Positions 1-64,000 of a DNA stretch of 64,000 bases are shown one piece after another (within the stretch, counting starts at the first letter, position 1; each line of letters starts with the position of its first letter). The stretch is from Xanthocytophaga flava. GTDB lineage: Bacteria; Bacteroidota; Bacteroidia; Cytophagales; 172606-1. The stretch spans positions 62,001 through 126,000 of the forward strand of contig JASJOS010000021.1 in the NCBI GenBank assembly GCA_030068525.1, read 5' to 3'. Position numbers and translations under genes: made by a program. The notes beneath the pieces were generated by a model. It made no database searches. It was not told the DNA's origin and saw nothing but the letters and a program-made list of their open reading frames with translations.

Positions 1-410
1 AGATGACAGGCTAAGAATACGATGGGATAGGCTTTAAAACGATGCATGTGGGTATGAAATCCGGACCCCTTTTTTCAAGGCAAGCAGCTCTCCCAAAGAC
101 ATGACTACTCTTGTCAACTTAGGTAACAGGTCATGGTTTTTGAAGGTTTCTCAGACTTCCTTTCCTATCTAACGCTTGGGAAAAACCAGCTTGTTGCAAC
201 CGCTGATTTTGTCATTCTTAACCCGGTTTCCCTTTTTGAAAAAGTAAGTCCAATCCTGGAGCAGTCTGAGTCTATTCAACTCTAACTGGATCGCGATGTT
301 ACAGTGCAAAGAATTACAGCCTATGCTCTTTCACTTTCTTCAAGATACAAAGACGAAAGCCTCAACGGAAAACCTGAAAATTAAGCTCTCATGAAAATTC
401 TTAAAGATAA
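1..410 (+). pseudogene. decayed toprim-domain primase of a mobilizable element
   Basis: Reading frames here give fragments typical of the DnaG-like toprim proteins carried by Bacteroidota mobilizable elements: GYEIRTPFFKASSSPKD (about 50-100), then VFEGFSDFLSYL from 136, which carries the toprim glutamate, then LDRDVT after an in-frame TAA near 283, which carries the toprim DxD. The run SLSSRYKDES follows and a second TAA near 382 ends the match. A frameshift lies between the first two blocks (about 100-136). The gene begins left of the window. Seen: two stops and one frameshift, so it is not functional. The family assignment rests on recalled similarity of the toprim blocks and their order. 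Confidence 0.6.
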
Positions 411-578
411 AGGGAAGGTGTATACCAATATAGCCCGATAGTTCGCATTGAGCGAACGGCAAGATGTCCGGTTGTATCACAACTGAAAAGCCCCTTTACT
501 CCAAAGTCGTGGGCAGAGCTATCGTAGAAGGCTTATAGAAGATGACTTATACATAAAAATGATGGGGCATATACGATT

Positions 579-908
579 ATGAATAAGGAAAAGGCAAATA
601 GAACTAAGTGGTTGCATGTGCGACTGTAGCTGGAAGAATACAATCAATTGCAGGGGAATTATGCTAAGACGACCTGCCATAAACCAAGTGAGTACAGCTG
701 AAAAATTCTACTTGGGAAGCCTGTGAGAACCCTCTATCGAAACCAGGACAAGTATGAACTCTGGACAGAAAATTACTTTATCTACCTTAACAGTTCGGAT
801 GTCAAATTTGATTTGGATGATTTTAAAATAATCAATGAAGTCGCCGATAACTATCTCAGACATACACCTGAGCAGAGATTACTGATGAAACATGATGATG
901 AAACATGA
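579..908 (+). pseudogene. decayed MobC-type plasmid mobilization protein
   Basis: From ATG 579 the frame reads NRTKWLHVRL, a TAG, LEEYNQLQGNYAKTT, CHKPSEYS, a TGA, KILLGKPVRTLYRNQ. This is the ribbon-helix-helix start of the small relaxosome accessory proteins of Bacteroidota mobilizable elements. Two in-frame stops inactivate it. After about 770 the frame stays open to 908 but no longer resembles the family, so the gene is probably truncated and joined to unrelated DNA. No relaxase gene follows. Together with the toprim remnant at 1-410 it marks an old, dead mobile element. Confidence 0.6.
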
Positions 909-1831
909 TGAAGAAGCAGATGATGAGACGGGACAATACTACAAGTCATATGCTGAGCACACTACTCGGTGGAGGTAATAACAAGACGATGAACACAATA
1001 AATCTAGGAAGGGCGATATCAGCTCCCAAATGGAAAAAGGTCACCCAAGGTCGTGATAAAGCCCAAGGATATGGGTATTGGGTCAACGTAAGACGCTTTA
1101 CGCAAGTAGTGGGGTTAACGTGGATAGATCAGGGATGGATTTAACTTGACCTTCTCCCATAAAACTTGACCTTTACTGGTATTTCATTGGGAAGTAGAAA
1201 AAATCGCGAACACTTGAAATTGTTCCTCCATCTTGCAAGGCGTGAGCCCAGCGTCTCAGCTCAGATAGTGAGCTGTAAGGTTGGAAGTGGATGGATTTCG
1301 CATACTCTCTTCGTATACTCTGTATTCCAGCAGCGATGCATCTGAGCTCTGATACAATCTTTTCGTTTGCATCTGACAAAGATAAAAACCTCATCAGATT
1401 TACCTTCAGTTGGTATTTAAAACCTTCAGTTGGTATTTAAACAAGGAACCTGCGGAAGTCATCTCGAAATTTCCACCGTCTCGGCTCTGATAAACGACTC
1501 AATGGATCATCTCTGACATAGTCGTCTATACTGATTGTTCCTGGAATATCCTGTTTATTGTAATCTAAATCTGCTGTGTGGCCTGAGTCAGACGAAAGCA
1601 AAATTACCCTTCTATCCACACACTTTCCAGTGTAAACGCTGCCTTTTCCTTTTTAGCTCTGCCTTTTCCAATCACAAATCCTCTCATTTTCCAACACGCC
1701 ATAAACCGGAAAAGTCACTGGAAAGCAAGGATCTGGCTCTGCTATAACCAATATAGATCTGTGTGTATATGCAGGTGGGAGAGGGCTATCGCCTGACACA
1801 AGGTCGGGCCGTATCCTAAACTTTCACTACC
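909..1831. other. intergenic DNA without a supported gene
   Basis: Only short frames without recognisable similarity. A 20-bp unit (ACCTTCAGTTGGTATTTAAA) is repeated directly at 1402-1421 and 1422-1441. The region probably belongs to the decayed mobile element. Confidence 0.5.
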
Positions 1832-2275
1832 ATGCGTTATCTAAACGAAATCCGTATCCACTACAAACGCCGCTCTCTGGAAATCACAACTAAAGCCATT
1901 GACTCCTCCCTCACAGCTGAATTCATCTTCCGCTCGATCTGGCAGGAAGGCTCACTCGATCACCGCGAATCTTTCTATGCTCTGTTTCTTTCCCGCTCCA
2001 GTCAGGTAGTATCCTATTATCGCATCAGTGAAGGCGGCATTGCCGGAACTGTAGCCGATGTGAAACTGATTTTTCAGGCAGCGCTTGGTTGTAATGCCTC
2101 TTCTGTAGTCGTCGCTCATAATCACCCTTCCGGAAATCTCAAACCCAGTCAGGCAGATAAAGATCTGACAGACAAGCTTTGCAAAGCTGGTCAGATTCTG
2201 GAACTGCCTCTGTTGGATCATCTGATTCTAAGTAGTGAAGGGTATTTCTCCTTTGCAGATGAGGGGCTCTTGTAG
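1832..2275 (+). CDS. RadC-like JAB-domain protein, short form
   Basis: 147 residues, consisting almost only of the JAB/MPN metal-binding domain of the RadC family. The motif HNHPSGN followed by a downstream Asp (SQADKDLT) is visible at about residues 90-105; in this family these residues hold a zinc ion, and the upstream glutamate is expected in the N-terminal half. The helix-hairpin-helix part of full RadC is missing, as usual for short copies carried on Bacteroidota mobile elements. The true role of RadC-like proteins is unsettled; older claims of DNA repair are doubtful. It lies directly after the mobilization remnants, so it is probably cargo of the same element. Start ATG 1832 has no clear ribosome site but gives the full domain. 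Confidence 0.85.
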   Translation: MRYLNEIRIHYKRRSLEITTKAIDSSLTAEFIFRSIWQEGSLDHRESFYALFLSRSSQVVSYYRISEGGIAGTVADVKLIFQAALGCNASSVVVAHNHPSGNLKPSQADKDLTDKLCKAGQILELPLLDHLILSSEGYFSFADEGLL

Positions 2276-2667
2276 CCCTTCCTTTCTACCTTTACAGGCT
2301 GGGAATCTATACCTTGCTGTTTTAGTATGCACCTTCAGAAGTTGCGATCTGCTGCATTATCGCTTTTATAAATTGTACCCGTCCTTTGCCTGAACCATAG
2401 GGTAAGGCACAGGCAATCCCCTCATCTGTAGCCATGTCACATAGTAAAAGGATGCATTTAGTAAAAGGATGCATTGGCTTTGCAGGTAGGCTCGTACTCT
2501 GATTGATGCCTCATAAATTTCTTCTTCCAGGGAGGATCTGCTGTCAAAAAGGTAGAGGATGTCTTCAAAATCTGTACTGATACGGATATCTGTTTGTCCC
2601 CGGCTTCTTATGGTAGTTAGACAATAAGGCTACTTTTATGACAACGATGTGTGACTTATAGTGTGAC
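2276..2667. other. intergenic DNA, 17-bp tandem duplication
   Basis: No gene supported. TAGTAAAAGGATGCATT occurs at 2442-2458 and again at 2459-2475. A further GTGTGACTTATA duplication sits at about 2647-2671, at the 3' end of the minus-strand Crp/Fnr gene. Confidence 0.5.
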
Positions 2668-3243
2668 TTATAGTTTTTTAGCCTTTCTCAGCATACTTAA
2701 AAAAGCAGCAGTGATACCCAGGTAGCTGGCAATATGTTTTTGGGCAATGCGTTGCTCCAGACCCGGGTAATGATGACGAAATTCCAGATACCGTTCTTCT
2801 GCTGTCTGGGATAGATTGGACGTAATTCGCTGCTGATATAAATCAAATCCGTTCTGTGTAAGAATGCGAAAAAAGCGTTCCAGTTTTGGTACTGTCTCAA
2901 ACAATTGTTCCAGACCCTGTAATGATAAGCAATATACATGGCTCGCTTCCAATACCTGGATTGAATTGAGTGCAGGCTTTTCTTTAAAAAAGCTGACAAT
3001 ATCACAGGCCCACCAATTTTCAGGGTAGAAACAAATGGTATGCTCTTCTCCCTGTTTGTCTGTGTAAAATAGGCGCAGACAGCCTTCTTTGACAAAATAC
3101 ATGGTACGGTTGATCTCCCCTGGCTGCAGCAGAAAGGTGCGTTTGGCTACCTTTTTCTGCTGCATCAGGGCAAGCGTTTTTTCCTCTTCCTGTTTAGAAA
3201 GTGCAATATGCATAGCAAAGTTGGCAAGGATCAGTTCGTGCAT
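2668..3243 (-). CDS. Crp/Fnr family transcription regulator
   Basis: 191 residues: a cyclic-nucleotide-binding-like beta barrel (about 20-120; RTFLLQPGEINRTMYFVKEG and the FYPENWW segment) and a short C-terminal DNA-binding part ending IASYLGITAAFLS. This compact form is common in Bacteroidota. It lacks the Arg-Ser phosphate-binding cassette of true cAMP receptors, so the ligand is unknown. The C terminus MLRKAKKL differs slightly from the usual RIRKK ending. DUF1330 lies 35 bases upstream on the same strand, and the gap holds a 13-bp palindrome that could be an operator. Likely a stress or redox regulator; targets cannot be read from sequence. Confidence 0.85.
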   Translation of the reverse strand: MHELILANFAMHIALSKQEEEKTLALMQQKKVAKRTFLLQPGEINRTMYFVKEGCLRLFYTDKQGEEHTICFYPENWWACDIVSFFKEKPALNSIQVLEASHVYCLSLQGLEQLFETVPKLERFFRILTQNGFDLYQQRITSNLSQTAEERYLEFRHHYPGLEQRIAQKHIASYLGITAAFLSMLRKAKKL

Positions 3244-3257
3244 AGTGCAAATTAGGT

Positions 3258-3270
3258 ATTACCAGGTAAT
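3258..3270. promoter_or_regulatory. 13-bp palindrome before Crp/Fnr gene
   Basis: ATTACC-A-GGTAAT is a perfect inverted repeat just upstream of the Crp/Fnr start codon, and AGGTATTAC recurs on both sides. It is a candidate autoregulatory site; this is inference from position and symmetry only. Confidence 0.35.
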
Positions 3271-3278
3271 TTCAGGTA

Positions 3279-3575
3279 TTACAAAGCAGTTTTCTGGGTC
3301 ATAAACAGTTTTAAATCTGTGAGTGCAGCTTCCCGTTGTGGACCTGCGATTGTGTGATAGGCCTGACTTTCTGCAATAGTTTTAAATGCCTGGGCGGTCG
3401 GATACTCCACCAGTAGAATCGCATCCCAATCGTCATTTTCTGAAGCAATGATGTTGCTGATAACTTCGCTCATCAGCGTTACTTTAATACCCTCGATACC
3501 AAGTTGAGAGACCACTTGATTGAAAGCAGGAATATAGGTTTCCATGTAATGGGCTTTGTCTCTGAATTTTAACAT
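3279..3575 (-). CDS. DUF1330 family protein
   Basis: 98 residues with the dimeric alpha-beta barrel pattern of DUF1330: AHYMETYIPAFNQVV near the start, then WDAILLVEYPTAQAFKTIAES and a C-terminal Tyr-rich helix region. Such proteins are small and of unknown, possibly oxygenase-like, function. Upstream of ATG 3575, in the +1 frame, lies ATG 3618 followed by MKLPDFEQVNAYAEHV, which would extend the protein naturally if one base were lost or gained near 3575. So the annotated start may be an artefact of a frameshift. Its neighbour on the same strand is the Crp/Fnr gene. Confidence 0.65.
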   Translation of the reverse strand: MLKFRDKAHYMETYIPAFNQVVSQLGIEGIKVTLMSEVISNIIASENDDWDAILLVEYPTAQAFKTIAESQAYHTIAGPQREAALTDLKLFMTQKTAL

Positions 3576-4231
3576 GTTCAGCGTAAGCGTTTACCTGTTC
3601 AAAATCGGGTAATTTCATCGTGTTATAGGATTAAAGGTTACACAAGTAGGGCAAAACAAAAAAGCTGGTGGCCTGAAAGTTTCGGTTCTGAGTATTCGAA
3701 ATAGTACACACATTTGATAAAATACTCTCCGATGTTATTCTCAGCTTCCATGTCTTTCCCTTTAACAAAGGTCGAAAGCAATTGGCTGAAAAAAGTTTAA
3801 CTAGTTGAAGATTTTAAAAAAGAACGCTCTCTATTGTTTTTGCATTGTGTCTGTGTGGACTAACTCAGAACCAGATTACCTGAAAAGGTTCTGGTTGTAG
3901 AAATTCTGGCTGGAAAAGTTAGGAAGACAGAGCAGTTCCTGTACCAATAAACAGGGAGCTTGCAAAAATAGATCTTGCAATCGGCTTATTACTACTGGTT
4001 TTGGTTGTGTCTTTGGAAAGAAGCAGCGAATACCAACAGACTTTGCTTGCAAATACCTGTTGGTGATCGTAATCTTTTGGTATCTTTTAAACAAAGCCCG
4101 CACCTGATAAATAGCTGAATTTTGCATTGTAACTATTTTAGATAGCTGGTTAATAGGATAAAATAAAAAGTGCCATCAGGACTTGTATCTGAATTTATCA
4201 AAGTTAACTTTGCAAAAAATACTTTGGTAAA
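3576..4231. other. intergenic region between divergent genes
   Basis: Divergent spacer between DUF1330 and the MarR gene. A minus-strand frame at 3876-4127 has no recognisable features and is not accepted. TAACTTTG at 4205-4212, 20 bases before the MarR start, fits the Bacteroidota -7 consensus TAnnTTTG; a convincing -33 TTTG is not seen. Confidence 0.4.
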
Positions 4232-4684
4232 ATGACAAAGACAGACAAACAGCTTGCCCATGATCTGCGTGAGTTGATAGTAGTTTTGTACAGGCAGATG
4301 CAGAAACATATCAGTAATGAAGAACAACTTTCTGTGGCTGCCCAGAATATCATGTATCAGCTCACACAGAAGGATGAACTCTTACCCTCTGAGTTATGTA
4401 CCCTGCTCAATATCTCCTCACAATATATATCTCAGGTTTTTAATCAGCTTGAAAGCCTGGACTATATAGTGCGGAAACCTTCTGCCAGTGACGGCAGAAA
4501 AACATTGGTCTCTCTTACTGCAAAAGGGAAGCTGAAAGTACAACAATCCCGAAAGGAACGAGAGGAATGGTTAGCCGGTTTACTGGCAGAACGTTTGTCG
4601 AGTACGGACAAAGAAGTGATAAAAAAGGCACTGGGGCTACTAAATACATTGATCGAGCCTTCTGTTTCTTCTATTAATAGCTAA
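4232..4684 (+). CDS. MarR family transcription regulator
   Basis: 150 residues with the winged helix-turn-helix of MarR: ELCTLLNISSQYISQVFNQLE (recognition part, about 55-75), the wing SDGRKTLVSLTAKG (about 88-102) and flanking dimerisation helices. MarR proteins are usually repressors released by small phenolic or oxidant ligands. The epoxide hydrolase gene starts 24 bases downstream, so the pair is likely one operon and the hydrolase a plausible target. The start ATG follows a TAACTTTG -7-like element at a short distance. Confidence 0.88.
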   Translation: MTKTDKQLAHDLRELIVVLYRQMQKHISNEEQLSVAAQNIMYQLTQKDELLPSELCTLLNISSQYISQVFNQLESLDYIVRKPSASDGRKTLVSLTAKGKLKVQQSRKEREEWLAGLLAERLSSTDKEVIKKALGLLNTLIEPSVSSINS

Positions 4685-4708
4685 CAGAAAGCAGTATACT
4701 ATCTCTGT

Positions 4709-5848
4709 ATGAAATCAACTCTTACACCCTTTCGGATTCAGATTCCGGATGCGGAAATTCAGGATCTGCGTCAGCGACTCACCCATACCCGTCTGCCCAA
4801 TATAATCAACGGGACTGGTTGGCAGCAGGGAACGGATCCTGTCTATCTTCGGGAATTGTTACAGTACTGGGCTAACGAGTATGACTGGCGAGAACGGGAA
4901 GAATGGATGAATACATTTGATCATTATCTGGCAGAGATAGAGGGTGTTAAAATTCACTTTATTCAGGCAAAAGCGAACCGGCCTAATGCAATCCCTCTTC
5001 TGTTGATGCAGGGATGGCCGAGCAGCTTTGTACAGGTGCTCGATATTCTTCCTTTACTAACCAATCAGGCTGGTGATGCTGCAATCTATTTTGATGTGAT
5101 TGCTGTTAGTATGCCAGGGTATGCTTTTTCAGAATCGCCGACAGAACACGGGATGAGTTTTGCCCGGATCGCAGATCTTGTGGTTCACTTAATGGTCGAA
5201 ATATTAGGATACAAACGTTTTGCTGTCCGAGGATCTGACCAGGGGGCGTTAGTACAGCAGCAGATGGGTCTGAAATACCATGAACGCCTGATAGGGATAC
5301 ATCGAAGTGGTATTACTCCTTTTCTGAACCCATTGCCTGAGGATTTGGATCAGGAAGAAAAGGCTTATCAGAAACAAGTAGAAGTCTGGTCACAACGGGA
5401 AACGGCCTATGCCCGTTTGCAGGCTCTTCGTCCTGAAACACTACTGCCTGCACTGGCTGATTCTCCCGCAGGCCTGGCCAGTTGGATCATTGAAAAGTTC
5501 CAGCGGTGGGGTGATTGCCCATCAGATCCGGACACACATTTTGGCCGGGATAAACTTGTAGATAATCTGAGCTTGCACTGGTTTGCCTTGGGAGGGGCAG
5601 GTGCTGTCCGCCTTTATCATCAAGCAGGCCGTGATCCGGGAATGTCCGGACGTGTAGAAGTACCTACTGCTATTGCGATGCCATTACGGGATGGGATCAC
5701 GGTGCCGGCTCCACGCAAGTGGGCAGAACGTTTCTATAATGTCTGCCAATGGACGATTATGGAATCAGGAGGCCACTTTCCGGAATGGGAAATACCAGTA
5801 GAATTAGCTCAGGACATTCGCAAATTTTTTGTAAGTCTGAGTACTTAG
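4709..5848 (+). CDS. epoxide hydrolase, alpha/beta-hydrolase fold
   Basis: 379 residues with the epoxide-hydrolase N-terminal lid (IPDAEIQDLRQRL, LRELLQYWANEYDWRERE) followed by an alpha/beta hydrolase. The expected HGWP oxyanion segment reads QGWPSSF at 101-107, a His-to-Gln change. The nucleophile is probably Asp177 in RGSDQGALV and the catalytic His is His356 in SGGHFPEWE. The family opens epoxides to diols through an alkyl-enzyme ester, probably in the cytoplasm since no signal peptide is seen. It follows the MarR gene closely and is likely controlled by it. The exact substrate is unknown. Confidence 0.85.
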   Translation: MKSTLTPFRIQIPDAEIQDLRQRLTHTRLPNIINGTGWQQGTDPVYLRELLQYWANEYDWREREEWMNTFDHYLAEIEGVKIHFIQAKANRPNAIPLLLMQGWPSSFVQVLDILPLLTNQAGDAAIYFDVIAVSMPGYAFSESPTEHGMSFARIADLVVHLMVEILGYKRFAVRGSDQGALVQQQMGLKYHERLIGIHRSGITPFLNPLPEDLDQEEKAYQKQVEVWSQRETAYARLQALRPETLLPALADSPAGLASWIIEKFQRWGDCPSDPDTHFGRDKLVDNLSLHWFALGGAGAVRLYHQAGRDPGMSGRVEVPTAIAMPLRDGITVPAPRKWAERFYNVCQWTIMESGGHFPEWEIPVELAQDIRKFFVSLST

Positions 5849-6010
5849 TTACTTAACAGAGGAAAGTAGTCTGGCAGGATTACTTACTACCATGGAGATA
5901 TACAACCATGGAAATTATCATCATAAAAGCTGGCCGTTTACTTCACTATATCCACACCACTTTTCTGAAAGCTTTGCCAATCCCTTAACAGTCCGAAACA
6001 AACTATCTTT

Positions 6011-6415
6011 ATGCAGACAGATCTTCAAGCTATTGTATCAGCCTTTTTAACCGTATTGGAAAACCGTAAGTCATCTGATGAAATCGAACCGTTTTATCAT
6101 CCGGATGCTATTCAGATTGAGTATCCCAACACGCTAACCAAAAACCTGACCAAACGGAATCTGCAACAACTGAAGGCTGCTTCTGACAGGGGATTGAATG
6201 TATTGCAAAAAGAAAAATACGAAGTGTTGCACTCCTATGTATATGGTAACACTGTAATTATTGAAGTTATATGGACTGGTATTTTCAATATCCCATTAGG
6301 CAACATCCCGGTAGGAGGGGAGATGAAGGCCTATTTTGCTCAGTTTTTTGAGTTTAGGGATGGAAAGATCATTCGTCAGCGTAACTATGATTGTTTTGAA
6401 CCTTTTGGAGGCTAA
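6011..6415 (+). CDS. NTF2-like (SnoaL-type) family protein
   Basis: 134 residues with the cone-shaped NTF2 fold pattern: N-terminal helices (IVSAFLTVLENR), a Tyr-His-Pro-Asp segment (FYHPDAIQIEYPN), and C-terminal strands ending KIIRQRNYDCFEPF. Relatives act as small isomerases, hydrolases or ligand binders; no catalytic set can be named here. It may be transcribed with the epoxide hydrolase but 160 bases separate them. The stop codon is part of a 17-bp unit that is triplicated. Confidence 0.75.
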   Translation: MQTDLQAIVSAFLTVLENRKSSDEIEPFYHPDAIQIEYPNTLTKNLTKRNLQQLKAASDRGLNVLQKEKYEVLHSYVYGNTVIIEVIWTGIFNIPLGNIPVGGEMKAYFAQFFEFRDGKIIRQRNYDCFEPFGG

Positions 6416-6455
6416 GGCAACTTGGAGGCTAAGGCAACTTGGAGGCTAAGGCAAC
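6405..6455. repeat. 17-bp unit x3 across a stop codon
   Basis: TTGGAGGCTAAGGCAAC occurs three times head to tail (6405, 6422, 6439). The first copy contains the last codons and the TAA of the NTF2-like gene. Confidence 0.9.
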
Positions 6456-6668
6456 TCAGTAACCCATAGTATGCGCGAGTGAGGCAGCCCGAAAAAGGAA
6501 CGACCATTATTGTGTTTATTACCGTATTGTTTGTATTAATTGTGAAATTCATAAATGGTAGAAGATAGGTTGTAAGGGTAGAAGATGTATTTTACTGGAA
6601 ACGTAAGACAATGATTAATGCAACTGATAGTGCATATGTTAATTCGATTGGGATTGGTGAATGGTATG

Positions 6669-6776
6669 TATGCAGTAAGATATAGGTATGCAGTAAGATA
6701 TAGGTATGCAGTAAGATATAGGTATGCAGTAAGATATAGGTATGCAGTAAGATATAGGTATGCAGTAAGATATAGG
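6669..6776. repeat. 18-bp tandem repeat, six copies
   Basis: TATGCAGTAAGATATAGG is repeated six times without a mismatch. It lies between the NTF2-like gene and the 3' end of the DUF5694 gene. The copies are contiguous, so it is a minisatellite and not a CRISPR array. Perfect identity indicates recent expansion. Confidence 0.95.
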
Positions 6777-6871
6777 TAGGCTACCTATCTGAAAATGGAT
6801 ATACTCCCATTCGGGTTGCCTTTTGCAAGAATGGAAAAAGAAATTTTTTACTGAATAGGTTATGCACAAAC

Positions 6872-7780
6872 TTACTTTTTGGGAGATACCTTATAATTAA
6901 TGTTTTCTTTAAAAAGGTTTTGTATTTCTATAATTTGAAACCGGTTGTGATTTTCAAAAAACTGTCGGAGAACAGCTGTATGTGAAGCCCCAAATAAAAT
7001 AAGGATTTTCTTGTCTGTAGCAGGATCAATATTCCTGAGAATATTTGTAAAGATAATCAGATTCCTTTCATACCAGCTAAGCGTAAATCGAGTTCCTGTA
7101 AAATTAGATTTATCACCATACGAAAGCGAATAGTGTAAAAAATCAGACTGACTCAATTTGCGATTGAGTTCGCTGTTAAGATCAATCAGAAATTCCTGGA
7201 GAGTTGATTCACTTAGTTTTTTCTTCTTATGGCTAAATTTATAAGGTTCCTTAAAAAAGGCACCTCCAAAATCGCTATCTGGATTCATTGCTTCATATTC
7301 ATCAAGTTCAGTGCTGGGTAATTCCATCTTCCGGTCTACCGGGACAATCGTAATGGCAGGATTTTTCTGTTTAGCCCGAAAGCCAACCTGGTATATTTCG
7401 TTTGATTTCTCCATACTATCAAGCAATCCATGCTCCATATATAACTTACCCAGTGAATCCATCTCTTCCCGAAGAGTATAACTTCGTTCAACAAACAGCT
7501 TGTTTACTCCTGCCTGTACAATACTAGTGGCAATTTGTTCCAGTTCTTTTTGTCTACGTGCAGAAAACAGATCTGGAAAAGGAGTACTGTGTGTGTCAGA
7601 GGTTTTTCCAAAATGAAAAGTCCCAAGCAGATACACTTGTATTTTTTCACTTTCGTTCTGAGCATTGGCAGGAGCAGAAACGGTTAACATAAAAGGCAGG
7701 ACTAAAGTTAATATACTGTACTGTCTTATTTTACTCAAAGAGCTATGTATGACAGATTTCTTGTGGCTGAAGAGTTTCAT
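6872..7780 (-). CDS. DUF5694 family secreted protein
   Basis: 302 residues. A basic start, a hydrophobic stretch (about 20-36) and ANA-Q give a signal peptide for export. The body starts VYLLGTFHFG, followed by Asp-Thr-His and a glutamate-rich helix with FVERSYTLREEMD; this LGTxHF and E pattern matches DUF5694 and recalls the TraB/ChaN group, which use such residues for metal binding. A central IVPVDR and a C-terminal FGASHTAVLRQFFE complete the pattern. Function not known. It faces away from the peptide cluster, and the 475-base spacer to it is shared. Confidence 0.75.
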   Translation of the reverse strand: MKLFSHKKSVIHSSLSKIRQYSILTLVLPFMLTVSAPANAQNESEKIQVYLLGTFHFGKTSDTHSTPFPDLFSARRQKELEQIATSIVQAGVNKLFVERSYTLREEMDSLGKLYMEHGLLDSMEKSNEIYQVGFRAKQKNPAITIVPVDRKMELPSTELDEYEAMNPDSDFGGAFFKEPYKFSHKKKKLSESTLQEFLIDLNSELNRKLSQSDFLHYSLSYGDKSNFTGTRFTLSWYERNLIIFTNILRNIDPATDKKILILFGASHTAVLRQFFENHNRFQIIEIQNLFKENINYKVSPKK

Positions 7781-8256
7781 AGAGATTACTTTATTTTTGG
7801 AAGAATAGATTCCCTAAAGAGATAGCATGAAATGATAATTGTCTCCTGTTTTTTCCAATTCACTTCTATCCTGCATTCAAGTTTGTTTAATCTATCAGTA
7901 TGTTGAAAAAATATCGACCAACTATCTGGGTTCTTAGACAAACTACCTGCAAAATCTTCTTTTTGACCTATGCGACTTACACTTAAATTAGTCGAATAAG
8001 TTCATAGGTTAGTCTACTTATTTTTTTGAGCTTGTTGTCTTCCTATTTCTTTGAATCAGTTTTCTAAGAGACGCTTACCCATTTTTTCTGCTTAGAACCT
8101 TGCATACGATTTTATATCAATACTCTCTTGGCCAGTAAGCGCAATATCAATTATAGGAGAGTATTTTATTGATTCTCATTGAGGGATATATCCCGCGTAA
8201 ATTCTTGATTGACTATAAATATCAAAAAAATCTGATTTACACTAATCATTAAGATT
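7781..8256. other. divergent spacer before the peptide cluster
   Basis: AT-rich, no gene. The arms AATACTCTC (8119-8127) and GAGAGTATT (8157-8165) form a 9-bp inverted repeat with a 29-base loop, about 90 bases before the first small peptide gene. It may hold promoters for both directions; no clear -33/-7 pair is seen. Confidence 0.4.
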
Positions 8257-8454
8257 ATGAGCTTTTTCAAAAGATTTTTTATGGAGTCTAAACGAAAGGT
8301 AATGCTCCTGGATGTAGAAGAAGATATTGAACAACTAAGTGGGAATCAAATGGACGCTATTCTGGGAGGTAAGCCCATATTTACGCAAACCCATCCTTTC
8401 CAGGTGGAAGATGAAAAAGATAGAAGTGAAAGTATACAGGATACACAAAAGTAA
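8257..8454 (+). CDS. GG-leader-like small peptide, cysteine-free
   Basis: 65 residues. An amphipathic Phe/Lys start (MSFFKRFF), an acidic stretch, and LSGNQMDAILGG, which is the double-glycine ending typical of leaders cut by C39 peptidase domains. The putative core after GG (KPIFTQTHPFQ then an acidic tail) has no Cys, so it cannot form lanthionines. It is the first gene of the cluster and precedes the outer-membrane receptor. It shares design, not sequence, with the peptides at 23673 and 23907. It may be an unmodified bacteriocin or signal, a radical SAM substrate, or not a precursor at all. Confidence 0.6.
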   Translation: MSFFKRFFMESKRKVMLLDVEEDIEQLSGNQMDAILGGKPIFTQTHPFQVEDEKDRSESIQDTQK

Positions 8455-8460
8455 AAGTAC

Positions 8461-8570
8461 CCCGGATTGTAAGCAGTCGTTACTGTATGCCCCTTATCGG
8501 GTGAATTGACGAAAGTCAACCAGAAGGTGACCCGTAATGATATACCTCAACGCAGGGTCATTATAATTTA
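8461..8570 (+). ncRNA. candidate structured leader RNA with alternative helices
   Basis: Between the small peptide gene and the receptor gene. CGGGT (8498-8502) can pair with ACCCG (8530-8534) around a 5-bp hairpin TTGAC-GAAA-GTCAA (8506-8519) with a GNRA tetraloop. Alternatively TGACCC (8528-8533) pairs with GGGTCA (8555-8560), and CCC (8491-8493) with GGG (8499-8501). These helices exclude each other, as in a switch. No known riboswitch class was recognised. Inference from pairing only. Confidence 0.35.
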
Positions 8571-8617
8571 TGGATATCCATTGCATTTTAGGGTATAACT
8601 ACTAACCATTTTATTTT

Positions 8618-11140
8618 ATGAAGACAATTTATTCTTTCCGGCTTCTATGGTGGTTTGTGCATTTTTTCATAGGAGGGATATCTGCTCAGATACTTTTTAT
8701 CCCTGCCGGAAAGGCACAAACCCTTCCATTCGAGAGCTTATCCGCCTCTACATCCCCCATTTCTTCCAGTGTGCGATTGCATGGGGTAGTCAAAGAACAA
8801 GCTTCGAATGCGTCTGTTCCTTTTGCTACTGTTGCGCTCCGACAGGGAAGTGCAACGATCCCTGTCAAAGGAACCATTACAGATACGGCAGGCAGATTTG
8901 TATTGGAAAACATAAGACCAGGTAGCTATATTCTGGAAATAAGTTATCTCGGATATCGTAAGTTTGTCATGGATCCATTAACAATTGAATCAGGGAACCC
9001 AGAGGCCAATATTGGTCAGATTCAGTTACAATCCGAAGTTAATCAACTTAAAGAGATCAAAATTGTAGGGAATAAACCTTTTATTGAACGGGTAGAGAAT
9101 AAGTTCATTCTCAATGTTGCCAATAGCGTAGTTGGTTCAGGTGCCAGTGCTATTGAAGTGCTTGAAAGAGCACCTGGTGTGTTTATCGGTGGAGGTAATG
9201 TGTCTGTGCAAGGCAAACCCGCTCTGATACTGCTGGATGGAAAGGCAATTCAACTTTCGGGAGAAAGTCTGGCTGATTTTTTAAAAGGTTTCTCCTCTGA
9301 TAATATTCTAACAATAGAAATTATTACTGAGCCTTCTGCCAAATATGATGCATCTGCTGGTGCTGTCATTAACATTCGTACTAAAAAAGGGCTTTCCGAA
9401 GGCTTAAACGGTACTGCTAATTTTTCTCTGGGTAGTAGCATCTATCCCAAATATACTGCCGGAACTAGTTTTAATTATCGTAAAAATGCTGTAAATGTAT
9501 TTGGAAGTTATAACTATGGTAACAACATTTCAATGCGCCGGCGTCGGGAAAATAGTCTCTTCTCATCAGAACAATCGTCTGGTCCATTACAGGCATTGGA
9601 AACCAATGGTGAAGATAAAACCAGTGGACAAACCCATACCACACGTTTGGGAATAGATTATCAACTTACCAGGAAACATGTATTTGGACTCACGGCTGAT
9701 GCCAACTTTTATAAACAGAATATAAATGGAAGTTCCACTACTGGTTTCATTACACCACCTCTAACAACAGACTCTATTCTGCAAACCAGTAGCCAACGTC
9801 AAACAGATCACTCTCTTTTCATTGTGAATCTGAACTATAAAGGATCCTTTGGAAAATCTGGTAATACTCTTGAGGCCAATATTGATTATGGAAGAGATTC
9901 TTATCAAAGTACTAGTGAGTTCAGAGGTAATATAACGATTCCTGAATCAGCTTCTACTCATTTTTCGCAAGGTTTGCAGAATTTGCCCAACTATTCAATT
10001 TGGTTTACTACCTACAAGCTGGATTACGAACAATCCCTGCCTGGTAAAATTACGCTGGAAGCAGGTGTCAAGACTACTTTTGCCAAAACAGACAATCGCT
10101 TGCAAATTAATACGCGAGACAGTGAGCAAACCAATTGGAAGCCAGACCCACGAAGTAATATCTTTCTCTATGAAGAAAACATCAATGCCATTTATCTGAA
10201 TCTAAAAAAAGAGATACATAAATGGAATATAAATGTGGGTGCACGGGTGGAACAAACACGGGCAAAAATCCATTCGGTTACCAGTAACCAACTGATTAAT
10301 CGTAACTATGCCAATTTATTCCCAAATATATCCCTTTGGAAAGATGTAAGTAAGAAACACCGAACATCTTTCTCTTTTACGGGAGGTTTGCGGCGACCCA
10401 GTTACAATAATCTGAATCCATTCTTACTGTATACAAATCAATATATTTATTATCAGGGCAATCCCTATCTCAATCCGGAAATAAACTATCGGTTCTCGAT
10501 TTCACACACCTACAATAAAAAGATTACTACTACACTAAATTATTTTATCTCCCGTAATCTGTTTTATGAAACATTAGAACAAGAGCCTAACAGTCGGGTG
10601 ACACGCTATTTTTATGATAATCTGGCTCAGGGACACACATATGGTATCAACATAAATTTTCCAATTCAATTTACAGACTGGTGGGAATCAAGTAATAACA
10701 TATTTGCCAGTTATGGAAAAACGCGTGACAATAATTTCCTGGGTATCCCGCTCGATGAGGCATCCTATGGTATGTATATAAATACATCGCATCAGTTTAG
10801 TCTTCCTCATGGTTTTAAACTGGATCTGACAGCTACTTATTTGAGTACCTATCGTTTTGCAACTAATATTCAATTACCCAACCTGTATGCAAATGCGGGT
10901 TTCCAGAAAGAAGTATTGAAACAGACTGCTACAATACGAGTTGTTTTTAATGACATTTTCTGGTCAAGACTTTATCGTTACCAAACCCATTCCGCAGTTC
11001 AAAATCAGGAAGGAAGAAATTATACGGATTCAAGAATGATTCGGGCTGCTTTTACGTATCGGTTTGGAAATAAAAACGTCCTGAGCCGTAAAAGAAGCAA
11101 AGGCAGTGAGGAAGAAAAGAGTCGTGCACTAAATGAATAG
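8618..11140 (+). CDS. TonB-dependent-type outer-membrane receptor with carboxypeptidase-like domain
   Basis: 840 residues. N-terminal signal peptide ending near residue 34 (PAGKAQ), a carboxypeptidase-regulatory-like beta domain (about 52-135: GVVKEQASNASVPFATVAL, then GSYILEISYLGYRKF), a plug-like part (about 150-255: VLERAPGVFIGGGNVSVQG, KYDASAGAVINIRTKKG) and a long beta barrel to the C terminus (OMP_b-brl_3 type). Such proteins import or bind ligands at the outer membrane, though this subclass often lacks a clear TonB box. As the first large gene of the cluster it may give self-uptake, sensing or immunity to the peptide product. Its end overlaps the annotated start of the first LanC. Confidence 0.85.
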   Translation: MKTIYSFRLLWWFVHFFIGGISAQILFIPAGKAQTLPFESLSASTSPISSSVRLHGVVKEQASNASVPFATVALRQGSATIPVKGTITDTAGRFVLENIRPGSYILEISYLGYRKFVMDPLTIESGNPEANIGQIQLQSEVNQLKEIKIVGNKPFIERVENKFILNVANSVVGSGASAIEVLERAPGVFIGGGNVSVQGKPALILLDGKAIQLSGESLADFLKGFSSDNILTIEIITEPSAKYDASAGAVINIRTKKGLSEGLNGTANFSLGSSIYPKYTAGTSFNYRKNAVNVFGSYNYGNNISMRRRRENSLFSSEQSSGPLQALETNGEDKTSGQTHTTRLGIDYQLTRKHVFGLTADANFYKQNINGSSTTGFITPPLTTDSILQTSSQRQTDHSLFIVNLNYKGSFGKSGNTLEANIDYGRDSYQSTSEFRGNITIPESASTHFSQGLQNLPNYSIWFTTYKLDYEQSLPGKITLEAGVKTTFAKTDNRLQINTRDSEQTNWKPDPRSNIFLYEENINAIYLNLKKEIHKWNINVGARVEQTRAKIHSVTSNQLINRNYANLFPNISLWKDVSKKHRTSFSFTGGLRRPSYNNLNPFLLYTNQYIYYQGNPYLNPEINYRFSISHTYNKKITTTLNYFISRNLFYETLEQEPNSRVTRYFYDNLAQGHTYGININFPIQFTDWWESSNNIFASYGKTRDNNFLGIPLDEASYGMYINTSHQFSLPHGFKLDLTATYLSTYRFATNIQLPNLYANAGFQKEVLKQTATIRVVFNDIFWSRLYRYQTHSAVQNQEGRNYTDSRMIRAAFTYRFGNKNVLSRKRSKGSEEEKSRALNE

Positions 11141-12548
11141 TATAGTATATATCACAAATAGTATATATCACAAATGGGGTTTTAGAACGCCATCTATAGT
11201 ATCTGATGTAGTGTTAAACAGAAAATATTCCTGCCCAATGCCGAAGGCATGTGCTGAAAGTACTCAACATTCTTATATCTTAAACTCTACCAGTATGCAT
11301 CAAAGTATTCATTCCTCCTCTGCTGTGAGTACAAATAAGTGTAAAGACATCTATGAGACCAAAGATACGAAAGGGCATCGTGCAGAAGTTGGTGAAAGTA
11401 TTGATGCCATTGCTGATGCCCTACAGCTTGGACAAAATCAATTGCAGGGGTTTGGATATAGTTCTGGCCTGTTAGGTAAAGTATTGTTTTTTTACTACTA
11501 CAGTGAATATACCGCAAACTCCAACTATGCACAGTGGGCCGAGAATCTTCTTACTAAAGCAATCGGGAAGGTAAGCAAACCGTATCAGGGACGGAATTAT
11601 TATAAGGAAGTTTCTGAACTAGGAATCTTTATCGAATATATGAGTGCAAATAATTTGCTTCAGACGGATACTGACAAACTGCTTACCCCACTTGATCTTG
11701 TTCAAATAGTAGGTATGGAGACTGCTTTAAAACAGAACAACTTTGATCCAGGCAATGGCGCACTGGCTGCAGGATTATATTTTCTTGCCAGAAGCCAGAG
11801 TTCCAGCCAGGTACATGCTTACTTGTACCAGCTTACAGAAGCCTTGCTTGCCATGGCACATACAAATGAAAAGGGACATTTATTCTGGAAGTCACAACTG
11901 TTCAGTTCTGAAAATATCTATTTAGGAATCTCTCATGGACTTGCATTGATTATTCTTTTTCTATGCAGAATGTATAAGCTTTCCATACTTCCAGACAAAT
12001 GTAAACACGCTATTCATCATACGGCAATGTATATCCTCTCTCATCAGAAAGATTACCGGAACGAAGGTTATTTCTTTCCCAATATTGTAGGAGAAGCTGC
12101 CAAAACAACTCGTCTGGGACTTTGCTATGGCGATATGGGAGTAGGATATAGCCTCTATCAGGCTTCTGTTATTCTACAGGATGATTCCTTACAGACAAAA
12201 GCAATCGAAATCTTTGACTTTTCTGCAGAAAGAATCAATCCGGAACAAAATCTTGTTTGCGACGCAGGTATTCTGTATGGTGCATCTGGAGTGGCCCTTC
12301 TATTTGATCGAATGTTTGATCTTACTCAACGTTCCTTATATAAACAAGCTGCCAGCTATTGGTATGAGAGTATTCCATCGTATAGTGTTACTACGAATGC
12401 AACAGCTGGTTATCAGGGCGTTTTCAATCAGGCTTTTGACCATACCAATATTGCATTTATGGAAGGAATCGCAGGCATTGGCTGTACACTAATTAAGTAT
12501 ACCGATCGGGATAATTATTGTTTTGACGATTTAATCTGGCTGATATGA
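11133..12548 (+). CDS. LanC-like protein lacking the zinc Cys-His pair
   Basis: 471 residues from ATG 11133, but the first about 54 residues overlap the receptor end and a 16-bp duplication; ATG 11295 gives 417 residues, closer to the family length. The LanC alpha-toroid glycine pattern is present. Of the catalytic set, His268 (GISHG) and Cys331 (LCYGD) are kept, but the second zinc site, normally a CHG triplet, reads ILYGASG at 380-386, so both Cys and His are missing. It probably cannot hold zinc and may serve as a scaffold or substrate binder for the neighbouring intact LanC, whose start overlaps its stop by four bases (translational coupling). Confidence 0.85.
   Translation: MNSIVYITNSIYHKWGFRTPSIVSDVVLNRKYSCPMPKACAESTQHSYILNSTSMHQSIHSSSAVSTNKCKDIYETKDTKGHRAEVGESIDAIADALQLGQNQLQGFGYSSGLLGKVLFFYYYSEYTANSNYAQWAENLLTKAIGKVSKPYQGRNYYKEVSELGIFIEYMSANNLLQTDTDKLLTPLDLVQIVGMETALKQNNFDPGNGALAAGLYFLARSQSSSQVHAYLYQLTEALLAMAHTNEKGHLFWKSQLFSSENIYLGISHGLALIILFLCRMYKLSILPDKCKHAIHHTAMYILSHQKDYRNEGYFFPNIVGEAAKTTRLGLCYGDMGVGYSLYQASVILQDDSLQTKAIEIFDFSAERINPEQNLVCDAGILYGASGVALLFDRMFDLTQRSLYKQAASYWYESIPSYSVTTNATAGYQGVFNQAFDHTNIAFMEGIAGIGCTLIKYTDRDNYCFDDLIWLI
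11144..11175. repeat. 16-bp duplication just after the receptor stop
   Basis: AGTATATATCACAAAT twice (11144-11159, 11160-11175), four bases after the receptor stop. It encodes a repeat in the N-terminal extension of the first LanC if the earliest start is used. Confidence 0.9.
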
Positions 12549-13780
12549 CTATGAAACTAACCGAATCCCTTATGATTGAGCTTCCTCAACTGGAGACAGA
12601 GCAGATACTCAAACAGATCAATCAAATCATTACCAAAACATCTGCCAGGAATAGTGGCCTTTTTTCGGGATCTATTGGGCGAATCGTATATTATTTCTAT
12701 CTGGCTAATTTTTATAGGGATGAATCCATTGCTGATCGTGGAGTGAGTTTGCTCGAAGAGGTATTATCTCAAATACAGACCGGAACGTATGCTTACCCCA
12801 AGACATACTCTCTCTCAGGAGGTCTGGCAGGTTTGGGAATGGCGCTGACTATTCTCAAAGAAGAAGATATTCTCGAGATAGACTTTGAAGATAATCTACG
12901 CTTCTTTGATCAGCAAATTTCACCACAGGCATTGGAAGAATTACATGCAGGAAATACAGATTATCTGCATGGCGCAATCGGCTCATTACATTATCTGACT
13001 ATGCGTCATCCTTATCATTCTGAACTGGCACAAGTTATCACCGCTATGATTGATGTATTGCATACGCTGGCAGTAAAAAAGGGGGAAGGGATATGTTTTC
13101 CTAACAGATTTATTGAGCAAAACAACAATACTTTAAATACCAATCTGGGTATGGCTCATGGGCAGTGTGGGATCATTATGACCTTACTAAAAGTATACCA
13201 GAGGGGAATTGCTCAATCTGTTATCAGGAGTATTGTGACTCAGACTATACAATATATGTTAGATCTGCAGATTCAACCAGACATTGAAAGTGGAAGGGTT
13301 TCTCATTTTCCTCTAACCTTTGATACTACACAAGCAGCATCTTTTCAAACCAAGGAATACAGTTCCCGACTGGGATGGTGTTATGGAGATTTAAATCAAT
13401 GCCTGACATTATATCATGCTGGTAGTATTTTAAACAGGCCTGACTGGATTGAGATCGCAGATCGGGTTGGCTTTTCAACAGTTGCCCGACGTAACCGATT
13501 GCATACGCTTATTACAGATGCGAATTTTTGCCATGGAGCAATTGGTGTGGCCCAGACGTATCGGCGATTATTTGAAATGACCCAACAGGATCTGTATCTG
13601 GAAGCCTATCAGTACTGGATAGATCAGACTCTTTTGTTTACCCGTACGGTAGTAGATGAATCTGATTACCTTCCCTATGCTGGTGAGTTTCTGGGTGGAG
13701 GCATTGGTGTATCATTGGGACTCATGTCTGCTTTGGGGAGAGATGAGCTGAATTGGGATCGAATCTTTCTGCTTTGTTAA
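12545..13780 (+). CDS. lanC: lanthionine synthetase C (cyclase)
   Basis: 411 residues, the size of stand-alone LanC cyclases. All expected active-site residues can be seen: His205 in GMAHG, zinc ligands Cys279 in WCYGD and Cys329-His330 in FCHGAIG. LanC activates Cys thiols by zinc and adds them to dehydroalanine or dehydrobutyrine made by LanB, closing lanthionine rings. Acts in the cytoplasm on the precursors at 18547-19419. The ATGA overlap with the preceding degenerate LanC suggests both are made together in equal amount. The second half contains the GFLGGGIG glycine-rich end typical of the toroid. Confidence 0.92.
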   Translation: MTMKLTESLMIELPQLETEQILKQINQIITKTSARNSGLFSGSIGRIVYYFYLANFYRDESIADRGVSLLEEVLSQIQTGTYAYPKTYSLSGGLAGLGMALTILKEEDILEIDFEDNLRFFDQQISPQALEELHAGNTDYLHGAIGSLHYLTMRHPYHSELAQVITAMIDVLHTLAVKKGEGICFPNRFIEQNNNTLNTNLGMAHGQCGIIMTLLKVYQRGIAQSVIRSIVTQTIQYMLDLQIQPDIESGRVSHFPLTFDTTQAASFQTKEYSSRLGWCYGDLNQCLTLYHAGSILNRPDWIEIADRVGFSTVARRNRLHTLITDANFCHGAIGVAQTYRRLFEMTQQDLYLEAYQYWIDQTLLFTRTVVDESDYLPYAGEFLGGGIGVSLGLMSALGRDELNWDRIFLLC

Positions 13781-13807
13781 TAGATAGTTTTCCGGCCTTT
13801 TGTTTTC

Positions 13808-13885
13808 CTATGCTGGATGACTATGCTGGATGACTATGCTGGATGACTATGCTGGATGACTATGCTGGATGATTATGCTGGATGA
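13808..13885. repeat. 13-bp tandem repeat, six copies
   Basis: CTATGCTGGATGA is repeated six times; the last copy has a C-to-T change. It lies between the cyclase and the flavin oxidoreductase gene. An open frame can be started inside the last copy (ATG 13882), which makes that upstream start unlikely for the next gene. Confidence 0.93.
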
Positions 13886-13989
13886 GGAAAGAAACAGTGC
13901 CTGACGTCTCTGATAGCGTAGTCTGGAAGGTTTCTCCAAACCCAACGCAAAATATATGTATACTATCTGTACTCCTATTCTCTATCTAT

Positions 13990-14919
13990 ATGGCAAAAAT
14001 CAATTTAGGATTACTTGACTTTGGCTTACGTGACGAACGGATGAACAGCATGCGTATTGTAGAAGATTTGGTAGAATATGCCCGCCACGCTGACCAACTT
14101 GGATTTAGCAGATTCTGGATTGCTGAGCATCATTCTACAGGAAGAAGAATGGCATGGTCAAATCCTCAACCACTTGTTCCCATTCTGGCAGGAATGACAG
14201 ACCGGATTCGGATAGGAGTAGCAGGGGTATTATTGGGTATTCATAATACGTATCATGTTGCCTCTCATTTTAAGTTACTCGCAAATCTTTTCCCCAAACG
14301 TATTGATCTGGGATTAGCCAATGGTGTAGTCAGCGAAAAAGTGGCTCAGATGGCTGTTCAACGTAGCAATAAGGAGTCTCGTGCTCTTTTTGAACAAAAT
14401 AGCCGTCAGCTGGTACATATATTACGTAATGAAGAAGAATTGTACGAGAATGGAAAGGGAATTGTGATTCCTCCTTATAAAGGAGAGATACCGGAAATAT
14501 GGTCTTTAGGTGTATCGTATGATAGCCTCAACCGGGCGTTGGAATTAGAATCTAACTTTGCACGTTCGATCTTTCACCATGGCTCAGATAACTCTTACGA
14601 ACAAGAACGTTTGGCTCGGTTTAAAGAAGAATTTTATGCCATCCATAAAAGAAAGCCCCGTATTACATTAGCTCTGGCAGGATGTTGCCACTCAAGTAAT
14701 CTCAAAGCCAAACGTATTCTTATGTCCTTAAATCAGGATACGCAAGTTGCCAAAGGAGAGGTTTTTGGCACTCCAGACAAGTTTTATGATCAGATCATGG
14801 AGGTAACTGAAAAGTATGGAATTGATGAAGTGATTTTCATGAGTGCTGCACTTAACGTTAAAGATCGAATGCTTGGGATTGAACTCATAAGTGATGTATT
14901 CAGACTGAATAGCAATTAA
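13990..14919 (+). CDS. luciferase-like (LLM class) flavin-dependent oxidoreductase
   Basis: Start ATG 13990 is chosen because the family begins MAKINLGLLDFG; an in-frame ATG at 13882 lies in a repeat array. 309 residues, one TIM-barrel-like domain with the usual blocks DLVEYARHADQLGFSRFWIAEHH, RIRIGVAGVLLGIHN and KRIDLGLANG. These enzymes use reduced FMN or F420 to oxidise or reduce small molecules. In lanthipeptide clusters such flavin enzymes can tailor the peptide; here the reaction is not known. Same strand and within the cluster, so a tailoring role is a fair inference. Related subfamilies occur in non-peptide clusters too. Confidence 0.82.
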   Translation: MAKINLGLLDFGLRDERMNSMRIVEDLVEYARHADQLGFSRFWIAEHHSTGRRMAWSNPQPLVPILAGMTDRIRIGVAGVLLGIHNTYHVASHFKLLANLFPKRIDLGLANGVVSEKVAQMAVQRSNKESRALFEQNSRQLVHILRNEEELYENGKGIVIPPYKGEIPEIWSLGVSYDSLNRALELESNFARSIFHHGSDNSYEQERLARFKEEFYAIHKRKPRITLALAGCCHSSNLKAKRILMSLNQDTQVAKGEVFGTPDKFYDQIMEVTEKYGIDEVIFMSAALNVKDRMLGIELISDVFRLNSN

Positions 14920-15075
14920 GGCACATCTGAAACGATTAGCTATCCGAAACGATTAGTTAAATGAGTATGCCCACGGGTTTTCTTCAGGCTTTTATGCTGA
15001 AGATGCCTAAAGTTGCCTGTACAAACAGAGAAACCATGTAAAAACTACTATCCACTTATAGCTAAAATCATACTC

Positions 15076-17268
15076 ATGTCTTCCTTTCCTTTCTACCGAC
15101 AACTTGATGCGATGGACTGCGGACCCACTTGTTTGCGTATGATTTCAAAGTATTATGGGAAAACATACAGCCTTGACACATTACGGAATGCAACCAGATA
15201 CAGTCGTGAAGGCGTTTCTATGTTAGGTATAAGCAAAGCGGCTGAGACAATAGGCTTTCGAACCTTGGGAGCTATTATTACAATTGATAAACTAATCAGT
15301 GATGAAACTCTCTTACCCTGTATTGCACATTGGGATCAGAATCATTTTGTCGTTATCCATAAAATAAGCAAAAACAAAGTATATGTTGCCGATCCGGGAA
15401 AAGAGAAGATTGCCTATCGGCGAGAGGAATTTCTTGAACATTGGGCTAATATACAGAAAGGAGAGTCGAAGGGAGCAGTTATGTTACTTGAACCAACGAT
15501 TAACTTTTATCAACAGGAAGAAGAAGAACACTATCCTTCTATAGATCTTTTTAAACTTTATCGGTATGCCTTAACTTACAAAGCGCTGATCTTTCAACTT
15601 GTTCTGGGATTGCTGCTGGGTAGTCTGCTGCAGCTAATTTTTCCTTTTCTAACGAAAGCTATAGTAGACATTGGAATCAATCATCGCAATATTGACTTTA
15701 TTTATCTGGTACTTGCCGGACAACTTATGCTCACTCTGGGACAAACGTCTCTGGATTTGATTAGGGGATGGATCTTTCTCCATGTAGGAACTAAAATTAA
15801 GTTGTCTATCCTGTCAGAGTTTCTGGCAAAACTGCTAAAGCTTCCGTTGTCTTTTTTTGACACCCGGATGGCAGGCGATATTATTCAGCGGATTAGTGAC
15901 CATCATAGAATAGAAGCCTTTCTGACCAACAACACCCTGAGCACCCTATTCTCGATTGTAAATATGATTGTCTTTGGTATTGTTTTATGTGTATACAATA
16001 CCTCCATCTTTGTTGTCTTCCTTATGGGGAGCGCCATCTATATTCTTTGGGCAATTATGTTTTTACGCTTTCGCAAAAAACTGGATTACCAACGTTTTCA
16101 GGTCGCCTCACGTAACCAAAGCCAGCTTATAGAATTTATTAGCGGAATACATGAAATAAAGCTCAATGATTGTGGTGTTCAAAAACTATGGGAGTGGGAG
16201 AGAATACAGGCTAAGTTTTTCAGATTGAGTTCACGAAGCCTGGCACTGAGTCAAAACCAGCAACTGGGAGGCTTTTTTATCAATCAGGGGAAAAATATTG
16301 TATCTATCTTTCTGGCAGCCAGAGCTGTTATGTATGGCGAATTAAGCCTCGGTGAGATGTTAGCTATCCAGTACATTATTGGCCAGCTAAACAGTCCGGT
16401 AGAGCAGCTACTTCAGTTTATGCAAACAACCCAGGATGCAAAACTGAGTCTTGAAAGGATGAACGATATTTATGTAATGCCTAATGAAGAACCTGCTGAA
16501 CGGGCTTTTTTGACCTATCTGCCTTCCAATAAATCAATAACACTGCAGAATCTTTCTTTTACCTATCCGGGAACAGGCAATAAACCCATCCTTAAAAATG
16601 TCAACATCCACATCCCGGAAGGCAAGATTACGGCTATTGTTGGAGCGAGTGGAAGTGGCAAGACAACCCTTCTGAAGCTCCTTTTGAAAATGTATGAAAC
16701 ACAAACCGGGGAGGTTAGGGTAGGGGATCTGCGACTGGATGCCCTCAGCCACCAGTTCTGGCGCAAACAATGTGGTACAGTGATGCAGGATGGCTACATT
16801 TTCTCAGATACAATTGCCCGAAATATTGCGGTTGGAGATGAACAGATTGATACTATTCGCTTGGAACATGCTGTTCGTGTAGCCAACATTTATTCTTTCA
16901 TTGAAGATGCTCCATTAGGGTACAATACGAAAGTAGGGTCTCTTGGAAACGGAATTAGTCAGGGACAAAAACAGCGTTTGCTCATTGCACGGGCAGTGTA
17001 TAAGAATCCGGAGTATATCTTTTTTGATGAAGCTACCAGTGCCCTGGACGCTTCGAATGAACGGGTAATCATGGAAAATTTAAATTATTTTTTTAAGGGT
17101 CGTACGGTTGTTGTAGTGGCCCATCGTCTCAGTACTGTCCGGAATGCAGACCAGATCATTGTCCTCAATCATGGAGAGGTTGTGGAAGAAGGAACACATG
17201 ACACACTGGTTGGAGGAAAAGGGATGTATTACCAGTTGGTAAAAAATCAGCTTGAATTGGGAAACTGA
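15076..17268 (+). CDS. lanT: C39 peptidase-containing ABC exporter 1
   Basis: 730 residues from ATG 15076 (an upstream start at 15013 adds residues unlike the family). Residues 1-130 are a C39 peptidase: Cys15 (MDCGPTCL), His90 (WDQNHFVV) and Asp106 (VADPG). It cuts leaders after Gly-Gly. A six-helix transmembrane domain follows (about 160-450), then the ATPase with Walker A GASGSGKTT, signature SQGQKQR (Gly of LSGGQ changed to Gln) and Walker B IFFDEATSALD. It is expected to process and export the precursor peptides across the inner membrane. No fusion protein adjoins it directly; two short ones lie after LanB1 and after exporter 2. Confidence 0.93.
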   Translation: MSSFPFYRQLDAMDCGPTCLRMISKYYGKTYSLDTLRNATRYSREGVSMLGISKAAETIGFRTLGAIITIDKLISDETLLPCIAHWDQNHFVVIHKISKNKVYVADPGKEKIAYRREEFLEHWANIQKGESKGAVMLLEPTINFYQQEEEEHYPSIDLFKLYRYALTYKALIFQLVLGLLLGSLLQLIFPFLTKAIVDIGINHRNIDFIYLVLAGQLMLTLGQTSLDLIRGWIFLHVGTKIKLSILSEFLAKLLKLPLSFFDTRMAGDIIQRISDHHRIEAFLTNNTLSTLFSIVNMIVFGIVLCVYNTSIFVVFLMGSAIYILWAIMFLRFRKKLDYQRFQVASRNQSQLIEFISGIHEIKLNDCGVQKLWEWERIQAKFFRLSSRSLALSQNQQLGGFFINQGKNIVSIFLAARAVMYGELSLGEMLAIQYIIGQLNSPVEQLLQFMQTTQDAKLSLERMNDIYVMPNEEPAERAFLTYLPSNKSITLQNLSFTYPGTGNKPILKNVNIHIPEGKITAIVGASGSGKTTLLKLLLKMYETQTGEVRVGDLRLDALSHQFWRKQCGTVMQDGYIFSDTIARNIAVGDEQIDTIRLEHAVRVANIYSFIEDAPLGYNTKVGSLGNGISQGQKQRLLIARAVYKNPEYIFFDEATSALDASNERVIMENLNYFFKGRTVVVVAHRLSTVRNADQIIVLNHGEVVEEGTHDTLVGGKGMYYQLVKNQLELGN

Positions 17269-17418
17269 TCCTATAGTACAGCCTTAAGGTTTATAGGTTT
17301 CTTTTCAGATGATCGCAGTAAAGAGCCGATAACGAACAGGATTGTAATGGAGAGTAATTATTTGTCAATGATTTACATCAGTATATCTCACATGATAACA
17401 ACCCATTAACCTATTTTT

Positions 17419-18420
17419 ATGGTAACATACCTGAATTACTACACAGTAGAGGGAAATGAGTGGCAGAGCCTCTTACAAACTCTTGAACAGGTGAAAGTGG
17501 CCCCCTTTGAACGGAGCAATACCTTATTTCCTCCTGATGCTCTTCAAACAATTAATCCTATTGCGTTGCAGCGTTTGGGAGCACAAACCTATGAAAAGCT
17601 ACGACTCAATTGGTCATTGACTGATCTTGCGCTTATTGACGCTAAAAAGGGAGCGTTGGAAAGTTCGGCAGAAAAATTTTCCAATGCATATGAGCAATTC
17701 GATGACCTTTCCGGGGAGAGTTTACTACTGGCACAAACGCTCTATCATTCTAGGATTGCCTACTTTTATTATCGTACGAGTCAGTTTGATAATGCAGATA
17801 AAAATCTGGCGAGAACCTTGGAAATTGATGATATGCTTCAGGGAATATATCCTGTATTACACGGTCATAAACTGCATGTATTGCAAAATAAAAGCAGAAC
17901 GCTGGCCTTACGGAAGCGATATGGAGACGGTGCACATCTATTGACAGATATTCTCCACTATATGATTAATTCTAGACATAAACCCTATCAGAGAGGTGTT
18001 TGGGGAAAACAATTAATTATGAAGGAGGCAGCTTTTCAGCCAACCCATGTTGCCTTTGAGTTCACTATATTCTATTTCTGTCGGGATTGTTATCATTTTC
18101 CAGCATTTGAAACAGAGGTTATCCGCAATTCAGGAGGTCTTGTCAAGAGTTTGCGTAAAGTAGCATTGCACCATCCGGTTTATCAGACTACTCTTGATTG
18201 GCTGCAAACCAAGCGAGCATTGTATGTACAGGATAGCTTGACTGAGTATATATCCAGAACGGATCATTTTATCAGAACCTACTCGGAACGGTACAACCTT
18301 TTTAAACTCCTACTGCTGATGGATTTGTTTCGGGCTCTTACCCTACTTGGATTTAAAGAAGAAAGTCAGACTATTCAGGCCTTCATTGGAGACTATCATG
18401 CCATACAGATAGCAGCCTGA
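17419..18420 (+). CDS. helical protein of unknown function in the peptide cluster
   Basis: 333 residues, no signal peptide or membrane segment. The composition and the pattern of alternating hydrophobic residues, with ESLLLAQTLYHSRIAYFYYRTSQFDNADKNL, resemble TPR-like helical hairpins in the first half. The second half has several Tyr/Phe/His-rich helices and two Cys (FYFCRDCYHF). No family is recognised. It sits between exporter 1 and the precursor genes, so a role in precursor handling, immunity or regulation is plausible but unproven. Codon use looks like its neighbours. Confidence 0.65.
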   Translation: MVTYLNYYTVEGNEWQSLLQTLEQVKVAPFERSNTLFPPDALQTINPIALQRLGAQTYEKLRLNWSLTDLALIDAKKGALESSAEKFSNAYEQFDDLSGESLLLAQTLYHSRIAYFYYRTSQFDNADKNLARTLEIDDMLQGIYPVLHGHKLHVLQNKSRTLALRKRYGDGAHLLTDILHYMINSRHKPYQRGVWGKQLIMKEAAFQPTHVAFEFTIFYFCRDCYHFPAFETEVIRNSGGLVKSLRKVALHHPVYQTTLDWLQTKRALYVQDSLTEYISRTDHFIRTYSERYNLFKLLLLMDLFRALTLLGFKEESQTIQAFIGDYHAIQIAA

Positions 18421-18485
18421 TATCATATTCTGGCAGTTTAGCATGAGTATCAGAATACATCTTTGTTCCCCCTTGCAACCAAAGA

Positions 18486-18506
18486 GAAGGATTGCTAGCA
18501 TCCTTC
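18486..18506 (+). promoter_or_regulatory. hairpin upstream of the first precursor gene
   Basis: GAAGGAT-TGCTAGC-ATCCTTC, a 7-bp stem 40 bases before the start of the first precursor. Could end transcription from upstream or stabilise the precursor mRNA. Confidence 0.4.
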
Positions 18507-18546
18507 CTGAGTTGATATATTTTTTTACCCTAAAAATTCCAAAACC

Positions 18547-18735
18547 ATGAAAAAGAAAGTAAAACTGAAAGATAGTCTTTCACTATCAAAAGAAACCATT
18601 GCTCAGCTCAATGAAGACCAACTTAAACAATTACAAGGTGGTGCCTTAGATGATGGTTCCAGAAACTGTAGCATTTCCTGTAATGGTCAAGCTGATTTGC
18701 AACTAGCCAGTTGCTGCAATGATTCCTGCAATTAG
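18547..18735 (+). CDS. lanA: class I lanthipeptide precursor 1
   Basis: 62 residues. Leader of 32 residues, basic at the start, with LSLSKETIAQLNEDQLKQLQ and a GG cut site, as in the GG-leader natural product precursors of Bacteroidota. The 30-residue core contains five Ser and five Cys and no Thr: an SRNC block, CSISC, a variable spacer, and SCCNDSCN. LanB would turn Ser into dehydroalanine and LanC would add Cys, giving up to five lanthionines. Preceded by the 20-base leader ACCCTAAAAATTCCAAAACC, shared by the three precursors. Very high confidence as a precursor; ring pattern unknown. Confidence 0.95.
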   Translation: MKKKVKLKDSLSLSKETIAQLNEDQLKQLQGGALDDGSRNCSISCNGQADLQLASCCNDSCN

Positions 18736-18790
18736 GATAAGGTCATCGGCTAATTAATTGACGCTATTCTTTTGAATAGTCACGAGGAAG

Positions 18791-18856
18791 CTGTTGGCGC
18801 AGGTATTGTCCTCTTAAAAACAACTTTTATTTTTTTACCCTAAAAATTCCAAAACC
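18791..18856 (+). repeat. 66-bp direct repeat before precursor 2 (second copy 19165-19230)
   Basis: The block starting CTGTTGGCGCAGG and ending at the start codon occurs at 18791-18856 and 19165-19230 with one mismatch. It marks the duplication unit that produced precursors 2 and 3. A shorter form (from T-run and ACCCTAAAAATTCC) precedes precursor 1 at about 18520-18546. Confidence 0.9.
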
Positions 18857-19039
18857 ATGAAAAAGAAAGTAAAACTGAAAGACAGTCTTTCACTATCAAA
18901 AGAAACCATTGCTCAGCTCAATGAAGATCAACTTAAACAATTACAAGGTGGTGCCTTAGATGATGGTTCTAAAAACTGTAGCATTTCCTGTAACGCTCAA
19001 TTAGCCATTGACAGCTGTTGCGACCATTCCTGTAATTAA
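18857..19039 (+). CDS. lanA: class I lanthipeptide precursor 2
   Basis: 60 residues with the same 32-residue leader as precursors 1 and 3. Core of 28 residues: five Ser and five Cys at matching places, but the spacer between CSISC and SCC is two residues shorter, and SCCDHSCN ends it. So the spacer varies while the Ser/Cys frame is fixed. Preceded by a 66-base block also found before precursor 3. The gene is a recent tandem copy. The mature peptides would be near-identical variants, a natural small library. Confidence 0.95.
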   Translation: MKKKVKLKDSLSLSKETIAQLNEDQLKQLQGGALDDGSKNCSISCNAQLAIDSCCDHSCN

Positions 19040-19154
19040 TCCGTCACGGATTAACTCTAACAATGTCTTTTAAGCATTTATGCTACTGGCTATAAGTCAG
19101 AATGGAGGCTTTTGCCGAATACTATGGCAAAGTATGCCTTTGATACATTTACAA

Positions 19155-19186
19155 AGGACAATACCTGTTGGCGCAGGTATTGTCCT
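19155..19186 (+). terminator. 13-bp hairpin between precursors 2 and 3
   Basis: AGGACAATACCTG - TTGGCG - CAGGTATTGTCCT is a perfect 13-bp stem with a 6-base loop. The corresponding block before precursor 2 keeps only the right arm, so the hairpin is broken there. A T-rich run follows at 19197-19210, not directly after the stem. Could be a terminator, an attenuator or an mRNA processing site. Confidence 0.55.
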
Positions 19187-19230
19187 CTTAAAAACAACTT
19201 TTATTTTTTTACCCTAAAAATTCTAAAACC

Positions 19231-19419
19231 ATGAAAAAGAAAGTAAAACTGAAAGACAGTCTTTCACTATCAAAAGAAACCATTGCTCAGCTCAATGAAG
19301 ATCAGCTTAAACAATTACAAGGTGGTGCCTTAGATGATGGTTCCAGAAACTGTAGTATCTCCTGTAATGATCAGCAACAACTGGCACTGGGTAGTTGTTG
19401 TAATGATTCCTGCAACTAG
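19231..19419 (+). CDS. lanA: class I lanthipeptide precursor 3
   Basis: 62 residues, same leader and core frame as the other two. Spacer NDQQQLALG between CSISC and SCC differs in sequence from copy 1. Start ATG 19231 follows ACCCTAAAAATTCTAAAACC (one base different). A strong hairpin lies between copies 2 and 3, so transcription into copy 3 may be reduced or started separately. An alternate-frame ORF across its end (19334-19585) is a shadow. LanB1 starts 175 bases later. Confidence 0.95.
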   Translation: MKKKVKLKDSLSLSKETIAQLNEDQLKQLQGGALDDGSRNCSISCNDQQQLALGSCCNDSCN

Positions 19420-19444
19420 GTCTGCTGATTATCGATCTATATTC

Positions 19445-19474
19445 CTGAAAGGCAATCTGCTGTTTGCCTTTCAG
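19445..19474 (+). terminator. 11-bp hairpin after precursor 3
   Basis: CTGAAAGGCAA and TTGCCTTTCAG form a perfect 11-bp stem with an 8-base loop 25 bases after the precursor 3 stop. No U-run follows. It probably ends or protects the short precursor transcript, separating it from LanB1. Confidence 0.5.
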
Positions 19475-19593
19475 TGGAACAATCCAGTATTACTCTCCAC
19501 CAGGTTCTTTTTGCTTTACTTTTCACTTTGTAGGATAAAGGTAACCATTTTTCAGTATGGTAGGCATTTTTTTCTGCAGAATTGACAATTTTT

Positions 19594-22500
19594 ATGGACA
19601 ATGCCATCAACTCCCTTGGATTCTATCTGTTGCGTAATCCGCTATTGCCTATTAGTGATCTGGCAGCGATTAACCAGGCCATTAAAAGTCATGCTAACGA
19701 CAGAGATTTTTTTGAGCAGGCTATCAGGGAAAAATTCAGTAGTCCTCTGCTGCAGGAAGCTCTCTATATTGCCTCTCCCGAATTGTATCAGGAATTTAGT
19801 AAATGGTTTTTTCAGAAATCGTTAGCGGTAAGTAAAAATACGGATGCATTGTTGCTGACTTTGTATAAATACTATTCCAGAATGTGTACACGCTGCACTC
19901 CCTATGGTCTTTTTGCCGGTTGTTCGGTAGGGACATGGACACATACATCTTCTGAAATCAGTTTTAGCTCAACAAATAAGTATCATAAGCATTCAAGGCT
20001 TGACATGAACTATGTCGCAGAAATGTCCAGCTATATAACCGCACTTCCCCATATAAAAAAACAGCTTCGGTTTTATCCAAACACAAGCTTGTATTCTATT
20101 GGAAATCAGTTGCGTTATGTTGAATTTGAATTAGTAAATAAATTTCGCACCTACCAACTTTCATCCATAGAAAAAATGCCTTATCTGCTCAGGTTACTAG
20201 AGAAGGCTCAGGCAGGCGCTTACCTGGAAAATCTGATCACTTGTCTGGTTGATGATCAGATTACCTATGATGCAGCAGAAGCATTTGTCAATAAAGTGGT
20301 TCAGATGCAGGTGCTTGTCAGTGAACTGGAACCTACTGTAACAGGAGAAGAATTCTACCGATCCCTAATCCGGAAGCTAACTACACTGCAGGGTACAGAA
20401 AAGGAAGTTGCGATCCTTGAGCATATTCAGGATCAACTGGAAAAACAATGTCATAGTATCGACAAATATCTGCATATTGCTCAGGCAATTAACGAAAATT
20501 TCACTAGTACAGGCAAAAAAGATCTCATCCAGACAGATCTTTTCTTTACTACCGAACAAAACCATTTGCATACAAATGTAGAGAAGGTATTACTCGATGA
20601 AATAAATGAACTTAGTGTTCTTGGACGAGAAAATACAAATTCAAATCTGGACGCATTCGTGAAAAGCTTTCGTGAAAAGTATGAACAACAGGAAGTTCCA
20701 CTTTTGCTGGCACTGGATGCTGAACTGGGAATCGGATATGCAGGTGTGGTAAGTGGACAAGCCGATTATCAACCTTTGGTAGAGCAGTTGCAATTGCCTG
20801 CCACAATCCAGGCTTTGCCTGTACAATGGAATACAAAAGAAAGAAACAAGCTTAACTTGTTTCTACAGTCTACTCAGGCAGGCAGGCAGGTAATCTCTCT
20901 TTCCGAACAAGATCTGGCTGCATTGGGGCAGGGAGCTGATGATATAACTCTTCCGGAAAGTTTTTATTTATTTGGAACGCTGTTAGCACAGGATTTTCAG
21001 CAACTTGACCAGGGAGATTTTAAGTTTGAACTTACTTCTTGTTCAGGTCCTTCGGCTGTAAGCCTGTTGGGGCGCTTTTGTCATGGAAATGCAGAATTAA
21101 CAAGTCGTGTAAAAGAATGTATTGCACATGAGGAGGCACAAAAACCCGATGCTATATTTGCTGAGGTAGTTCATCTGCCAGAAGCACGGGCAGGTAATAT
21201 CCTTATGCGTCCGGCATTGCGCACATATGAAATTCCGTATCTAGGCCATGCATCTGTTGATGTAGAATATAGGATTGAACTACAGGATCTGATGGTAAGT
21301 GTAAGTAATACGAATAAAATTATCTTACGATCCAAAAAATATAATAAGGAAGTTATTCCCCGATTAACTTCTGCTCATAATTATGCAAAAGGATTACATG
21401 TGTATCGCTTTTTGTGTGATCTGCAAGGGTATGGCCAGCATACATCCATTCGCTGGGATTGGGGGATACTGGCAGACCAGCGTTTTTTGCCTCGGGTAGA
21501 ATACAAACATTTTATTTTAAGCAAAGCCAGCTGGCAACTCACAGTTGACGATATACCGGCATTCCCGGACAAATATTCGGAACTTAATCAGACGGAGGTG
21601 TCAGAACAGTTTTCTCTGCTATGTAAAAAAAGGAATCTGCCCAATCAGGTAGTTCTTATTGAGGGTGATAATGAATTACTGCTGGATCTGGAGAATGTCT
21701 TTTGTCTGAGAATCATAGTGGAAAAACTACGCAAGCACGGGAAAGTATTGCTTACTGAATCGCTTCTCTCTCCAGAAAAAGCCTTTGTTCCGGATCAGGC
21801 AGGATATTATACCAATCAAGTGATTATACCACTGTATCCATCCCAAAAGCAACCTGGACACTCACAAACACAACAACTAAGCAACAATGTTCATTCCGAG
21901 AATGAAGTAGTTGTTGGTTCTACTCTGATAACAGATGTGCCGTTACTTAAACGTACTTTTTTTCCGGGAAGTGAGTGGTTGTATCTAAAGGTTTATACGG
22001 GTACAAAAACTGCAGACCGAATCCTGACACAATTTCTCAAACCACTTATGAATGAGCTAATCGATCAGCAACTTATTCAGAAATGGTTCTTTATTCGGTA
22101 TCGCGATCCGGAAGATCATCTGCGAATACGCCTGTATCATCCTGATTTTTCTCACTGTCAGGGTATTGTCCTGCAAAAGTTGTATGGTCTCTTCGAACAA
22201 CTAAGTCAACAAGGGCTAATCCGGAAAATTCAGACAGACACATATCAACGCGAAATAGAGAGATATGGAATTCGTACAATGGAACTGACTGAAGAGCTTT
22301 TTTTTCATGATAGCCAGGCTGTGGTCGATTTTCTGGATCTCCTTGATGGAGATGCAGGAGAAAAATACCGCTGGCTGTTTGCTCTCAGGGGAATTGACTC
22401 TCTGTTCGACGATTTTGGTTACTCAGATGCAGAAAGATATCGTATCATTGGACAAATGCGACAAAACTTTTTTGTTGAGTTTAAAGGAAACAAAGGATTG

Positions 22501-22848
22501 ACGATTCAACTCAATGAACGATATAGGAAAATGTCCAAAGACATCAGGTTGTTTATGGATCCGATTTATGATACCATGAACGAAGTAGAAGAGGCAGCTT
22601 CTGTCTTCAAAAATCGTTCTATCGCTATACAGAGTATTATTTCTCAAATTCGGGAACTGCAAACAGATCATAAGGATACCTTTTCAATTGATCGGCTACT
22701 ACCTAGTTACATTCATATGTTTGTAAATCGGATAATGCTTTCCAGGCAAAGGCTGCATGAACTAGTACTCTATCACTTCCTGGCAAAGTACTATGAATCC
22801 ATTTTAGCACGTCAGAAAACTTCAACAACAGCTGTTACAGTCTATTAA
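19594..22848 (+). CDS. lanB: LanB dehydratase 1, full length
   Basis: 1084 residues from ATG 19594 (12 bases after a TTG that could extend it). The N-terminal glutamylation domain spans about 1-760: SLGFYLLRNPLLPISD, CTPYGLFAGCSVG, HSRLDMNYV, RAGNILMRPALRTYEIPYLG and NKEVIPRLTSAHN are family hallmarks. The SpaB-C elimination domain begins near 785: GSEWLYLKVYTG, FIRYRDPEDHLRIRLY and EIERYG. It uses glutamyl-tRNA to activate Ser of the precursors and eliminates glutamate to give dehydroalanine. Directly downstream of the three precursors, so these are its likely substrates. Unlike the split LanBs known from some Bacteroidota, both domains are in one chain. Confidence 0.94.
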   Translation: MDNAINSLGFYLLRNPLLPISDLAAINQAIKSHANDRDFFEQAIREKFSSPLLQEALYIASPELYQEFSKWFFQKSLAVSKNTDALLLTLYKYYSRMCTRCTPYGLFAGCSVGTWTHTSSEISFSSTNKYHKHSRLDMNYVAEMSSYITALPHIKKQLRFYPNTSLYSIGNQLRYVEFELVNKFRTYQLSSIEKMPYLLRLLEKAQAGAYLENLITCLVDDQITYDAAEAFVNKVVQMQVLVSELEPTVTGEEFYRSLIRKLTTLQGTEKEVAILEHIQDQLEKQCHSIDKYLHIAQAINENFTSTGKKDLIQTDLFFTTEQNHLHTNVEKVLLDEINELSVLGRENTNSNLDAFVKSFREKYEQQEVPLLLALDAELGIGYAGVVSGQADYQPLVEQLQLPATIQALPVQWNTKERNKLNLFLQSTQAGRQVISLSEQDLAALGQGADDITLPESFYLFGTLLAQDFQQLDQGDFKFELTSCSGPSAVSLLGRFCHGNAELTSRVKECIAHEEAQKPDAIFAEVVHLPEARAGNILMRPALRTYEIPYLGHASVDVEYRIELQDLMVSVSNTNKIILRSKKYNKEVIPRLTSAHNYAKGLHVYRFLCDLQGYGQHTSIRWDWGILADQRFLPRVEYKHFILSKASWQLTVDDIPAFPDKYSELNQTEVSEQFSLLCKKRNLPNQVVLIEGDNELLLDLENVFCLRIIVEKLRKHGKVLLTESLLSPEKAFVPDQAGYYTNQVIIPLYPSQKQPGHSQTQQLSNNVHSENEVVVGSTLITDVPLLKRTFFPGSEWLYLKVYTGTKTADRILTQFLKPLMNELIDQQLIQKWFFIRYRDPEDHLRIRLYHPDFSHCQGIVLQKLYGLFEQLSQQGLIRKIQTDTYQREIERYGIRTMELTEELFFHDSQAVVDFLDLLDGDAGEKYRWLFALRGIDSLFDDFGYSDAERYRIIGQMRQNFFVEFKGNKGLTIQLNERYRKMSKDIRLFMDPIYDTMNEVEEAASVFKNRSIAIQSIISQIRELQTDHKDTFSIDRLLPSYIHMFVNRIMLSRQRLHELVLYHFLAKYYESILARQKTSTTAVTVY

Positions 22849-22934
22849 CCTTCTGTATCAGTTAAATAAATCTTCCCATTGAGGTTTTTTCATGTTTACA
22901 ATTTAACTTTTCCCATCTGCTAGAACCTTCTTAT

Positions 22935-23483
22935 ATGCCATTATTGAACGATCTGTCCCTGAGAAGCGATGAGATTCAGGATGTGATTCACCAAACACCT
23001 TCCTGGATTATTCGCTGGGGCATAACAATTAAGTTAATTTTAGTTTTGCTTTTACTGGGCACCGCTTGTTTTGTACACTATCCACAGGTTCTGAAGGCTC
23101 GTTTTGTGTTGACAACAAGAGAAACTTTATCGAAACAGGCTTACCATCATCTATCTGATTCTCATTCCAGAAATGACATATCAAACCATTTTCGCTATGT
23201 CATTTCTGGAAAACTCGCTGAGGCAGGCTCAGGAAGAATTCGATCTGGGCAGTTGGTAACACTAAAATTTGATGCCTACCCTTATCAGGATTTTGGTACA
23301 TGGACTGGACATGTTCAGGCAATATCTTCCACTTCGGATAGTGGATTTATTACCCTCCACATTATCGCCGATGGAAAGAAGCATTTCTCACTTCATACAG
23401 TTCGGAATCATTTACAGGGAGATGCAGAAATCATGATCAATACTAAAAGTATTCTGGAAAAACTTTTTGATCTGAAAGAGTAA
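22935..23483 (+). CDS. very short membrane-fusion (HlyD-like) protein 1
   Basis: 182 residues. Short cytoplasmic N terminus with PSWIIRWGIT, one membrane helix (about 31-48), then a periplasmic beta part with LKFDAYPYQDFGTWTGHVQAIS, the strand pattern of the C-terminal HlyD barrel. The coiled-coil hairpin and most of the lipoyl halves of a normal adaptor are missing. It resembles the 239-residue protein at 26752 in the same places. It may partner an exporter without reaching an outer-membrane channel. Its stop codon lies in a duplicated 16-base unit. Confidence 0.65.
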   Translation: MPLLNDLSLRSDEIQDVIHQTPSWIIRWGITIKLILVLLLLGTACFVHYPQVLKARFVLTTRETLSKQAYHHLSDSHSRNDISNHFRYVISGKLAEAGSGRIRSGQLVTLKFDAYPYQDFGTWTGHVQAISSTSDSGFITLHIIADGKKHFSLHTVRNHLQGDAEIMINTKSILEKLFDLKE

Positions 23484-23506
23484 TCCATTATCTGAAAGAG
23501 TAATCC
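23471..23506. repeat. 16-bp duplication across the stop codon of fusion protein 1
   Basis: TCTGAAAGAGTAATCC at 23471-23486 and 23491-23506, period 20. The TAA of the gene is in the first copy. Confidence 0.9.
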
Positions 23507-23672
23507 CTATTTCCTGGTTATAAAAACAACGAATTGGTCTATATACCTTTATAGTTGGTCGAAAAAACTTTTTCCAGCCATAGTCAGAATCTACCTTAGT
23601 TTTCACTAGCTATGAAGTATAACGGGTAAAGCTTATTTAACAAATCCTTTCACTGATAACATTCTTAGACCC

Positions 23673-23852
23673 ATGACAAAGAAGAAATTTTTCCTTGACA
23701 AAAAATCCAGACAAACCCGTAAAAGAAGCTTGGATGAGTTGAAAGAAAACAACATTGAGATTCAGGACGATGAATCCATTCAGGGTGGTGCTGTGGATCG
23801 TCCGGGATGGATTGAAATTCCTATTGGAGACGATGGACCAGATAAGAAATAA
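23673..23852 (+). CDS. GG-leader-like small peptide, cysteine-free
   Basis: 59 residues. Strongly basic first 20 residues (MTKKKFFLDKKSRQTRKRS), then DELKENNIEIQDDESIQGG, a double-glycine leader end. The putative core AVDRPGWIEIPIGDDGPDKK has one Trp, no Cys, Ser or Thr, so it cannot be a lanthipeptide. It lies between fusion protein 1 and exporter 2. The W-I-E and acidic tail could suit a radical SAM maturase, but this is speculation. Start ATG 23673 is the only good one. Confidence is in the coding and leader pattern, not in the product. Confidence 0.65.
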   Translation: MTKKKFFLDKKSRQTRKRSLDELKENNIEIQDDESIQGGAVDRPGWIEIPIGDDGPDKK

Positions 23853-23906
23853 TCTTCTCTTTCTACACTTATTCAATGATCATCTGGACTAGTTTAAAAT
23901 CTATAT

Positions 23907-24110
23907 ATGAAAACATTATTTCGACTCTTGTCAGGAAAGAGCAAAACACAGGCTCTCAAGCGGGACCTTTCACAGCCAGAAGCCTTCGAGGCGGTTGAGC
24001 AGGATCAGGTTTTATTCTTCAGAGGAGGTTATAAAGAATATACTCCACCTTTGTATGAAAACCAGTCCCAAAACAACTGGTCACAACCAGATATTCTTCT
24101 GAATAGCTGA
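23907..24110 (+). CDS. GG-leader-like small peptide, cysteine-free
   Basis: 67 residues. Starts MKTLFRLLSGKSK, like the Phe/Lys start of the peptide at 8257, then an acidic leader ending VLFFRGG. The putative core YKEYTPPLYENQSQNNWSQP and tail DILLNS is rich in Tyr, Asn and Gln and has no Cys. It lies 54 bases after the preceding small peptide and 124 before exporter 2. Y-E-N and W-S-Q triplets are compatible with three-residue cyclophane chemistry, which is inference. Both small peptides look like cargo of the same exporter. Confidence 0.65.
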   Translation: MKTLFRLLSGKSKTQALKRDLSQPEAFEAVEQDQVLFFRGGYKEYTPPLYENQSQNNWSQPDILLNS

Positions 24111-24234
24111 TTTATCCGATCAATAGCAGATCGATCAAGCAGACAGGTATAAACCCTGAGTTCTGCTTCTATTTATCTATCTCTGCTTCTATCTATCAAA
24201 GCACTGTAACTGCAAAGCACTGTAACTGGCATCA

Positions 24235-26637
24235 ATGATGAGAAAGACCTATCGCTTCTATCGTCAACTGGATTTTATGGACTGTGGTCCTACCTGTCTG
24301 AAGATGATTTCTTCCTTTTATGGAAAAGATTATTCCCTTGATTTTTTCAGGACTAATACCTTCATAACCCGTCAGGGTGTGAGCATTGGCTGTTTGAGTG
24401 ACGCGGCAGAAAAGATAGGATTTAAGACTTTGATTGCCAAGGTATCGTTGCACCAGATATGCCATGAAGTTCCCCTGCCTTGTATTCTTCACTGGAATCA
24501 AGAACATTTTGTAGTTCTGTATGAAGTTAGATCGGGAGGTCTTTTCAGAAAAGAAGAACAGTTTATTATCGCAGATCCGGCTCATCAACTGGTAGCGGTT
24601 AATCGCAATGTTTTTTTGAATTGCTGGATAGGACAAAATACCAGTCAAACGCAGCCTGACCAGGAAACAGAACTTTTAAAAAACTCTTCTTCTAAAGGGA
24701 TTGCATTGCTGCTTGAACCTACGGTAGAGTTTTATTCAAATGCGGCACCACAAAAAGATAAACCGACTGGATTTCGTTTTCTGCTACAATATCTACAGCC
24801 TTACCGTCGACTTGTTCTTCAGATAGTTCTGGGTATGCTTCTAAGCAGTATGCTGAATCTGACATTTCCCTTTCTAACTCAAAGCCTGGTTGACTATGGG
24901 ATTCAGCATAAGAACCCGTCATTTATACATTTAATTCTATTTTCTCAATTACTTTTATTCTTGGGAGGAATTGCTATTGATATGATTCGCAACTGGATTT
25001 TGTTGCATATCAATACCCGCATCAGTGTTTCGATTATTTCTAATTTTCTGGTTAAACTAATGAAGCTCCCACTTCATTTTTTTGAATCGAAGAATATTGG
25101 AGATATTTCTCAGCGAATCAATGATCATCATAGAATCGAAACATTTCTGACCAGTGCAACTTTGCAAACTCTATTCTCATTGGTTAATCTGTTTATCCTT
25201 TCGTTTGTATTAAGCATTTATAACCTGAAAATTTTAGGAGTCTTTCTGGTAGGAAGCTTCTTAAGTATAGTATGGATGTTTATCTTCTTAAAAAAGCGTA
25301 AGGATCTTGACTACCATCGTTTTCAACGTTTGCGTGACAATCAGAATAATATCTATGAACTGATTACAAGTATGCAGGAGATAAAGCTCAATAACTGTGA
25401 AAAGTCCAAACGTTGGGAATGGGAGAGGATTCAGGCAAAGCTATTTAAAATAAATATTCAGAGTCTTACTCTTGAACAATACCAGGAGATAGGTTTCTCT
25501 TCCATCACTCAGGGAAAGAATATTCTGGTGTCTTATCTTGCAGCTAGCCTGGTCATCGAGAATCAGATTACGTTGGGTATGATGTTGAGTATTTCTTACA
25601 TTATCGGACAGATGAATGGCCCCCTGGGGCAGATTGTTGGCTTTATGAAAAGCATTCAGGATGCCAAGATCAGTCTTGAGCGTTTGGGAGAAATACACAA
25701 TCGTCAGGAGGAGGAAGAAACAGATCAATCCAATGGCTGGCTATTGTCCGGCCAGGAAGCTTTACTACCAGATATGGCAATGCCAGCAGATACCATAGGG
25801 GAAATGCCTGCTGATCCTGTGTCGTATCATCAGCAGACAACATCTCACGTCCCTGCCTCCGCACATCCTGCCAAAGCTATTCAAGATCCTGGTCTTACAA
25901 GTGGAATATCCATTGCACAGGTTTCGTTTCGTTATGGTGGACCTCGTTCAAAAATGGTTCTCAATGATGCAACTTTTCATATTCCCAAAGGCAAAGTAAC
26001 CGCGATTGTTGGAGCGAGTGGAAGTGGTAAGACAACTATTGTGAAACTGTTGTTAAAGTTCTACGAACCTTCTCAGGGAGAAATTCTGATAGATGGTACT
26101 GATCTGAATCATTTGTCTGCACGATGGTGGAGGTCTCAATGCGGTACAGTAATGCAGGATGGCTACATTTTCTCAGATACAATTGCCCGAAATATTGCAG
26201 TTGAAGGTACTATTGACAGAGAACGTCTTGTGCATGCTATACAGACTGCTAACCTACACGAGTATGTACAACGTTTGCCTCTTGGGCTTAATACCTATAT
26301 AGGAAATACAGGTGCAGGTTTAAGTGGTGGTCAACGGCAACGGATTCTCATTGCACGGGCAGTATATAAGAATCCGGAGTATATCTTTTTTGATGAAGCT
26401 ACCAGTGCTCTGGATGCCAATAACGAAAAAGTCATCATTCATAATCTGAACCATTTTTTTAAGGGTCGTACTGTTATTGTGATTGCCCATCGCCTCAGTA
26501 CGGTGCGAAATGCAGATCAGATTATTGTCATGCATAATGGGGCCATCATTGAACAGGGTACTCATCATACACTGTGCAGCCAACAGGGATATTATTTTGA
26601 ACTGGTCAGAAATCAACTGGAGTTAGCCGTTCAATGA
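24235..26637 (+). CDS. lanT: C39 peptidase-containing ABC exporter 2
   Basis: 800 residues. C39 peptidase with Cys17 (MDCGPTCL), His91 (WNQEHFVV) and Asp114 (IADPA); transmembrane domain about 180-480; ATPase with Walker A GASGSGKTT, intact signature LSGGQRQR and Walker B IFFDEATSALD. Compared with exporter 1 it has an extra stretch of about 60 Pro/Ala/Gln-rich residues between membrane domain and ATPase (about 505-560). Next to the two cysteine-free GG peptides, which are the simplest cargo guess. Its stop codon lies in a 19-bp inverted repeat. Parts of its ATPase DNA are nearly identical to exporter 1. Confidence 0.93.
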   Translation: MMRKTYRFYRQLDFMDCGPTCLKMISSFYGKDYSLDFFRTNTFITRQGVSIGCLSDAAEKIGFKTLIAKVSLHQICHEVPLPCILHWNQEHFVVLYEVRSGGLFRKEEQFIIADPAHQLVAVNRNVFLNCWIGQNTSQTQPDQETELLKNSSSKGIALLLEPTVEFYSNAAPQKDKPTGFRFLLQYLQPYRRLVLQIVLGMLLSSMLNLTFPFLTQSLVDYGIQHKNPSFIHLILFSQLLLFLGGIAIDMIRNWILLHINTRISVSIISNFLVKLMKLPLHFFESKNIGDISQRINDHHRIETFLTSATLQTLFSLVNLFILSFVLSIYNLKILGVFLVGSFLSIVWMFIFLKKRKDLDYHRFQRLRDNQNNIYELITSMQEIKLNNCEKSKRWEWERIQAKLFKINIQSLTLEQYQEIGFSSITQGKNILVSYLAASLVIENQITLGMMLSISYIIGQMNGPLGQIVGFMKSIQDAKISLERLGEIHNRQEEEETDQSNGWLLSGQEALLPDMAMPADTIGEMPADPVSYHQQTTSHVPASAHPAKAIQDPGLTSGISIAQVSFRYGGPRSKMVLNDATFHIPKGKVTAIVGASGSGKTTIVKLLLKFYEPSQGEILIDGTDLNHLSARWWRSQCGTVMQDGYIFSDTIARNIAVEGTIDRERLVHAIQTANLHEYVQRLPLGLNTYIGNTGAGLSGGQRQRILIARAVYKNPEYIFFDEATSALDANNEKVIIHNLNHFFKGRTVIVIAHRLSTVRNADQIIVMHNGAIIEQGTHHTLCSQQGYYFELVRNQLELAVQ

Positions 26638-26667
26638 TATCATTGAACGATATCATTGAACGGCTAA
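26623..26667. terminator. 19-bp hairpin over the exporter 2 stop codon
   Basis: TTAGCCGTTCAATGATATC (26623-26641), 7-base loop, and its exact reverse complement (26649-26667). The TGA stop lies in the left arm. No U-run follows. Likely blocks read-through or processes the mRNA between exporter 2 and fusion protein 2. It probably arose by duplication of a palindrome. Confidence 0.7.
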
Positions 26668-26751
26668 GATAAGACAGCACAAGTGAGCAGAGTTTTCGAA
26701 AAAGCAAATGAGAATAGGATTTTCACTACTCAGACTTTAACTCATATATCT

Positions 26752-27468
26752 ATGCCTCATTTTGATACAAAAACAGTTTACAGTGAGGAACTCTATGAAA
26801 TCATCGGGTATATTCCACGATGGATTACTCGCTGGGGTATTACTGTCATTGCCTGTGTATTTATTTTGTTTCTCATTCTGACCAGTATTATACAATTTCC
26901 GGAATCAATCACTGCTAAGATGATTATTACACCAAAAGAGCCTCCTTTTGCTGTAAGCTGGTATCAAACGGATATCCATGTCAGTTATGAGCTGAAAGCA
27001 TTTCAATACCAACAGGTAAAAGTAGGGGATACTTTATTATTGGAGAAAGATGAAAAGGCAGGAAAGGTTTCCGCCATCACTACACCTGTAACAGGAAAAG
27101 TACATCTTTCTGTAGGACGGGAAAAAAATACGAAGGCAAAGCTTCTGGCTGTTGTTCCACAAAACACTCAGTTTGAAGGTTTATTACTACTCAGTGAACA
27201 GGGAATGGGAAAGGTGGAGGCCGGTCAGAATGTGTTAATCCGCCTCGATGCGTATCCCGAATCAGAATTTGGCTTACTGAAGGGGCAGATCAAACAAATC
27301 TTTCCAGTACAGTTTGACAAAAAGTTTCGGGTTACAGTCGCTTTACCTGGAAAGTTAGTGACAACTACCGGAAAGCGCATTCCTACACAAGCTCAGATGG
27401 AAGGCTCTGCTGAAATTATAACAGATAATCAAAAGTTGATTCGTCGTATCTTTGCCAATATCTGGTAA
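26752..27468 (+). CDS. short membrane-fusion (HlyD-like) protein 2
   Basis: 239 residues from ATG 26752; a non-ATG start at 26683 would add 23 residues. N-terminal YIPRWITRWGITV and one membrane helix (about 32-52), then a beta domain: KVGDTLLLEKDE (lipoyl-like turn), VTGKVHLSV and IRLDAYPESEFGLLKGQIKQIFP. No long coiled-coil hairpin. Together with fusion protein 1 it belongs to a short adaptor type and probably serves exporter 1 or 2 in the periplasm. Ends before the LytS gene. Confidence 0.75.
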   Translation: MPHFDTKTVYSEELYEIIGYIPRWITRWGITVIACVFILFLILTSIIQFPESITAKMIITPKEPPFAVSWYQTDIHVSYELKAFQYQQVKVGDTLLLEKDEKAGKVSAITTPVTGKVHLSVGREKNTKAKLLAVVPQNTQFEGLLLLSEQGMGKVEAGQNVLIRLDAYPESEFGLLKGQIKQIFPVQFDKKFRVTVALPGKLVTTTGKRIPTQAQMEGSAEIITDNQKLIRRIFANIW

Positions 27469-27674
27469 GTCATCTTACAGAATCCATACATGTAATTATC
27501 TAGGAATATTTTATCGCCTTCTACATGTATCAATCTACATCCCTATAGTTTTCCTCCTTTGTTTTCTTCCTGTCTGCATGATCTGAGTTGTTCATCAATA
27601 TTTTCTTACTTTTGTTTGTCGTGAAAGCTACACCCCAAGATATATACTTTACTTCTGTACTTAATGAAGAAAAT

Positions 27675-28817
27675 ATGAAAAGGCCTTTGTCTCTTCCATG
27701 GGTCGTCAACTCTTACAAAGGTCTGCTCAGAATACTTGTTCATATTCTTTTCTGGCTAGTTATTTATGGCTATGAGGCAGTGAGAACAAACTTTATGCTC
27801 AAACAAGTAGATTTTGTTTTTGTACTTATTAATCTGAAAAAAGTACTGACCATTGTGATTCTGCATTATAGTTTCTGTTACCTGATTATCCCTAAAATCG
27901 TCATTCGCAAAAAATGGATAGGGTTGGGAATATATCTGCTAGCCGCACATCTGTTTATGGTCTTTAGTTTATATTATGGTTTTGTTGCACAAAGATACTA
28001 TCATCTGGTACCATCCTACATTGAACAATTTGTGGCTTTCTACCTCAAATATGATTTTCTCGCTACAGCCTTTGATTACATTCGAATCTATAATACGCTT
28101 ACATTTTACAGTACCTTATTTTTCACTATAATGCTTAAGATGACCAAAGATTTTTTTCGTTCCAATGTCCATGCCTTTGAACTGGAAAAAGAAAAACTTC
28201 GTCTGGAAAAAGATAATATACAATTAGAACTTAAATTCTTAAAGTCTCAGATTAATCCTCATTTTTTCTTTAATACCCTCAATAATCTGTATTCACTCAT
28301 TGAAGAGAAAGATCAGCATGCAGCAGATATTCTTTTGAAACTATCTGATCTTATGCGTTACAGCCTTTATGAATCCAATCAACAAATGATTCCTCTGGAA
28401 CGGGAAAGCAAGTTTGTACAAGATTATCTGGAACTGGAACGAATCCGTCATAGAGATAATGTCTCTATTACTCTCAATATAGGAAGAATACCTAAAAATA
28501 TCTGTATTCCTCCTTTAATACTGGCAACTTTCATTGAAAATGCGTTTAAACATGGAATTCAGTCAACGATTGAACCCTCCTGGATTCAAATTAACATTCA
28601 TGTAGTTGAATCTACACTCATTTTTAAAATAGAAAATAGTAAACCCCTTAGATTCGCCTCAGACGTTGCCCAGGGAGGCATCGGATTATTAAATGTTCGC
28701 CGAAGACTGGAACTTCTGTATCCGGATGCATTCAAGTTACAAGTACATAATCAAGCTACTATTTTTTCTGTTGAATTAACAGTAGAATTGTACGACTGTA
28801 ATGTAAACGTTAAATAG
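27675..28817 (+). CDS. LytS-type membrane sensor histidine kinase
   Basis: 380 residues from ATG 27675 (frame open upstream to a TTG at 27588). Four predicted membrane helices in residues 18-155, a basic coiled-coil linker (LEKEKLRLEKDNIQLELKFLK), then the His_kinase box SQINPHFFFNTLNNLYSLI with phosphorylated His196, and an ATPase domain with IENAFKHGI (N box) and GIGLLNVRRRLELLY (G box). Such kinases sense envelope or peptide signals and phosphorylate a LytTR regulator; the gene at 29218 is the likely partner. It probably controls the peptide cluster. Confidence 0.9.
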   Translation: MKRPLSLPWVVNSYKGLLRILVHILFWLVIYGYEAVRTNFMLKQVDFVFVLINLKKVLTIVILHYSFCYLIIPKIVIRKKWIGLGIYLLAAHLFMVFSLYYGFVAQRYYHLVPSYIEQFVAFYLKYDFLATAFDYIRIYNTLTFYSTLFFTIMLKMTKDFFRSNVHAFELEKEKLRLEKDNIQLELKFLKSQINPHFFFNTLNNLYSLIEEKDQHAADILLKLSDLMRYSLYESNQQMIPLERESKFVQDYLELERIRHRDNVSITLNIGRIPKNICIPPLILATFIENAFKHGIQSTIEPSWIQINIHVVESTLIFKIENSKPLRFASDVAQGGIGLLNVRRRLELLYPDAFKLQVHNQATIFSVELTVELYDCNVNVK

Positions 28818-29217
28818 ATTCGTTATATTTGTTACTATCCGGGAGATATCTACTATTTTGAGTAGCCTGAAAGCTCTATAAAATCAGTCTGAAATGAGCA
28901 AATTCAGCATTAATAGTATAGTATCCAATTGTTTTAACCTTATTGAGCGAATGTAAAAAAGCGACCCCTGCAGATACTAATATCAAGGAAAAGTAACAGT
29001 AGATTTAGTGTGTTTGAAGTACATAGAAGAAGTATATGGAATAAGTAAAGGACTATAGAAAATACATCTTTGAAGACTTGGTTGATTAATTGGTTATGTC
29101 ACAAAACAGACAAGGTGGACAGAGCTCATCTATCAGATACATACACAAAAAAGAGATATACTGCTATCTTGTTTTACCAATACATGCAATCCATTCACTG
29201 TTACCTATCTGTTGCCT

Positions 29218-30015
29218 ATGAAAAAGTCTCTTAGATGCATCATTATAGATGATGAACCATTGGCACAACAACTTCTGGAAAGGTTTATAGAAAGAGTCCC
29301 CTATCTTTCTCTGGTTGGTAAATTTGATAATGCCATCTCTGCCATCAACGAAGTTACTGATCTGCAGGCTGACATTCTTTTTCTGGATATAAATATGCCG
29401 GAAATGTCTGGCCTGGAATTTTTAGATACCTCTGCCGGTAACCGGCCAAATGTTATTCTGACAACAGCCTATCCTCAGTTTGCCCTGCAGGGTTATGATC
29501 ATAATGTTACGGATTATCTGCTAAAACCCTTCTCTTTTGTCCGGTTTATGAAAGGAGTTCAGAAGGTTCTTGACCGAACACCTATTGTCCTGGATAATAC
29601 AGATACCGAGGCAGCAGTTTCTTCTATAGATATAGCTTCTTCTGAAACTGTTAAAAAAGAGGTGATCACTACCTTACCGGATACTTCTCTTACAGAACGC
29701 TTCTTTATGGTTAAAGAAGATAAGAAGCTGATAAAAGTAAACCTTACAGATATTGTTTTTGTAGAAGGTATGAAGGATTATGTAAAGATTCATATGTTTA
29801 ACAAATTTATTGTTACTCATATTACTATGTCCAGAATTTCCGAGTTGTTGCAGAATAGTGCTTTTATTCGGATTAACCGATCTTATATCGTGAAAATTTC
29901 ATTTATTAAACTGGTAGAGGGTAATATGATAGAAATGACCAATGGCAAAAAGCTTCCTATTGGAATTAATTACAGAGATGCTGTTCGTGAAGCTTTACAA
30001 AACTGGATTCTGTAA
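29218..30015 (+). CDS. LytTR response regulator
   Basis: 266 residues from ATG 29218. Receiver domain 1-120 with the acidic pair Asp11-Asp12, phosphoacceptor Asp57 (LFLDINMPEMSG) and KPF at about 106. A variable linker (130-165) leads to a LytTR DNA-binding domain: FFMVKEDKKLIKVNLTDIVFVEGMKDYVKIH and FIRINRSYIV. Binds direct repeats as a dimer. 400 bases separate it from the LytS gene. Expected to regulate the precursor genes or exporters in response to LytS. Confidence 0.92.
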   Translation: MKKSLRCIIIDDEPLAQQLLERFIERVPYLSLVGKFDNAISAINEVTDLQADILFLDINMPEMSGLEFLDTSAGNRPNVILTTAYPQFALQGYDHNVTDYLLKPFSFVRFMKGVQKVLDRTPIVLDNTDTEAAVSSIDIASSETVKKEVITTLPDTSLTERFFMVKEDKKLIKVNLTDIVFVEGMKDYVKIHMFNKFIVTHITMSRISELLQNSAFIRINRSYIVKISFIKLVEGNMIEMTNGKKLPIGINYRDAVREALQNWIL

Positions 30016-30448
30016 AACCTGATAATCCCTTTTATTATCTTCCCCTATTTCTGCCGGATGTCTTGTATCCTACATGCAACACATCTATAACTTCAGACAG
30101 TATATCCTGTTACTTTTCATATCCTGTTACTTTTCCGTAGAGGTGACCTATTGGGAATATAGCATACTCAAACAGCTGTTGCTGACTTAATTTGAGTAAC
30201 AGCTGCTGGAACGAAATAGTCATTTGTTTCATGTATATACATTTGATTTTCAGTGTATTGACTGCATTGCTTTGGAGGTGTGCTTACACATTGGAGCTGT
30301 CTGTTTTCTACGATTTAACTGGTCATAAGATAGTAGCCACTTGGTCGATGTTTTCCTGTAAAAGGTCGAAATAATTTACCCATTGTAATACAGCTGATAT
30401 ATTCAGGTATAATTTCTAAGTTATCTTATAATCCAAACCCATAATTGT
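30016..30448. other. intergenic DNA after the LytTR gene
   Basis: No gene supported. Contains TATCCTGTTACTTTTC twice (about 30103-30136) and, around 30168-30210, the interleaved pairs ACTCAAA/TTTGAGT and CAGCTGTT/AACAGCTG, an arrangement compatible with a pseudoknot. Confidence 0.35.
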
Positions 30449-30613
30449 ATGCAACTCCCTTTCAACCAAGCCAAACTACATCTTCAAAGAGAAGTTGTGG
30501 TAATGATTCATCTAAATACTCCTACTTCAAAACGGACAGGCACTCATAAGGAGACTGTAAGTACATGTTGTGATGGGATGTCGAATATGAGTTCACTCTT
30601 TTTTAGAAACTGA
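30449..30613 (+). CDS. possible small peptide, unsupported by family
   Basis: 54 codons from ATG 30449: basic and hydrophobic first half, then TSKRTGTHKETVSTCC and GMSNMSSLFF. The Thr/Ser-rich stretch with adjacent Cys resembles a lanthipeptide core, but no GG leader end is present and it does not share the precursor leader. May be random. Listed because it lies between the regulators and LanB2 and no other substrate for LanB2 is adjacent. Confidence 0.25.
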   Translation: MQLPFNQAKLHLQREVVVMIHLNTPTSKRTGTHKETVSTCCDGMSNMSSLFFRN

Positions 30614-30687
30614 TTTTTCATTAAAAATGAACTCATTATTGCTATGTCTAAATTGTACTTTTACTGACAGTCAGTGATCTATGTACC

Positions 30688-30718
30688 ACAGCACCTATCT
30701 GGTAAAGATAGGTGCTGT
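30688..30718. terminator. 13-bp perfect hairpin
   Basis: ACAGCACCTATCT, loop GGTAA, AGATAGGTGCTGT. No T-run beside it on either strand. It likely ends transcripts from the regulator or small-peptide side. Confidence 0.6.
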
Positions 30719-30926
30719 AAAAGTCATAGTACTATAAAACGCCTTTACTCATTACAGGAAATATACCTAACAGGAAAATATTCTGAAAGATAAGATCCCA
30801 GCAGAAGGAGCATCCTTAGTGGTTCCCAACAACTAATACAGGATAATCTGAAATCAATAAGCTGATTAATCCATGCAAGGGAGAAAACATCTGCTATGTA
30901 GATTCCTATAGTCAATAATTTTTCCT

Positions 30927-31310
30927 ATGTATACGCCTATGCAAACTTGTGCCATTATTGAAGCAGATCAGGGTAGTGCTGCCATTCTCAGACATTATTT
31001 GTGGCACATAAGTTTTTTGGAGATTTCCTGGTCTGCAAGCTCTATACAACAGGTCATGGATCAGAATAACAGCACTCTTGTAGATCTGCTCTTTGTGAGT
31101 GTGAATGATGAAGATATCCTGCAAACAAATCTGGCAAATCAGCTACTTACATTAGGTAAGCAAATTATAATCATCTTACCTGTTGCTGAAACAGAAATAG
31201 AACAATATCTCAACAAGATGCTTTCACAGACACCTGTGATGGCTTATCTAAAAAAACCATTAACATTTGAAGTCTTTTTGCAGGCAATGGAGTCTTTTGC
31301 CTCTTTCTAG
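30927..31310 (+). CDS. degenerate receiver-domain protein (no phosphoacceptor Asp)
   Basis: 127 residues, a single receiver-like fold with no output domain. It keeps an acidic patch (Glu12, Asp14 in AIIEADQG) and a Lys-Pro near the end (Lys110 in LKKPLT). Where the phosphorylated Asp should be, in VDLLFVSVNDED, there is Ser58. It is built like the LytTR receiver at 29218 and may have come from it. It probably cannot be phosphorylated and could titrate LytS or bind the LytTR protein. Start ATG 30927. Confidence 0.65.
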   Translation: MYTPMQTCAIIEADQGSAAILRHYLWHISFLEISWSASSIQQVMDQNNSTLVDLLFVSVNDEDILQTNLANQLLTLGKQIIIILPVAETEIEQYLNKMLSQTPVMAYLKKPLTFEVFLQAMESFASF

Positions 31311-31493
31311 TCTAATTTTTTATCTCTTCTACAGAAGACTTTATACATAAAGAATAAACTTTTTGTAAGTATACGTATCCTTTTTTAGGTATAACCTATA
31401 CCTGTATCCTTTACCTCTTCATTACAGAGTAATAACAGACTGCTGGCAGTATACTGTAGTTTTTTTTCTTCTGTATCTGTTGATCTATTCCAG

Positions 31494-31534
31494 TTATCTC
31501 ACTCATATTATCTCACTCATATTATCTCACTCAT
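31494..31534. repeat. 14-bp unit x3 before LanB2
   Basis: TTATCTCACTCATA three times (the third lacks the last base), ending 15 bases before the LanB2 start codon. Confidence 0.92.
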
Positions 31535-31549
31535 CAGCGCAAACACTTT

Positions 31550-34500
31550 ATGAACCATTTGCAATTAGGCAGTTTTTATCTGCTCAGAAGACCTTTATTA
31601 CCTATTGAGCCATTGATTATGCTTCTGCAGGAAAATGACACTTGTTTGCAGAGAACAAAATTACGACTCATTCTTGCCGAGACCACAATGCAGGAAGCGC
31701 TTTATCTTGCATCGCCTTCACTTTATAAGCAATGTCAGCAATGGCTCGATAACCCAACAGATCCTGATAAGCCAACAGATAAGGATACATCAAAGTTAGT
31801 TCTTGCCTTACTTAAATATGTTATCCGGGCCAGTAGCCGTAGCACCCCATTCGGTATGTTTGCAGGTATTACTTCGCTGGGTAGTTTCGACGACAACAAC
31901 TCTTTTGCTCACAGCTCTGCTTATCAAACCCATTCCTGTTATCAAACCCATTCAAGGCTGGATATGGCATGGATGGAAGAACTGATATACCAAATCAATC
32001 AGCAAACAGACATTCGCAATCTTCTCAGATTTTATCCCAATAGCAGTCTTTATCATTTTGAAAGCAGTTACCGATACACCTATAAAAATCGATCCAGTAA
32101 ACAATTTTCTATTTGTTCAGTAGAGACTTCTGTCTATCTGGAGCAGGTAATGCAATCTGCTCAGTATGGAGCCAGCTTGCTAACCCTTGCCTCATCTCTT
32201 GTTTCAGACCAGATTACTATTGAGGAAGCACATAGCTTTCTTGATCAGTTGGTGGAAGAGCAGATTCTGGTCAGTGAACTCCAACTGAGTGTACATGGCA
32301 CGGAGCCTCTTCAGGTTTTATACCAACAGTTATCCTCTATGCTGCTTTATCCACATCTTACCGACGAAACATATAGATATATACAAACCTGGCAGGTAAG
32401 GGTGAGCAAAATAACACACCTTTTAAATGATAAGCAGACTCAAATTCAGAAAGGTACTCAGATTCAATACCTGTTATCTGATCTTGACAAAACTATGCTG
32501 TCGGAATGTCCTATACAAACAGATATTGTGTTCGCTACTTGTCAGAATACTTTACATACCTCTTTTTCAGAAAAGCTTACTTTTTTACTGAGCAAGCTAA
32601 TATGTATCAATCAGGGAATTTATCTGGCAGATCTGGAGTATTTCAAATCTAAGTTCAAAGAAAGATACCAATCCAGAGAAGTAGAACTTCTCAAAGTTCT
32701 TGACAGCGAGCTAGGAATTGGGTACAGTCGGGTTAATAATTCAGAGAAAGGCTACCTCCCTTTACTGGAATGTTTACATGGTAGTGAGCAGAGCAAAAAA
32801 ACAGCTATAGAATGGAACTTCTGGAAAGAGTTTCTGATGGACAAGTACTCAGATGCTCTTTTGCATGGATCTCTGGAAATAGAACTTACAGAGAGAGACA
32901 TAGCCTATCTGCAGGAAAACACAAATGCCACATCCCAATCGTTACCTACTCATGGTATCGTATTCGGAAACCTTCTTGCCGGGCCGGAAGAATCGTTGGA
33001 TGAAGACAACTTCCTTTTTTGTCTCTCTACCATGTCTGGTCCCTGCCCAGGCAACTTATTTACCCGTTTTTGTCATACTAATCCTGATCTATACGCTCAG
33101 GTTCAGCAAATTATAGAAGCCGAGGAAGCTGCCGATCCAGACGTTATTTATGCGGAAATTGTACATTTGCCTGATCCCAAAGCTGGTAACATTTTGATTC
33201 GTCCAGTCCTTCGTCACTATCAGATTCCCTATTTACATCCGACACATACCTTAAAGACAATAGATCAGAATGCAGTCAGTCAGAATGCAGTCAGTCAGAA
33301 TGCAGCTACTGATCTAGCCAATATTCCATTAAATGATCTGCTAATTTCCATAGGGGAGAACGGCAAAGTAGTACTGCGTTCCCGGACATTGAATAAACAA
33401 GTTATTCCACGTCTGACAAGTGCACATGATTTCAGTGGTGGATTGGAAATCTATCGTTTTCTCTGTGATCTTCAATATGAACATTGTGTGCTTAACGTTG
33501 CCTGGCACTGGAGTATTCTGGAAAAACGAAAATATCTTCCAAGAGTACGTTATCAGAATATTATTGTAAGCCGGGCAATGTGGAATCTTCGTCTGAGGGA
33601 TTATCCCTCTCTAAAACAGAAGAATCCTGATACTTCTGTTTTTTTTCAGTCTATCCGAACGGAACTGCACATACCACGCTATGTATGTGTAACAAAAACA
33701 GATAATGAAATTTTATTGGATCTGGAAAATTGTCTTTGTCAGCAGATTTTCCTGGAAGAAATTATCAAATATGAACAAGTCCAACTCAAAGAATTTCTTC
33801 AACTTCCTGATCAATGCCTGTTGAAAGACCAGAATGGGAAATATACAAATGAAATCATTTTTCCATTTTGCCTTACACCAACGGGTCCCCAACACAGGAA
33901 AGCACCCGTTAACAACAAATCAACTATACATACTCAACAGGCCTCTATCCATTTGCATGCAACTTGCTCTGTTTCAGGCAAGGATGTCTCTTCAGAGACG
34001 GCTGATCTGTTGTATAGAGAACAACTATTGAAAGAAAATGTGTCCTGGACAAGTATGAAAAATACAATCACGCCTTTCATACACCAACGGTGTTTTTCTA
34101 TTGGTAGTGAGTGGTTCTATTTTAAGATATATACAGGTGAAAAAACGGCAGACCAACTTTTAAAAACCTTATGTAAAGACTTGTTTGAACACTGTCTTGA
34201 TTCAGGGCTGATTGACTCATACTTCTTTGTCCGTTATACAGACCCTGAGTTTCACTTACGCATTCGGTTACATTGTCCTCAACCCAAACAATCCTGGCAT
34301 AAACTGATTATTCTGGTACAGGATATTTTTGAGCCTTATCTGCATAAGGAACTAATCCATAAATTACAGATTGACACTTATGAACGTGAAATAGAACGAT
34401 ACGGCTCTGCAACACTTCCTGCCAGTGAAGAATTGTTTTTTCATGACAGTAGGGCTGTTTTGTCATGGCTCCAGACAATCAACAGTGATTATCAGGAGAA

Positions 34501-34996
34501 ATCACGGTGGCTATTTGCCCTGTGTGGTGTCGATTTTCTGCTAACTGACTTTCACTACTCACTGGAAGAAAAGATCACATTGATGAGACAGCTAAGTTCC
34601 TTCTTTGAAACAGAACAGGAGCTAAGCCCCCAACAGCGCAAAGATCTTAACCTGCAGTACAGGGTTCAACTTCACACAATTAATGAAGTAATACATGGAG
34701 ATACTTTACTGAAAGAAGGCAAACAAATACTATGTCAACGTTCGCTAAGCAGCCAGGGAGCCATTACACAAATTATCAATCAGGTGTATCAAAGCCATCC
34801 TGCACCAGATACAGAATGTCAACGCCTGATATCCAGCTATCTGCACATGTTCCTCAATCGATTGTTTATCAGCAATCCAAGGCAACATGAATTAGTAATA
34901 TATTCCTTTCTTTTACGAAATTACCTTTCCCAGGCAGCTCTGTTGAAAAAAAACAAACTCAATGCTACCGAACTCAATCAATCGGTCTCGTCCTGA
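31550..34996 (+). CDS. lanB: LanB dehydratase 2, full length
   Basis: 1148 residues. Clearly related to LanB1 over its length: LGSFYLLRRPLLPIEP, RSTPFGMFAGI, HSRLDMAWM, AGNILIRPVLRHYQIPYL and NKQVIPRLTSAHDF in the glutamylation domain; from about residue 843 the SpaB-C domain with GSEWFYFKIYTG, FVRYTDPEFHLRIRLH and EIERYG. An in-frame 15-bp repeat adds a QNAVS-type insertion near 33266-33305. No precursor lies next to it; its substrate may be the same lanA products or the small ORF at 30449. A radical SAM gene follows. Confidence 0.93.
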   Translation: MNHLQLGSFYLLRRPLLPIEPLIMLLQENDTCLQRTKLRLILAETTMQEALYLASPSLYKQCQQWLDNPTDPDKPTDKDTSKLVLALLKYVIRASSRSTPFGMFAGITSLGSFDDNNSFAHSSAYQTHSCYQTHSRLDMAWMEELIYQINQQTDIRNLLRFYPNSSLYHFESSYRYTYKNRSSKQFSICSVETSVYLEQVMQSAQYGASLLTLASSLVSDQITIEEAHSFLDQLVEEQILVSELQLSVHGTEPLQVLYQQLSSMLLYPHLTDETYRYIQTWQVRVSKITHLLNDKQTQIQKGTQIQYLLSDLDKTMLSECPIQTDIVFATCQNTLHTSFSEKLTFLLSKLICINQGIYLADLEYFKSKFKERYQSREVELLKVLDSELGIGYSRVNNSEKGYLPLLECLHGSEQSKKTAIEWNFWKEFLMDKYSDALLHGSLEIELTERDIAYLQENTNATSQSLPTHGIVFGNLLAGPEESLDEDNFLFCLSTMSGPCPGNLFTRFCHTNPDLYAQVQQIIEAEEAADPDVIYAEIVHLPDPKAGNILIRPVLRHYQIPYLHPTHTLKTIDQNAVSQNAVSQNAATDLANIPLNDLLISIGENGKVVLRSRTLNKQVIPRLTSAHDFSGGLEIYRFLCDLQYEHCVLNVAWHWSILEKRKYLPRVRYQNIIVSRAMWNLRLRDYPSLKQKNPDTSVFFQSIRTELHIPRYVCVTKTDNEILLDLENCLCQQIFLEEIIKYEQVQLKEFLQLPDQCLLKDQNGKYTNEIIFPFCLTPTGPQHRKAPVNNKSTIHTQQASIHLHATCSVSGKDVSSETADLLYREQLLKENVSWTSMKNTITPFIHQRCFSIGSEWFYFKIYTGEKTADQLLKTLCKDLFEHCLDSGLIDSYFFVRYTDPEFHLRIRLHCPQPKQSWHKLIILVQDIFEPYLHKELIHKLQIDTYEREIERYGSATLPASEELFFHDSRAVLSWLQTINSDYQEKSRWLFALCGVDFLLTDFHYSLEEKITLMRQLSSFFETEQELSPQQRKDLNLQYRVQLHTINEVIHGDTLLKEGKQILCQRSLSSQGAITQIINQVYQSHPAPDTECQRLISSYLHMFLNRLFISNPRQHELVIYSFLLRNYLSQAALLKKNKLNATELNQSVSS

Positions 34997-35188
34997 TAAA
35001 TCTTTGTCATCATTACATACTAAATGTCGAGAGAATAATTCAATTGGTCGAAAAAAGTTCTTCTAACGGATAATGATTCGCTTTTTACAAAGATTAATGG
35101 CTTAAAGCATTATTAAACAGATTTTTGGGTGCCATTTTTTTTCCTGGTCCCCAACCCCTCAGCCTACTTTTTCTGATTCCTGACTTAT

Positions 35189-36385
35189 ATGAAAAAACAA
35201 CCCAAGTGCAGATCTCTGATCTTAAAAGTTGCAAGCCGATGTAATCTGAACTGTTCTTATTGTTATATGTACAATGCTGGTGATAGTACCTACCAGTATC
35301 AACCAGCCGCAATGAGCAAGCAGATAGTAGAGGCTGTGCTGATAAAGGTGAAAGCCCATTGTAAAAAACATAAGCTCAAACACTTTGATTTTATCTTTCA
35401 TGGGGGAGAGCCATTATTGCTTCCAAAGCAGTTTTACATTGACTTTGTTGCCAAAGCCGATGAGACATTAAGGCCCGAAATCATTCCTCATTACTCATTG
35501 CAAACGAATGGGACGTTGCTCTCAGTTGAATGGTGTAAATTGCTTGCCAGTTTAAACATTCGTTTGGGTGTAAGTCTGGATGGTACTGCTGAAACCAATG
35601 ATAGAGTTAGAGTGGATCATCGGGGGAAAGGTTCTTATCATAGAATAGTAAAGGGACTGAATACAGCTCTCCAAACTTCCTCCTATGGATTCAGGCCAGG
35701 CCTGCTTTGTGTCATTGACCCAACATCTGATCCAATCGCTACATATAACCAACTGAAGAATTTATCGGATACTATTAGTTTTTTGTTACCGTATGCTACG
35801 TATGAACATCCTCCTAAAGATTTGACAAAATCGGCAACTCCTTATGCAGACTGGTTGATTGCCATTTATGATCAATGGATACAGCAGTCTCACAAGCCAC
35901 AAATTAGAATCTTTCAACAGATTATGGAGCTGATTTTGGGTATTGACAGAGGCTTTGAATACCTGGGTAGTACTAAAAATGAGTTTCTGGTAATTGAAAC
36001 AGATGGCGGCATTGAAGCCGCAGGAGCATTAAAAGTATGTGGAGAGGGATTTACTAAAGCTGGGATGAATATTTTGTCTGATCAGCTTGATGATGCATTA
36101 CAAACAGATTTGATCCAACTATATTATCTGAGCCATCATAGACTTTCCAGGAAATGTCGACTTTGTTCCATAAAAAAAATCTGTGGGGGAGGATATTTGC
36201 CTCACCGGTTCCGCAAAAAAAATGGTTTTGATAATCCTTCTGTATTTTGCCAGGATCTCATGCGATTAATTGCTCATATTCAGAATTCACTCATCTCTAT
36301 GTTATCAGAGGAAATAGTGAAACAATCGGGGTTGATTCCTTTAGACTATTCACTGTTAAAAGCCTATGCAGATCTTGACGTGTAA
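35189..36385 (+). CDS. radical SAM/SPASM peptide maturase, FxsB-like
   Basis: 398 residues. Radical SAM cluster Cys18, Cys22, Cys25 (CNLNCSYCYMYN), then FDFIFHGGEP and SLQTNGT, GVSLDG. The SPASM part has Cys284, Cys323, Cys326, Cys332 and Cys354: CRLC, KICGGGYLPHRF and DNPSVFCQDL. This ending is like FxsB and related enzymes that make C-C or C-X crosslinks on aromatic residues of ribosomal peptides. It is the last gene of the cluster. None of the lanA cores has an aromatic residue, but the cysteine-free GG peptides do. Substrate not proven. Confidence 0.85.
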   Translation: MKKQPKCRSLILKVASRCNLNCSYCYMYNAGDSTYQYQPAAMSKQIVEAVLIKVKAHCKKHKLKHFDFIFHGGEPLLLPKQFYIDFVAKADETLRPEIIPHYSLQTNGTLLSVEWCKLLASLNIRLGVSLDGTAETNDRVRVDHRGKGSYHRIVKGLNTALQTSSYGFRPGLLCVIDPTSDPIATYNQLKNLSDTISFLLPYATYEHPPKDLTKSATPYADWLIAIYDQWIQQSHKPQIRIFQQIMELILGIDRGFEYLGSTKNEFLVIETDGGIEAAGALKVCGEGFTKAGMNILSDQLDDALQTDLIQLYYLSHHRLSRKCRLCSIKKICGGGYLPHRFRKKNGFDNPSVFCQDLMRLIAHIQNSLISMLSEEIVKQSGLIPLDYSLLKAYADLDV

Positions 36386-37084
36386 TTACTTTATGTAAAT
36401 TATCTAAAATAGAGGTGACGTCAATCTCTGTGTTTTGTAAATCGGAAACATGTTCAATTGTCGACTCCTTAGTTTTCAGACAGGGATGAGATCCGCTAGT
36501 TGTTTGAGTAGTAGATTATTCAATATATAGTTCAACACAGGGAGTCCAATACATATAGTTGAACATAGTTGAACAACAATAGTTCAGCCAGATACAAAAT
36601 AAAGTCTTCTATTGGTTGATCTGCTGTAAGTAAACAAGTTAATCATATTCTAGTACGAATGTATCTAGTAACTAATTGGAACGCTTTGCCTGTATAGCCT
36701 CCACGATTTGCAGGAACTACTGTGAAGGGTCATCACCTTTACCTGCCTGCTTTAGACCGCCTATCAATGCCTTTTATCAGAGCCTATTCGACAATACATG
36801 CGTGAACTTTTCGGATCGGATCAGTTGCCAACTACTTGACTAGTTTTTACCTGACCAGTCACAAGGCCGTGCTCGGCTGGGTCTTACTCTTTCCTTGTCG
36901 CTAATTACTCTTGCGCTTATTACTAGCTATATATAGTTACCTATAGCTGGTTTGCTGTATTCAGCTAAAAGAATATAATGCTGGTTGCATTCTTTATCAT
37001 TGTTCCCTGTCTGTAGTGGTCTTTACCTGCAGTTTTCCTGACTGACAATTTTAATCTATTTAAACTTATATCCTTTACATTCTT
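36386..37084. other. intergenic DNA with a histidine-kinase remnant
   Basis: At about 36676-36725 the DNA reads GGAACGCTTTGCC, GCCTCC and GATTTGCAGGAAC, matching in order the H-box DNA of the sensor kinase at 39594-39640 (ERFA..AS-HDLQE). Stops and a frameshift follow. Otherwise nothing is recognised. Short direct repeats of ATAGTTGAACA are seen at about 36550-36580. Confidence 0.4.
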
Positions 37085-37528
37085 ATGTTATCACAATTGG
37101 TTTACGTTTCCTTGCGAAAAAGTAATTGTACTACTGCCGAGATTGAAAAAATAGTGGCCTCATGCCAGAAAAACAATGCACCGCTGGACATCACCGGGGT
37201 ATTGCTCTATTCGGAAACAAACTTTATTCAGTATCTGGAAGGGGATGCAAAGACGATTCTGAGCCTGTACGATCAGATCAAAACCGATCCACGACACGAG
37301 CAGGTCCGTATGATCTGCTATGGACCTGTATCAGAGCGGTCTTTTCCAAGCTGGCATATGGCAACTAAAGCCATTTCCCATAATGAGCTTGCCTTCAGGA
37401 CCGATATCACTGCTCAGGACAAGCAGACCTTCAAACAATTGCTGACCGGGCAGGCTCAATCCGACTCGCGGGCACTGATGCTGCTTAAAAAGTTTTTCGA
37501 ACCGGCTACCCAGCCTGTTAAGGCCTGA
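37085..37528 (+). CDS. BLUF-domain blue-light sensor
   Basis: 147 residues, one BLUF domain with a short C-terminal helix region. The flavin-binding and signalling residues are visible: Tyr7 (LVYVS), Asn31 (NNAPLDITG), Gln49 (FIQYLEG), Trp90 and Met92 (SWHMAT). BLUF proteins bind FAD and shift its hydrogen bonds to Gln in blue light. No output domain is attached, so it works through protein contacts. It has no obvious operon partner; two sensor kinases follow downstream at a distance. Confidence 0.9.
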   Translation: MLSQLVYVSLRKSNCTTAEIEKIVASCQKNNAPLDITGVLLYSETNFIQYLEGDAKTILSLYDQIKTDPRHEQVRMICYGPVSERSFPSWHMATKAISHNELAFRTDITAQDKQTFKQLLTGQAQSDSRALMLLKKFFEPATQPVKA

Positions 37529-38791
37529 TTTCCAATGCAGAATCGCTGCCCGGAACAGTTTCCGGCAGCGATTCTCACCTGGTCCGTTAAGGACACGGAT
37601 ACTAGGTCAATAAAAAAGCAGTCAATGCACCCATTCTGCCACGTATTCTTATCCATCTGCTCTTATCCATCTGCTGGCAAGAACCAATTCCAAAAGAGAG
37701 TCTTTGTGACGGGCTGATTGAACTATTACCAATTGACACTACTGTACTATTCTCGTAGTATATGCTTACGAAAGAAGAATTTTTTTGCGGGAGACCAATT
37801 GAAAAAATATAGTCGGTCTATTGAGGTATTTTCTGCGGAAATACAATGACTACCGTAAGTATTGAACGATATGCCTGATAAGAAGCGGTTAACAGGACAA
37901 TACAAAACGATTACCAGCAGGCTTGTATCAATGCCCATTACCACAAAAAGAACATGATCTCGAAAAAGAACTCTTTGCTAGAGTGATTTTAACCAAGGTA
38001 TCATACTTTCTAGCTCTCTAAATGACCTATAGACCAGAATTGAGATTACACCCAAAAAAGCAGATACGGAGATACTCGTTTGGGCAAGGTATCAGACTTA
38101 AATCTGAGTCAAAAATAAGGAATGATTTTTTTCGAATATCAGAAAATGGTTGTTCGAATCTAATACTATTGTCTCCATGCGATTCACTAATGTATCTCCA
38201 TTGACTAACTTACTGATACGGGCTTTTTCCTGGGAATCCGGCGGTTTAGCTCTACACAAACATATAAAAACGGTAATAGAAGCATGATTAGGATAAAAAA
38301 CATGATTATAGATTGAAGGCACGCAATCTGTTGTATGACGATTCTGTTATATGACGATTCTGTTGTATGGCGACTTGGTTTGACTAACTATTGATACGTT
38401 AGTGTACAATATGGATATGTTAGTGTACAATAAAGCATACAATCGCCCCTTCCTTGTGAATTTTTAGTGTCCATTTGGCTAAGCACCAGGTTCAGGCAGT
38501 TTGTCAAACGAGTACAATCAATAACGGATACGCTAAATATGGTAATGTTTGAATAGGCAGACTTGAATTTTAAAGACAGGCTTGTAGTACTTATCAATCC
38601 ATGTGAACATATTACTGTATTGGAGTTGATCCTTATCATCCATGTACCACTTTACATGGATGTTTAACATGCATGGGTTTAACATGCATGGGTTTAACAT
38701 GGTATGGGTTTAACAGGGACCCAATGATAACGACTTCTTTACCCTTGTTTTGGCTGAAAGGAGGTATAGGAGGCGGTAATTTTCAAAGGTT
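37529..38791. other. long gene-poor spacer
   Basis: 1.26 kb without a supported gene. Short frames exist on both strands (for example 38022-38204 plus, 38388-38639 minus) but lack family patterns. The minus frame has IDCTRLTNCLN, faintly like an IS982-type transposase block. Repeats: CTTATCCATCTG twice near 37650-37675; AACATGCATGGGTTT at 38666 and 38681 with a third diverged copy at 38696. Confidence 0.45.
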
Positions 38792-40318
38792 ATGGCTCAG
38801 AAAGATCAGAAACTTCGCATTACTTTTTTTATAGCTTACCTGACAGGTGCTTTGGTACTTTTGCTAACCGGACTATTGGCTTATCAGAGCATGCGACTGC
38901 TTATTGATAAAAGTAAATGGGTCAACCATACCCATCAGGTCTTATTAACTACTGAAACTGTTTTATCGTTACTCAAAGATGCTGAAAGCGGGCAGAGAGG
39001 ATACTCGTTAACGAAAGACAGTACCTATCTGGAAGCCTCCTTCCAAGGGATTGATTCGGTGGAGTATTCCATTATCAGACTGGAAAGCCTTACAAGAGAT
39101 AATCCTACCCAGCAGGCCAGGATTCCGGCAATTTGGCAAGCTGTTCAAAAAAAAATAGAGGTGACCGTGCAAGGAATTGAACTAACCAATACACACCCTG
39201 AAAAAATGAATGAGTTTTATCAATCCAAAGTGGGAAAACAACGAATGGATCAGATCAAACGTTTGCTTTTTATCTTTGAACAGGAAGAACATCGATTGCT
39301 CGGGATACGAACCAGGGAGCTGGACCAATCAATTTTAAGAGCACAATACAGTATTTATTGGATTATTATATCCTATGTACTCATTGTCTTGTTAACCTTT
39401 ACAGTGATAAAATATCTGCTTCAGAAAAGAGAGGGATATGAAAGCCAGCTTACCCTCCTCAATGAGCAGCTTCAGCAGACCAATGACGAACTGGCTCATA
39501 CCAATCAACAACTGGCTCACACCAATGAGGAACTACAAACTACCAATGAAGAACTACTTATTACCAATGAAAGATTACATTATTCCAATACTGAACTGGA
39601 ACGCTTTGCTTATGTTGCCTCACATGATCTGCAGGAACCACTTCGCAAGATTCAGGTTTTCGCTCATACGCTCAAAATTAAATACAGTGAGGCATTAGGT
39701 GAGGGTACCTCTCTTCTGGAACGGATGCAATCAGCCGCCAATCGCATGTCGACGCTGATAAAGGACCTGCTTACTTTATCCAGGTTAACTGCCTCTCAAC
39801 AGCCACAGGGGCGAGTAGCTTTAGATCAAGTACTAAGCCATGTCTTAACGCACCTCGAACTTCGGATCGAAGAAACTGCTGCCCAAATTCAGATTGATCC
39901 GTTGCCTGTGATAACAGGCGATAGTTTACAACTTGAACAGTTGTTTCTCAACCTGTTGAGTAATTCATTAAAATTCTCCCATAAGGATATACCACCTCAT
40001 ATTACTATTCACTACCAAAAGGTTACAAAAGAAGAGCTTCCGGTTTCCCTACGAATAGCACACAGCTCGCATTTCTATCACCGTATCGCAGTTTCAGATA
40101 ATGGGATTGGTTTTGAAGCTGAGTATGCCGAGCGGATCTTCCAGGTATTCCAGCGATTACACGGTAAAAACGAATATGAGGGAACGGGTATCGGACTTGC
40201 CATTTGCCAGAAAGTCGTTCTTAACCATCATGGTGCTATTATTGCTTCAAGCCAGAAGGGACAGGGAGCTACCTTTACGCTGTTTTTACCTGTAGAATGT
40301 CCTGTAGTAAAAGTGTGA
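38792..40318 (+). CDS. CHASE3-domain sensor histidine kinase
   Basis: 508 residues: membrane helix (about 10-32), CHASE3 extracellular domain (about 40-180; ESGQRGYSLTKDSTYL), second helix (187-209), then an unusual coiled coil of short repeats with T-N-E/Q-(E/Q)-L pattern (about 228-268). HisKA with His278 (ASHDLQEPLRK) and an ATPase with NLLSNSLKF, VSDNGIGF and GTGIGLAICQK follow. Phosphorylates an unknown regulator; none is adjacent. Closely resembles the kinase at 41931 in its catalytic half. Confidence 0.9.
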   Translation: MAQKDQKLRITFFIAYLTGALVLLLTGLLAYQSMRLLIDKSKWVNHTHQVLLTTETVLSLLKDAESGQRGYSLTKDSTYLEASFQGIDSVEYSIIRLESLTRDNPTQQARIPAIWQAVQKKIEVTVQGIELTNTHPEKMNEFYQSKVGKQRMDQIKRLLFIFEQEEHRLLGIRTRELDQSILRAQYSIYWIIISYVLIVLLTFTVIKYLLQKREGYESQLTLLNEQLQQTNDELAHTNQQLAHTNEELQTTNEELLITNERLHYSNTELERFAYVASHDLQEPLRKIQVFAHTLKIKYSEALGEGTSLLERMQSAANRMSTLIKDLLTLSRLTASQQPQGRVALDQVLSHVLTHLELRIEETAAQIQIDPLPVITGDSLQLEQLFLNLLSNSLKFSHKDIPPHITIHYQKVTKEELPVSLRIAHSSHFYHRIAVSDNGIGFEAEYAERIFQVFQRLHGKNEYEGTGIGLAICQKVVLNHHGAIIASSQKGQGATFTLFLPVECPVVKV

Positions 40319-40561
40319 TTCTACACTAGATTTTTATCTACACTATATTTTTATATGTGTGATCCTTCGATAGCGCTATATGCTGACTTATAAACTATAC
40401 TCCTACTTTTCAACCAGATACGCTCAGGCTTTGTAAGTGGTAAGTTCCATAATGACAGGTTACATTTCACTACTTGGTCTCTACTTATAGTTAATCTCCT
40501 ATGCTAATCTTCAATACCGATCGGCTATACTAATCTAACCGTTTGATTCTTAAGTTACCTG

Positions 40562-40589
40562 CTAAGTATATTTAAGTATTAATACTTAG
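40562..40589. promoter_or_regulatory. nested palindrome before the thioredoxin-fold gene
   Basis: TAAGTATTAATACTTA (40573-40588) is a perfect 16-bp palindrome, and an outer CTAAGTAT / ATACTTAG pair (40562-40569, 40582-40589) gives an alternate pairing. Lies 23 bases before the start codon; a good candidate operator. Confidence 0.45.
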
Positions 40590-40610
40590 ATAATGTAAAC
40601 TAAAAAGTCA

Positions 40611-41162
40611 ATGAAATTAATACAAAGTCTTTCTGCGCCTGTATTTAGATTAAAAGATATTTATGGAAGAATGATAGATCTGGAAGAGTATAAGGATAAA
40701 AAAGTATTTATTGGCTTTTTCCGACATGCCGGATGTCCGTTTTGTAATATTAGAGTTCATAAACTGTTGAAAGTAAGAGAAGAATTACTCGAAAAAGGTC
40801 TTGAGATGATTTTTTTCTTTGAATCGCCAGAAAATGTCCTGTTACAAAGTATTTTCCACAAAGAAATCTCTCCAATCCCGTTGATTTCTGACCCTGAAAA
40901 AAGATGGTACAGTGCCTATGGACTCGAGCCTTCCACCTATAAAGCAACCATGAGTCATATTTCTTCTTTTGTACAAACAGCTTTTAAAGCCTCCTCGCTG
41001 GGTGTGCCTTTACATGCGATGGCTGAAGGAGAGGCTTTTAATACAATGCCTGCTGAATTCCTTTTATCTGAAGGCCTCATTATTGAGCAGGTTCATTATT
41101 CTGAGCGTTTGAACGATCGTATGAGTGTTGAGAAGATAAGAGCTTTTGTTGAAAAAAAGTAG
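40611..41162 (+). CDS. peroxiredoxin-like thioredoxin-fold protein
   Basis: 183 residues. Thioredoxin-like fold with KVFIGFFRHAGCPFCNIRVH, a CPFC active-site pair at about 41-44, then FFESPENVLLQ and PLISDPEKRWYSAYGL as in the AhpC/TSA-related family. No signal peptide, so cytoplasmic. Likely a thiol peroxidase or disulfide reductase; partner unknown. A palindrome upstream suggests regulation by a dimeric repressor. Confidence 0.8.
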   Translation: MKLIQSLSAPVFRLKDIYGRMIDLEEYKDKKVFIGFFRHAGCPFCNIRVHKLLKVREELLEKGLEMIFFFESPENVLLQSIFHKEISPIPLISDPEKRWYSAYGLEPSTYKATMSHISSFVQTAFKASSLGVPLHAMAEGEAFNTMPAEFLLSEGLIIEQVHYSERLNDRMSVEKIRAFVEKK

Positions 41163-41930
41163 TCTACTCTGCCATCTAATTAAGTATTCTTTCAGTTACA
41201 GACTTGGCAACGGAACGGTGGTGTTAAAACGATTTAGTTAAACTGATGCACTGGTCTTAGTGTCATACCAGCCATATAAGGTGGATGATCAATTATTTCC
41301 GCCACATAATCCTACACATGATACTATCTGTATCTAAAGGGTTTTACTAACATCGATTCTACAACTATTTTGCTCTAAAATCCTAGTGGTTAAAGTCCAA
41401 ACTGGTATTGCCAGGTCTTGCCTATGTATAAAATATCCTCCCTCTGTATAGCATATCCTCCCATTCATCCTAAGCACACAGCACAGAAGATACATTGCTA
41501 GAAGATAAGTTAATAGATGGAACTTATCCTTATTTTTGTTCGTAAAATGCTCTTATTTGTTTAGCTACTAGTAAACAAAGTATACCACTTCTGTTTCTTT
41601 GCAGCCTGTTTATCAAAAGAATTTGAACATGTTATAGTTTTATTGGTTGAATGCTAAGCGAATGGCTATCAGTATGGGGTAAACATACTGGTAAAATGGA
41701 TAAGGCAGCATGATAAGATAGTATGATAGGGTAATAAACAGTCAGGGGAAGTTTAGCAATAAAGAGCACGATTTTTTATTATTGCCCGGTTTATTTCTTC
41801 AGAACAGGGTTGCCGGATGCTTTAATAGTATCTTATCCTATTCTTGTCTGAATTATGGTCTAAGATCTTTGGTCTGAGATAAAACAACATCCAAGGAAAA
41901 CCTTATTCTACCATTTTATAACTACATGTG
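41163..41930. other. intergenic DNA, 0.77 kb
   Basis: AT-rich, no gene supported. CATATCCTCCC-type duplication near 41444-41465. May hold the promoter of the following kinase. Confidence 0.4.
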
Positions 41931-44540
41931 ATGAACAAAGATAAGATGATCGAAGATAAGATGATGTATTCCGAGTACCAAAACGAATTATTAATTTCAC
42001 AGCTTTTTGATAATCAGCCTGATTCAGTAGTCTGGTTTATACCTGTTTTTTCGGGGTTGAATGAAAGTAAGCAGGATCAGCCTGGTATGCTTTCTACTTC
42101 TTCCCATGCAGACCTAAATAGCACTCAGAATAGTGATCGGCAACCTAAGCCTTTTCCTGATCAGACTACCCACCAATTACCCATTGACAGGACACAATCC
42201 ATTGATAGGAAAGAATCAACTGGTGCAACGGATATATCTGTAGGGGATATATCTGTAGGAAATGATTTACGTATCGTAACTGATTTTCAGGTAGCCTATT
42301 GCAATGCGGCTGCCTGTCGCATTCTGAATGCAAACCGGGAGCAGGTATTGCATTCTTCTGTATTGGAAACACCCTTAATGGACCCCGTTTCCCGAAGTCG
42401 TATTTTTGAACAGTGTCTGCAGGTATGGAATAGTGGAGAGCATAGTGAGTTTACCTATCACAGTCCTTTGTTGGACCGGTACTTTAATGTACAGCGAAGT
42501 AAGGTTAATAATGGCGTTTTAAGCATTACCCGTGACCGTACCGAACTGGTAAAAGCTCAGATGGAAAAAGAACAGCAGGCAGAGCTTTTGAATAATCTGA
42601 TGGGACATTCTCCTTATGGAGCTGCTCTTTATGAATCAGTCCGGGATACAAAAGGAGAAATAGTTGATTTTAGAATGAAGATCGGTAATCGGAAATGCTC
42701 CGAAATTACAGGGTTTACACTAGAACAACTTTATACCTATTCAGTCAGAGAATTAATTAAATTGCGTCAGGGTACTTCTCATTTTTTTGACATTTGCTGT
42801 CAGGTTGTCGAGCAGGGAAAAAACCAATACCTGGAATATTATTCTATCCATCTGAAAAAGTGGATAGCCTATTCTTTTGTTAAATTTGCAGATGGATATC
42901 TGCTCAATTATATTGACATTTCCCAAACCAAGTTACAAGAGCAAATCAACCAGCAGCAGACTCTCTTGCTCGATAGTATATTGGATGCCTCTCAAAATGG
43001 CATCTTTGCCTATCATGCCGTAAAGAATACTGACGGTGAAGTGGTTGACTTTGAAATTATCAAAGTTAATAAATCCTTTAGCCGTATATTAGGCATCAGT
43101 CAGCAAGCAGCGGAAGGCAAAAAATACTCAACAGTTTTTCCTGGTATTCTTGATTCAGAACTCTTCCAGATCAACTGCCAGGTGCTCCAAAGCGGTAAAG
43201 CTGCCCAAACGGAATTTTACTACAAAAGAGACGCTTTTCAGGGATGGTTTCATCTTTCCATTGCTCCGTTAGGCGAAAATGGGTTGGTTCAGACTTTTAT
43301 TGATATTACCGAAAGCAGGCGTGACAAGCTCTCACTTGAAGCCTCAGCCGTTCAGTTGCAAACTGTCATTGATAGCACCCAAACCGGCATCTTTCTGGCC
43401 ACGCCGGTTTGGAGTCAGGAAGGAACCATTGAGAAGAGGGAAAATCAAGCAGGCACTATTAAAGCAGGCACTATTATTGATTTCCGTTTTAAAACTGTCA
43501 ATAAAGCACTTGCCAGCTATGCCTCCAGTCATATAAACCAACTTATAGGCAGGCTTCATGGAGAATGTTTTCCAGTGTATTTTAGCAATGGCGTATTTGA
43601 AAAGTATTGTCAGGTATGGCTTACCGGAGAACCGATCCGTTTTGAACAGAATTATCTGACTGAAGATTTCGATGTTTGGATGGATGTATCGGCCAGGAAG
43701 CTCGATGAGGATTTACTCGTTACCTTTCATGACTTTACTTCTGTCAAAAAGCTGCAGCAACAGCAGGAACACTTGCTAACGGATTTGAAACATTCCAACG
43801 AAGATCTCTTGGAAGCCAATCAATTGCTGGCTCGTTCCAATAAAAATCTGGAGCAGTTTGCCGCGATTGCCAGCCATGATCTGCAAGAGCCCCTTCGAAA
43901 GGTGCAATCCTTTGGCAATCTGCTGCAAAGCCAGTATGGTGCTCAGTTAGGCGAAGGCATTCAATTCCTGCAACGCATGCAATCGGCAGCTAACCGGATG
44001 TCGATTCTGATCCGAGATCTGCTCACCTTCTCAAAAATCTCGACTCAAAAAGACTGTTTAGCGCCTGTTTCCTTAAATCAGGTGATCAATTCAGTTCTTG
44101 TTGAGCTGGAACTACGCATGGAGGAAACCAAAGCCCGTATTCTGGTGGATTCTTCCCAGTTAGCACAATTGTTTCAGAATCTGCTTTCGAATGCACTCAA
44201 GTTTCACAACCCAAATGTAGCCCCTTTCATAGAAGTGAAGTATCAGCTGATTTCGGCTTCGGATTTACCTATTGTAGGTAGAATAAATCGCAATAGCAAA
44301 CAAACCCTTCAACACTATCACCGGATTGAGGTGTCTGACAATGGAATTGGATTTGAGCCTGAGTATGCCGAACGGATCTTTCAGATGTTCCAGCGCTTAC
44401 ACAGTAAACAGGATTACAGCGGAACAGGGATTGGATTAGCTATCTGTGAGAAAGTAGTCACTAATCATGGCGGAATAATTATGGCAAGTAGTGAAGTAGG
44501 TAAGGGGGCTACATTCACTCTCTTTCTTCCCGCTTACTAG
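41931..44540 (+). CDS. multi-PAS cytosolic sensor histidine kinase
   Basis: 869 residues from ATG 41931 (preceded in frame by GTG). No membrane helix. Four PAS-like segments can be traced at about 20-205, 220-330, 345-465 and 475-610, e.g. ILDASQNGIFAYHAVKNTDG and VIDSTQTGIFLAT. Then HisKA with IASHDLQEPLRKVQ (about 640) and ATPase motifs NLLSNALKF, VSDNGIGFE and GTGIGLAICEK. Low-complexity N terminus with internal short duplications (DISVG x2, KAGTI x2). Catalytic half matches the kinase at 38792. Signal and partner unknown. Confidence 0.88.
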   Translation: MNKDKMIEDKMMYSEYQNELLISQLFDNQPDSVVWFIPVFSGLNESKQDQPGMLSTSSHADLNSTQNSDRQPKPFPDQTTHQLPIDRTQSIDRKESTGATDISVGDISVGNDLRIVTDFQVAYCNAAACRILNANREQVLHSSVLETPLMDPVSRSRIFEQCLQVWNSGEHSEFTYHSPLLDRYFNVQRSKVNNGVLSITRDRTELVKAQMEKEQQAELLNNLMGHSPYGAALYESVRDTKGEIVDFRMKIGNRKCSEITGFTLEQLYTYSVRELIKLRQGTSHFFDICCQVVEQGKNQYLEYYSIHLKKWIAYSFVKFADGYLLNYIDISQTKLQEQINQQQTLLLDSILDASQNGIFAYHAVKNTDGEVVDFEIIKVNKSFSRILGISQQAAEGKKYSTVFPGILDSELFQINCQVLQSGKAAQTEFYYKRDAFQGWFHLSIAPLGENGLVQTFIDITESRRDKLSLEASAVQLQTVIDSTQTGIFLATPVWSQEGTIEKRENQAGTIKAGTIIDFRFKTVNKALASYASSHINQLIGRLHGECFPVYFSNGVFEKYCQVWLTGEPIRFEQNYLTEDFDVWMDVSARKLDEDLLVTFHDFTSVKKLQQQQEHLLTDLKHSNEDLLEANQLLARSNKNLEQFAAIASHDLQEPLRKVQSFGNLLQSQYGAQLGEGIQFLQRMQSAANRMSILIRDLLTFSKISTQKDCLAPVSLNQVINSVLVELELRMEETKARILVDSSQLAQLFQNLLSNALKFHNPNVAPFIEVKYQLISASDLPIVGRINRNSKQTLQHYHRIEVSDNGIGFEPEYAERIFQMFQRLHSKQDYSGTGIGLAICEKVVTNHGGIIMASSEVGKGATFTLFLPAY

Positions 44541-45146
44541 CTATTTCCATATACCGTTCTTTCCATATACCGTCCTTTCCCTTTTGCTACATAGGCCTCT
44601 TTAATCTGCAAGTATTGACGAATTATTCACCTGTTTTATGCAGACAGGAGACTATATACTTTTACAAGTATTATATTACCTGTTAAATTTTTAAAATCCT
44701 TTATAGGGTTAAATACAAACATGAGTTATCCCGAATTTATGTCAACAAATTCAAGAGTGTTAATCAAATGTAGGATGTAGAGGAATTGAAAAAGAAAGGC
44801 TAAGGCCATTCGGGTTCGATATAGTGGTACAGCTACCTATTTGTACCGCTTTCCTGTTCTGTGGGTGTGGGCTCCCCAACGCAATAATTGCTTTTAGATT
44901 AGCCTCCCTAAGCTTGCCCAAAGCTAAAAAGCACACCAGAATTTGTTTGGAATATTCAATCTGCATGCCCTTACCCGGTAGCAGCAGTTTGGCTGATCGG
45001 AAGAAAAGTTGAAGTAGTTCAACGTAATTTATTAATTTATTTCATTTTTTGCCGCATGCTCCAGCCCTAGCTTTGCTAAGTCAACCTTCAATGTTGCATT
45101 TGTAAACGAAGGTATTTTATTAAAAAACAACTCAAATACTAATAGT
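44541..45146. other. intergenic DNA, 0.6 kb
   Basis: Begins with TTTCCATATACCGT twice (44546-44572). Short frames at 44760-45012 have no recognisable similarity. GTTGAA-GTAG-TTCAAC forms a small hairpin near 45007-45022. Confidence 0.4.
45089..45120 (+). promoter_or_regulatory. promoter-like element before the dehalogenase, shared with Crp/Fnr gene 2
   Basis: CAATGTT-N3-TTTGTAAA-N6-TATTTT, 27 bases before the start. The same string with N2 precedes the minus-strand Crp/Fnr gene at 47071-47041. The spacing does not fit the usual -33/-7, so part may be an operator. Confidence 0.5.
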
Positions 45147-46079
45147 ATGGAAAAGCATACGGCAGAAGCAAATAGCAAATCCACTCCCGAAGGGAGAGAC
45201 TTGAGGATTCTGAATAGAACGCACGAACAGCCATTTGCTGAAAAAAAATACCTTGAGATTAATGGTTATCGAATGGCTTACATTGATGAGGGAAAAGGAG
45301 ATCCCATCGTTTTTCAACATGGTAATCCAACCTCGTCCTATCTGTGGCGCAATATCATGCCGCATGTAGATGGCCTTGGTCGCTTAATTGCAGTTGACCT
45401 CATCGGTACCGGTGACTCCGACAAATTAAGTCCCTCGCTAGGAGAGCATCGGTACAATTTTGCTACCCAGAAAAAATTTCTGTTTGCTCTTTGGGAAGAG
45501 TTAGGTCTTGACCGCAACGTGATTCTGGTGCTTCATGACATAGGTTCTCAGCTTGGATTTCACTGGGCTCATCAGAATAAGCAACGGGTGCAGGGTATTG
45601 CCTACATGGAATCCATTGTAATGCCACTGCAAGCTTCGGATTTTTCTGAGCAGACTCTAGAGGCGTTCCACAATTTTACTCCCGACAAAGTTTTGTGGGA
45701 GAACTTTATAGTGGAGCATTTCCTTTTCAGTGAAAGAAAATTTACTCCCATTGAGCATGCCTATTACGAAAAGCCGTTTCTAATTCCTGGGGAAGACCGT
45801 AGGGTACAGTTGGGATCAGACATTCCTATGAATGGTAAGCCAGAATATACACAAGAAATTGTAGCTGATTATTCTGCCTGGCTGGCTAAGTCTACTATTG
45901 CAAAGCTCTACATTCAGGCAGAGCCAGGACTGTTCGGTCGCGGGCGGCTTGACGAGTTTTCAAGTAAGTGGCCAAATCAGCAACACCTAAAAGTTTCCGG
46001 GGGGCATTTCATCCAGGAAACCACCCCTGATGTGATTGGCAAGGCACTGGCCAGCTTTGTTCGCAGCTTGAGAGAATAG
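45147..46079 (+). CDS. haloalkane dehalogenase-like alpha/beta hydrolase
   Basis: 310 residues, matching subfamily II haloalkane dehalogenases over the whole length. Catalytic Asp131 (LHDIGSQLGFHWA), His287 (SGGHFIQE) and Glu155 (AYMESIVMP) are present, as is the halide-binding Asn60 (HGNPTSSYLWRN). The other halide-binding residue, the Trp that normally follows the nucleophile, is Ile132. So the halide site may be weakened or the substrate changed. Acts in the cytoplasm. It shares a promoter-like element with the convergent Crp/Fnr gene, which may control it. An 18-bp hairpin follows the gene. Confidence 0.88.
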   Translation: MEKHTAEANSKSTPEGRDLRILNRTHEQPFAEKKYLEINGYRMAYIDEGKGDPIVFQHGNPTSSYLWRNIMPHVDGLGRLIAVDLIGTGDSDKLSPSLGEHRYNFATQKKFLFALWEELGLDRNVILVLHDIGSQLGFHWAHQNKQRVQGIAYMESIVMPLQASDFSEQTLEAFHNFTPDKVLWENFIVEHFLFSERKFTPIEHAYYEKPFLIPGEDRRVQLGSDIPMNGKPEYTQEIVADYSAWLAKSTIAKLYIQAEPGLFGRGRLDEFSSKWPNQQHLKVSGGHFIQETTPDVIGKALASFVRSLRE

Positions 46080-46220
46080 ATGTTTGCTGAGTCTGGGGAA
46101 GTCGTGTATTGCATAGCTGTATCGCTGTCATTTTAGGGGTAAGCTTGAACGATAGGAATGATAAAGTTAATTTTGATCGTGGAGCTTTGCCTGATTTTGG
46201 GACAATCTGAGCCGAGGTAT

Positions 46221-46260
46221 TTTCTATCAGTAGCGACTGTGTAGTTGCTACTGATAGAAA
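46221..46260. terminator. 18-bp hairpin between convergent genes
   Basis: TTTCTATCAGTAGC pairs with GCTACTGATAGAAA, continued by GACT/AGTT (one G-T pair) to a GTGT tetraloop. It lies between the dehalogenase stop and the Crp/Fnr stop on the other strand, fitting a two-way terminator. Confidence 0.65.
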
Positions 46261-46379
46261 CACTAATTATGCACGTTGCTTTTGAGTAAGAATTTTCAGT
46301 GACTACAGAGAAGACACAAAACTCCTATGAGCAGCAAGAACGAAAAATGGACTTTATTATGAAAAGGAGTTGAAATAAC

Positions 46380-46967
46380 TCAGCCCTTTTTAAGTTTCTT
46401 GTTGCGGATTTTGCTCAAGAACTCGGTAGTAAATCCTAAGTAAGACGCAATGGCATACTGAGGAATGCGGTTTAACAAGGCCGGATAGCGCATAGCAAAG
46501 TCTTCATAGCGTTGCTCGGCCGATTGACTTATATTCGATAGTACCCGTTTCTGAATAGTGGCCACCTCACACCGAGCTGTAATTCGGAAAAAGCGCTCGA
46601 ATTTAGGTATGTTAGCGAGCAGTAACTGCTCGCTTTGGTAGCTCAGTTGGATAATGACAGAGTTTTCCAGAGCTTGCACAAAAAAGGTGGCGGGCTCCTG
46701 AAAAATGTAGCTGTTGCAGTCATTAATCCACCACCCTTCGATTGCCAGCGCAATGGTATGTTCAATGCCTTTGTCATCCACTAGGTAGGACCGCATGGCG
46801 CCCTCCCTGACATAATTCATATGCTGGCAAACAAAGTTTGGTTGCACGATGAACTGCCGCTTCTTTACTTTGGTAAGAACTAACAGCGAAAGAAAATAGG
46901 CTTCTTCTTCTTTGGTGAGCTCGATAAAAGTTTTGATATAATCAAGTAATGGCTGGAAATCACTCAT
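46380..46967 (-). CDS. Crp/Fnr family transcription regulator 2
   Basis: 195 residues. Cyclic-nucleotide-binding-like barrel with KRQFIVQPNFVCQHMNYVREG and EGWWINDCNSY, and a short DNA-binding end IASYLGFTTEFLSKIRNKK. Similar in size and plan to the regulator at 2668 but different in sequence. Convergent with the dehalogenase gene. Its upstream region (47041-47071) carries the same element as the dehalogenase promoter, so it may regulate both itself and the dehalogenase. Ligand unknown. Confidence 0.88.
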   Translation of the reverse strand: MSDFQPLLDYIKTFIELTKEEEAYFLSLLVLTKVKKRQFIVQPNFVCQHMNYVREGAMRSYLVDDKGIEHTIALAIEGWWINDCNSYIFQEPATFFVQALENSVIIQLSYQSEQLLLANIPKFERFFRITARCEVATIQKRVLSNISQSAEQRYEDFAMRYPALLNRIPQYAIASYLGFTTEFLSKIRNKKLKKG

Positions 46968-47040
46968 GTGTGGATGCAGGAAATTTTGAAATACTGCTTT
47001 AACGTAGCTTCAAGTTAATAGAAGCCTTTAACGGAAAAAA

Positions 47041-47071
47041 ACAAAATAGCCATTTTTACAAACGAACATTG
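47041..47071 (-). promoter_or_regulatory. promoter-like element before Crp/Fnr gene 2
   Basis: On the minus strand CAATGTT-N2-TTTGTAAA-N6-TATTTT, 74 bases before the start codon; counterpart of 45089-45120. Confidence 0.5.
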
Positions 47072-47365
47072 TATTAATGAGTCGAAAAATTACCCTCTAA
47101 AGTTTACTAAAACCAAAGAAGGTGCCATTATTCAAATTCTCATACACAATAAGGATGTATGGAAAAAGGTTACTGATTACAAACCATAATCAGTAACTTT
47201 ATCTAAATTGGCCTTCTAACAAAGTTCTACCATGCACACTCAACTGTGGTTATTCAAACGGATACGCCCAGTTGTATTACAACTTTTGTTTTATCAAACT
47301 ACTGATATATTTTGAATATATAAAAAAAAATGAAATGTATGTGCTAAAAAAATAGCAGAAGGTCA

Positions 47366-47650
47366 TTAATTGCGCGAAAGCTTAGTTCTTTGGATTTCCT
47401 CTTTTTCACTTTTTGGAAGATAGGCTTCTGCCTCGGTTTTAAAGCAGTCTTTTTCCTGTATGGCCAGCTCCAACACCTCGATCTTATCAATATCAAATGC
47501 ATTGAGCAACCTTTTGAGCTGCGTTTTGGGCTGTCCCTGAAAGATTTTAACATTGTTAATGTTATCGCTCAAACGCATTTCATTATCACGGTAATTATAG
47601 TAGGTAAGATACCGTCCATTCACTTTGAAAAAATAGGTATACCTATTCAT
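47366..47650 (-). CDS. small protein of unknown function
   Basis: 94 residues starting MNRYTYFFKVNGRYLTYYNY, with a Tyr-rich N-terminal beta pattern, then LKRLLNAFDIDKIEVLELAIQEKD, a helix, and a charged end. No family recognised. An A-rich leader precedes ATG 47650, as usual here. A longer plus-strand frame overlaps (47390-47776) but is hydrophobic and starts poorly; the minus frame is preferred. Confidence 0.5.
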   Translation of the reverse strand: MNRYTYFFKVNGRYLTYYNYRDNEMRLSDNINNVKIFQGQPKTQLKRLLNAFDIDKIEVLELAIQEKDCFKTEAEAYLPKSEKEEIQRTKLSRN

Positions 47651-48383
47651 GGCTTTGTTTTTATAGTTTTAGTTTGTTTATTTATTGTTATAGTATTTTA
47701 TGAATTAGTGATCCGCAAGTTGTTTTTATTTTGCTTTTACCTTGGCTGTTTTATGTCAGACAATCGCCCAAAATAGTAAGCTTGTTACAAATTCTATTAG
47801 GTAGATAGTCAAATCACTGTAGATTACATTCTCTATATATTAACACTTTTTGAGTGCTTCTGGTTTTACAAAATATTCTTTTTTAGTGAATCTATTCTAA
47901 CCAATCTATCGGATCAAAACCTATCTTCAGGTCCCAGGTCAGGCTTTTTTCAATTGTTTTTCTTCATCAGTACACGTTGACAGTTCTTTAGCTTAAGTCT
48001 ATCAAGTGTAAGTTCATCATCTAAGCTAGTGTAAGCAAAGCAATACTTTTTGTATTATGGCATTCAGGATCTGAGCCAAAGTGGAAGAGGCAGAGTGGAA
48101 GAGTGAGAGCCAGTAGGTACAAATCGCATATAACGGATTTGTATCTACTGACTGTTCATCTAGTGACTGGTCGAAGTTAAGTATTTGAAAATATTCTCTT
48201 TTGGGGCAGGTAAGTGGTAGGTGAGCTAAAATGATAGGTGAGCTCAAACTGAACCTTGTTGTATGTGGGGTGTAAATGAGCTGGTTGTCTAAGCTTAATT
48301 AATCTGTGGTATTGTACTATGGATTCGACCCGTAGTAAAGCACCCAATGCTATTCATACTGCATTGGGAGGGAACTGTAATGT
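47651..48383. other. intergenic DNA, 0.73 kb
   Basis: No gene supported. Lies beyond the 3' end of the five-gene envelope operon, so terminators are expected; none with a clear stem and T-run was found. AGGTGAGCT occurs twice near 48219-48244. Confidence 0.4.
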
Positions 48384-50399
48384 TTATCTAGTCACACTGA
48401 TCCAGTTATCGGCCTCACTTTCTACTTCTTCAGCTGATACTGCTACCACTGTATAGAAAAACAAACCTTCTGCTGAATTTTTATCCATAAAATGAGTTTG
48501 GGAAAGGGGAAGCACGGCCAGCTTTTCGGGTTTACCACCTGATTGCTGTCGATAAACTGCATACTGTGTAGCTGCCCCGGCCGGCATAGCTGACCAGGAA
48601 AGCTGTACCGTGTTATCAGGCTGGGCCATAACGCGCAGTCCAACAGGCTGCAGGGGCTTTTTGGCTTCCAATGCCAAACGTACCGGAGCACTCCGCACAT
48701 AATCGGATTCACGGCCAGTGACCAGTTCTACCTGATATTCATAGACTTTACCGGTTTGAAGTGTTTTATCCTCCCATTGGTTTTGAATAACAGGCAATGC
48801 CTGTGCATTGAGCTTTTGCCAGCTTCCGTTGCTTTCTCGCTGATTACCTTCTCTCTGATTGCTTTCTCTCCGATACAGATTGTAGCCCGTTACACCACTT
48901 TCATTGGGATTGGCCCAGTATACGAGCGCTGTCTTATCAAAGTACTTGACTTTGACACTCATGGGAGCTTTCAGTTTTGTTTGCCCATTGATAATGACAT
49001 TGGTCATGGCCGACAGCGGACTTTGGTTGTAAGAGGTGTTAATGGTACGAACGGCATAATAATACTGAGTGGATTGTGCAGTAACGGGCAGATGATCTAC
49101 AAATTCGGTCTGATCCGTAGTGTTTAAATTGGGAGTGTAAGGAATTTCGGGGGAGACCTGTTTTAGGTCTTGTGGTGTTTGGCCACGAAACACAGCAAAA
49201 CCACGCGTTTCGGCATCGGCCTTATGCCAGCTTAGCTTTACCTGATGGTTTTCTGCACTAGCTTGCAGGCCATGCGGCGGCAGCGGAATCCGTTTGGGAT
49301 TGGTTTTCAGAATGCCATGCACCCGCGGACTGGCCGGTGCTTGTCCGTATACACCATTGACCACAAGCGTGTACCAGTAGCCTTCTACCGGTTTGACATT
49401 GGCATCAACAAATGTGGTGTCACTGGCTGAAACAGAACCGACAAAATGGTAGGTAGGTTGGTCGTAATCCTGGCTACGGTAGATATTAATTACCTGCACT
49501 TTATCAGGGTTTTTTACTTGCCAGGAAAGCTCAATGGCGTTTTTCTCAATCCGGCTAGTGGCATTAATCTGATACACAGTTGGCGTCAGGTTGCTGGTCA
49601 GGTTTAGTATTCGAACCGTGTCTGATGGTATGCCCGGATTGCCGTACATATCCAGTGGAACAGCCACATACTGATAAACCAGTTGCCTGCGTACTGACGG
49701 GTCTTCTATTGAAAGCACCACACTGTCTTTGACCTGACGGAAGTAAGCCACTTGACCTATCGGCTCAAAATTAGTTTGCATGTATACCTGCCGGTAAATA
49801 GCCAGGCCGGCGGGAGTGGGCCTGCCACGCCCCACCAGATACTGCAAGCTGATGGACTGCTCAAAAGGTTCGGCACGTAAAGTGCGCAGCTGGTAATCAA
49901 CCCGCATTTTTTGCGGGTAGGACACTGCTGTGGTTCTGCCTTCTTTGCTGGTAGCCTGCTCCCCAACAGGTTTCACCCGGTATTGATATACTATGCCCGC
50001 CCGAGCCGAAGTATCGTAATGCACCAGCCCCAGGGCCTGCAATACCAGTAGATTTTGTCCGTAAATGCCTAGCGAATCCATCGTTCTGGCCCGTCTGGCT
50101 ACTTGCCACAGGTAGCCGCCATTGAGCGATTCCCTAAAGTTATATACCCGATTGAGCGCACCTACCCGCATTAGTTTCTGAAAAAAAGCAACTGAATCGG
50201 TTTCAGTTTGGGTAATAGCCAGGAGCTTCCAGTTGGTACGACCCTCTTCGGTGCGTTCGATCTGGTAGCTAAAGCCGCGCGGTACCTGGCTTCCACAGTA
50301 GATCACAATCCCATGTGGTGCAGCTGCCGCCATGGGGTATTGGGCATACATATAGGTGCTTATCCATAAAAAACCAAAAATGTAATAGAGAGTTTTCAT
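48384..50399 (-). CDS. secreted fibronectin type III repeat protein
   Basis: 671 residues. Signal peptide (FGFLWISTYMYAQ), a first domain with a mixed fold, then about four fibronectin type III modules recognisable by the repeated pattern ending in Y-x-Y/Y-A-V, e.g. KIPLP..GLQASAENHQVKLSW, APMSVKVKYFDKTALVYW and LQPVGLRVMAQPDNTVQLSW. Likely on the surface or in the periplasm, for adhesion or polymer binding. Last gene of the five-gene minus-strand operon, 130 bases after the giant gene. No Por-type C-terminal sorting domain is evident. Confidence 0.8.
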   Translation of the reverse strand: MKTLYYIFGFLWISTYMYAQYPMAAAAPHGIVIYCGSQVPRGFSYQIERTEEGRTNWKLLAITQTETDSVAFFQKLMRVGALNRVYNFRESLNGGYLWQVARRARTMDSLGIYGQNLLVLQALGLVHYDTSARAGIVYQYRVKPVGEQATSKEGRTTAVSYPQKMRVDYQLRTLRAEPFEQSISLQYLVGRGRPTPAGLAIYRQVYMQTNFEPIGQVAYFRQVKDSVVLSIEDPSVRRQLVYQYVAVPLDMYGNPGIPSDTVRILNLTSNLTPTVYQINATSRIEKNAIELSWQVKNPDKVQVINIYRSQDYDQPTYHFVGSVSASDTTFVDANVKPVEGYWYTLVVNGVYGQAPASPRVHGILKTNPKRIPLPPHGLQASAENHQVKLSWHKADAETRGFAVFRGQTPQDLKQVSPEIPYTPNLNTTDQTEFVDHLPVTAQSTQYYYAVRTINTSYNQSPLSAMTNVIINGQTKLKAPMSVKVKYFDKTALVYWANPNESGVTGYNLYRRESNQREGNQRESNGSWQKLNAQALPVIQNQWEDKTLQTGKVYEYQVELVTGRESDYVRSAPVRLALEAKKPLQPVGLRVMAQPDNTVQLSWSAMPAGAATQYAVYRQQSGGKPEKLAVLPLSQTHFMDKNSAEGLFFYTVVAVSAEEVESEADNWISVTR

Positions 50400-50529
50400 G
50401 ATCGTTTTGTACTAATTCATCAGATTGTCCTAATTCAAAAGAATATTGTTTTTAGAAATACCCGGACCGAAAAGATTGAGACTTCTACAAGATGGGATCT
50501 TCTACAAGGTTAGAGCTTTTACTGACTGC

Positions 50530-53500
50530 TTACTTCTTGTTTTGTATTAGCTCACAGTTTCCTGTCGCGTCTTTTTTCTCTAAGGCAAAATCAACTGAGG
50601 GCTTTCCGTTGGCTATTTCCATGATAGCATACACATTCACTGTCTTATCAAAGGAAAAAAGAGAGCCTTCACACGAAATACCTTCGCTCAGTGAAGGAAC
50701 CGGAATCTTCTGTACCAGTTTCCCCTCCAGGTTTATGGTTGACAATACACTGGCATTGAGCGCTCCCAGACCCTGGTCCAAATTGATCAAAGCAATCTTA
50801 GCCAGTAAATTTACTTCACCCTTAAAATCAAGGGTGGTACAGGTGATCGAACTCATCTCCAGAAATCCCTTTCCAAATGCCCCAGCCATAAGCTGAAACT
50901 GGGGCTGGTCATTTAAAGCCGTGAAGTTGAGCAGTAACGAAGCATCAGCTCCTACCTGATAGCCGAACCGCACCGCTACCGGACCTAGCGCAAAACCATT
51001 CTGGGAAGGCTTAATAATATCTTTTCGTCCGCATAAATAGATTCCAGCCAGATCAGTCGTAGGATTACAAAAACCGCCTTTGTGGTAATTAAACTGCTCG
51101 GTTTTGGCAACCACATTTGCAGGGACTGCCCCATGCACTCCGATCAAGATACCTGCTTTCAATGGACTCAGAATGGGTATCGGTAAGGAAATATCCCCAT
51201 TGACCATGACATAAAACCCGGGTTTTTCCAGCATCATCTCGGCGCTGCCTGTAAATCCGGCTGGTCCCAGCTTCAGATTCTTCACCTCAAGGGTTCCCAT
51301 CATCCGTGGCTTTGTGTAGTCAAACACCAGATTCATATTGCCCAAAGGTGTTGTGATCGAGGTCAGCTTTACCGCTCCACCTTCGCATTTTATATCCCCA
51401 TACACAGTAAAAGGCAAGGGTTGATTTTGTATTTCTTGCAGCTTTCCTTGGGTACCTACTCCTATAAACCGAAGATAATCCCAGTCACTGGCCACAACCG
51501 ATGCCTTTCCGGAACGGATTTCCAGATCCGGATTACCCGCCGATGCGATATTTTTTTCCTGCGTGATTTCAATAATTCCTTGGGCGTTTTTACGCAAAAT
51601 CACTGGCAGGATTAAGCCTTCTTTTTCTTCACTGGCTGTTCCGTGGATGCGTAGCGAGTCCGGCATGAGTTCCAGGGCACCAGTTGCTTTGAACACCACA
51701 TTTCCTTTGCCCAGGTTAAAGGTTAGCTTCTCTTGATCGAGTTGCAGTTCGCGGGCCGGTTTGCTTCCAGAAGATTTAGAATACCGGAACGCGCCTTCCA
51801 TATCGCCTAATCGCGGAATGCCCATTTGATAGGTCCCCGTGACGGTAAAATCAGTGGCCGAGGACATAAAGCCATTGGGCTGGAAGGGCAGAATATTATC
51901 TACCAGCACTTTGGGGGTGTTGGGCACCAGTTCAATCAGGCTGTTCGTCTGGTTACTGCTAATCAGGGTAATGGCCTGGAAGTTCAGGTTCTCTTTGCCA
52001 AAACCCAAAAGATCCCCTTTGATGGAAGCTACCGGTTCGGCTGATTTGGAAACAAACTTGAGCACATAGTGGGCTTTCAGGTCGGCTCCGGTTTTGGAGT
52101 CAATGCCAAATACAGTCTCAGTCTTTGCCGGGTCCAGAGTCAGCTCAACTGCACCGGCCACCTTCATGTGGGTAAAGTTGACTTTATCAATAAAGAGTGT
52201 AGCCAAACTCTTATCATTCCGCAAACGGAAAGTCTGGAAATTGAGGCTGGCAAAGTTCGTCTTGAGCAGGTTATTTGTCAGTTTATTACTATAAAAACCA
52301 CCCTCTTCTCCCGAGAAAATCCAGTCTCTGATTTCCAGCTGCCAATCTTCCAGATTCACAATCAGCGGTTTGCCAGGCTGCGCTTTCACTTCACTGATGC
52401 CTTTTTCGTTGATTGTTACCGCCGGAATTTCAAACGAGAGTACTTTGCCATCCAGTGTGGCAACATTAGTAGCGGTTAGGGTTGGTTTTTGCAGGACAAT
52501 GGCCTGGTTTTGATAACGCGTATCTTCGGGCAATGATTTTCCTTCAAATTCGAGCAGTTTAAAACGAATAGGATTACCTGACTGGTCGCCAAAATTAAAC
52601 TCGGTTGAAAAGTCAGCCGTTGCGTTTTGGTCATACATTTTTTCGGTTGTAGGCATAAACAGCAGGTTGCTTTGCCAGTTGGCATTTGGTTTTTGAATGA
52701 TGTAGAACTGATCCTTACCAGCATTATCCTTACCAGTATAATCCTTGTTAGCATTCTCATTGCCAAACTTGAAATAACTCTCCGGCAAATCGAAAGAGTT
52801 GTTAACCAGTTGCACCCGGGAAGACAAATACCCCGCATAGTCCACGCCCTGTTTGTGACCGATCACCGGAGCCTGAACGTCCATGACCCCGATGACTTTG
52901 AGGGTGTATTTGCCGTCGAGCAGAAATTGGGGATTGGCTCCGAGTTTGAAGCTCAGCGGAACAGGCACCGCATAGGGCACACCGCTTGCGTCTTTCTTTG
53001 TTCCAGCCCGTATGGACAGGTTGGTAAACGGAACGCGAGCCGTTTCATCCAGAGCCTTAAGGTGTGAACCGAACTGCCCGCCCAGGCTGGCCATGTCCAA
53101 TATGCCACTGATAAGGTAAATGCCATTGGCTTCTGCATACGACTCCACCTTTATGGGATAGCCCACCAGGCGCGCCAGATTAAAGGGTGTGGATTTGAGT
53201 GTAAAGTTGACTACCGACTTGCTTGCGGGTACGTTTACACTTTCTCCTGCCACATTTGGATAATCCGCGGGAGGGGTGGCAATCAGTTTGAGTGATTTGA
53301 GGCCTGGCTCAATGCCCCTGAGCACGTATTTACCCTGTGCATCAGAAAAGGTATATGCCACCGACTTGCCTGATCCGTCGTCAAAAGTCACTCTGGCATT
53401 GGCCAGTGGCTGGTTTTTCAGCATAATCGTCCCATTTATTTTTTTACCTTCCTTCACTTTCAGAACAACATCCACCCATTCCTTGCTTTCGGCATTGACT

Positions 53501-56500
53501 ATGATCGTATCGAGTACGCACACATTCGAACCCTGAGGCGGGCTATACTTGACTTTGAAATTGTCTTCGGCAATATTAAAAAAGCCGTGTGTAACAGCTG
53601 ACCCATTCCAGGGCAATGCCTGGTCGAGTAGCTGAATCAAGCCTCCTTTTGGAACCACTCCGTTTTTTTGATCTCCCGTCGTAACAATAAAGCGCATTCG
53701 GTGCAGGCGTTTTTTCAATACGATGGGCGGGAGGCTATTGGTGTCTTTTTTCAGTTTAGACACTACTATCTTTTCAGGAAAATAGCGCAAATCATTGGCG
53801 ACAACAAGTAGGGTATCGGTTCCTGCCGAAGGCACCAATGCCTCTACTACTTGTGGACACTCAGCAACCAGCTCATCTTCAAACTCTTCAATCAGATACA
53901 CATTTTTCGCCGGCATAACCTGGCTGGCAAGATTTGCACTGGGCGCGACTTTCGCATGTGTTGCATCTATTTTACTCACATTCATTTGTCCTAACGCATT
54001 CATTTGCCCTGAACTATTGAAAGCTTCTCCATTGCTCTGCTTTGGCTTATTATAGGCCTTATTACTCACTTTGTTGCCAGGCTTATTACCCGACAGAACA
54101 CTCTCGGTTGGAGACAAGGACAGGTTGAAGTTTTTCTGATTTGAATTGCTGTTTGCCAGACCACTGATAGGTTTGAAACAGTTGGGCAAGTCGCGGGTTT
54201 CTTTGAGGGCTCCTATTGAAGCAACTGTATACAAAGCAGGTATGTTCTGGTTTTCTTCATTGACCACAATCGTTTTGACTACCGCATTGGGTACTGCCTG
54301 TAATGGAATGAAACGTTTATCGCCCAGACCCATTTGCCCATACTGGATGGTAAGGATTCCATAGTGGTAATCGATCATAGCTTTTTTATCGGAGGCTTTG
54401 AGCGAATCCTGTTGTGGCTTTGACCAGTCCAGTTTATATCCATACGTAGATAAGTCCACATACCAAAGCCACTCTTTGACATCGGTAGACAAATCGGAAA
54501 AAACAAAATAGCCGTCCTTATCTGTTTTCACGGGCTTGAGTGTATTCACACCCAGACTCAGTAAGTTGACCTCTATCCCGGCAATGCCCTGGGTAGAATA
54601 TTTGTTGACAATACGCCCGGCGATAACCGGATTTTTTTTCTGTACGGTAATAATGCCGTTGTTTTTCAGTACCTCAGACAGCGAAACCTCTGAGCTAGTC
54701 GTATAAGAGGCCAACTGGTTTTGGAGGCTATCGTTAAAATAGGCTTCAATGGTATATTCAGCTGGCAGCAGGTGCATTAGCTGTGTGGTTTCACCCGAAG
54801 TCTTTTCACGCAGAATCAGCTTGTTTTTATCCTTGGGATCAGGGATTGCTTTGGGCGAAAGGCTCAGGGTCTCTTCCAGTTCGCCTTTGGGGTAATACAC
54901 TTCGGTATACGGCGATTCGTCCCGGCGTTTAATGCGCAGCGCTGCTCCGGAAATGCCCGTTTGTGTTTTGTCACCCTGGGCAACCACTTTGATGGAAGCC
55001 GTAAAATCATTGACCACACTGGTAACCGTGCCTATGTCCTTACTCTCTAACGGATTGATGTTAATATCGTTTTCAACCGTCAGGTAATACGGTAGTTGCG
55101 GAACCAACCGGTAGGTAAAGGCTAGTTCTCCACTAATGCTGCCATCGTTTTCATCGAACCAGGCCCCTTCCCAGTTTTCCGGATCTGATTCCCAGTTTTC
55201 CGGATCTGCGGGACCACCCTTGCCTGTCTGCTTGGCTTTGAGAGCTTTCTGCTGTACATTTTGTGGCGCATTCGTTGTGGTCTGAACGGGTGCGCTACTC
55301 AAATCAGTCACTGCGTTTTGTCCGATTGCCACTTGTTTGCTGTTAGCCCATGTTCCTACCTGCTGATACCCTTTTTGCTGGTCATAGCCTGGCATACTTA
55401 CATAGGGTGAACCTGAGAGGTAGCTTTCGTAAGGGTTCGGATTTACACGAGGGTCTATGTATTTTTCTTTGATACCCGTAGACTTACCGTGCGTGGCCAC
55501 TTCCTCCCCGATGTACTCGTGAAGTATGGTTGCTGTTATCGTAATCGGAAAAGTCTTTACCGAGTCCCAGATGGCAAAGTTTTTCACTTCAAAGTAGCCA
55601 TTGGCATCGGTAGTCCCTTTGGCTACCACCTTACCTGCCGCCTGTATCACTTTGCTGTTGGCGATAGATGGATAGTTTTGTAAATTGAAACTGTAGCGGG
55701 TGTGGGTTCGCACTTTTCCAGACTCTTTAACAATTTCTCCCACAAACTGACTCTTGCCCGCATCCTTGGGTGAAAACACAATGGAACCAAAGGTTGTGTG
55801 TAATACCAGTGAGCCTTGTAAGGCGACTGGCACACTATGGGTTGGGCGGCTGGCGCCTACCCCATCCCGGTATCTATACAACAACCGGCCCTTCAGACTG
55901 GCCGTCGGCGGATTGGTCACTTCACAAGTCAGGGTTTTTCTGACCTGGTAATAGGTAGGCTTTACTTGTGTGGAAACAAAATCAGGGCCGGTTGTTTTGC
56001 CATTGGTCAGAAACCAGACTGCATCAAAGGGCAACTTTTCATCTTTCATCACTTCATTTTGGTTCATCACATCAATCACCCGTATATAGTAGTCATCGGT
56101 GGGCGTCTGCTGGCTAACCAACAGCCTTTTGAAGGTTACTAAGGCCTCGGCAATATTTTGCGAATTATTGATAATCTGAGTAGTCTCCGAGGCGACGGCG
56201 ACACCCATGAACCCCTCTTGTGTGCTTGCCGTTTTTATCGGTTTGCCGTCAGGCCCTATTGTGTACGAACCGGGCAGTAGCTCGGTGTGTAGCTGGCTCT
56301 GGGTCTGTCCAAGTAGTATCTGTGCGGCAGACAGTTTGTTATCTTTCAGTCCTTTCTGTCCTTCCATGGCAGGCAAGCCCTGACTATTGTTGGAACGGCG
56401 GTACAAAATAACCTCGAGCCCGCCGATGGCTTCTTTTACCTTTACCGGCCCTGTCGCTACAGGTGCCGCAAATTTTCCGTTTCCTATCGGTGTGCTTCCT

Positions 56501-58332
56501 ACCTGCTTGTAGCCTTTCTCCACCTTGAGCGTCAACTGGTAACTGTAGGGGGTAAGCGTAATCGTTCCGGCATCGAGCGTATCGCCCGCCAGTAAAAAAG
56601 TATCTTTCAACACTTCGAAATAGGGTGCATTCACCTCCACCACATACTGCGGACGGATGACTAACTTTTCGGTAGTTTTGACATTCACACCCGATAGTGG
56701 CATGTATGGCATCTGTTGCACATCATTGAAGGTAAACGTCAGCTTTCCATCCGAGTCAGTATTGGCAGTAGCCAGTGTGGAAGAGTACTCTGCCGGATTG
56801 ACCTGCTGCACGGGAATCATCCCTTTTATCACCTTTGCTCCTGTACTACCTTTACCGGCAGTGGTGTCAACCACAGCGTAAAATTTGCGTAGCGTGGCAC
56901 TACCCTGGTAGGGATAGGTTTCTGTGTCCGAATCGTACCGATACACAAGCTGCATTGTCAGGGTCACATCCCATTTGGAAATGTCATCCGGAATGATTTT
57001 GTACAGAAATTTTACCTTGTCTGACTGGGCCACTTTTTTATTGGTAACCGTATCGGTTCCGGTAATGCGGACAGTATAAAACGATTCATTTTTTAGTACT
57101 GAAAGTGGCTTGGTGGCCGAATAATAAAACAGGTTTTTACCTGTCTGGGAGAGTAAAATGTTACCCGTATTGGCATCGGCAATTTCCATCGTATACCGCA
57201 AATCTTTTTTGATCATCAGCATATCAGAACCCCGTCTGATTTTACTGGTCTTGGTCAGACCATTTTCCTGATAGGTAATCGTCTCATAATATACCTGTGA
57301 GCTGTCAACCATCACAAATTCACTGTCAGGAAACCAGAATATACCTAAAGGTTTTTGCTTATTCACTTCCATCACGGGTATTTTACCTGATGCCCACAGT
57401 GAATCACTGGGACTGATCAGCCGGATACGTGAGGCGCTCATCATGGGTTGAGAAACGTTGCTCAGATAGGTAAATGTATGTACTTCACTTCGTCCACCAT
57501 TGCGAAAGACAGCCTTTTGCATGGGGTCTTTAGCTGTGACCCTATAAGCATATTTTCGCCCAGCCACCATGGGTGGATCAGCCGGCCCATAGAGTAATGT
57601 GTTTGTTTGAACCGTGCGTTCAAAGAAAACCGGTACCGTTGCTGCTTGCAGGGCATTGTTTGGGTTCATCCCCGGCACTACTTCAACCAGTTGCAGGGTA
57701 TATTCGGTTGTCGGAGGCGCCGAAGCGGGTACTGTCCAGGTAAATAGCAGGTTTTGAACAGGCAACGCCGGCAATTCGGCATCTGCGACAGGAGTAATCA
57801 GAATAGGCGGCTCCAGATTGGTAACCGGAAAGGAATTACTACATGTTTCTTCGGACAGCTGCAGATTGGTTCGTACGGCATCTACCGCATACGCGCATAC
57901 AGTATACAATCCTTCCGGAAGGCCATCGTCAATCTGCGTACGACGATAATTAATGCCGGTAAAGGCTAGTTTTCTCGAATCAAACAAATCCTGAATCTCA
58001 GCAACAGTCAGTGGACGGCTCTCTAGCGGATTAAGGGTAATCACGCCCGAAGCACCCCGGTCTTTGGCCACTACTTTGACATTGTTGTCCAGGCCATTGA
58101 TGCTCCCGACCAGTCGGAAACTTTGCTGCTGCCGACTCAGGTTGATCATCTGTACGATTACCTGCTGTGGATGATCAGCATAGTAACTGACCGATACCGG
58201 ATAGGGAGGTGTCACGGTAAGGACCAGTTTAACCGGCAGTGTCTGGGCCAGTGTCGCATGGCCCGCCCAGCCCAAAAGTATAAAAGCCAGATAGCCGGGT
58301 AGATACGTTCGTAAAAAAGACAGCGTTTTCAT
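50530..58332 (-). CDS. giant secreted protein with carboxypeptidase-like repeats
   Basis: 2600 residues from ATG 58332; an in-frame ATG at 58413 lies upstream but the signal peptide MKTLSFLRTYLPGYLAFILL..ATLAQ starts at 58332. Beta-rich throughout. The N-terminal about 300 residues look like a fibronectin-like TPxxELP region, followed by many short carboxypeptidase-regulatory-like blocks (e.g. ITDTAG-type turns: GKVVAKGTTDANGYFEVKNF, DKDGYFVFSDL, DAQGKYVLRGIEPG). The C-terminal third has AsmA-like long beta runs. No enzyme motif seen. Likely an envelope-anchored or periplasmic structural protein, working with the barrel and lipoproteins of its operon. Several short in-frame duplications. Confidence 0.8.
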   Translation of the reverse strand: MKTLSFLRTYLPGYLAFILLGWAGHATLAQTLPVKLVLTVTPPYPVSVSYYADHPQQVIVQMINLSRQQQSFRLVGSINGLDNNVKVVAKDRGASGVITLNPLESRPLTVAEIQDLFDSRKLAFTGINYRRTQIDDGLPEGLYTVCAYAVDAVRTNLQLSEETCSNSFPVTNLEPPILITPVADAELPALPVQNLLFTWTVPASAPPTTEYTLQLVEVVPGMNPNNALQAATVPVFFERTVQTNTLLYGPADPPMVAGRKYAYRVTAKDPMQKAVFRNGGRSEVHTFTYLSNVSQPMMSASRIRLISPSDSLWASGKIPVMEVNKQKPLGIFWFPDSEFVMVDSSQVYYETITYQENGLTKTSKIRRGSDMLMIKKDLRYTMEIADANTGNILLSQTGKNLFYYSATKPLSVLKNESFYTVRITGTDTVTNKKVAQSDKVKFLYKIIPDDISKWDVTLTMQLVYRYDSDTETYPYQGSATLRKFYAVVDTTAGKGSTGAKVIKGMIPVQQVNPAEYSSTLATANTDSDGKLTFTFNDVQQMPYMPLSGVNVKTTEKLVIRPQYVVEVNAPYFEVLKDTFLLAGDTLDAGTITLTPYSYQLTLKVEKGYKQVGSTPIGNGKFAAPVATGPVKVKEAIGGLEVILYRRSNNSQGLPAMEGQKGLKDNKLSAAQILLGQTQSQLHTELLPGSYTIGPDGKPIKTASTQEGFMGVAVASETTQIINNSQNIAEALVTFKRLLVSQQTPTDDYYIRVIDVMNQNEVMKDEKLPFDAVWFLTNGKTTGPDFVSTQVKPTYYQVRKTLTCEVTNPPTASLKGRLLYRYRDGVGASRPTHSVPVALQGSLVLHTTFGSIVFSPKDAGKSQFVGEIVKESGKVRTHTRYSFNLQNYPSIANSKVIQAAGKVVAKGTTDANGYFEVKNFAIWDSVKTFPITITATILHEYIGEEVATHGKSTGIKEKYIDPRVNPNPYESYLSGSPYVSMPGYDQQKGYQQVGTWANSKQVAIGQNAVTDLSSAPVQTTTNAPQNVQQKALKAKQTGKGGPADPENWESDPENWEGAWFDENDGSISGELAFTYRLVPQLPYYLTVENDININPLESKDIGTVTSVVNDFTASIKVVAQGDKTQTGISGAALRIKRRDESPYTEVYYPKGELEETLSLSPKAIPDPKDKNKLILREKTSGETTQLMHLLPAEYTIEAYFNDSLQNQLASYTTSSEVSLSEVLKNNGIITVQKKNPVIAGRIVNKYSTQGIAGIEVNLLSLGVNTLKPVKTDKDGYFVFSDLSTDVKEWLWYVDLSTYGYKLDWSKPQQDSLKASDKKAMIDYHYGILTIQYGQMGLGDKRFIPLQAVPNAVVKTIVVNEENQNIPALYTVASIGALKETRDLPNCFKPISGLANSNSNQKNFNLSLSPTESVLSGNKPGNKVSNKAYNKPKQSNGEAFNSSGQMNALGQMNVSKIDATHAKVAPSANLASQVMPAKNVYLIEEFEDELVAECPQVVEALVPSAGTDTLLVVANDLRYFPEKIVVSKLKKDTNSLPPIVLKKRLHRMRFIVTTGDQKNGVVPKGGLIQLLDQALPWNGSAVTHGFFNIAEDNFKVKYSPPQGSNVCVLDTIIVNAESKEWVDVVLKVKEGKKINGTIMLKNQPLANARVTFDDGSGKSVAYTFSDAQGKYVLRGIEPGLKSLKLIATPPADYPNVAGESVNVPASKSVVNFTLKSTPFNLARLVGYPIKVESYAEANGIYLISGILDMASLGGQFGSHLKALDETARVPFTNLSIRAGTKKDASGVPYAVPVPLSFKLGANPQFLLDGKYTLKVIGVMDVQAPVIGHKQGVDYAGYLSSRVQLVNNSFDLPESYFKFGNENANKDYTGKDNAGKDQFYIIQKPNANWQSNLLFMPTTEKMYDQNATADFSTEFNFGDQSGNPIRFKLLEFEGKSLPEDTRYQNQAIVLQKPTLTATNVATLDGKVLSFEIPAVTINEKGISEVKAQPGKPLIVNLEDWQLEIRDWIFSGEEGGFYSNKLTNNLLKTNFASLNFQTFRLRNDKSLATLFIDKVNFTHMKVAGAVELTLDPAKTETVFGIDSKTGADLKAHYVLKFVSKSAEPVASIKGDLLGFGKENLNFQAITLISSNQTNSLIELVPNTPKVLVDNILPFQPNGFMSSATDFTVTGTYQMGIPRLGDMEGAFRYSKSSGSKPARELQLDQEKLTFNLGKGNVVFKATGALELMPDSLRIHGTASEEKEGLILPVILRKNAQGIIEITQEKNIASAGNPDLEIRSGKASVVASDWDYLRFIGVGTQGKLQEIQNQPLPFTVYGDIKCEGGAVKLTSITTPLGNMNLVFDYTKPRMMGTLEVKNLKLGPAGFTGSAEMMLEKPGFYVMVNGDISLPIPILSPLKAGILIGVHGAVPANVVAKTEQFNYHKGGFCNPTTDLAGIYLCGRKDIIKPSQNGFALGPVAVRFGYQVGADASLLLNFTALNDQPQFQLMAGAFGKGFLEMSSITCTTLDFKGEVNLLAKIALINLDQGLGALNASVLSTINLEGKLVQKIPVPSLSEGISCEGSLFSFDKTVNVYAIMEIANGKPSVDFALEKKDATGNCELIQNKK

Positions 58333-58447
58333 GTGTTTCGTGTTCTGTATTTTTCCGGCATTGCCGGGTTTTGCCTGCGAAAGAGATCCTATTTTCAGAC
58401 ATCTTATCTTCAATTAGTCAATTTTCAGCTACTCAGAGCTCAGCTAC

Positions 58448-60145
58448 TCAGAAAGTGAAGTTATAACCTACATCACCACGAACCTCGGTAAAGGTGGGAT
58501 AGCCACCTGCCTGCTGCGATTCTGCACTTTCCTGGTTCTGTATGTAATTGACAGTCAGGTTCAGGCTGTGTCGTTTGGTGGCCCGGTATGACCCTGACAG
58601 TCCGTTGGTATAAAGCATAGTCTGGGCGGTCCCTTGCAGATTCTGTAAAATTGAGCTATTTAGTCGCAGCGTAAGTTTGCTATGTAGCAGACTTTTGCCC
58701 ACCCCTAAGGTAAGTCCCTGATTGCCCGAGGTGAGCATCGCTGTTTGAAGACGGGCATAGCTCAAGCCTGCTGACAGGTTAAGCCCTGTGGCCTGAAAAG
58801 TGATCTGGTAATTGAAAAAGGCATTGGTCGAATGCACATTTCTTTGTTGGCTCAGCAGACTCAGATCGTTCAGCGTCATGTAGTTAACTGAAAGGGTAAA
58901 TACATGATTTCGGGACGTTCCCAAAATGAAATAGTGCGGCGTAAAGGAAAAATTCTGCGTAGTCTGGGCTACGCGCAGCGAATCGTTAAATTTAACGGCA
59001 ATGGGTGTTTGGGAGGTGGCAAAGTTGCTGTAAGCCATCTCGATGCCAAACCGGCCGCTTAAGGCCAGCGAAGCATTGAGCGAGCCAATGACCCGGCGGG
59101 CCGTGGCTTGCTTTTGGCCAGAAAGATTATCGCGCTGAATCCCCAGGCTGCCGTTGAACCGAATCTTTCCCTGCCAGAGCAAGGCCATTGGGTTGAGGGT
59201 GATGTTTTCCAGATCGTTCTGAAAAAAATATGCCCCCATCGACTGGTAGTTCGGATCAATGCGACGGTATTGCAGGCTGAATCCGTATTTTTTTTGCCGA
59301 TAGCCAATCGCTCCGCGAAGGGCTTTGTTATTTTCGGTGCTGGAATTGATGGTCATCAAAGCAGGAAGCCATGCAGGAATATGGGCAACAGTACTGTCTA
59401 TGGCCATGCTGCTCCGGATATTTTTTGTGTAAATACTCACCGCCCCTTCGGCCTCCACAAAGAAATATTTTAACAACCCAACACGTCCTCCCAGGCTCAT
59501 CACCAGATTTTCGGCGGGTGTAACAGGCACAACACCCAGTGTATCCTGACCTATGTTCTGATAATCCACACTGGCGGCGTTGTCTTTGGCTTTGATAAAA
59601 CTAAACTCGACATGGGTGGTATCACTACCGTAGCCGATTTTTCCGGCAACGCCCCGGCGGTTAAAAGATACTGCCTGCAGATCGCCCAGGCTCTGATTGG
59701 CGACTACTGCCCGGTTCAGACGGCCATACATCAGGCCGATGTGCCATTTGCCGGGTCGCAGCTCAACCCCGCCACCCAGCATTGTGTATCCATCCAGTGT
59801 AAAAGGAGAAAAGGACACGTTGCGGTAGCCGCCATGCAGAGTGATCCATTTGTAGGAAGGACTCAGGCCAAACTGATTGAACGGCTGGCGAAATGAACGT
59901 TCTTGCTCAGATACAATGAATGTAAACGGAATGGAAAACCCATACAGACTCAGTGTCGGTGACCCGGTAATCAGATACGAAAAAGGTTGGCGGCGATTTG
60001 CGATTCCCTCAGCATGGTAGAACATTGTCCGCATGGTAATGCCTCCGTGAAATGTGAGGGGTTTCTGTTGGCTCAGGGTAGTTAAATCCTGAGCCAGCAA
60101 CGAATACCCCAGACAAGACAATAGCACACTCAGATAGCGTTTCAT
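58448..60145 (-). CDS. outer-membrane beta-barrel protein
   Basis: 565 residues. Signal peptide (LSVLLSCLGYSLLAQ), then repeated amphipathic strands with aromatic girdles and a final GYNFTF, the Phe-terminated end of outer-membrane barrels. No plug domain, so a channel, transporter or assembly factor not of the TonB type. It lies between the giant protein and a lipoprotein in the operon and may serve to export or anchor them. The start codon lies beside a 13-bp duplication and the stop lies in another. Confidence 0.75.
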   Translation of the reverse strand: MKRYLSVLLSCLGYSLLAQDLTTLSQQKPLTFHGGITMRTMFYHAEGIANRRQPFSYLITGSPTLSLYGFSIPFTFIVSEQERSFRQPFNQFGLSPSYKWITLHGGYRNVSFSPFTLDGYTMLGGGVELRPGKWHIGLMYGRLNRAVVANQSLGDLQAVSFNRRGVAGKIGYGSDTTHVEFSFIKAKDNAASVDYQNIGQDTLGVVPVTPAENLVMSLGGRVGLLKYFFVEAEGAVSIYTKNIRSSMAIDSTVAHIPAWLPALMTINSSTENNKALRGAIGYRQKKYGFSLQYRRIDPNYQSMGAYFFQNDLENITLNPMALLWQGKIRFNGSLGIQRDNLSGQKQATARRVIGSLNASLALSGRFGIEMAYSNFATSQTPIAVKFNDSLRVAQTTQNFSFTPHYFILGTSRNHVFTLSVNYMTLNDLSLLSQQRNVHSTNAFFNYQITFQATGLNLSAGLSYARLQTAMLTSGNQGLTLGVGKSLLHSKLTLRLNSSILQNLQGTAQTMLYTNGLSGSYRATKRHSLNLTVNYIQNQESAESQQAGGYPTFTEVRGDVGYNFTF

Positions 60146-60201
60146 AGTAGGTCAGATAGCGTTTCGTAGCCGGACAACAATAGCATAGCCGGACAACAAT
60201 A
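60131..60201. repeat. two short duplications at the barrel gene start
   Basis: CAGATAGCGTTTC at 60131 and 60153, and TAGCCGGACAACAATA at 60167 and 60186. The first copies the region of the start codon of the barrel gene. Confidence 0.88.
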
Positions 60202-60203
60202 CC

Positions 60204-60719
60204 TTAGATTTCACTATAGGTTACATCCAATTCGCCATTGGTCACACTGACCTCTTTCTTTTTCTGGGTGTTGTAGGTAGTATAGCTAAAGGTTCCTTTC
60301 ATGGTTTTTCCATCAAAAAACGTAATGACTAACTGGCCGGTACGTCCGCTGTTGGTTGTGTAGAAAATCGGATCCTGTGAGTTGGTATTGTCAATATACG
60401 TTCCTGAATTTTTCCCATCGGCATCTCCCAGAGCATACGTACCTGTTTTCTTAGGAAATCCATATACGGTAATGGCCAGTAGGGTTGTGGTGCCTGTGCC
60501 GTATATATAGAGTTTGTTGTCTGTTTGGCTGAATATGGCACTGCCACCCGTCATCTGGTTAGGGCTGGGTGTGCCTTCAGTAAGAAAGCTTTTCCCATCC
60601 ACAGACGCTTTTACATAGACATTCTGATTGGGATCGGGATTGTTCGATTCTTTTTTACAGGCACTGATCAAAACCAGTAATACAAGAGAGAAACAGGCTT
60701 TTTTTAGAAATAATAACAT
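60204..60719 (-). CDS. small lipoprotein, DUF6252-like
   Basis: 171 residues. Lipobox LISAC at about 17-21 followed by KKES, so a lipid-anchored protein after cleavage. The mature part has VYVKASVDGKSF and a C-terminal beta pattern KTMKGTFSYTTYN, as in the DUF6252 group of Bacteroidota lipoproteins. Function unknown. Same strand and 58 bases before the barrel gene. Confidence 0.75.
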   Translation of the reverse strand: MLLFLKKACFSLVLLVLISACKKESNNPDPNQNVYVKASVDGKSFLTEGTPSPNQMTGGSAIFSQTDNKLYIYGTGTTTLLAITVYGFPKKTGTYALGDADGKNSGTYIDNTNSQDPIFYTTNSGRTGQLVITFFDGKTMKGTFSYTTYNTQKKKEVSVTNGELDVTYSEI

Positions 60720-60771
60720 GGTTGAAAAGAAGTTTAAAAGATGAAAGAATATAGTAAGGCTTGTAGGTTAA

Positions 60772-63171
60772 TTAAGGTTTATAGGTTATATAAAAAGTAT
60801 GGATGCTTCCGTATACATAGCCATTGGCCGTTTTGGCGTAGGCCCGGAAAGAGTAGTCGGTATTTTGCGGCACGGTTACCTCCAGGCTAAATCCAAAGGG
60901 AAAGCTGGCAGGTACAGGCCTGGTCTTGCGCACTACACTCACAGTCCGGTCACCGACTTGAAAATTGGTTGTAGCATTGGCTGAAGGCATGTAACAGAAG
61001 CCATATTCGTCAATAACGGCTGAGCCACCTGATGAGATGCTGCCAAACAGAGTCTGAATACCGGCTGCGTTGTCTTTGGTAGCAGTCCGGTCGGTTGTAA
61101 CGGTCGGATTCACATACACCCCTACCACAATGACACTACCATAGGCTACACCACTACTATTGACAGCATAGGCCCGCACGTAATAGGTGCCGGGTGCCCA
61201 CCGGATAAAGGAATATGAAAATGCCATAGGAGCATTCCCCACCGTCGTACCCACATCGGTTGGATTGTCGGCAATGGTAGGTGTGGCACTGGTAGCCGAG
61301 TAGCAGAATCCATAGCGGGTAATTGCCGATGCCCTAGCCGACTGGACCGAACCGCTGGCCGTTACCGAATTTCTGGCTTCACTGTACATGACACGGTCGG
61401 TCGTAACACTGGGAGTGGCCACCAGGGTAGTAAAACGCTGGACAGCTCCGTAACTAGTTCCGATACTACTGGTCGCATATGCCCTTACTGCATAGGTGGT
61501 ATTGGGGACAAGTCGGCTCAGATTGCCGGTAAAGCCGAACGGAAAGCTCCCTGGCTGTGCACTAGCCGTGACCTGTTTGCTATCGGCAGTAGTCGGATTG
61601 GCATTCGTGGCCGAGTATACAATCCCGTATTCAGTTACCGGAGCAGTTCCCGAACTGGTCAGATTTCCCAAAACGCTGGCCGAATTGTAACTGATGGAAT
61701 GAATGGTAACGGTTTGCACTGTTGGCGGTGCTGTTGCAGCGGCAACAGTACGAAACGTTTTGGTTGCACCATAACTGGTGCCCGCACTGCTGCGCGCAAA
61801 GGCTCGTAGGGTGTAAACCGTTCCGGCAGCCAGCCCGGTCAGATTGCCCGTGTATTGAAACGGAAAGCTGGTCGGTGAAGCGTTGCCGGACGTGATTAGT
61901 GCATCGGCAGTAGTTGGGTTGGGATTAGTAACAGAATAACAGAATCCGTACTGTACAATGCTGGCCATTCCACCAGTCAGAAGAGTGCCGCTGGCTGTAG
62001 CCGAGCTGGTCGTGATTGAAGTGGCTACCACCTCGTTGGTTTGGACACTGGGCAGTGTTGCTACCGGTGTGCTTGTGGTAAACGAACGCACCACCCCATA
62101 ACTGGTTCCGACGCTGCTGGTTGCAAAGGTGCGTACAAAATACACTGTGCGTTGGGTGAGTCCGGTTAGGGTTGCCGAGAAAGACAAAGGAACGGTAGCA
62201 GGATCCGTAGTGCCGGCTACTACCACTGTGTTGGCAAGGGTCGGTGTCGCATTGCTGGGCGAATAACACACCCCATATTGTATAATGGGTGCTGTGCCCC
62301 GGCTGACTAAGGTGCCATCTATCGTAGCAGTGGTTGCGGTAATGTTGACCGTATTGTCAGTTTGGACAGTGGGAACAGCCGTGGGTACAACCGTGGTTTT
62401 AAAAGAGACCGTTGAACTATATGCTGTCCCCAGCGCATTGCTGACAAAAGCCCGGACATAATAGGTTGTGTTATCGGTCAGAGAGGACAGTGCCTGCGCA
62501 TAGCCAAACGGCAACTCACCTGTTACGGCACTACCTGTTACCAGTACTTTATCTGCCAAGGTCGGATTGGCACTGGTGCCTGAATAACATATTCCATAAG
62601 CGGTAATAGGTGTATTGCCATCCGAAGTAAGGGTTGCTTTGGCATTGGCGCTGTTGGCAGTAATGTTTTCGATCGCGTTTAAAGATACTTCAGCGAGTGT
62701 CCGGTTATCGGGCACTAGCAATTGCAGTACATCTTTGTTGTAGGAAATACCCTGGGCATTCTCTGTAAAAGCCCGCACATAATAACGGGTGGCCCGTTTA
62801 AATAAAGCCGAGGAAAGGTGAAACGCAAATGGAAAAGAAGCGGGCTTACCCTTAACGGTCACCAGGCTGTCATTCACGGTTGGAATGGCTCTGGATGCCG
62901 AAAATACGAAACCATAGCGGGTCACTGTATCCGAGCCCTGTGCGGTGATGGTTCCATATAGTTGCACCGGCAGACTGCGGGCATTCACACTATCGAGTTG
63001 CACACTGGGAGGGGTGGGAACAAACAACACCCCATATTCGGGAAGGGCTACCTGCCCACTTTGATACCGACAAGCAGAAAGGCCCAGTCCAAGGCAAATC
63101 AAAATGCTAATCAATACAAGTAGAGAGTGTAATGCAGGGTGTAACTGACGATAATCGCCAATGGGTTTCAT
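60772..63171 (-). CDS. lipoprotein with seven fibronectin-like repeats
   Basis: 799 residues. Lipobox LSAC at 31-34 in the signal peptide. The mature protein holds seven repeats of about 95 residues with the pattern ITxxSAxxxGT..S.G..PI..YG.CYS...A.PT.AD, ending Y.VRAYA.S..GT.YG. Repeats start near residues 55, 155, 265, 375, 480, 580 and 680. Such proteins are surface exposed in Bacteroidota and may bind polymers or act in adhesion. First gene of the operon; the repeats make the DNA prone to recombination. Confidence 0.8.
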   Translation of the reverse strand: MKPIGDYRQLHPALHSLLVLISILICLGLGLSACRYQSGQVALPEYGVLFVPTPPSVQLDSVNARSLPVQLYGTITAQGSDTVTRYGFVFSASRAIPTVNDSLVTVKGKPASFPFAFHLSSALFKRATRYYVRAFTENAQGISYNKDVLQLLVPDNRTLAEVSLNAIENITANSANAKATLTSDGNTPITAYGICYSGTSANPTLADKVLVTGSAVTGELPFGYAQALSSLTDNTTYYVRAFVSNALGTAYSSTVSFKTTVVPTAVPTVQTDNTVNITATTATIDGTLVSRGTAPIIQYGVCYSPSNATPTLANTVVVAGTTDPATVPLSFSATLTGLTQRTVYFVRTFATSSVGTSYGVVRSFTTSTPVATLPSVQTNEVVATSITTSSATASGTLLTGGMASIVQYGFCYSVTNPNPTTADALITSGNASPTSFPFQYTGNLTGLAAGTVYTLRAFARSSAGTSYGATKTFRTVAAATAPPTVQTVTIHSISYNSASVLGNLTSSGTAPVTEYGIVYSATNANPTTADSKQVTASAQPGSFPFGFTGNLSRLVPNTTYAVRAYATSSIGTSYGAVQRFTTLVATPSVTTDRVMYSEARNSVTASGSVQSARASAITRYGFCYSATSATPTIADNPTDVGTTVGNAPMAFSYSFIRWAPGTYYVRAYAVNSSGVAYGSVIVVGVYVNPTVTTDRTATKDNAAGIQTLFGSISSGGSAVIDEYGFCYMPSANATTNFQVGDRTVSVVRKTRPVPASFPFGFSLEVTVPQNTDYSFRAYAKTANGYVYGSIHTFYITYKP

Positions 63172-63618
63172 AGTTTGGAGACTGGGTAAGATTGCTCGGT
63201 TTGATAAAAGGCCGCAAGGCCTTATAGGTATAATACCTTTTGTTTGCTTTTACTAAGTGTAAAACATGAGTGTAAAACTAGAGAGATTGTTCCCGCCCGA
63301 AAAGACATGAATATGTGTATTTGAACATATGCGGATTCAGACACAGGCTGTAATACTATTTTTCAAATATCTTCCGGCTAATAAAACAACTATAGGAGCC
63401 TTTCAGGCTATATTTCTTATTTGAGTGTGTAAAATGGGTTATTGCAAAGGCTCTGTTACCGACATACTTTTACTATACGTTCCGCATACGTCAGACAACC
63501 ATCGGAATGATAGACAAAATGCAGCTATAGTAAATACAATTAATACAGAATACAAGCAGAGTAAATCATACACACTCAGTAGGAACAAATTCCTGAAGGA
63601 GAGGACTAAATACAGCAA
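63172..63618. other. upstream region of the envelope operon
   Basis: AT-rich, holds GTGTAAAAC twice (63257, 63271). No gene supported. It must contain the operon promoter on the minus strand and possibly that of the gene entering at the right edge. Confidence 0.4.
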
Positions 63619-64000
63619 TTGAAGATAAAGCAACTGAAAGCTGAAAAACTAACAAGAATAATTGTACAGGTCTTTTCATGCAATGGACAATCCGTAACCA
63701 GAAAACAACCTTTAACCAGTAAGAAATTGAAAATCTATAAGTTACCTCTTTGGAAGATATTTACTGTTTTTATCCGTGTACTGTTGTATTCTTTCCTGAT
63801 TGGGGTATCTGTATCCCTATTTGCCATTGCACTTTTTGGTGATTATTACCAGGAAAACTCCAGGCTAATCGCACTAGCGGTTATTGTTTTGATGAGTGGA
63901 TTTTTGATCTATCGGCTAGGACCCATTATATTGTTGTCCTTTCAGTATTACTTCAATGAAGCAGGTCGAAAAATAACCCTTGATCAAAACAATCAACAGA
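63619..64000 (+). CDS. partial membrane protein, runs off the window
   Basis: The frame is open from 63610 to the window end. No ATG start exists; TTG at 63619 or TTG at 63727 are the options. From 63727 it reads LKIYKLPLWKIFTVFIRVLL, two hydrophobic segments (about residues 15-40 and 48-75 from there) and YYFNEAGRKITLDQNNQQ. Too short to name; it may be a small membrane protein or the start of a PH-like or sensor protein. The start is uncertain. Confidence 0.4.
   Translation, partial: MKIKQLKAEKLTRIIVQVFSCNGQSVTRKQPLTSKKLKIYKLPLWKIFTVFIRVLLYSFLIGVSVSLFAIALFGDYYQENSRLIALAVIVLMSGFLIYRLGPIILLSFQYYFNEAGRKITLDQNNQQ

Follow-up and report, generated by a model that had tools for sequence, protein, structure and literature searches.

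A recurring Cytophagales gene cluster combines lanthipeptide, radical SAM and pepX-LanB modules with a shared predicted LytTR operator

Introduction

Gram-positive bacteria control bacteriocins through GG pheromones with LytTR regulators, and an aromatic-x-x core motif is a mark of cyclophane (triceptide-like) precursors. LytTR regulators have sites made of two direct repeats with a spacing of two helical turns (PMC11347149). Within the Bacteroidota, class I lanthipeptide clusters (pinensin family) carry LxLxKx5L leaders, often with a GG site and a C39 exporter (PMC7268733). The survey concerned, according to its accessible text, searched within seven genes of LanC and dropped ORFs without core Cys. 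Multiple LanBs are also on record, including four LanB and five LanC proteins in Spirosoma linguale (PMC3091789). In Bacteroidales, hybrid regions with radical SAM and LanC genes encode LanC-like proteins without key cyclase residues; as the accessible text has it, these genomes are without LanB, and a lanthipeptide role for their LanC-like proteins is improbable (PMC10352776).

Here, we analysed a 64,000-nucleotide stretch of Xanthocytophaga flava DNA (the window) containing a cluster with two LanBs. An earlier first-pass annotation had stated that a single set of enzymes is normally enough for known class I clusters, which is generally true, although a 2010 report described a cluster with two LanBs in Pedobacter heparinus (PMC3091789). 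Two-LanB clusters of Bacteroidota are already published; the present combination of modules is without known description in the literature searched (open access, mostly abstracts).

Results

Profile searches and ORF reading of the window placed the whole gene set on the + strand between positions 8257 and 36385. All gene types listed in the first-pass annotation (lanA, LanB, LanC, C39, oxidoreductase, radical SAM, LytS/LytTR and GG peptides) were present on that strand. Overlooked were a receptor-like outer membrane protein, a TPR-like protein, a lone receiver, the precursor gene pepX and tandem operators. The description of the cluster as doubled lanthipeptide machinery was only half right: two LanBs and two LanCs exist, but the LanBs are 35% identical, LanC1 is zinc-less, and neither copy in the related genome G005 has a second C39 or a second short HlyD-like protein. 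The apparent doubling is three modules: module A, with three lanA genes, LanB1 and the LanC pair; module B, with the GG peptides pep2 and pep3, a cyclophane-type radical SAM (rSAM) enzyme and the exporter C39b; and module C, with a LytS kinase, a LytTR regulator, pepX, a receiver and LanB2. Coordinates below refer to the + strand unless stated otherwise.

In module A, lanA1 (18547..18735), lanA2 (18857..19039) and lanA3 (19231..19419) each scored 46 bits against NF038153 (cut-off 22), and lanA1 displays a GG leader with LxLxKx5L. Both LanB1 (19582..22848) and LanB2 (31550..34996) are full-length, with Lant_dehydr_N and Lant_dehydr_C domains in each; in LanB1, an in-frame ATG also occurs at 19594. 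LanC1 (11133..12548) and LanC2 (12545..13780) both match LANC_like. The zinc C...CH triad together with the catalytic His was found in LanC2 and not in LanC1, in which the zinc Cys/His of CHG are replaced (LYG). Across aligned LanC1-type rows, the zinc His was lost in 15/15 and the adjacent Cys in 14/15. A LanA leader above cut-off, a full-length LanB and a complete LanC (LanC2) are features of a class I lanthipeptide cluster of the Bacteroidota type. The flavin oxidoreductase belongs to the luciferase-like (LLM) family (13882..14919), and the two exporters, C39a (15013..17268) and C39b of the pep2/pep3 module (24235..26637), are peptidase-containing ABC proteins by domain match (C39-ABC). The two short fusion proteins annotated earlier were present (a, 22935..23483; b, 26683..27468), their HlyD assignment consisting of weak partial NCBIfam matches without a Pfam HlyD match.

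LanB1 and LanB2 fell into different groups of a LanB tree whose labels were assigned by adjacency (the pepX label of G049 is positional only, with no pepX ORF found there). One group held 13/14 lanA-adjacent LanBs (support 88/96), and LanB2 clustered with the two LanB2s of G005 (support 100/99). A recent duplication is ruled out by these separate groups. Doubled LanBs are undercounted in the genome survey, in which no more than two candidates were scored for each genome and the list was cut short.

The rSAM enzyme of module B (35189..36385), annotated as FxsB-like, did have FxsB as its best NCBIfam match, but its 335 bits fall under the curated cut-off of 370; YhhB gave 329 bits, under a cut-off of 445. 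The CxxxCxxC motif is present (CNLNCSYC, residues 18-25). In the window the gene lies 11 kb from pep2 (23673..23852) and pep3 (23907..24110), which together with pep1 (start 8257) are the three Cys-free GG peptides claimed for the cluster. The pep2 core (GGAVDRPGWIEIPI...) contains an aromatic-x-x motif, and its W column is aromatic in 15/15 aligned rows (W 14, F 1); the pep3 core reads RGGYKEYTPPLYE...W..P..LL. Searches of both against NCBIfam returned only scattered single-member matches to unrelated models (E 0.07 or worse).

Amongst 390 genomes of the order, pep3 was present in 15/15 genomes that encode a near relative of the rSAM enzyme (E <= 5e-92), plus G335, using a profile made from its own positives, which tests specificity and not independence. 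In G005, the pep3, pep2, rSAM and C39 genes are adjacent. The three weakest in-order rSAM matches (G101, G238 and G007) were without pep2, pep3 and pepX. Beyond the order, rSAM relatives occurred in 7/395 sampled genomes besides the window's own (E <= 1e-70), and pep2, pep3 or pepX was found at 0/7 of these loci. These occurrences support the view that the rSAM gene is inherited together with pep2 and pep3. Of the 17 rSAM-module copies, five were without lanA in the fetched stretch, three were without LanB in the fetched 40 kb (G319 twice, G354) and ten were missing a LanB2-type LanB.

Module C begins with the LytS-type histidine kinase (27588..28817) and LytTR response regulator (29212..30015), in which the His_kinase and Response_reg-LytTR domains of the annotated pair were found. 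A fourth precursor type, pepX (30449..30613), is encoded between the regulator and LanB2. This 54-aa Ser/Thr-rich precursor has a LanA-like leader box without a GG leader end; the window pepX fits the leader motif loosely and matched no NCBIfam model. Downstream lies a stand-alone receiver-like protein of 127 aa (30927..31310), its phospho-acceptor Asp replaced as judged by eye; the phospho-acceptor is absent from some members of this receiver type. Some pepX members were recognised by pattern and others by eye; they resemble one another weakly (28% mean column identity), and 9/25 are Cys-free. Third codon positions varied most in 18/19 pair comparisons of pepX, pep2 and pep3 (the other was a tie), a pattern indicating that all three are under coding constraint.

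Cassettes of HK/RR, pepX and LanB without lanA or LanC matches were found at ten loci, and such LanC-free loci offer a natural test of what LanB enzymes do without an adjoining LanC. pepX was kept in 16/17 rSAM-module copies. It also occurs without a LanB2-type LanB (Dyadobacter, G375, G232, G100, G256), and in G319 without a nearby LanB; LanB2 is therefore not its only possible enzyme. No export route is evident for pepX: it is without a GG leader end, and of 11 stand-alone loci scanned over 20 kb each, G212 alone gave a C39-type match above 100 bits.

These occurrences bear on whether the cluster has a single product line, in which the products of lanA1 to lanA3 would be substrates of LanB2, LanC1 and the rSAM enzyme alike and the Cys-free peptides would be accessories. 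Such an arrangement would suit genes lying on one strand, and there is precedent for hybrid RiPPs that several enzymes modify. It is nevertheless very unlikely, as pep3 tracks the rSAM enzyme (15/15 genomes), 5/17 rSAM-module copies are without lanA in the fetched stretch, and LanB2-type LanBs occur with pepX and without lanA.

We further compared the cluster with relatives, in stretches of 18-40 kb within which absences hold; genes there were assigned from their similarity to proteins of the window and with small in-house profiles. Nearly the full set occurs twice in G005, in a different gene order, and three Dyadobacter carry much of it, so that the gene set is beyond chance. Modules A and B were found together in G375, G232, G100, G062, G256, G138 and three Dyadobacter. 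In G232, G100 and G062 they occur without LanC2, and no zinc-complete LanC was found in the fetched stretches; these three provide a natural test of cyclisation by a LanC that has lost the zinc Cys/His. The modules can also stand apart, B being found in the absence of A, and C in the absence of both others, as would be expected of unrelated clusters brought together by transfer without a functional link. We consider this explanation very unlikely: chance neighbourhood is countered by the recurrence in G005 and of A with B, and by an operator type common to the modules and nearly confined to the cluster in the genome (see below).

Several other genes accompany the modules. The 65-aa pep1 (8257..8454) lies directly 5' of a gene for a TBDR-like outer membrane protein (8618..11140; CarboxypepD_reg and OMP_b-brl_3) that has relatives elsewhere. 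One clear pep1 relative was identified, upstream of the receptor-like gene of G375 (26 bits); G232 and G100 gave weak relatives (12 bits) and the remainder was noise. An all-helical 333-aa protein (17419..18420) had no Pfam or NCBIfam match. The best displayed Foldseek matches of its structure model (pLDDT 79.7) were TPR proteins (kinesin light chain, Rap) at E 0.007-0.1, with none at E 0.001 or better, and on these weak values we name it no further than TPR-like. A DUF5694 gene (6872..7780, - strand) had no relatives in the 18 other stretches scanned.

The operator is a tandem TTGGTCGAAA repeat with a 21-bp period, a predicted LytTR site. In the window it was located ~240 bp before pep1 and the receptor/LanC genes (7988..8016, +; exact pattern, below the PWM threshold), before pep2/pep3/C39b (23534..23562, +; PWM and exact pattern), 78 bp before pepX (30341..30371, +; 18.5 bits) and before the rSAM gene (35023..35053, +; PWM 22 bits), as well as ~130 bp 5' of the DUF5694 gene (7914..7942, -; exact pattern, PWM 20.2 bits). 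A further weak half-site lies at 30319, near the pepX operator. Scanning the 9.49 Mb genome with the exact pattern gave four matches, three at the cluster. A single predicted operator type is common to several modules and nearly confined to the cluster within the genome. A kinase, a LytTR regulator and, in front of target genes, direct repeats in pairs with a spacing of about two helical turns are features of a LytTR-regulated peptide locus.

Operator placement across relatives was counted as same-strand sites within 200 bp upstream, with a PWM trained on eight sites from two G005 loci that were excluded from the counts. Sites preceded pepX at 17/26 loci (the G076 pepX position was wrong and scored as a miss), pep3/pep2 at 11/16 and the receptor at 6/11, leaving 9/26 pepX and 5/16 pep3/pep2 starts without one; the corresponding values were 0/35 for LanB, 0/22 for C39 and 0/63 for HK/RR. 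An operator stood before the first lanA at 2/13 loci, the window not among them. In seven stand-alone cassettes, a reverse-oriented site was found close to the regulator gene start, so the regulator may itself be controlled. No peptide, receptor, LanC1 or rSAM gene lay behind 20/71 sites outside the training loci, which slightly reduces our confidence in one regulon.

The same placement could reflect quorum sensing, in which pepX, or one of pep2, pep3 and pep1, would serve mainly as the pheromone sensed by the LytS kinase, with the lanthipeptide as the effector under its control. pepX follows HK/RR, has the operator before it at 17/26 loci outside the training set, as for an autoinduced signal, and is retained with the rSAM module (16/17 copies) even without a LanB2-type LanB; GG pheromones with LytTR regulators also have a Gram-positive precedent. 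However, pep3/pep2 and receptor genes have operators in front of them too, so that position does not single out pepX, and its GG-less leader and the near-absence of C39-type matches from stand-alone loci (G212 only, of 11) point to no evident export route for it. We regard this role as possible, if tentative; it complements the one-regulon reading and does not exclude it.

Discussion

We favour, at a rough probability of 0.6, the reading that one LytS/LytTR regulon yields modified peptides of at least three kinds. The earlier suggestion of joint production or regulation of more than one product finds support in the rSAM-pep2-pep3 linkage, in the separate group and own precursor of LanB2, and in the common operator. 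LanB1 would dehydrate the three GG-leader lanA peptides and LanC2 would cyclise them; zinc-less LanC1 may be a partner of LanC2 or a cyclase in its own right, and the LLM enzyme is a candidate for redox tailoring. The FxsB/YhhB-type rSAM enzyme would cross-link the aromatic-x-x motif of pep2, and perhaps also tyrosines or Trp of pep3; C39b would cleave pep2 and pep3 at GG and export them as a pair. LanB2 would dehydrate pepX. The LytTR regulator is predicted to bind the tandem repeats before pep1/receptor/LanC, pep2/pep3, pepX and the rSAM gene, and its binding would turn all peptide lines on together.

A more speculative and rather unlikely extension is that pepX is a LanB-dehydrated signal for the adjoining LytS kinase, turning on the lanthipeptide and the cyclophane pair via one operator, with the lone receiver and the zinc-less LanC as built-in modulators. 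On that view pepX would not be a lanthipeptide in many members, as these are without Cys. If true, LanB-only pepX cassettes without LanC or lanA would constitute a previously unrecognised signalling RiPP system. Such LanC-free cassettes and Cys-free pepX could be missed under the criteria given in the accessible text of the class I survey (PMC7268733).

A single locus that recurs in the Cytophagales thus brings several predicted RiPP chemistries together, apparently under common regulation. This adds three small named precursor families, pep2, pep3 and pepX, the first two without a convincing NCBIfam model. The concrete candidate operator makes product discovery and induction directly testable.

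In comparison to Gram-positive LytTR bacteriocin/pheromone loci, the cluster has the same kinase and LytTR regulator, C39, GG peptides and paired repeats, but it occurs in a Gram-negative phylum with an extra lone receiver and predicted LanB and rSAM modification. It resembles FxsB/YhhB cyclophane-forming rSAM/SPASM maturases in its best-matching families, CxxxCxxC, the short peptides beside relatives' enzymes and the aromatic-x-x of the pep2 core, and differs in missing both cut-offs, in C39/GG export and in its LanB neighbours. With the Bacteroidales regions it shares an rSAM enzyme and a LanC-like protein without key residues, whereas LanB, absent there by the accessible account, is present here (PMC10352776). 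P. heparinus and S. linguale likewise have more than one LanB in a lanthipeptide cluster or genome, although the accessible text mentions no rSAM module, pepX or common regulator (PMC3091789). Finally, the lanA leader, GG site, C39, full-length LanB, LanC and several lanA genes are those of Bacteroidota class I clusters, to which, as far as the accessible text describes them (PMC7268733), this cluster adds an rSAM module, LanB2 with a GG-less precursor, a zinc-less LanC and a tandem operator.

Gene content of the cluster

All members of the gene list in the first-pass annotation were found at 8257-36385 on the + strand of the window. The radical SAM enzyme (rSAM), labelled 'FxsB-like', had FxsB and YhhB as its nearest families but scored under the curated cut-off of both; similarly, both short fusion proteins were present but their likeness to HlyD was weak. 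Overlooked were an OMP_b-brl_3 receptor-like protein, an all-helical protein of 333 aa that resembles TPR proteins, a stand-alone receiver-like protein, a fourth type of precursor, and operators. The proposal that several products are regulated together was well supported. The genes taken as 'doubled machinery' are present, but that reading was replaced by one of three modules, each with its own predicted precursors: A (three lanA, LanB1, LanC1 and LanC2), B (the Cys-free GG peptides pep2 and pep3, rSAM and the exporter C39b) and C (LytS histidine kinase (HK), LytTR response regulator (RR), pepX, receiver and LanB2).

The Xanthocytophaga flava genome (9.49 Mb, 63 contigs) carried a third LanB on another contig, and the three lanA genes were the sole matches to their leader family in a genome-wide search. 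Because their leaders are identical and the sequence just 5' of the start codon is nearly identical, these genes (18520-19419), whose cores have diverged, look like recent tandem copies. Elsewhere in the window, a 2627-aa open frame (50530-58413, - strand) had further large open frames around it on that strand, and the GC content there (about 0.47) was above that of the cluster.

Relatives of the locus

A genome from the same family, G005, held two nearly complete copies of the gene set on separate contigs, arranged as HK-RR-pepX-receiver-LanB2-pep3-pep2-rSAM-C39-HlyD-receptor-LanC1-LanC2-LLM-TPR-lanA-LanB1, where LLM is a luciferase-like flavin oxidoreductase and one of the TPR-like proteins was assigned from its location and its resemblance to that of the other copy. 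Each copy had a single C39 exporter and a single short HlyD-like protein, not two of each, and pep1 had no match in either. Dyadobacter belongs to the Cytophagales in the NCBI taxonomy. In three genomes of this genus (G265, G304, G348), a 23-kb stretch combined three or four lanA, one LanB, LanC1, LanC2 and two LLM genes with HK/RR, pepX, pep3, pep2, rSAM, C39, HlyD and the first part of a receptor-like gene. Scanning the order with LanB2 as query returned LanB (E <= 1e-30) in 79/390 genomes; among the matches listed, at least eight of the 79 (G000, G005, G062, G138, G335, G151, G355, G382) had two LanBs within about 20 kb.

The rSAM module

Relatives of rSAM (E <= 1e-40) occurred in 18/390 genomes of the order, the three weakest of which (G101, G238, G007) had none of the peptides. 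The surroundings were annotated for 17 module copies from 15 genomes, and absences hold for the fetched stretches. In these, pep3 and a C39b-type exporter accompanied every copy (17/17) and pep2 16/17 (missing in G354), with LanB (14/17; absent from G319, twice, and G354) and lanA (12/17) found less often. Searching the same 390 genomes with a pep3 profile recovered 16 genomes at E <= 2e-12, namely the 15 module genomes and G335; a weak match in G060 (E 0.004) was taken as spurious. Profiles of pep2, pep3 and pepX found none in seven rSAM loci outside the order in the phylum sample. The pep2 core kept an aromatic residue, then two residues, in 15/15 aligned rows, and pep3 kept GG and a Pro in 17/17, mostly as RGGDKEYxPxY, a conservation that would fit cyclophane-type cross-linking. 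Outside the order, a small neighbour of an FxsB-type rSAM gene (G655, stretch L153, 19588-19806) has GGWTQ and WTKH motifs and recalls pep2.

pepX cassettes and two LanB groups

pepX, at 30449-30613 in the window, belongs to a family of 39-57-aa ORFs that are rich in Ser/Thr, lack a GG leader end and lie between RR (or HK) and receiver, LanB or pep3. A pepX accompanied 16/17 copies of the rSAM module (all but G354) and was also present in ten stand-alone HK/RR-LanB cassettes (G215, G283, G150, G212, G295, G369, G235, G229, G226 and G076, the last picked by eye), which had no lanA match over 25 bits and no LanC match; it was not found in G049. Compared with the class I Bacteroidota leader motif LxLxKx5L, as given in PMC7268733, pepX leaders fitted strictly in 11/25 and loosely in 21/25 cases. 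Nine of the 25 cores lacked Cys. The NF038153 model matched 9/25 at E <= 1 (best 6e-6), with no match to the window pepX. Across the pepX, pep2 and pep3 families, third codon positions changed most in 18/19 pair comparisons, with one tie, and dN/dS was 0.01-0.51 over 11 computable pairs.

LanB1 and LanB2 were 35% identical. In a tree of 39 LanBs, 13/14 lanA-adjacent sequences, including LanB1, clustered within a 15-member group (support 88/96) and 13/18 pepX-adjacent sequences within a second 15-member group (91/85); support was moderate for each. LanB2 grouped with the two G005 LanB2s (100/99) outside both groups, and the second LanBs of G138 and G335 formed long branches.

Six loci encoded a second family of small proteins, marked by the motif (D/N)NWx(V/I)SAxD(L/I)F, no more than about 260 bp from LanB: L131 (G215) 15159-15338, L135 (G212) 8242-8451, L137 (G369) 12244-12393, L139 (G229) 8017-8226, L141 (G313) 12586-12774 and L142 (G328) 9307-9480. 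Four of the six were directly 3' of LanB on the same strand, and the pattern had no match in the window. In L135, six small GG-type peptides were also encoded one after another (5851-8091), flanked by a LanB and a C39-like exporter that scored 308 bits against C39b.

Receiver and LanC proteins

The receiver-like protein (30927-31310) adjoins LanB2 and pepX. The Response_reg model scored 55 bits in G319, gave a weak match in G005 (23 bits against a cut-off of 30) and did not recognise the protein in G215 or the window. Inspection by eye showed the phospho-acceptor Asp in G319, G232 and G005; another residue takes its place in the window, in G351, in G298 and in the seven stand-alone cassettes listed.

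LanC1-type proteins had lost the zinc His in 15/15 rows and the adjoining Cys in 14/15, and kept the catalytic His in 12/15 and the other zinc Cys in 11/15. LanC2 of lanA clusters kept all sites (9/9 rows); two distant rows (G000C63, G151) had none. The zinc-binding residues are reportedly missing from the LanKC cyclisation domain (PMC7268733). By analogy, LanC1 may cyclise without full zinc binding, since genome-wide searches with LanC2 as query found no zinc-complete LanC in G232, G100 and G062, or it may act as a partner only. An argument against LanC1 activity comes from G062, where only one LanC-like protein was found and this has lost the catalytic His and the other Cys too.

A tandem operator

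The half-site TTGGTCGAAA, recurring with a period of 21 bp, initially came to light in G005 and the window. In published descriptions, a LytTR site consists of two 9-bp direct repeats separated by 10-13 bp (PMC11347149). The LytTR protein of the cluster is predicted to bind the tandem sites. A matrix built from eight G005 sites was run on other loci (same strand, <=200 bp upstream), placing operators before pepX (17/26), pep3/pep2 (11/16), receptor (6/11), first lanA (2/13) and rSAM (1/17) and none before LanB (0/35), C39 (0/22) or HK/RR (0/63). With permuted matrices, the average for each class did not exceed 0.05 (maximum of any one value, 5), and other repeat spacings gave 0 to 2, save 22 bp with 5/26 at pepX. 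The three Dyadobacter loci also had an operator before LanC1. In 36 sequence groups outside the two G005 training loci, 71 sites reached the threshold; 51 were followed within 450 bp by a gene for a peptide, receptor, LanC1 or rSAM and 20 were not, seven of the latter being reversed, near a regulator gene start, in stand-alone cassettes.

Window operators lay 109 bp before pep2, 78 bp before pepX and 136 bp before the rSAM gene, with two more in the divergent region at 7.9-8.0 kb. The exact pattern TNNGTCKA-N13-TNNGTCKA matched four times genome-wide, three at the cluster and one 92 bp upstream of a 127-aa ORF, vs 43 matches for the pattern read backwards. A divergent DUF5694 gene (6872-7780, - strand) has its own tandem operator ~130 bp upstream and is perhaps a regulon member; its protein had no relative in the other stretches scanned.

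Comparison with known systems

Searches of open-access papers turned up no account of the combined locus, of pep2/pep3 or of pepX. Among known systems, GG-leader class I lanthipeptides (PMC7268733) and two-LanB clusters (PMC3091789) are both on record in Bacteroidota.
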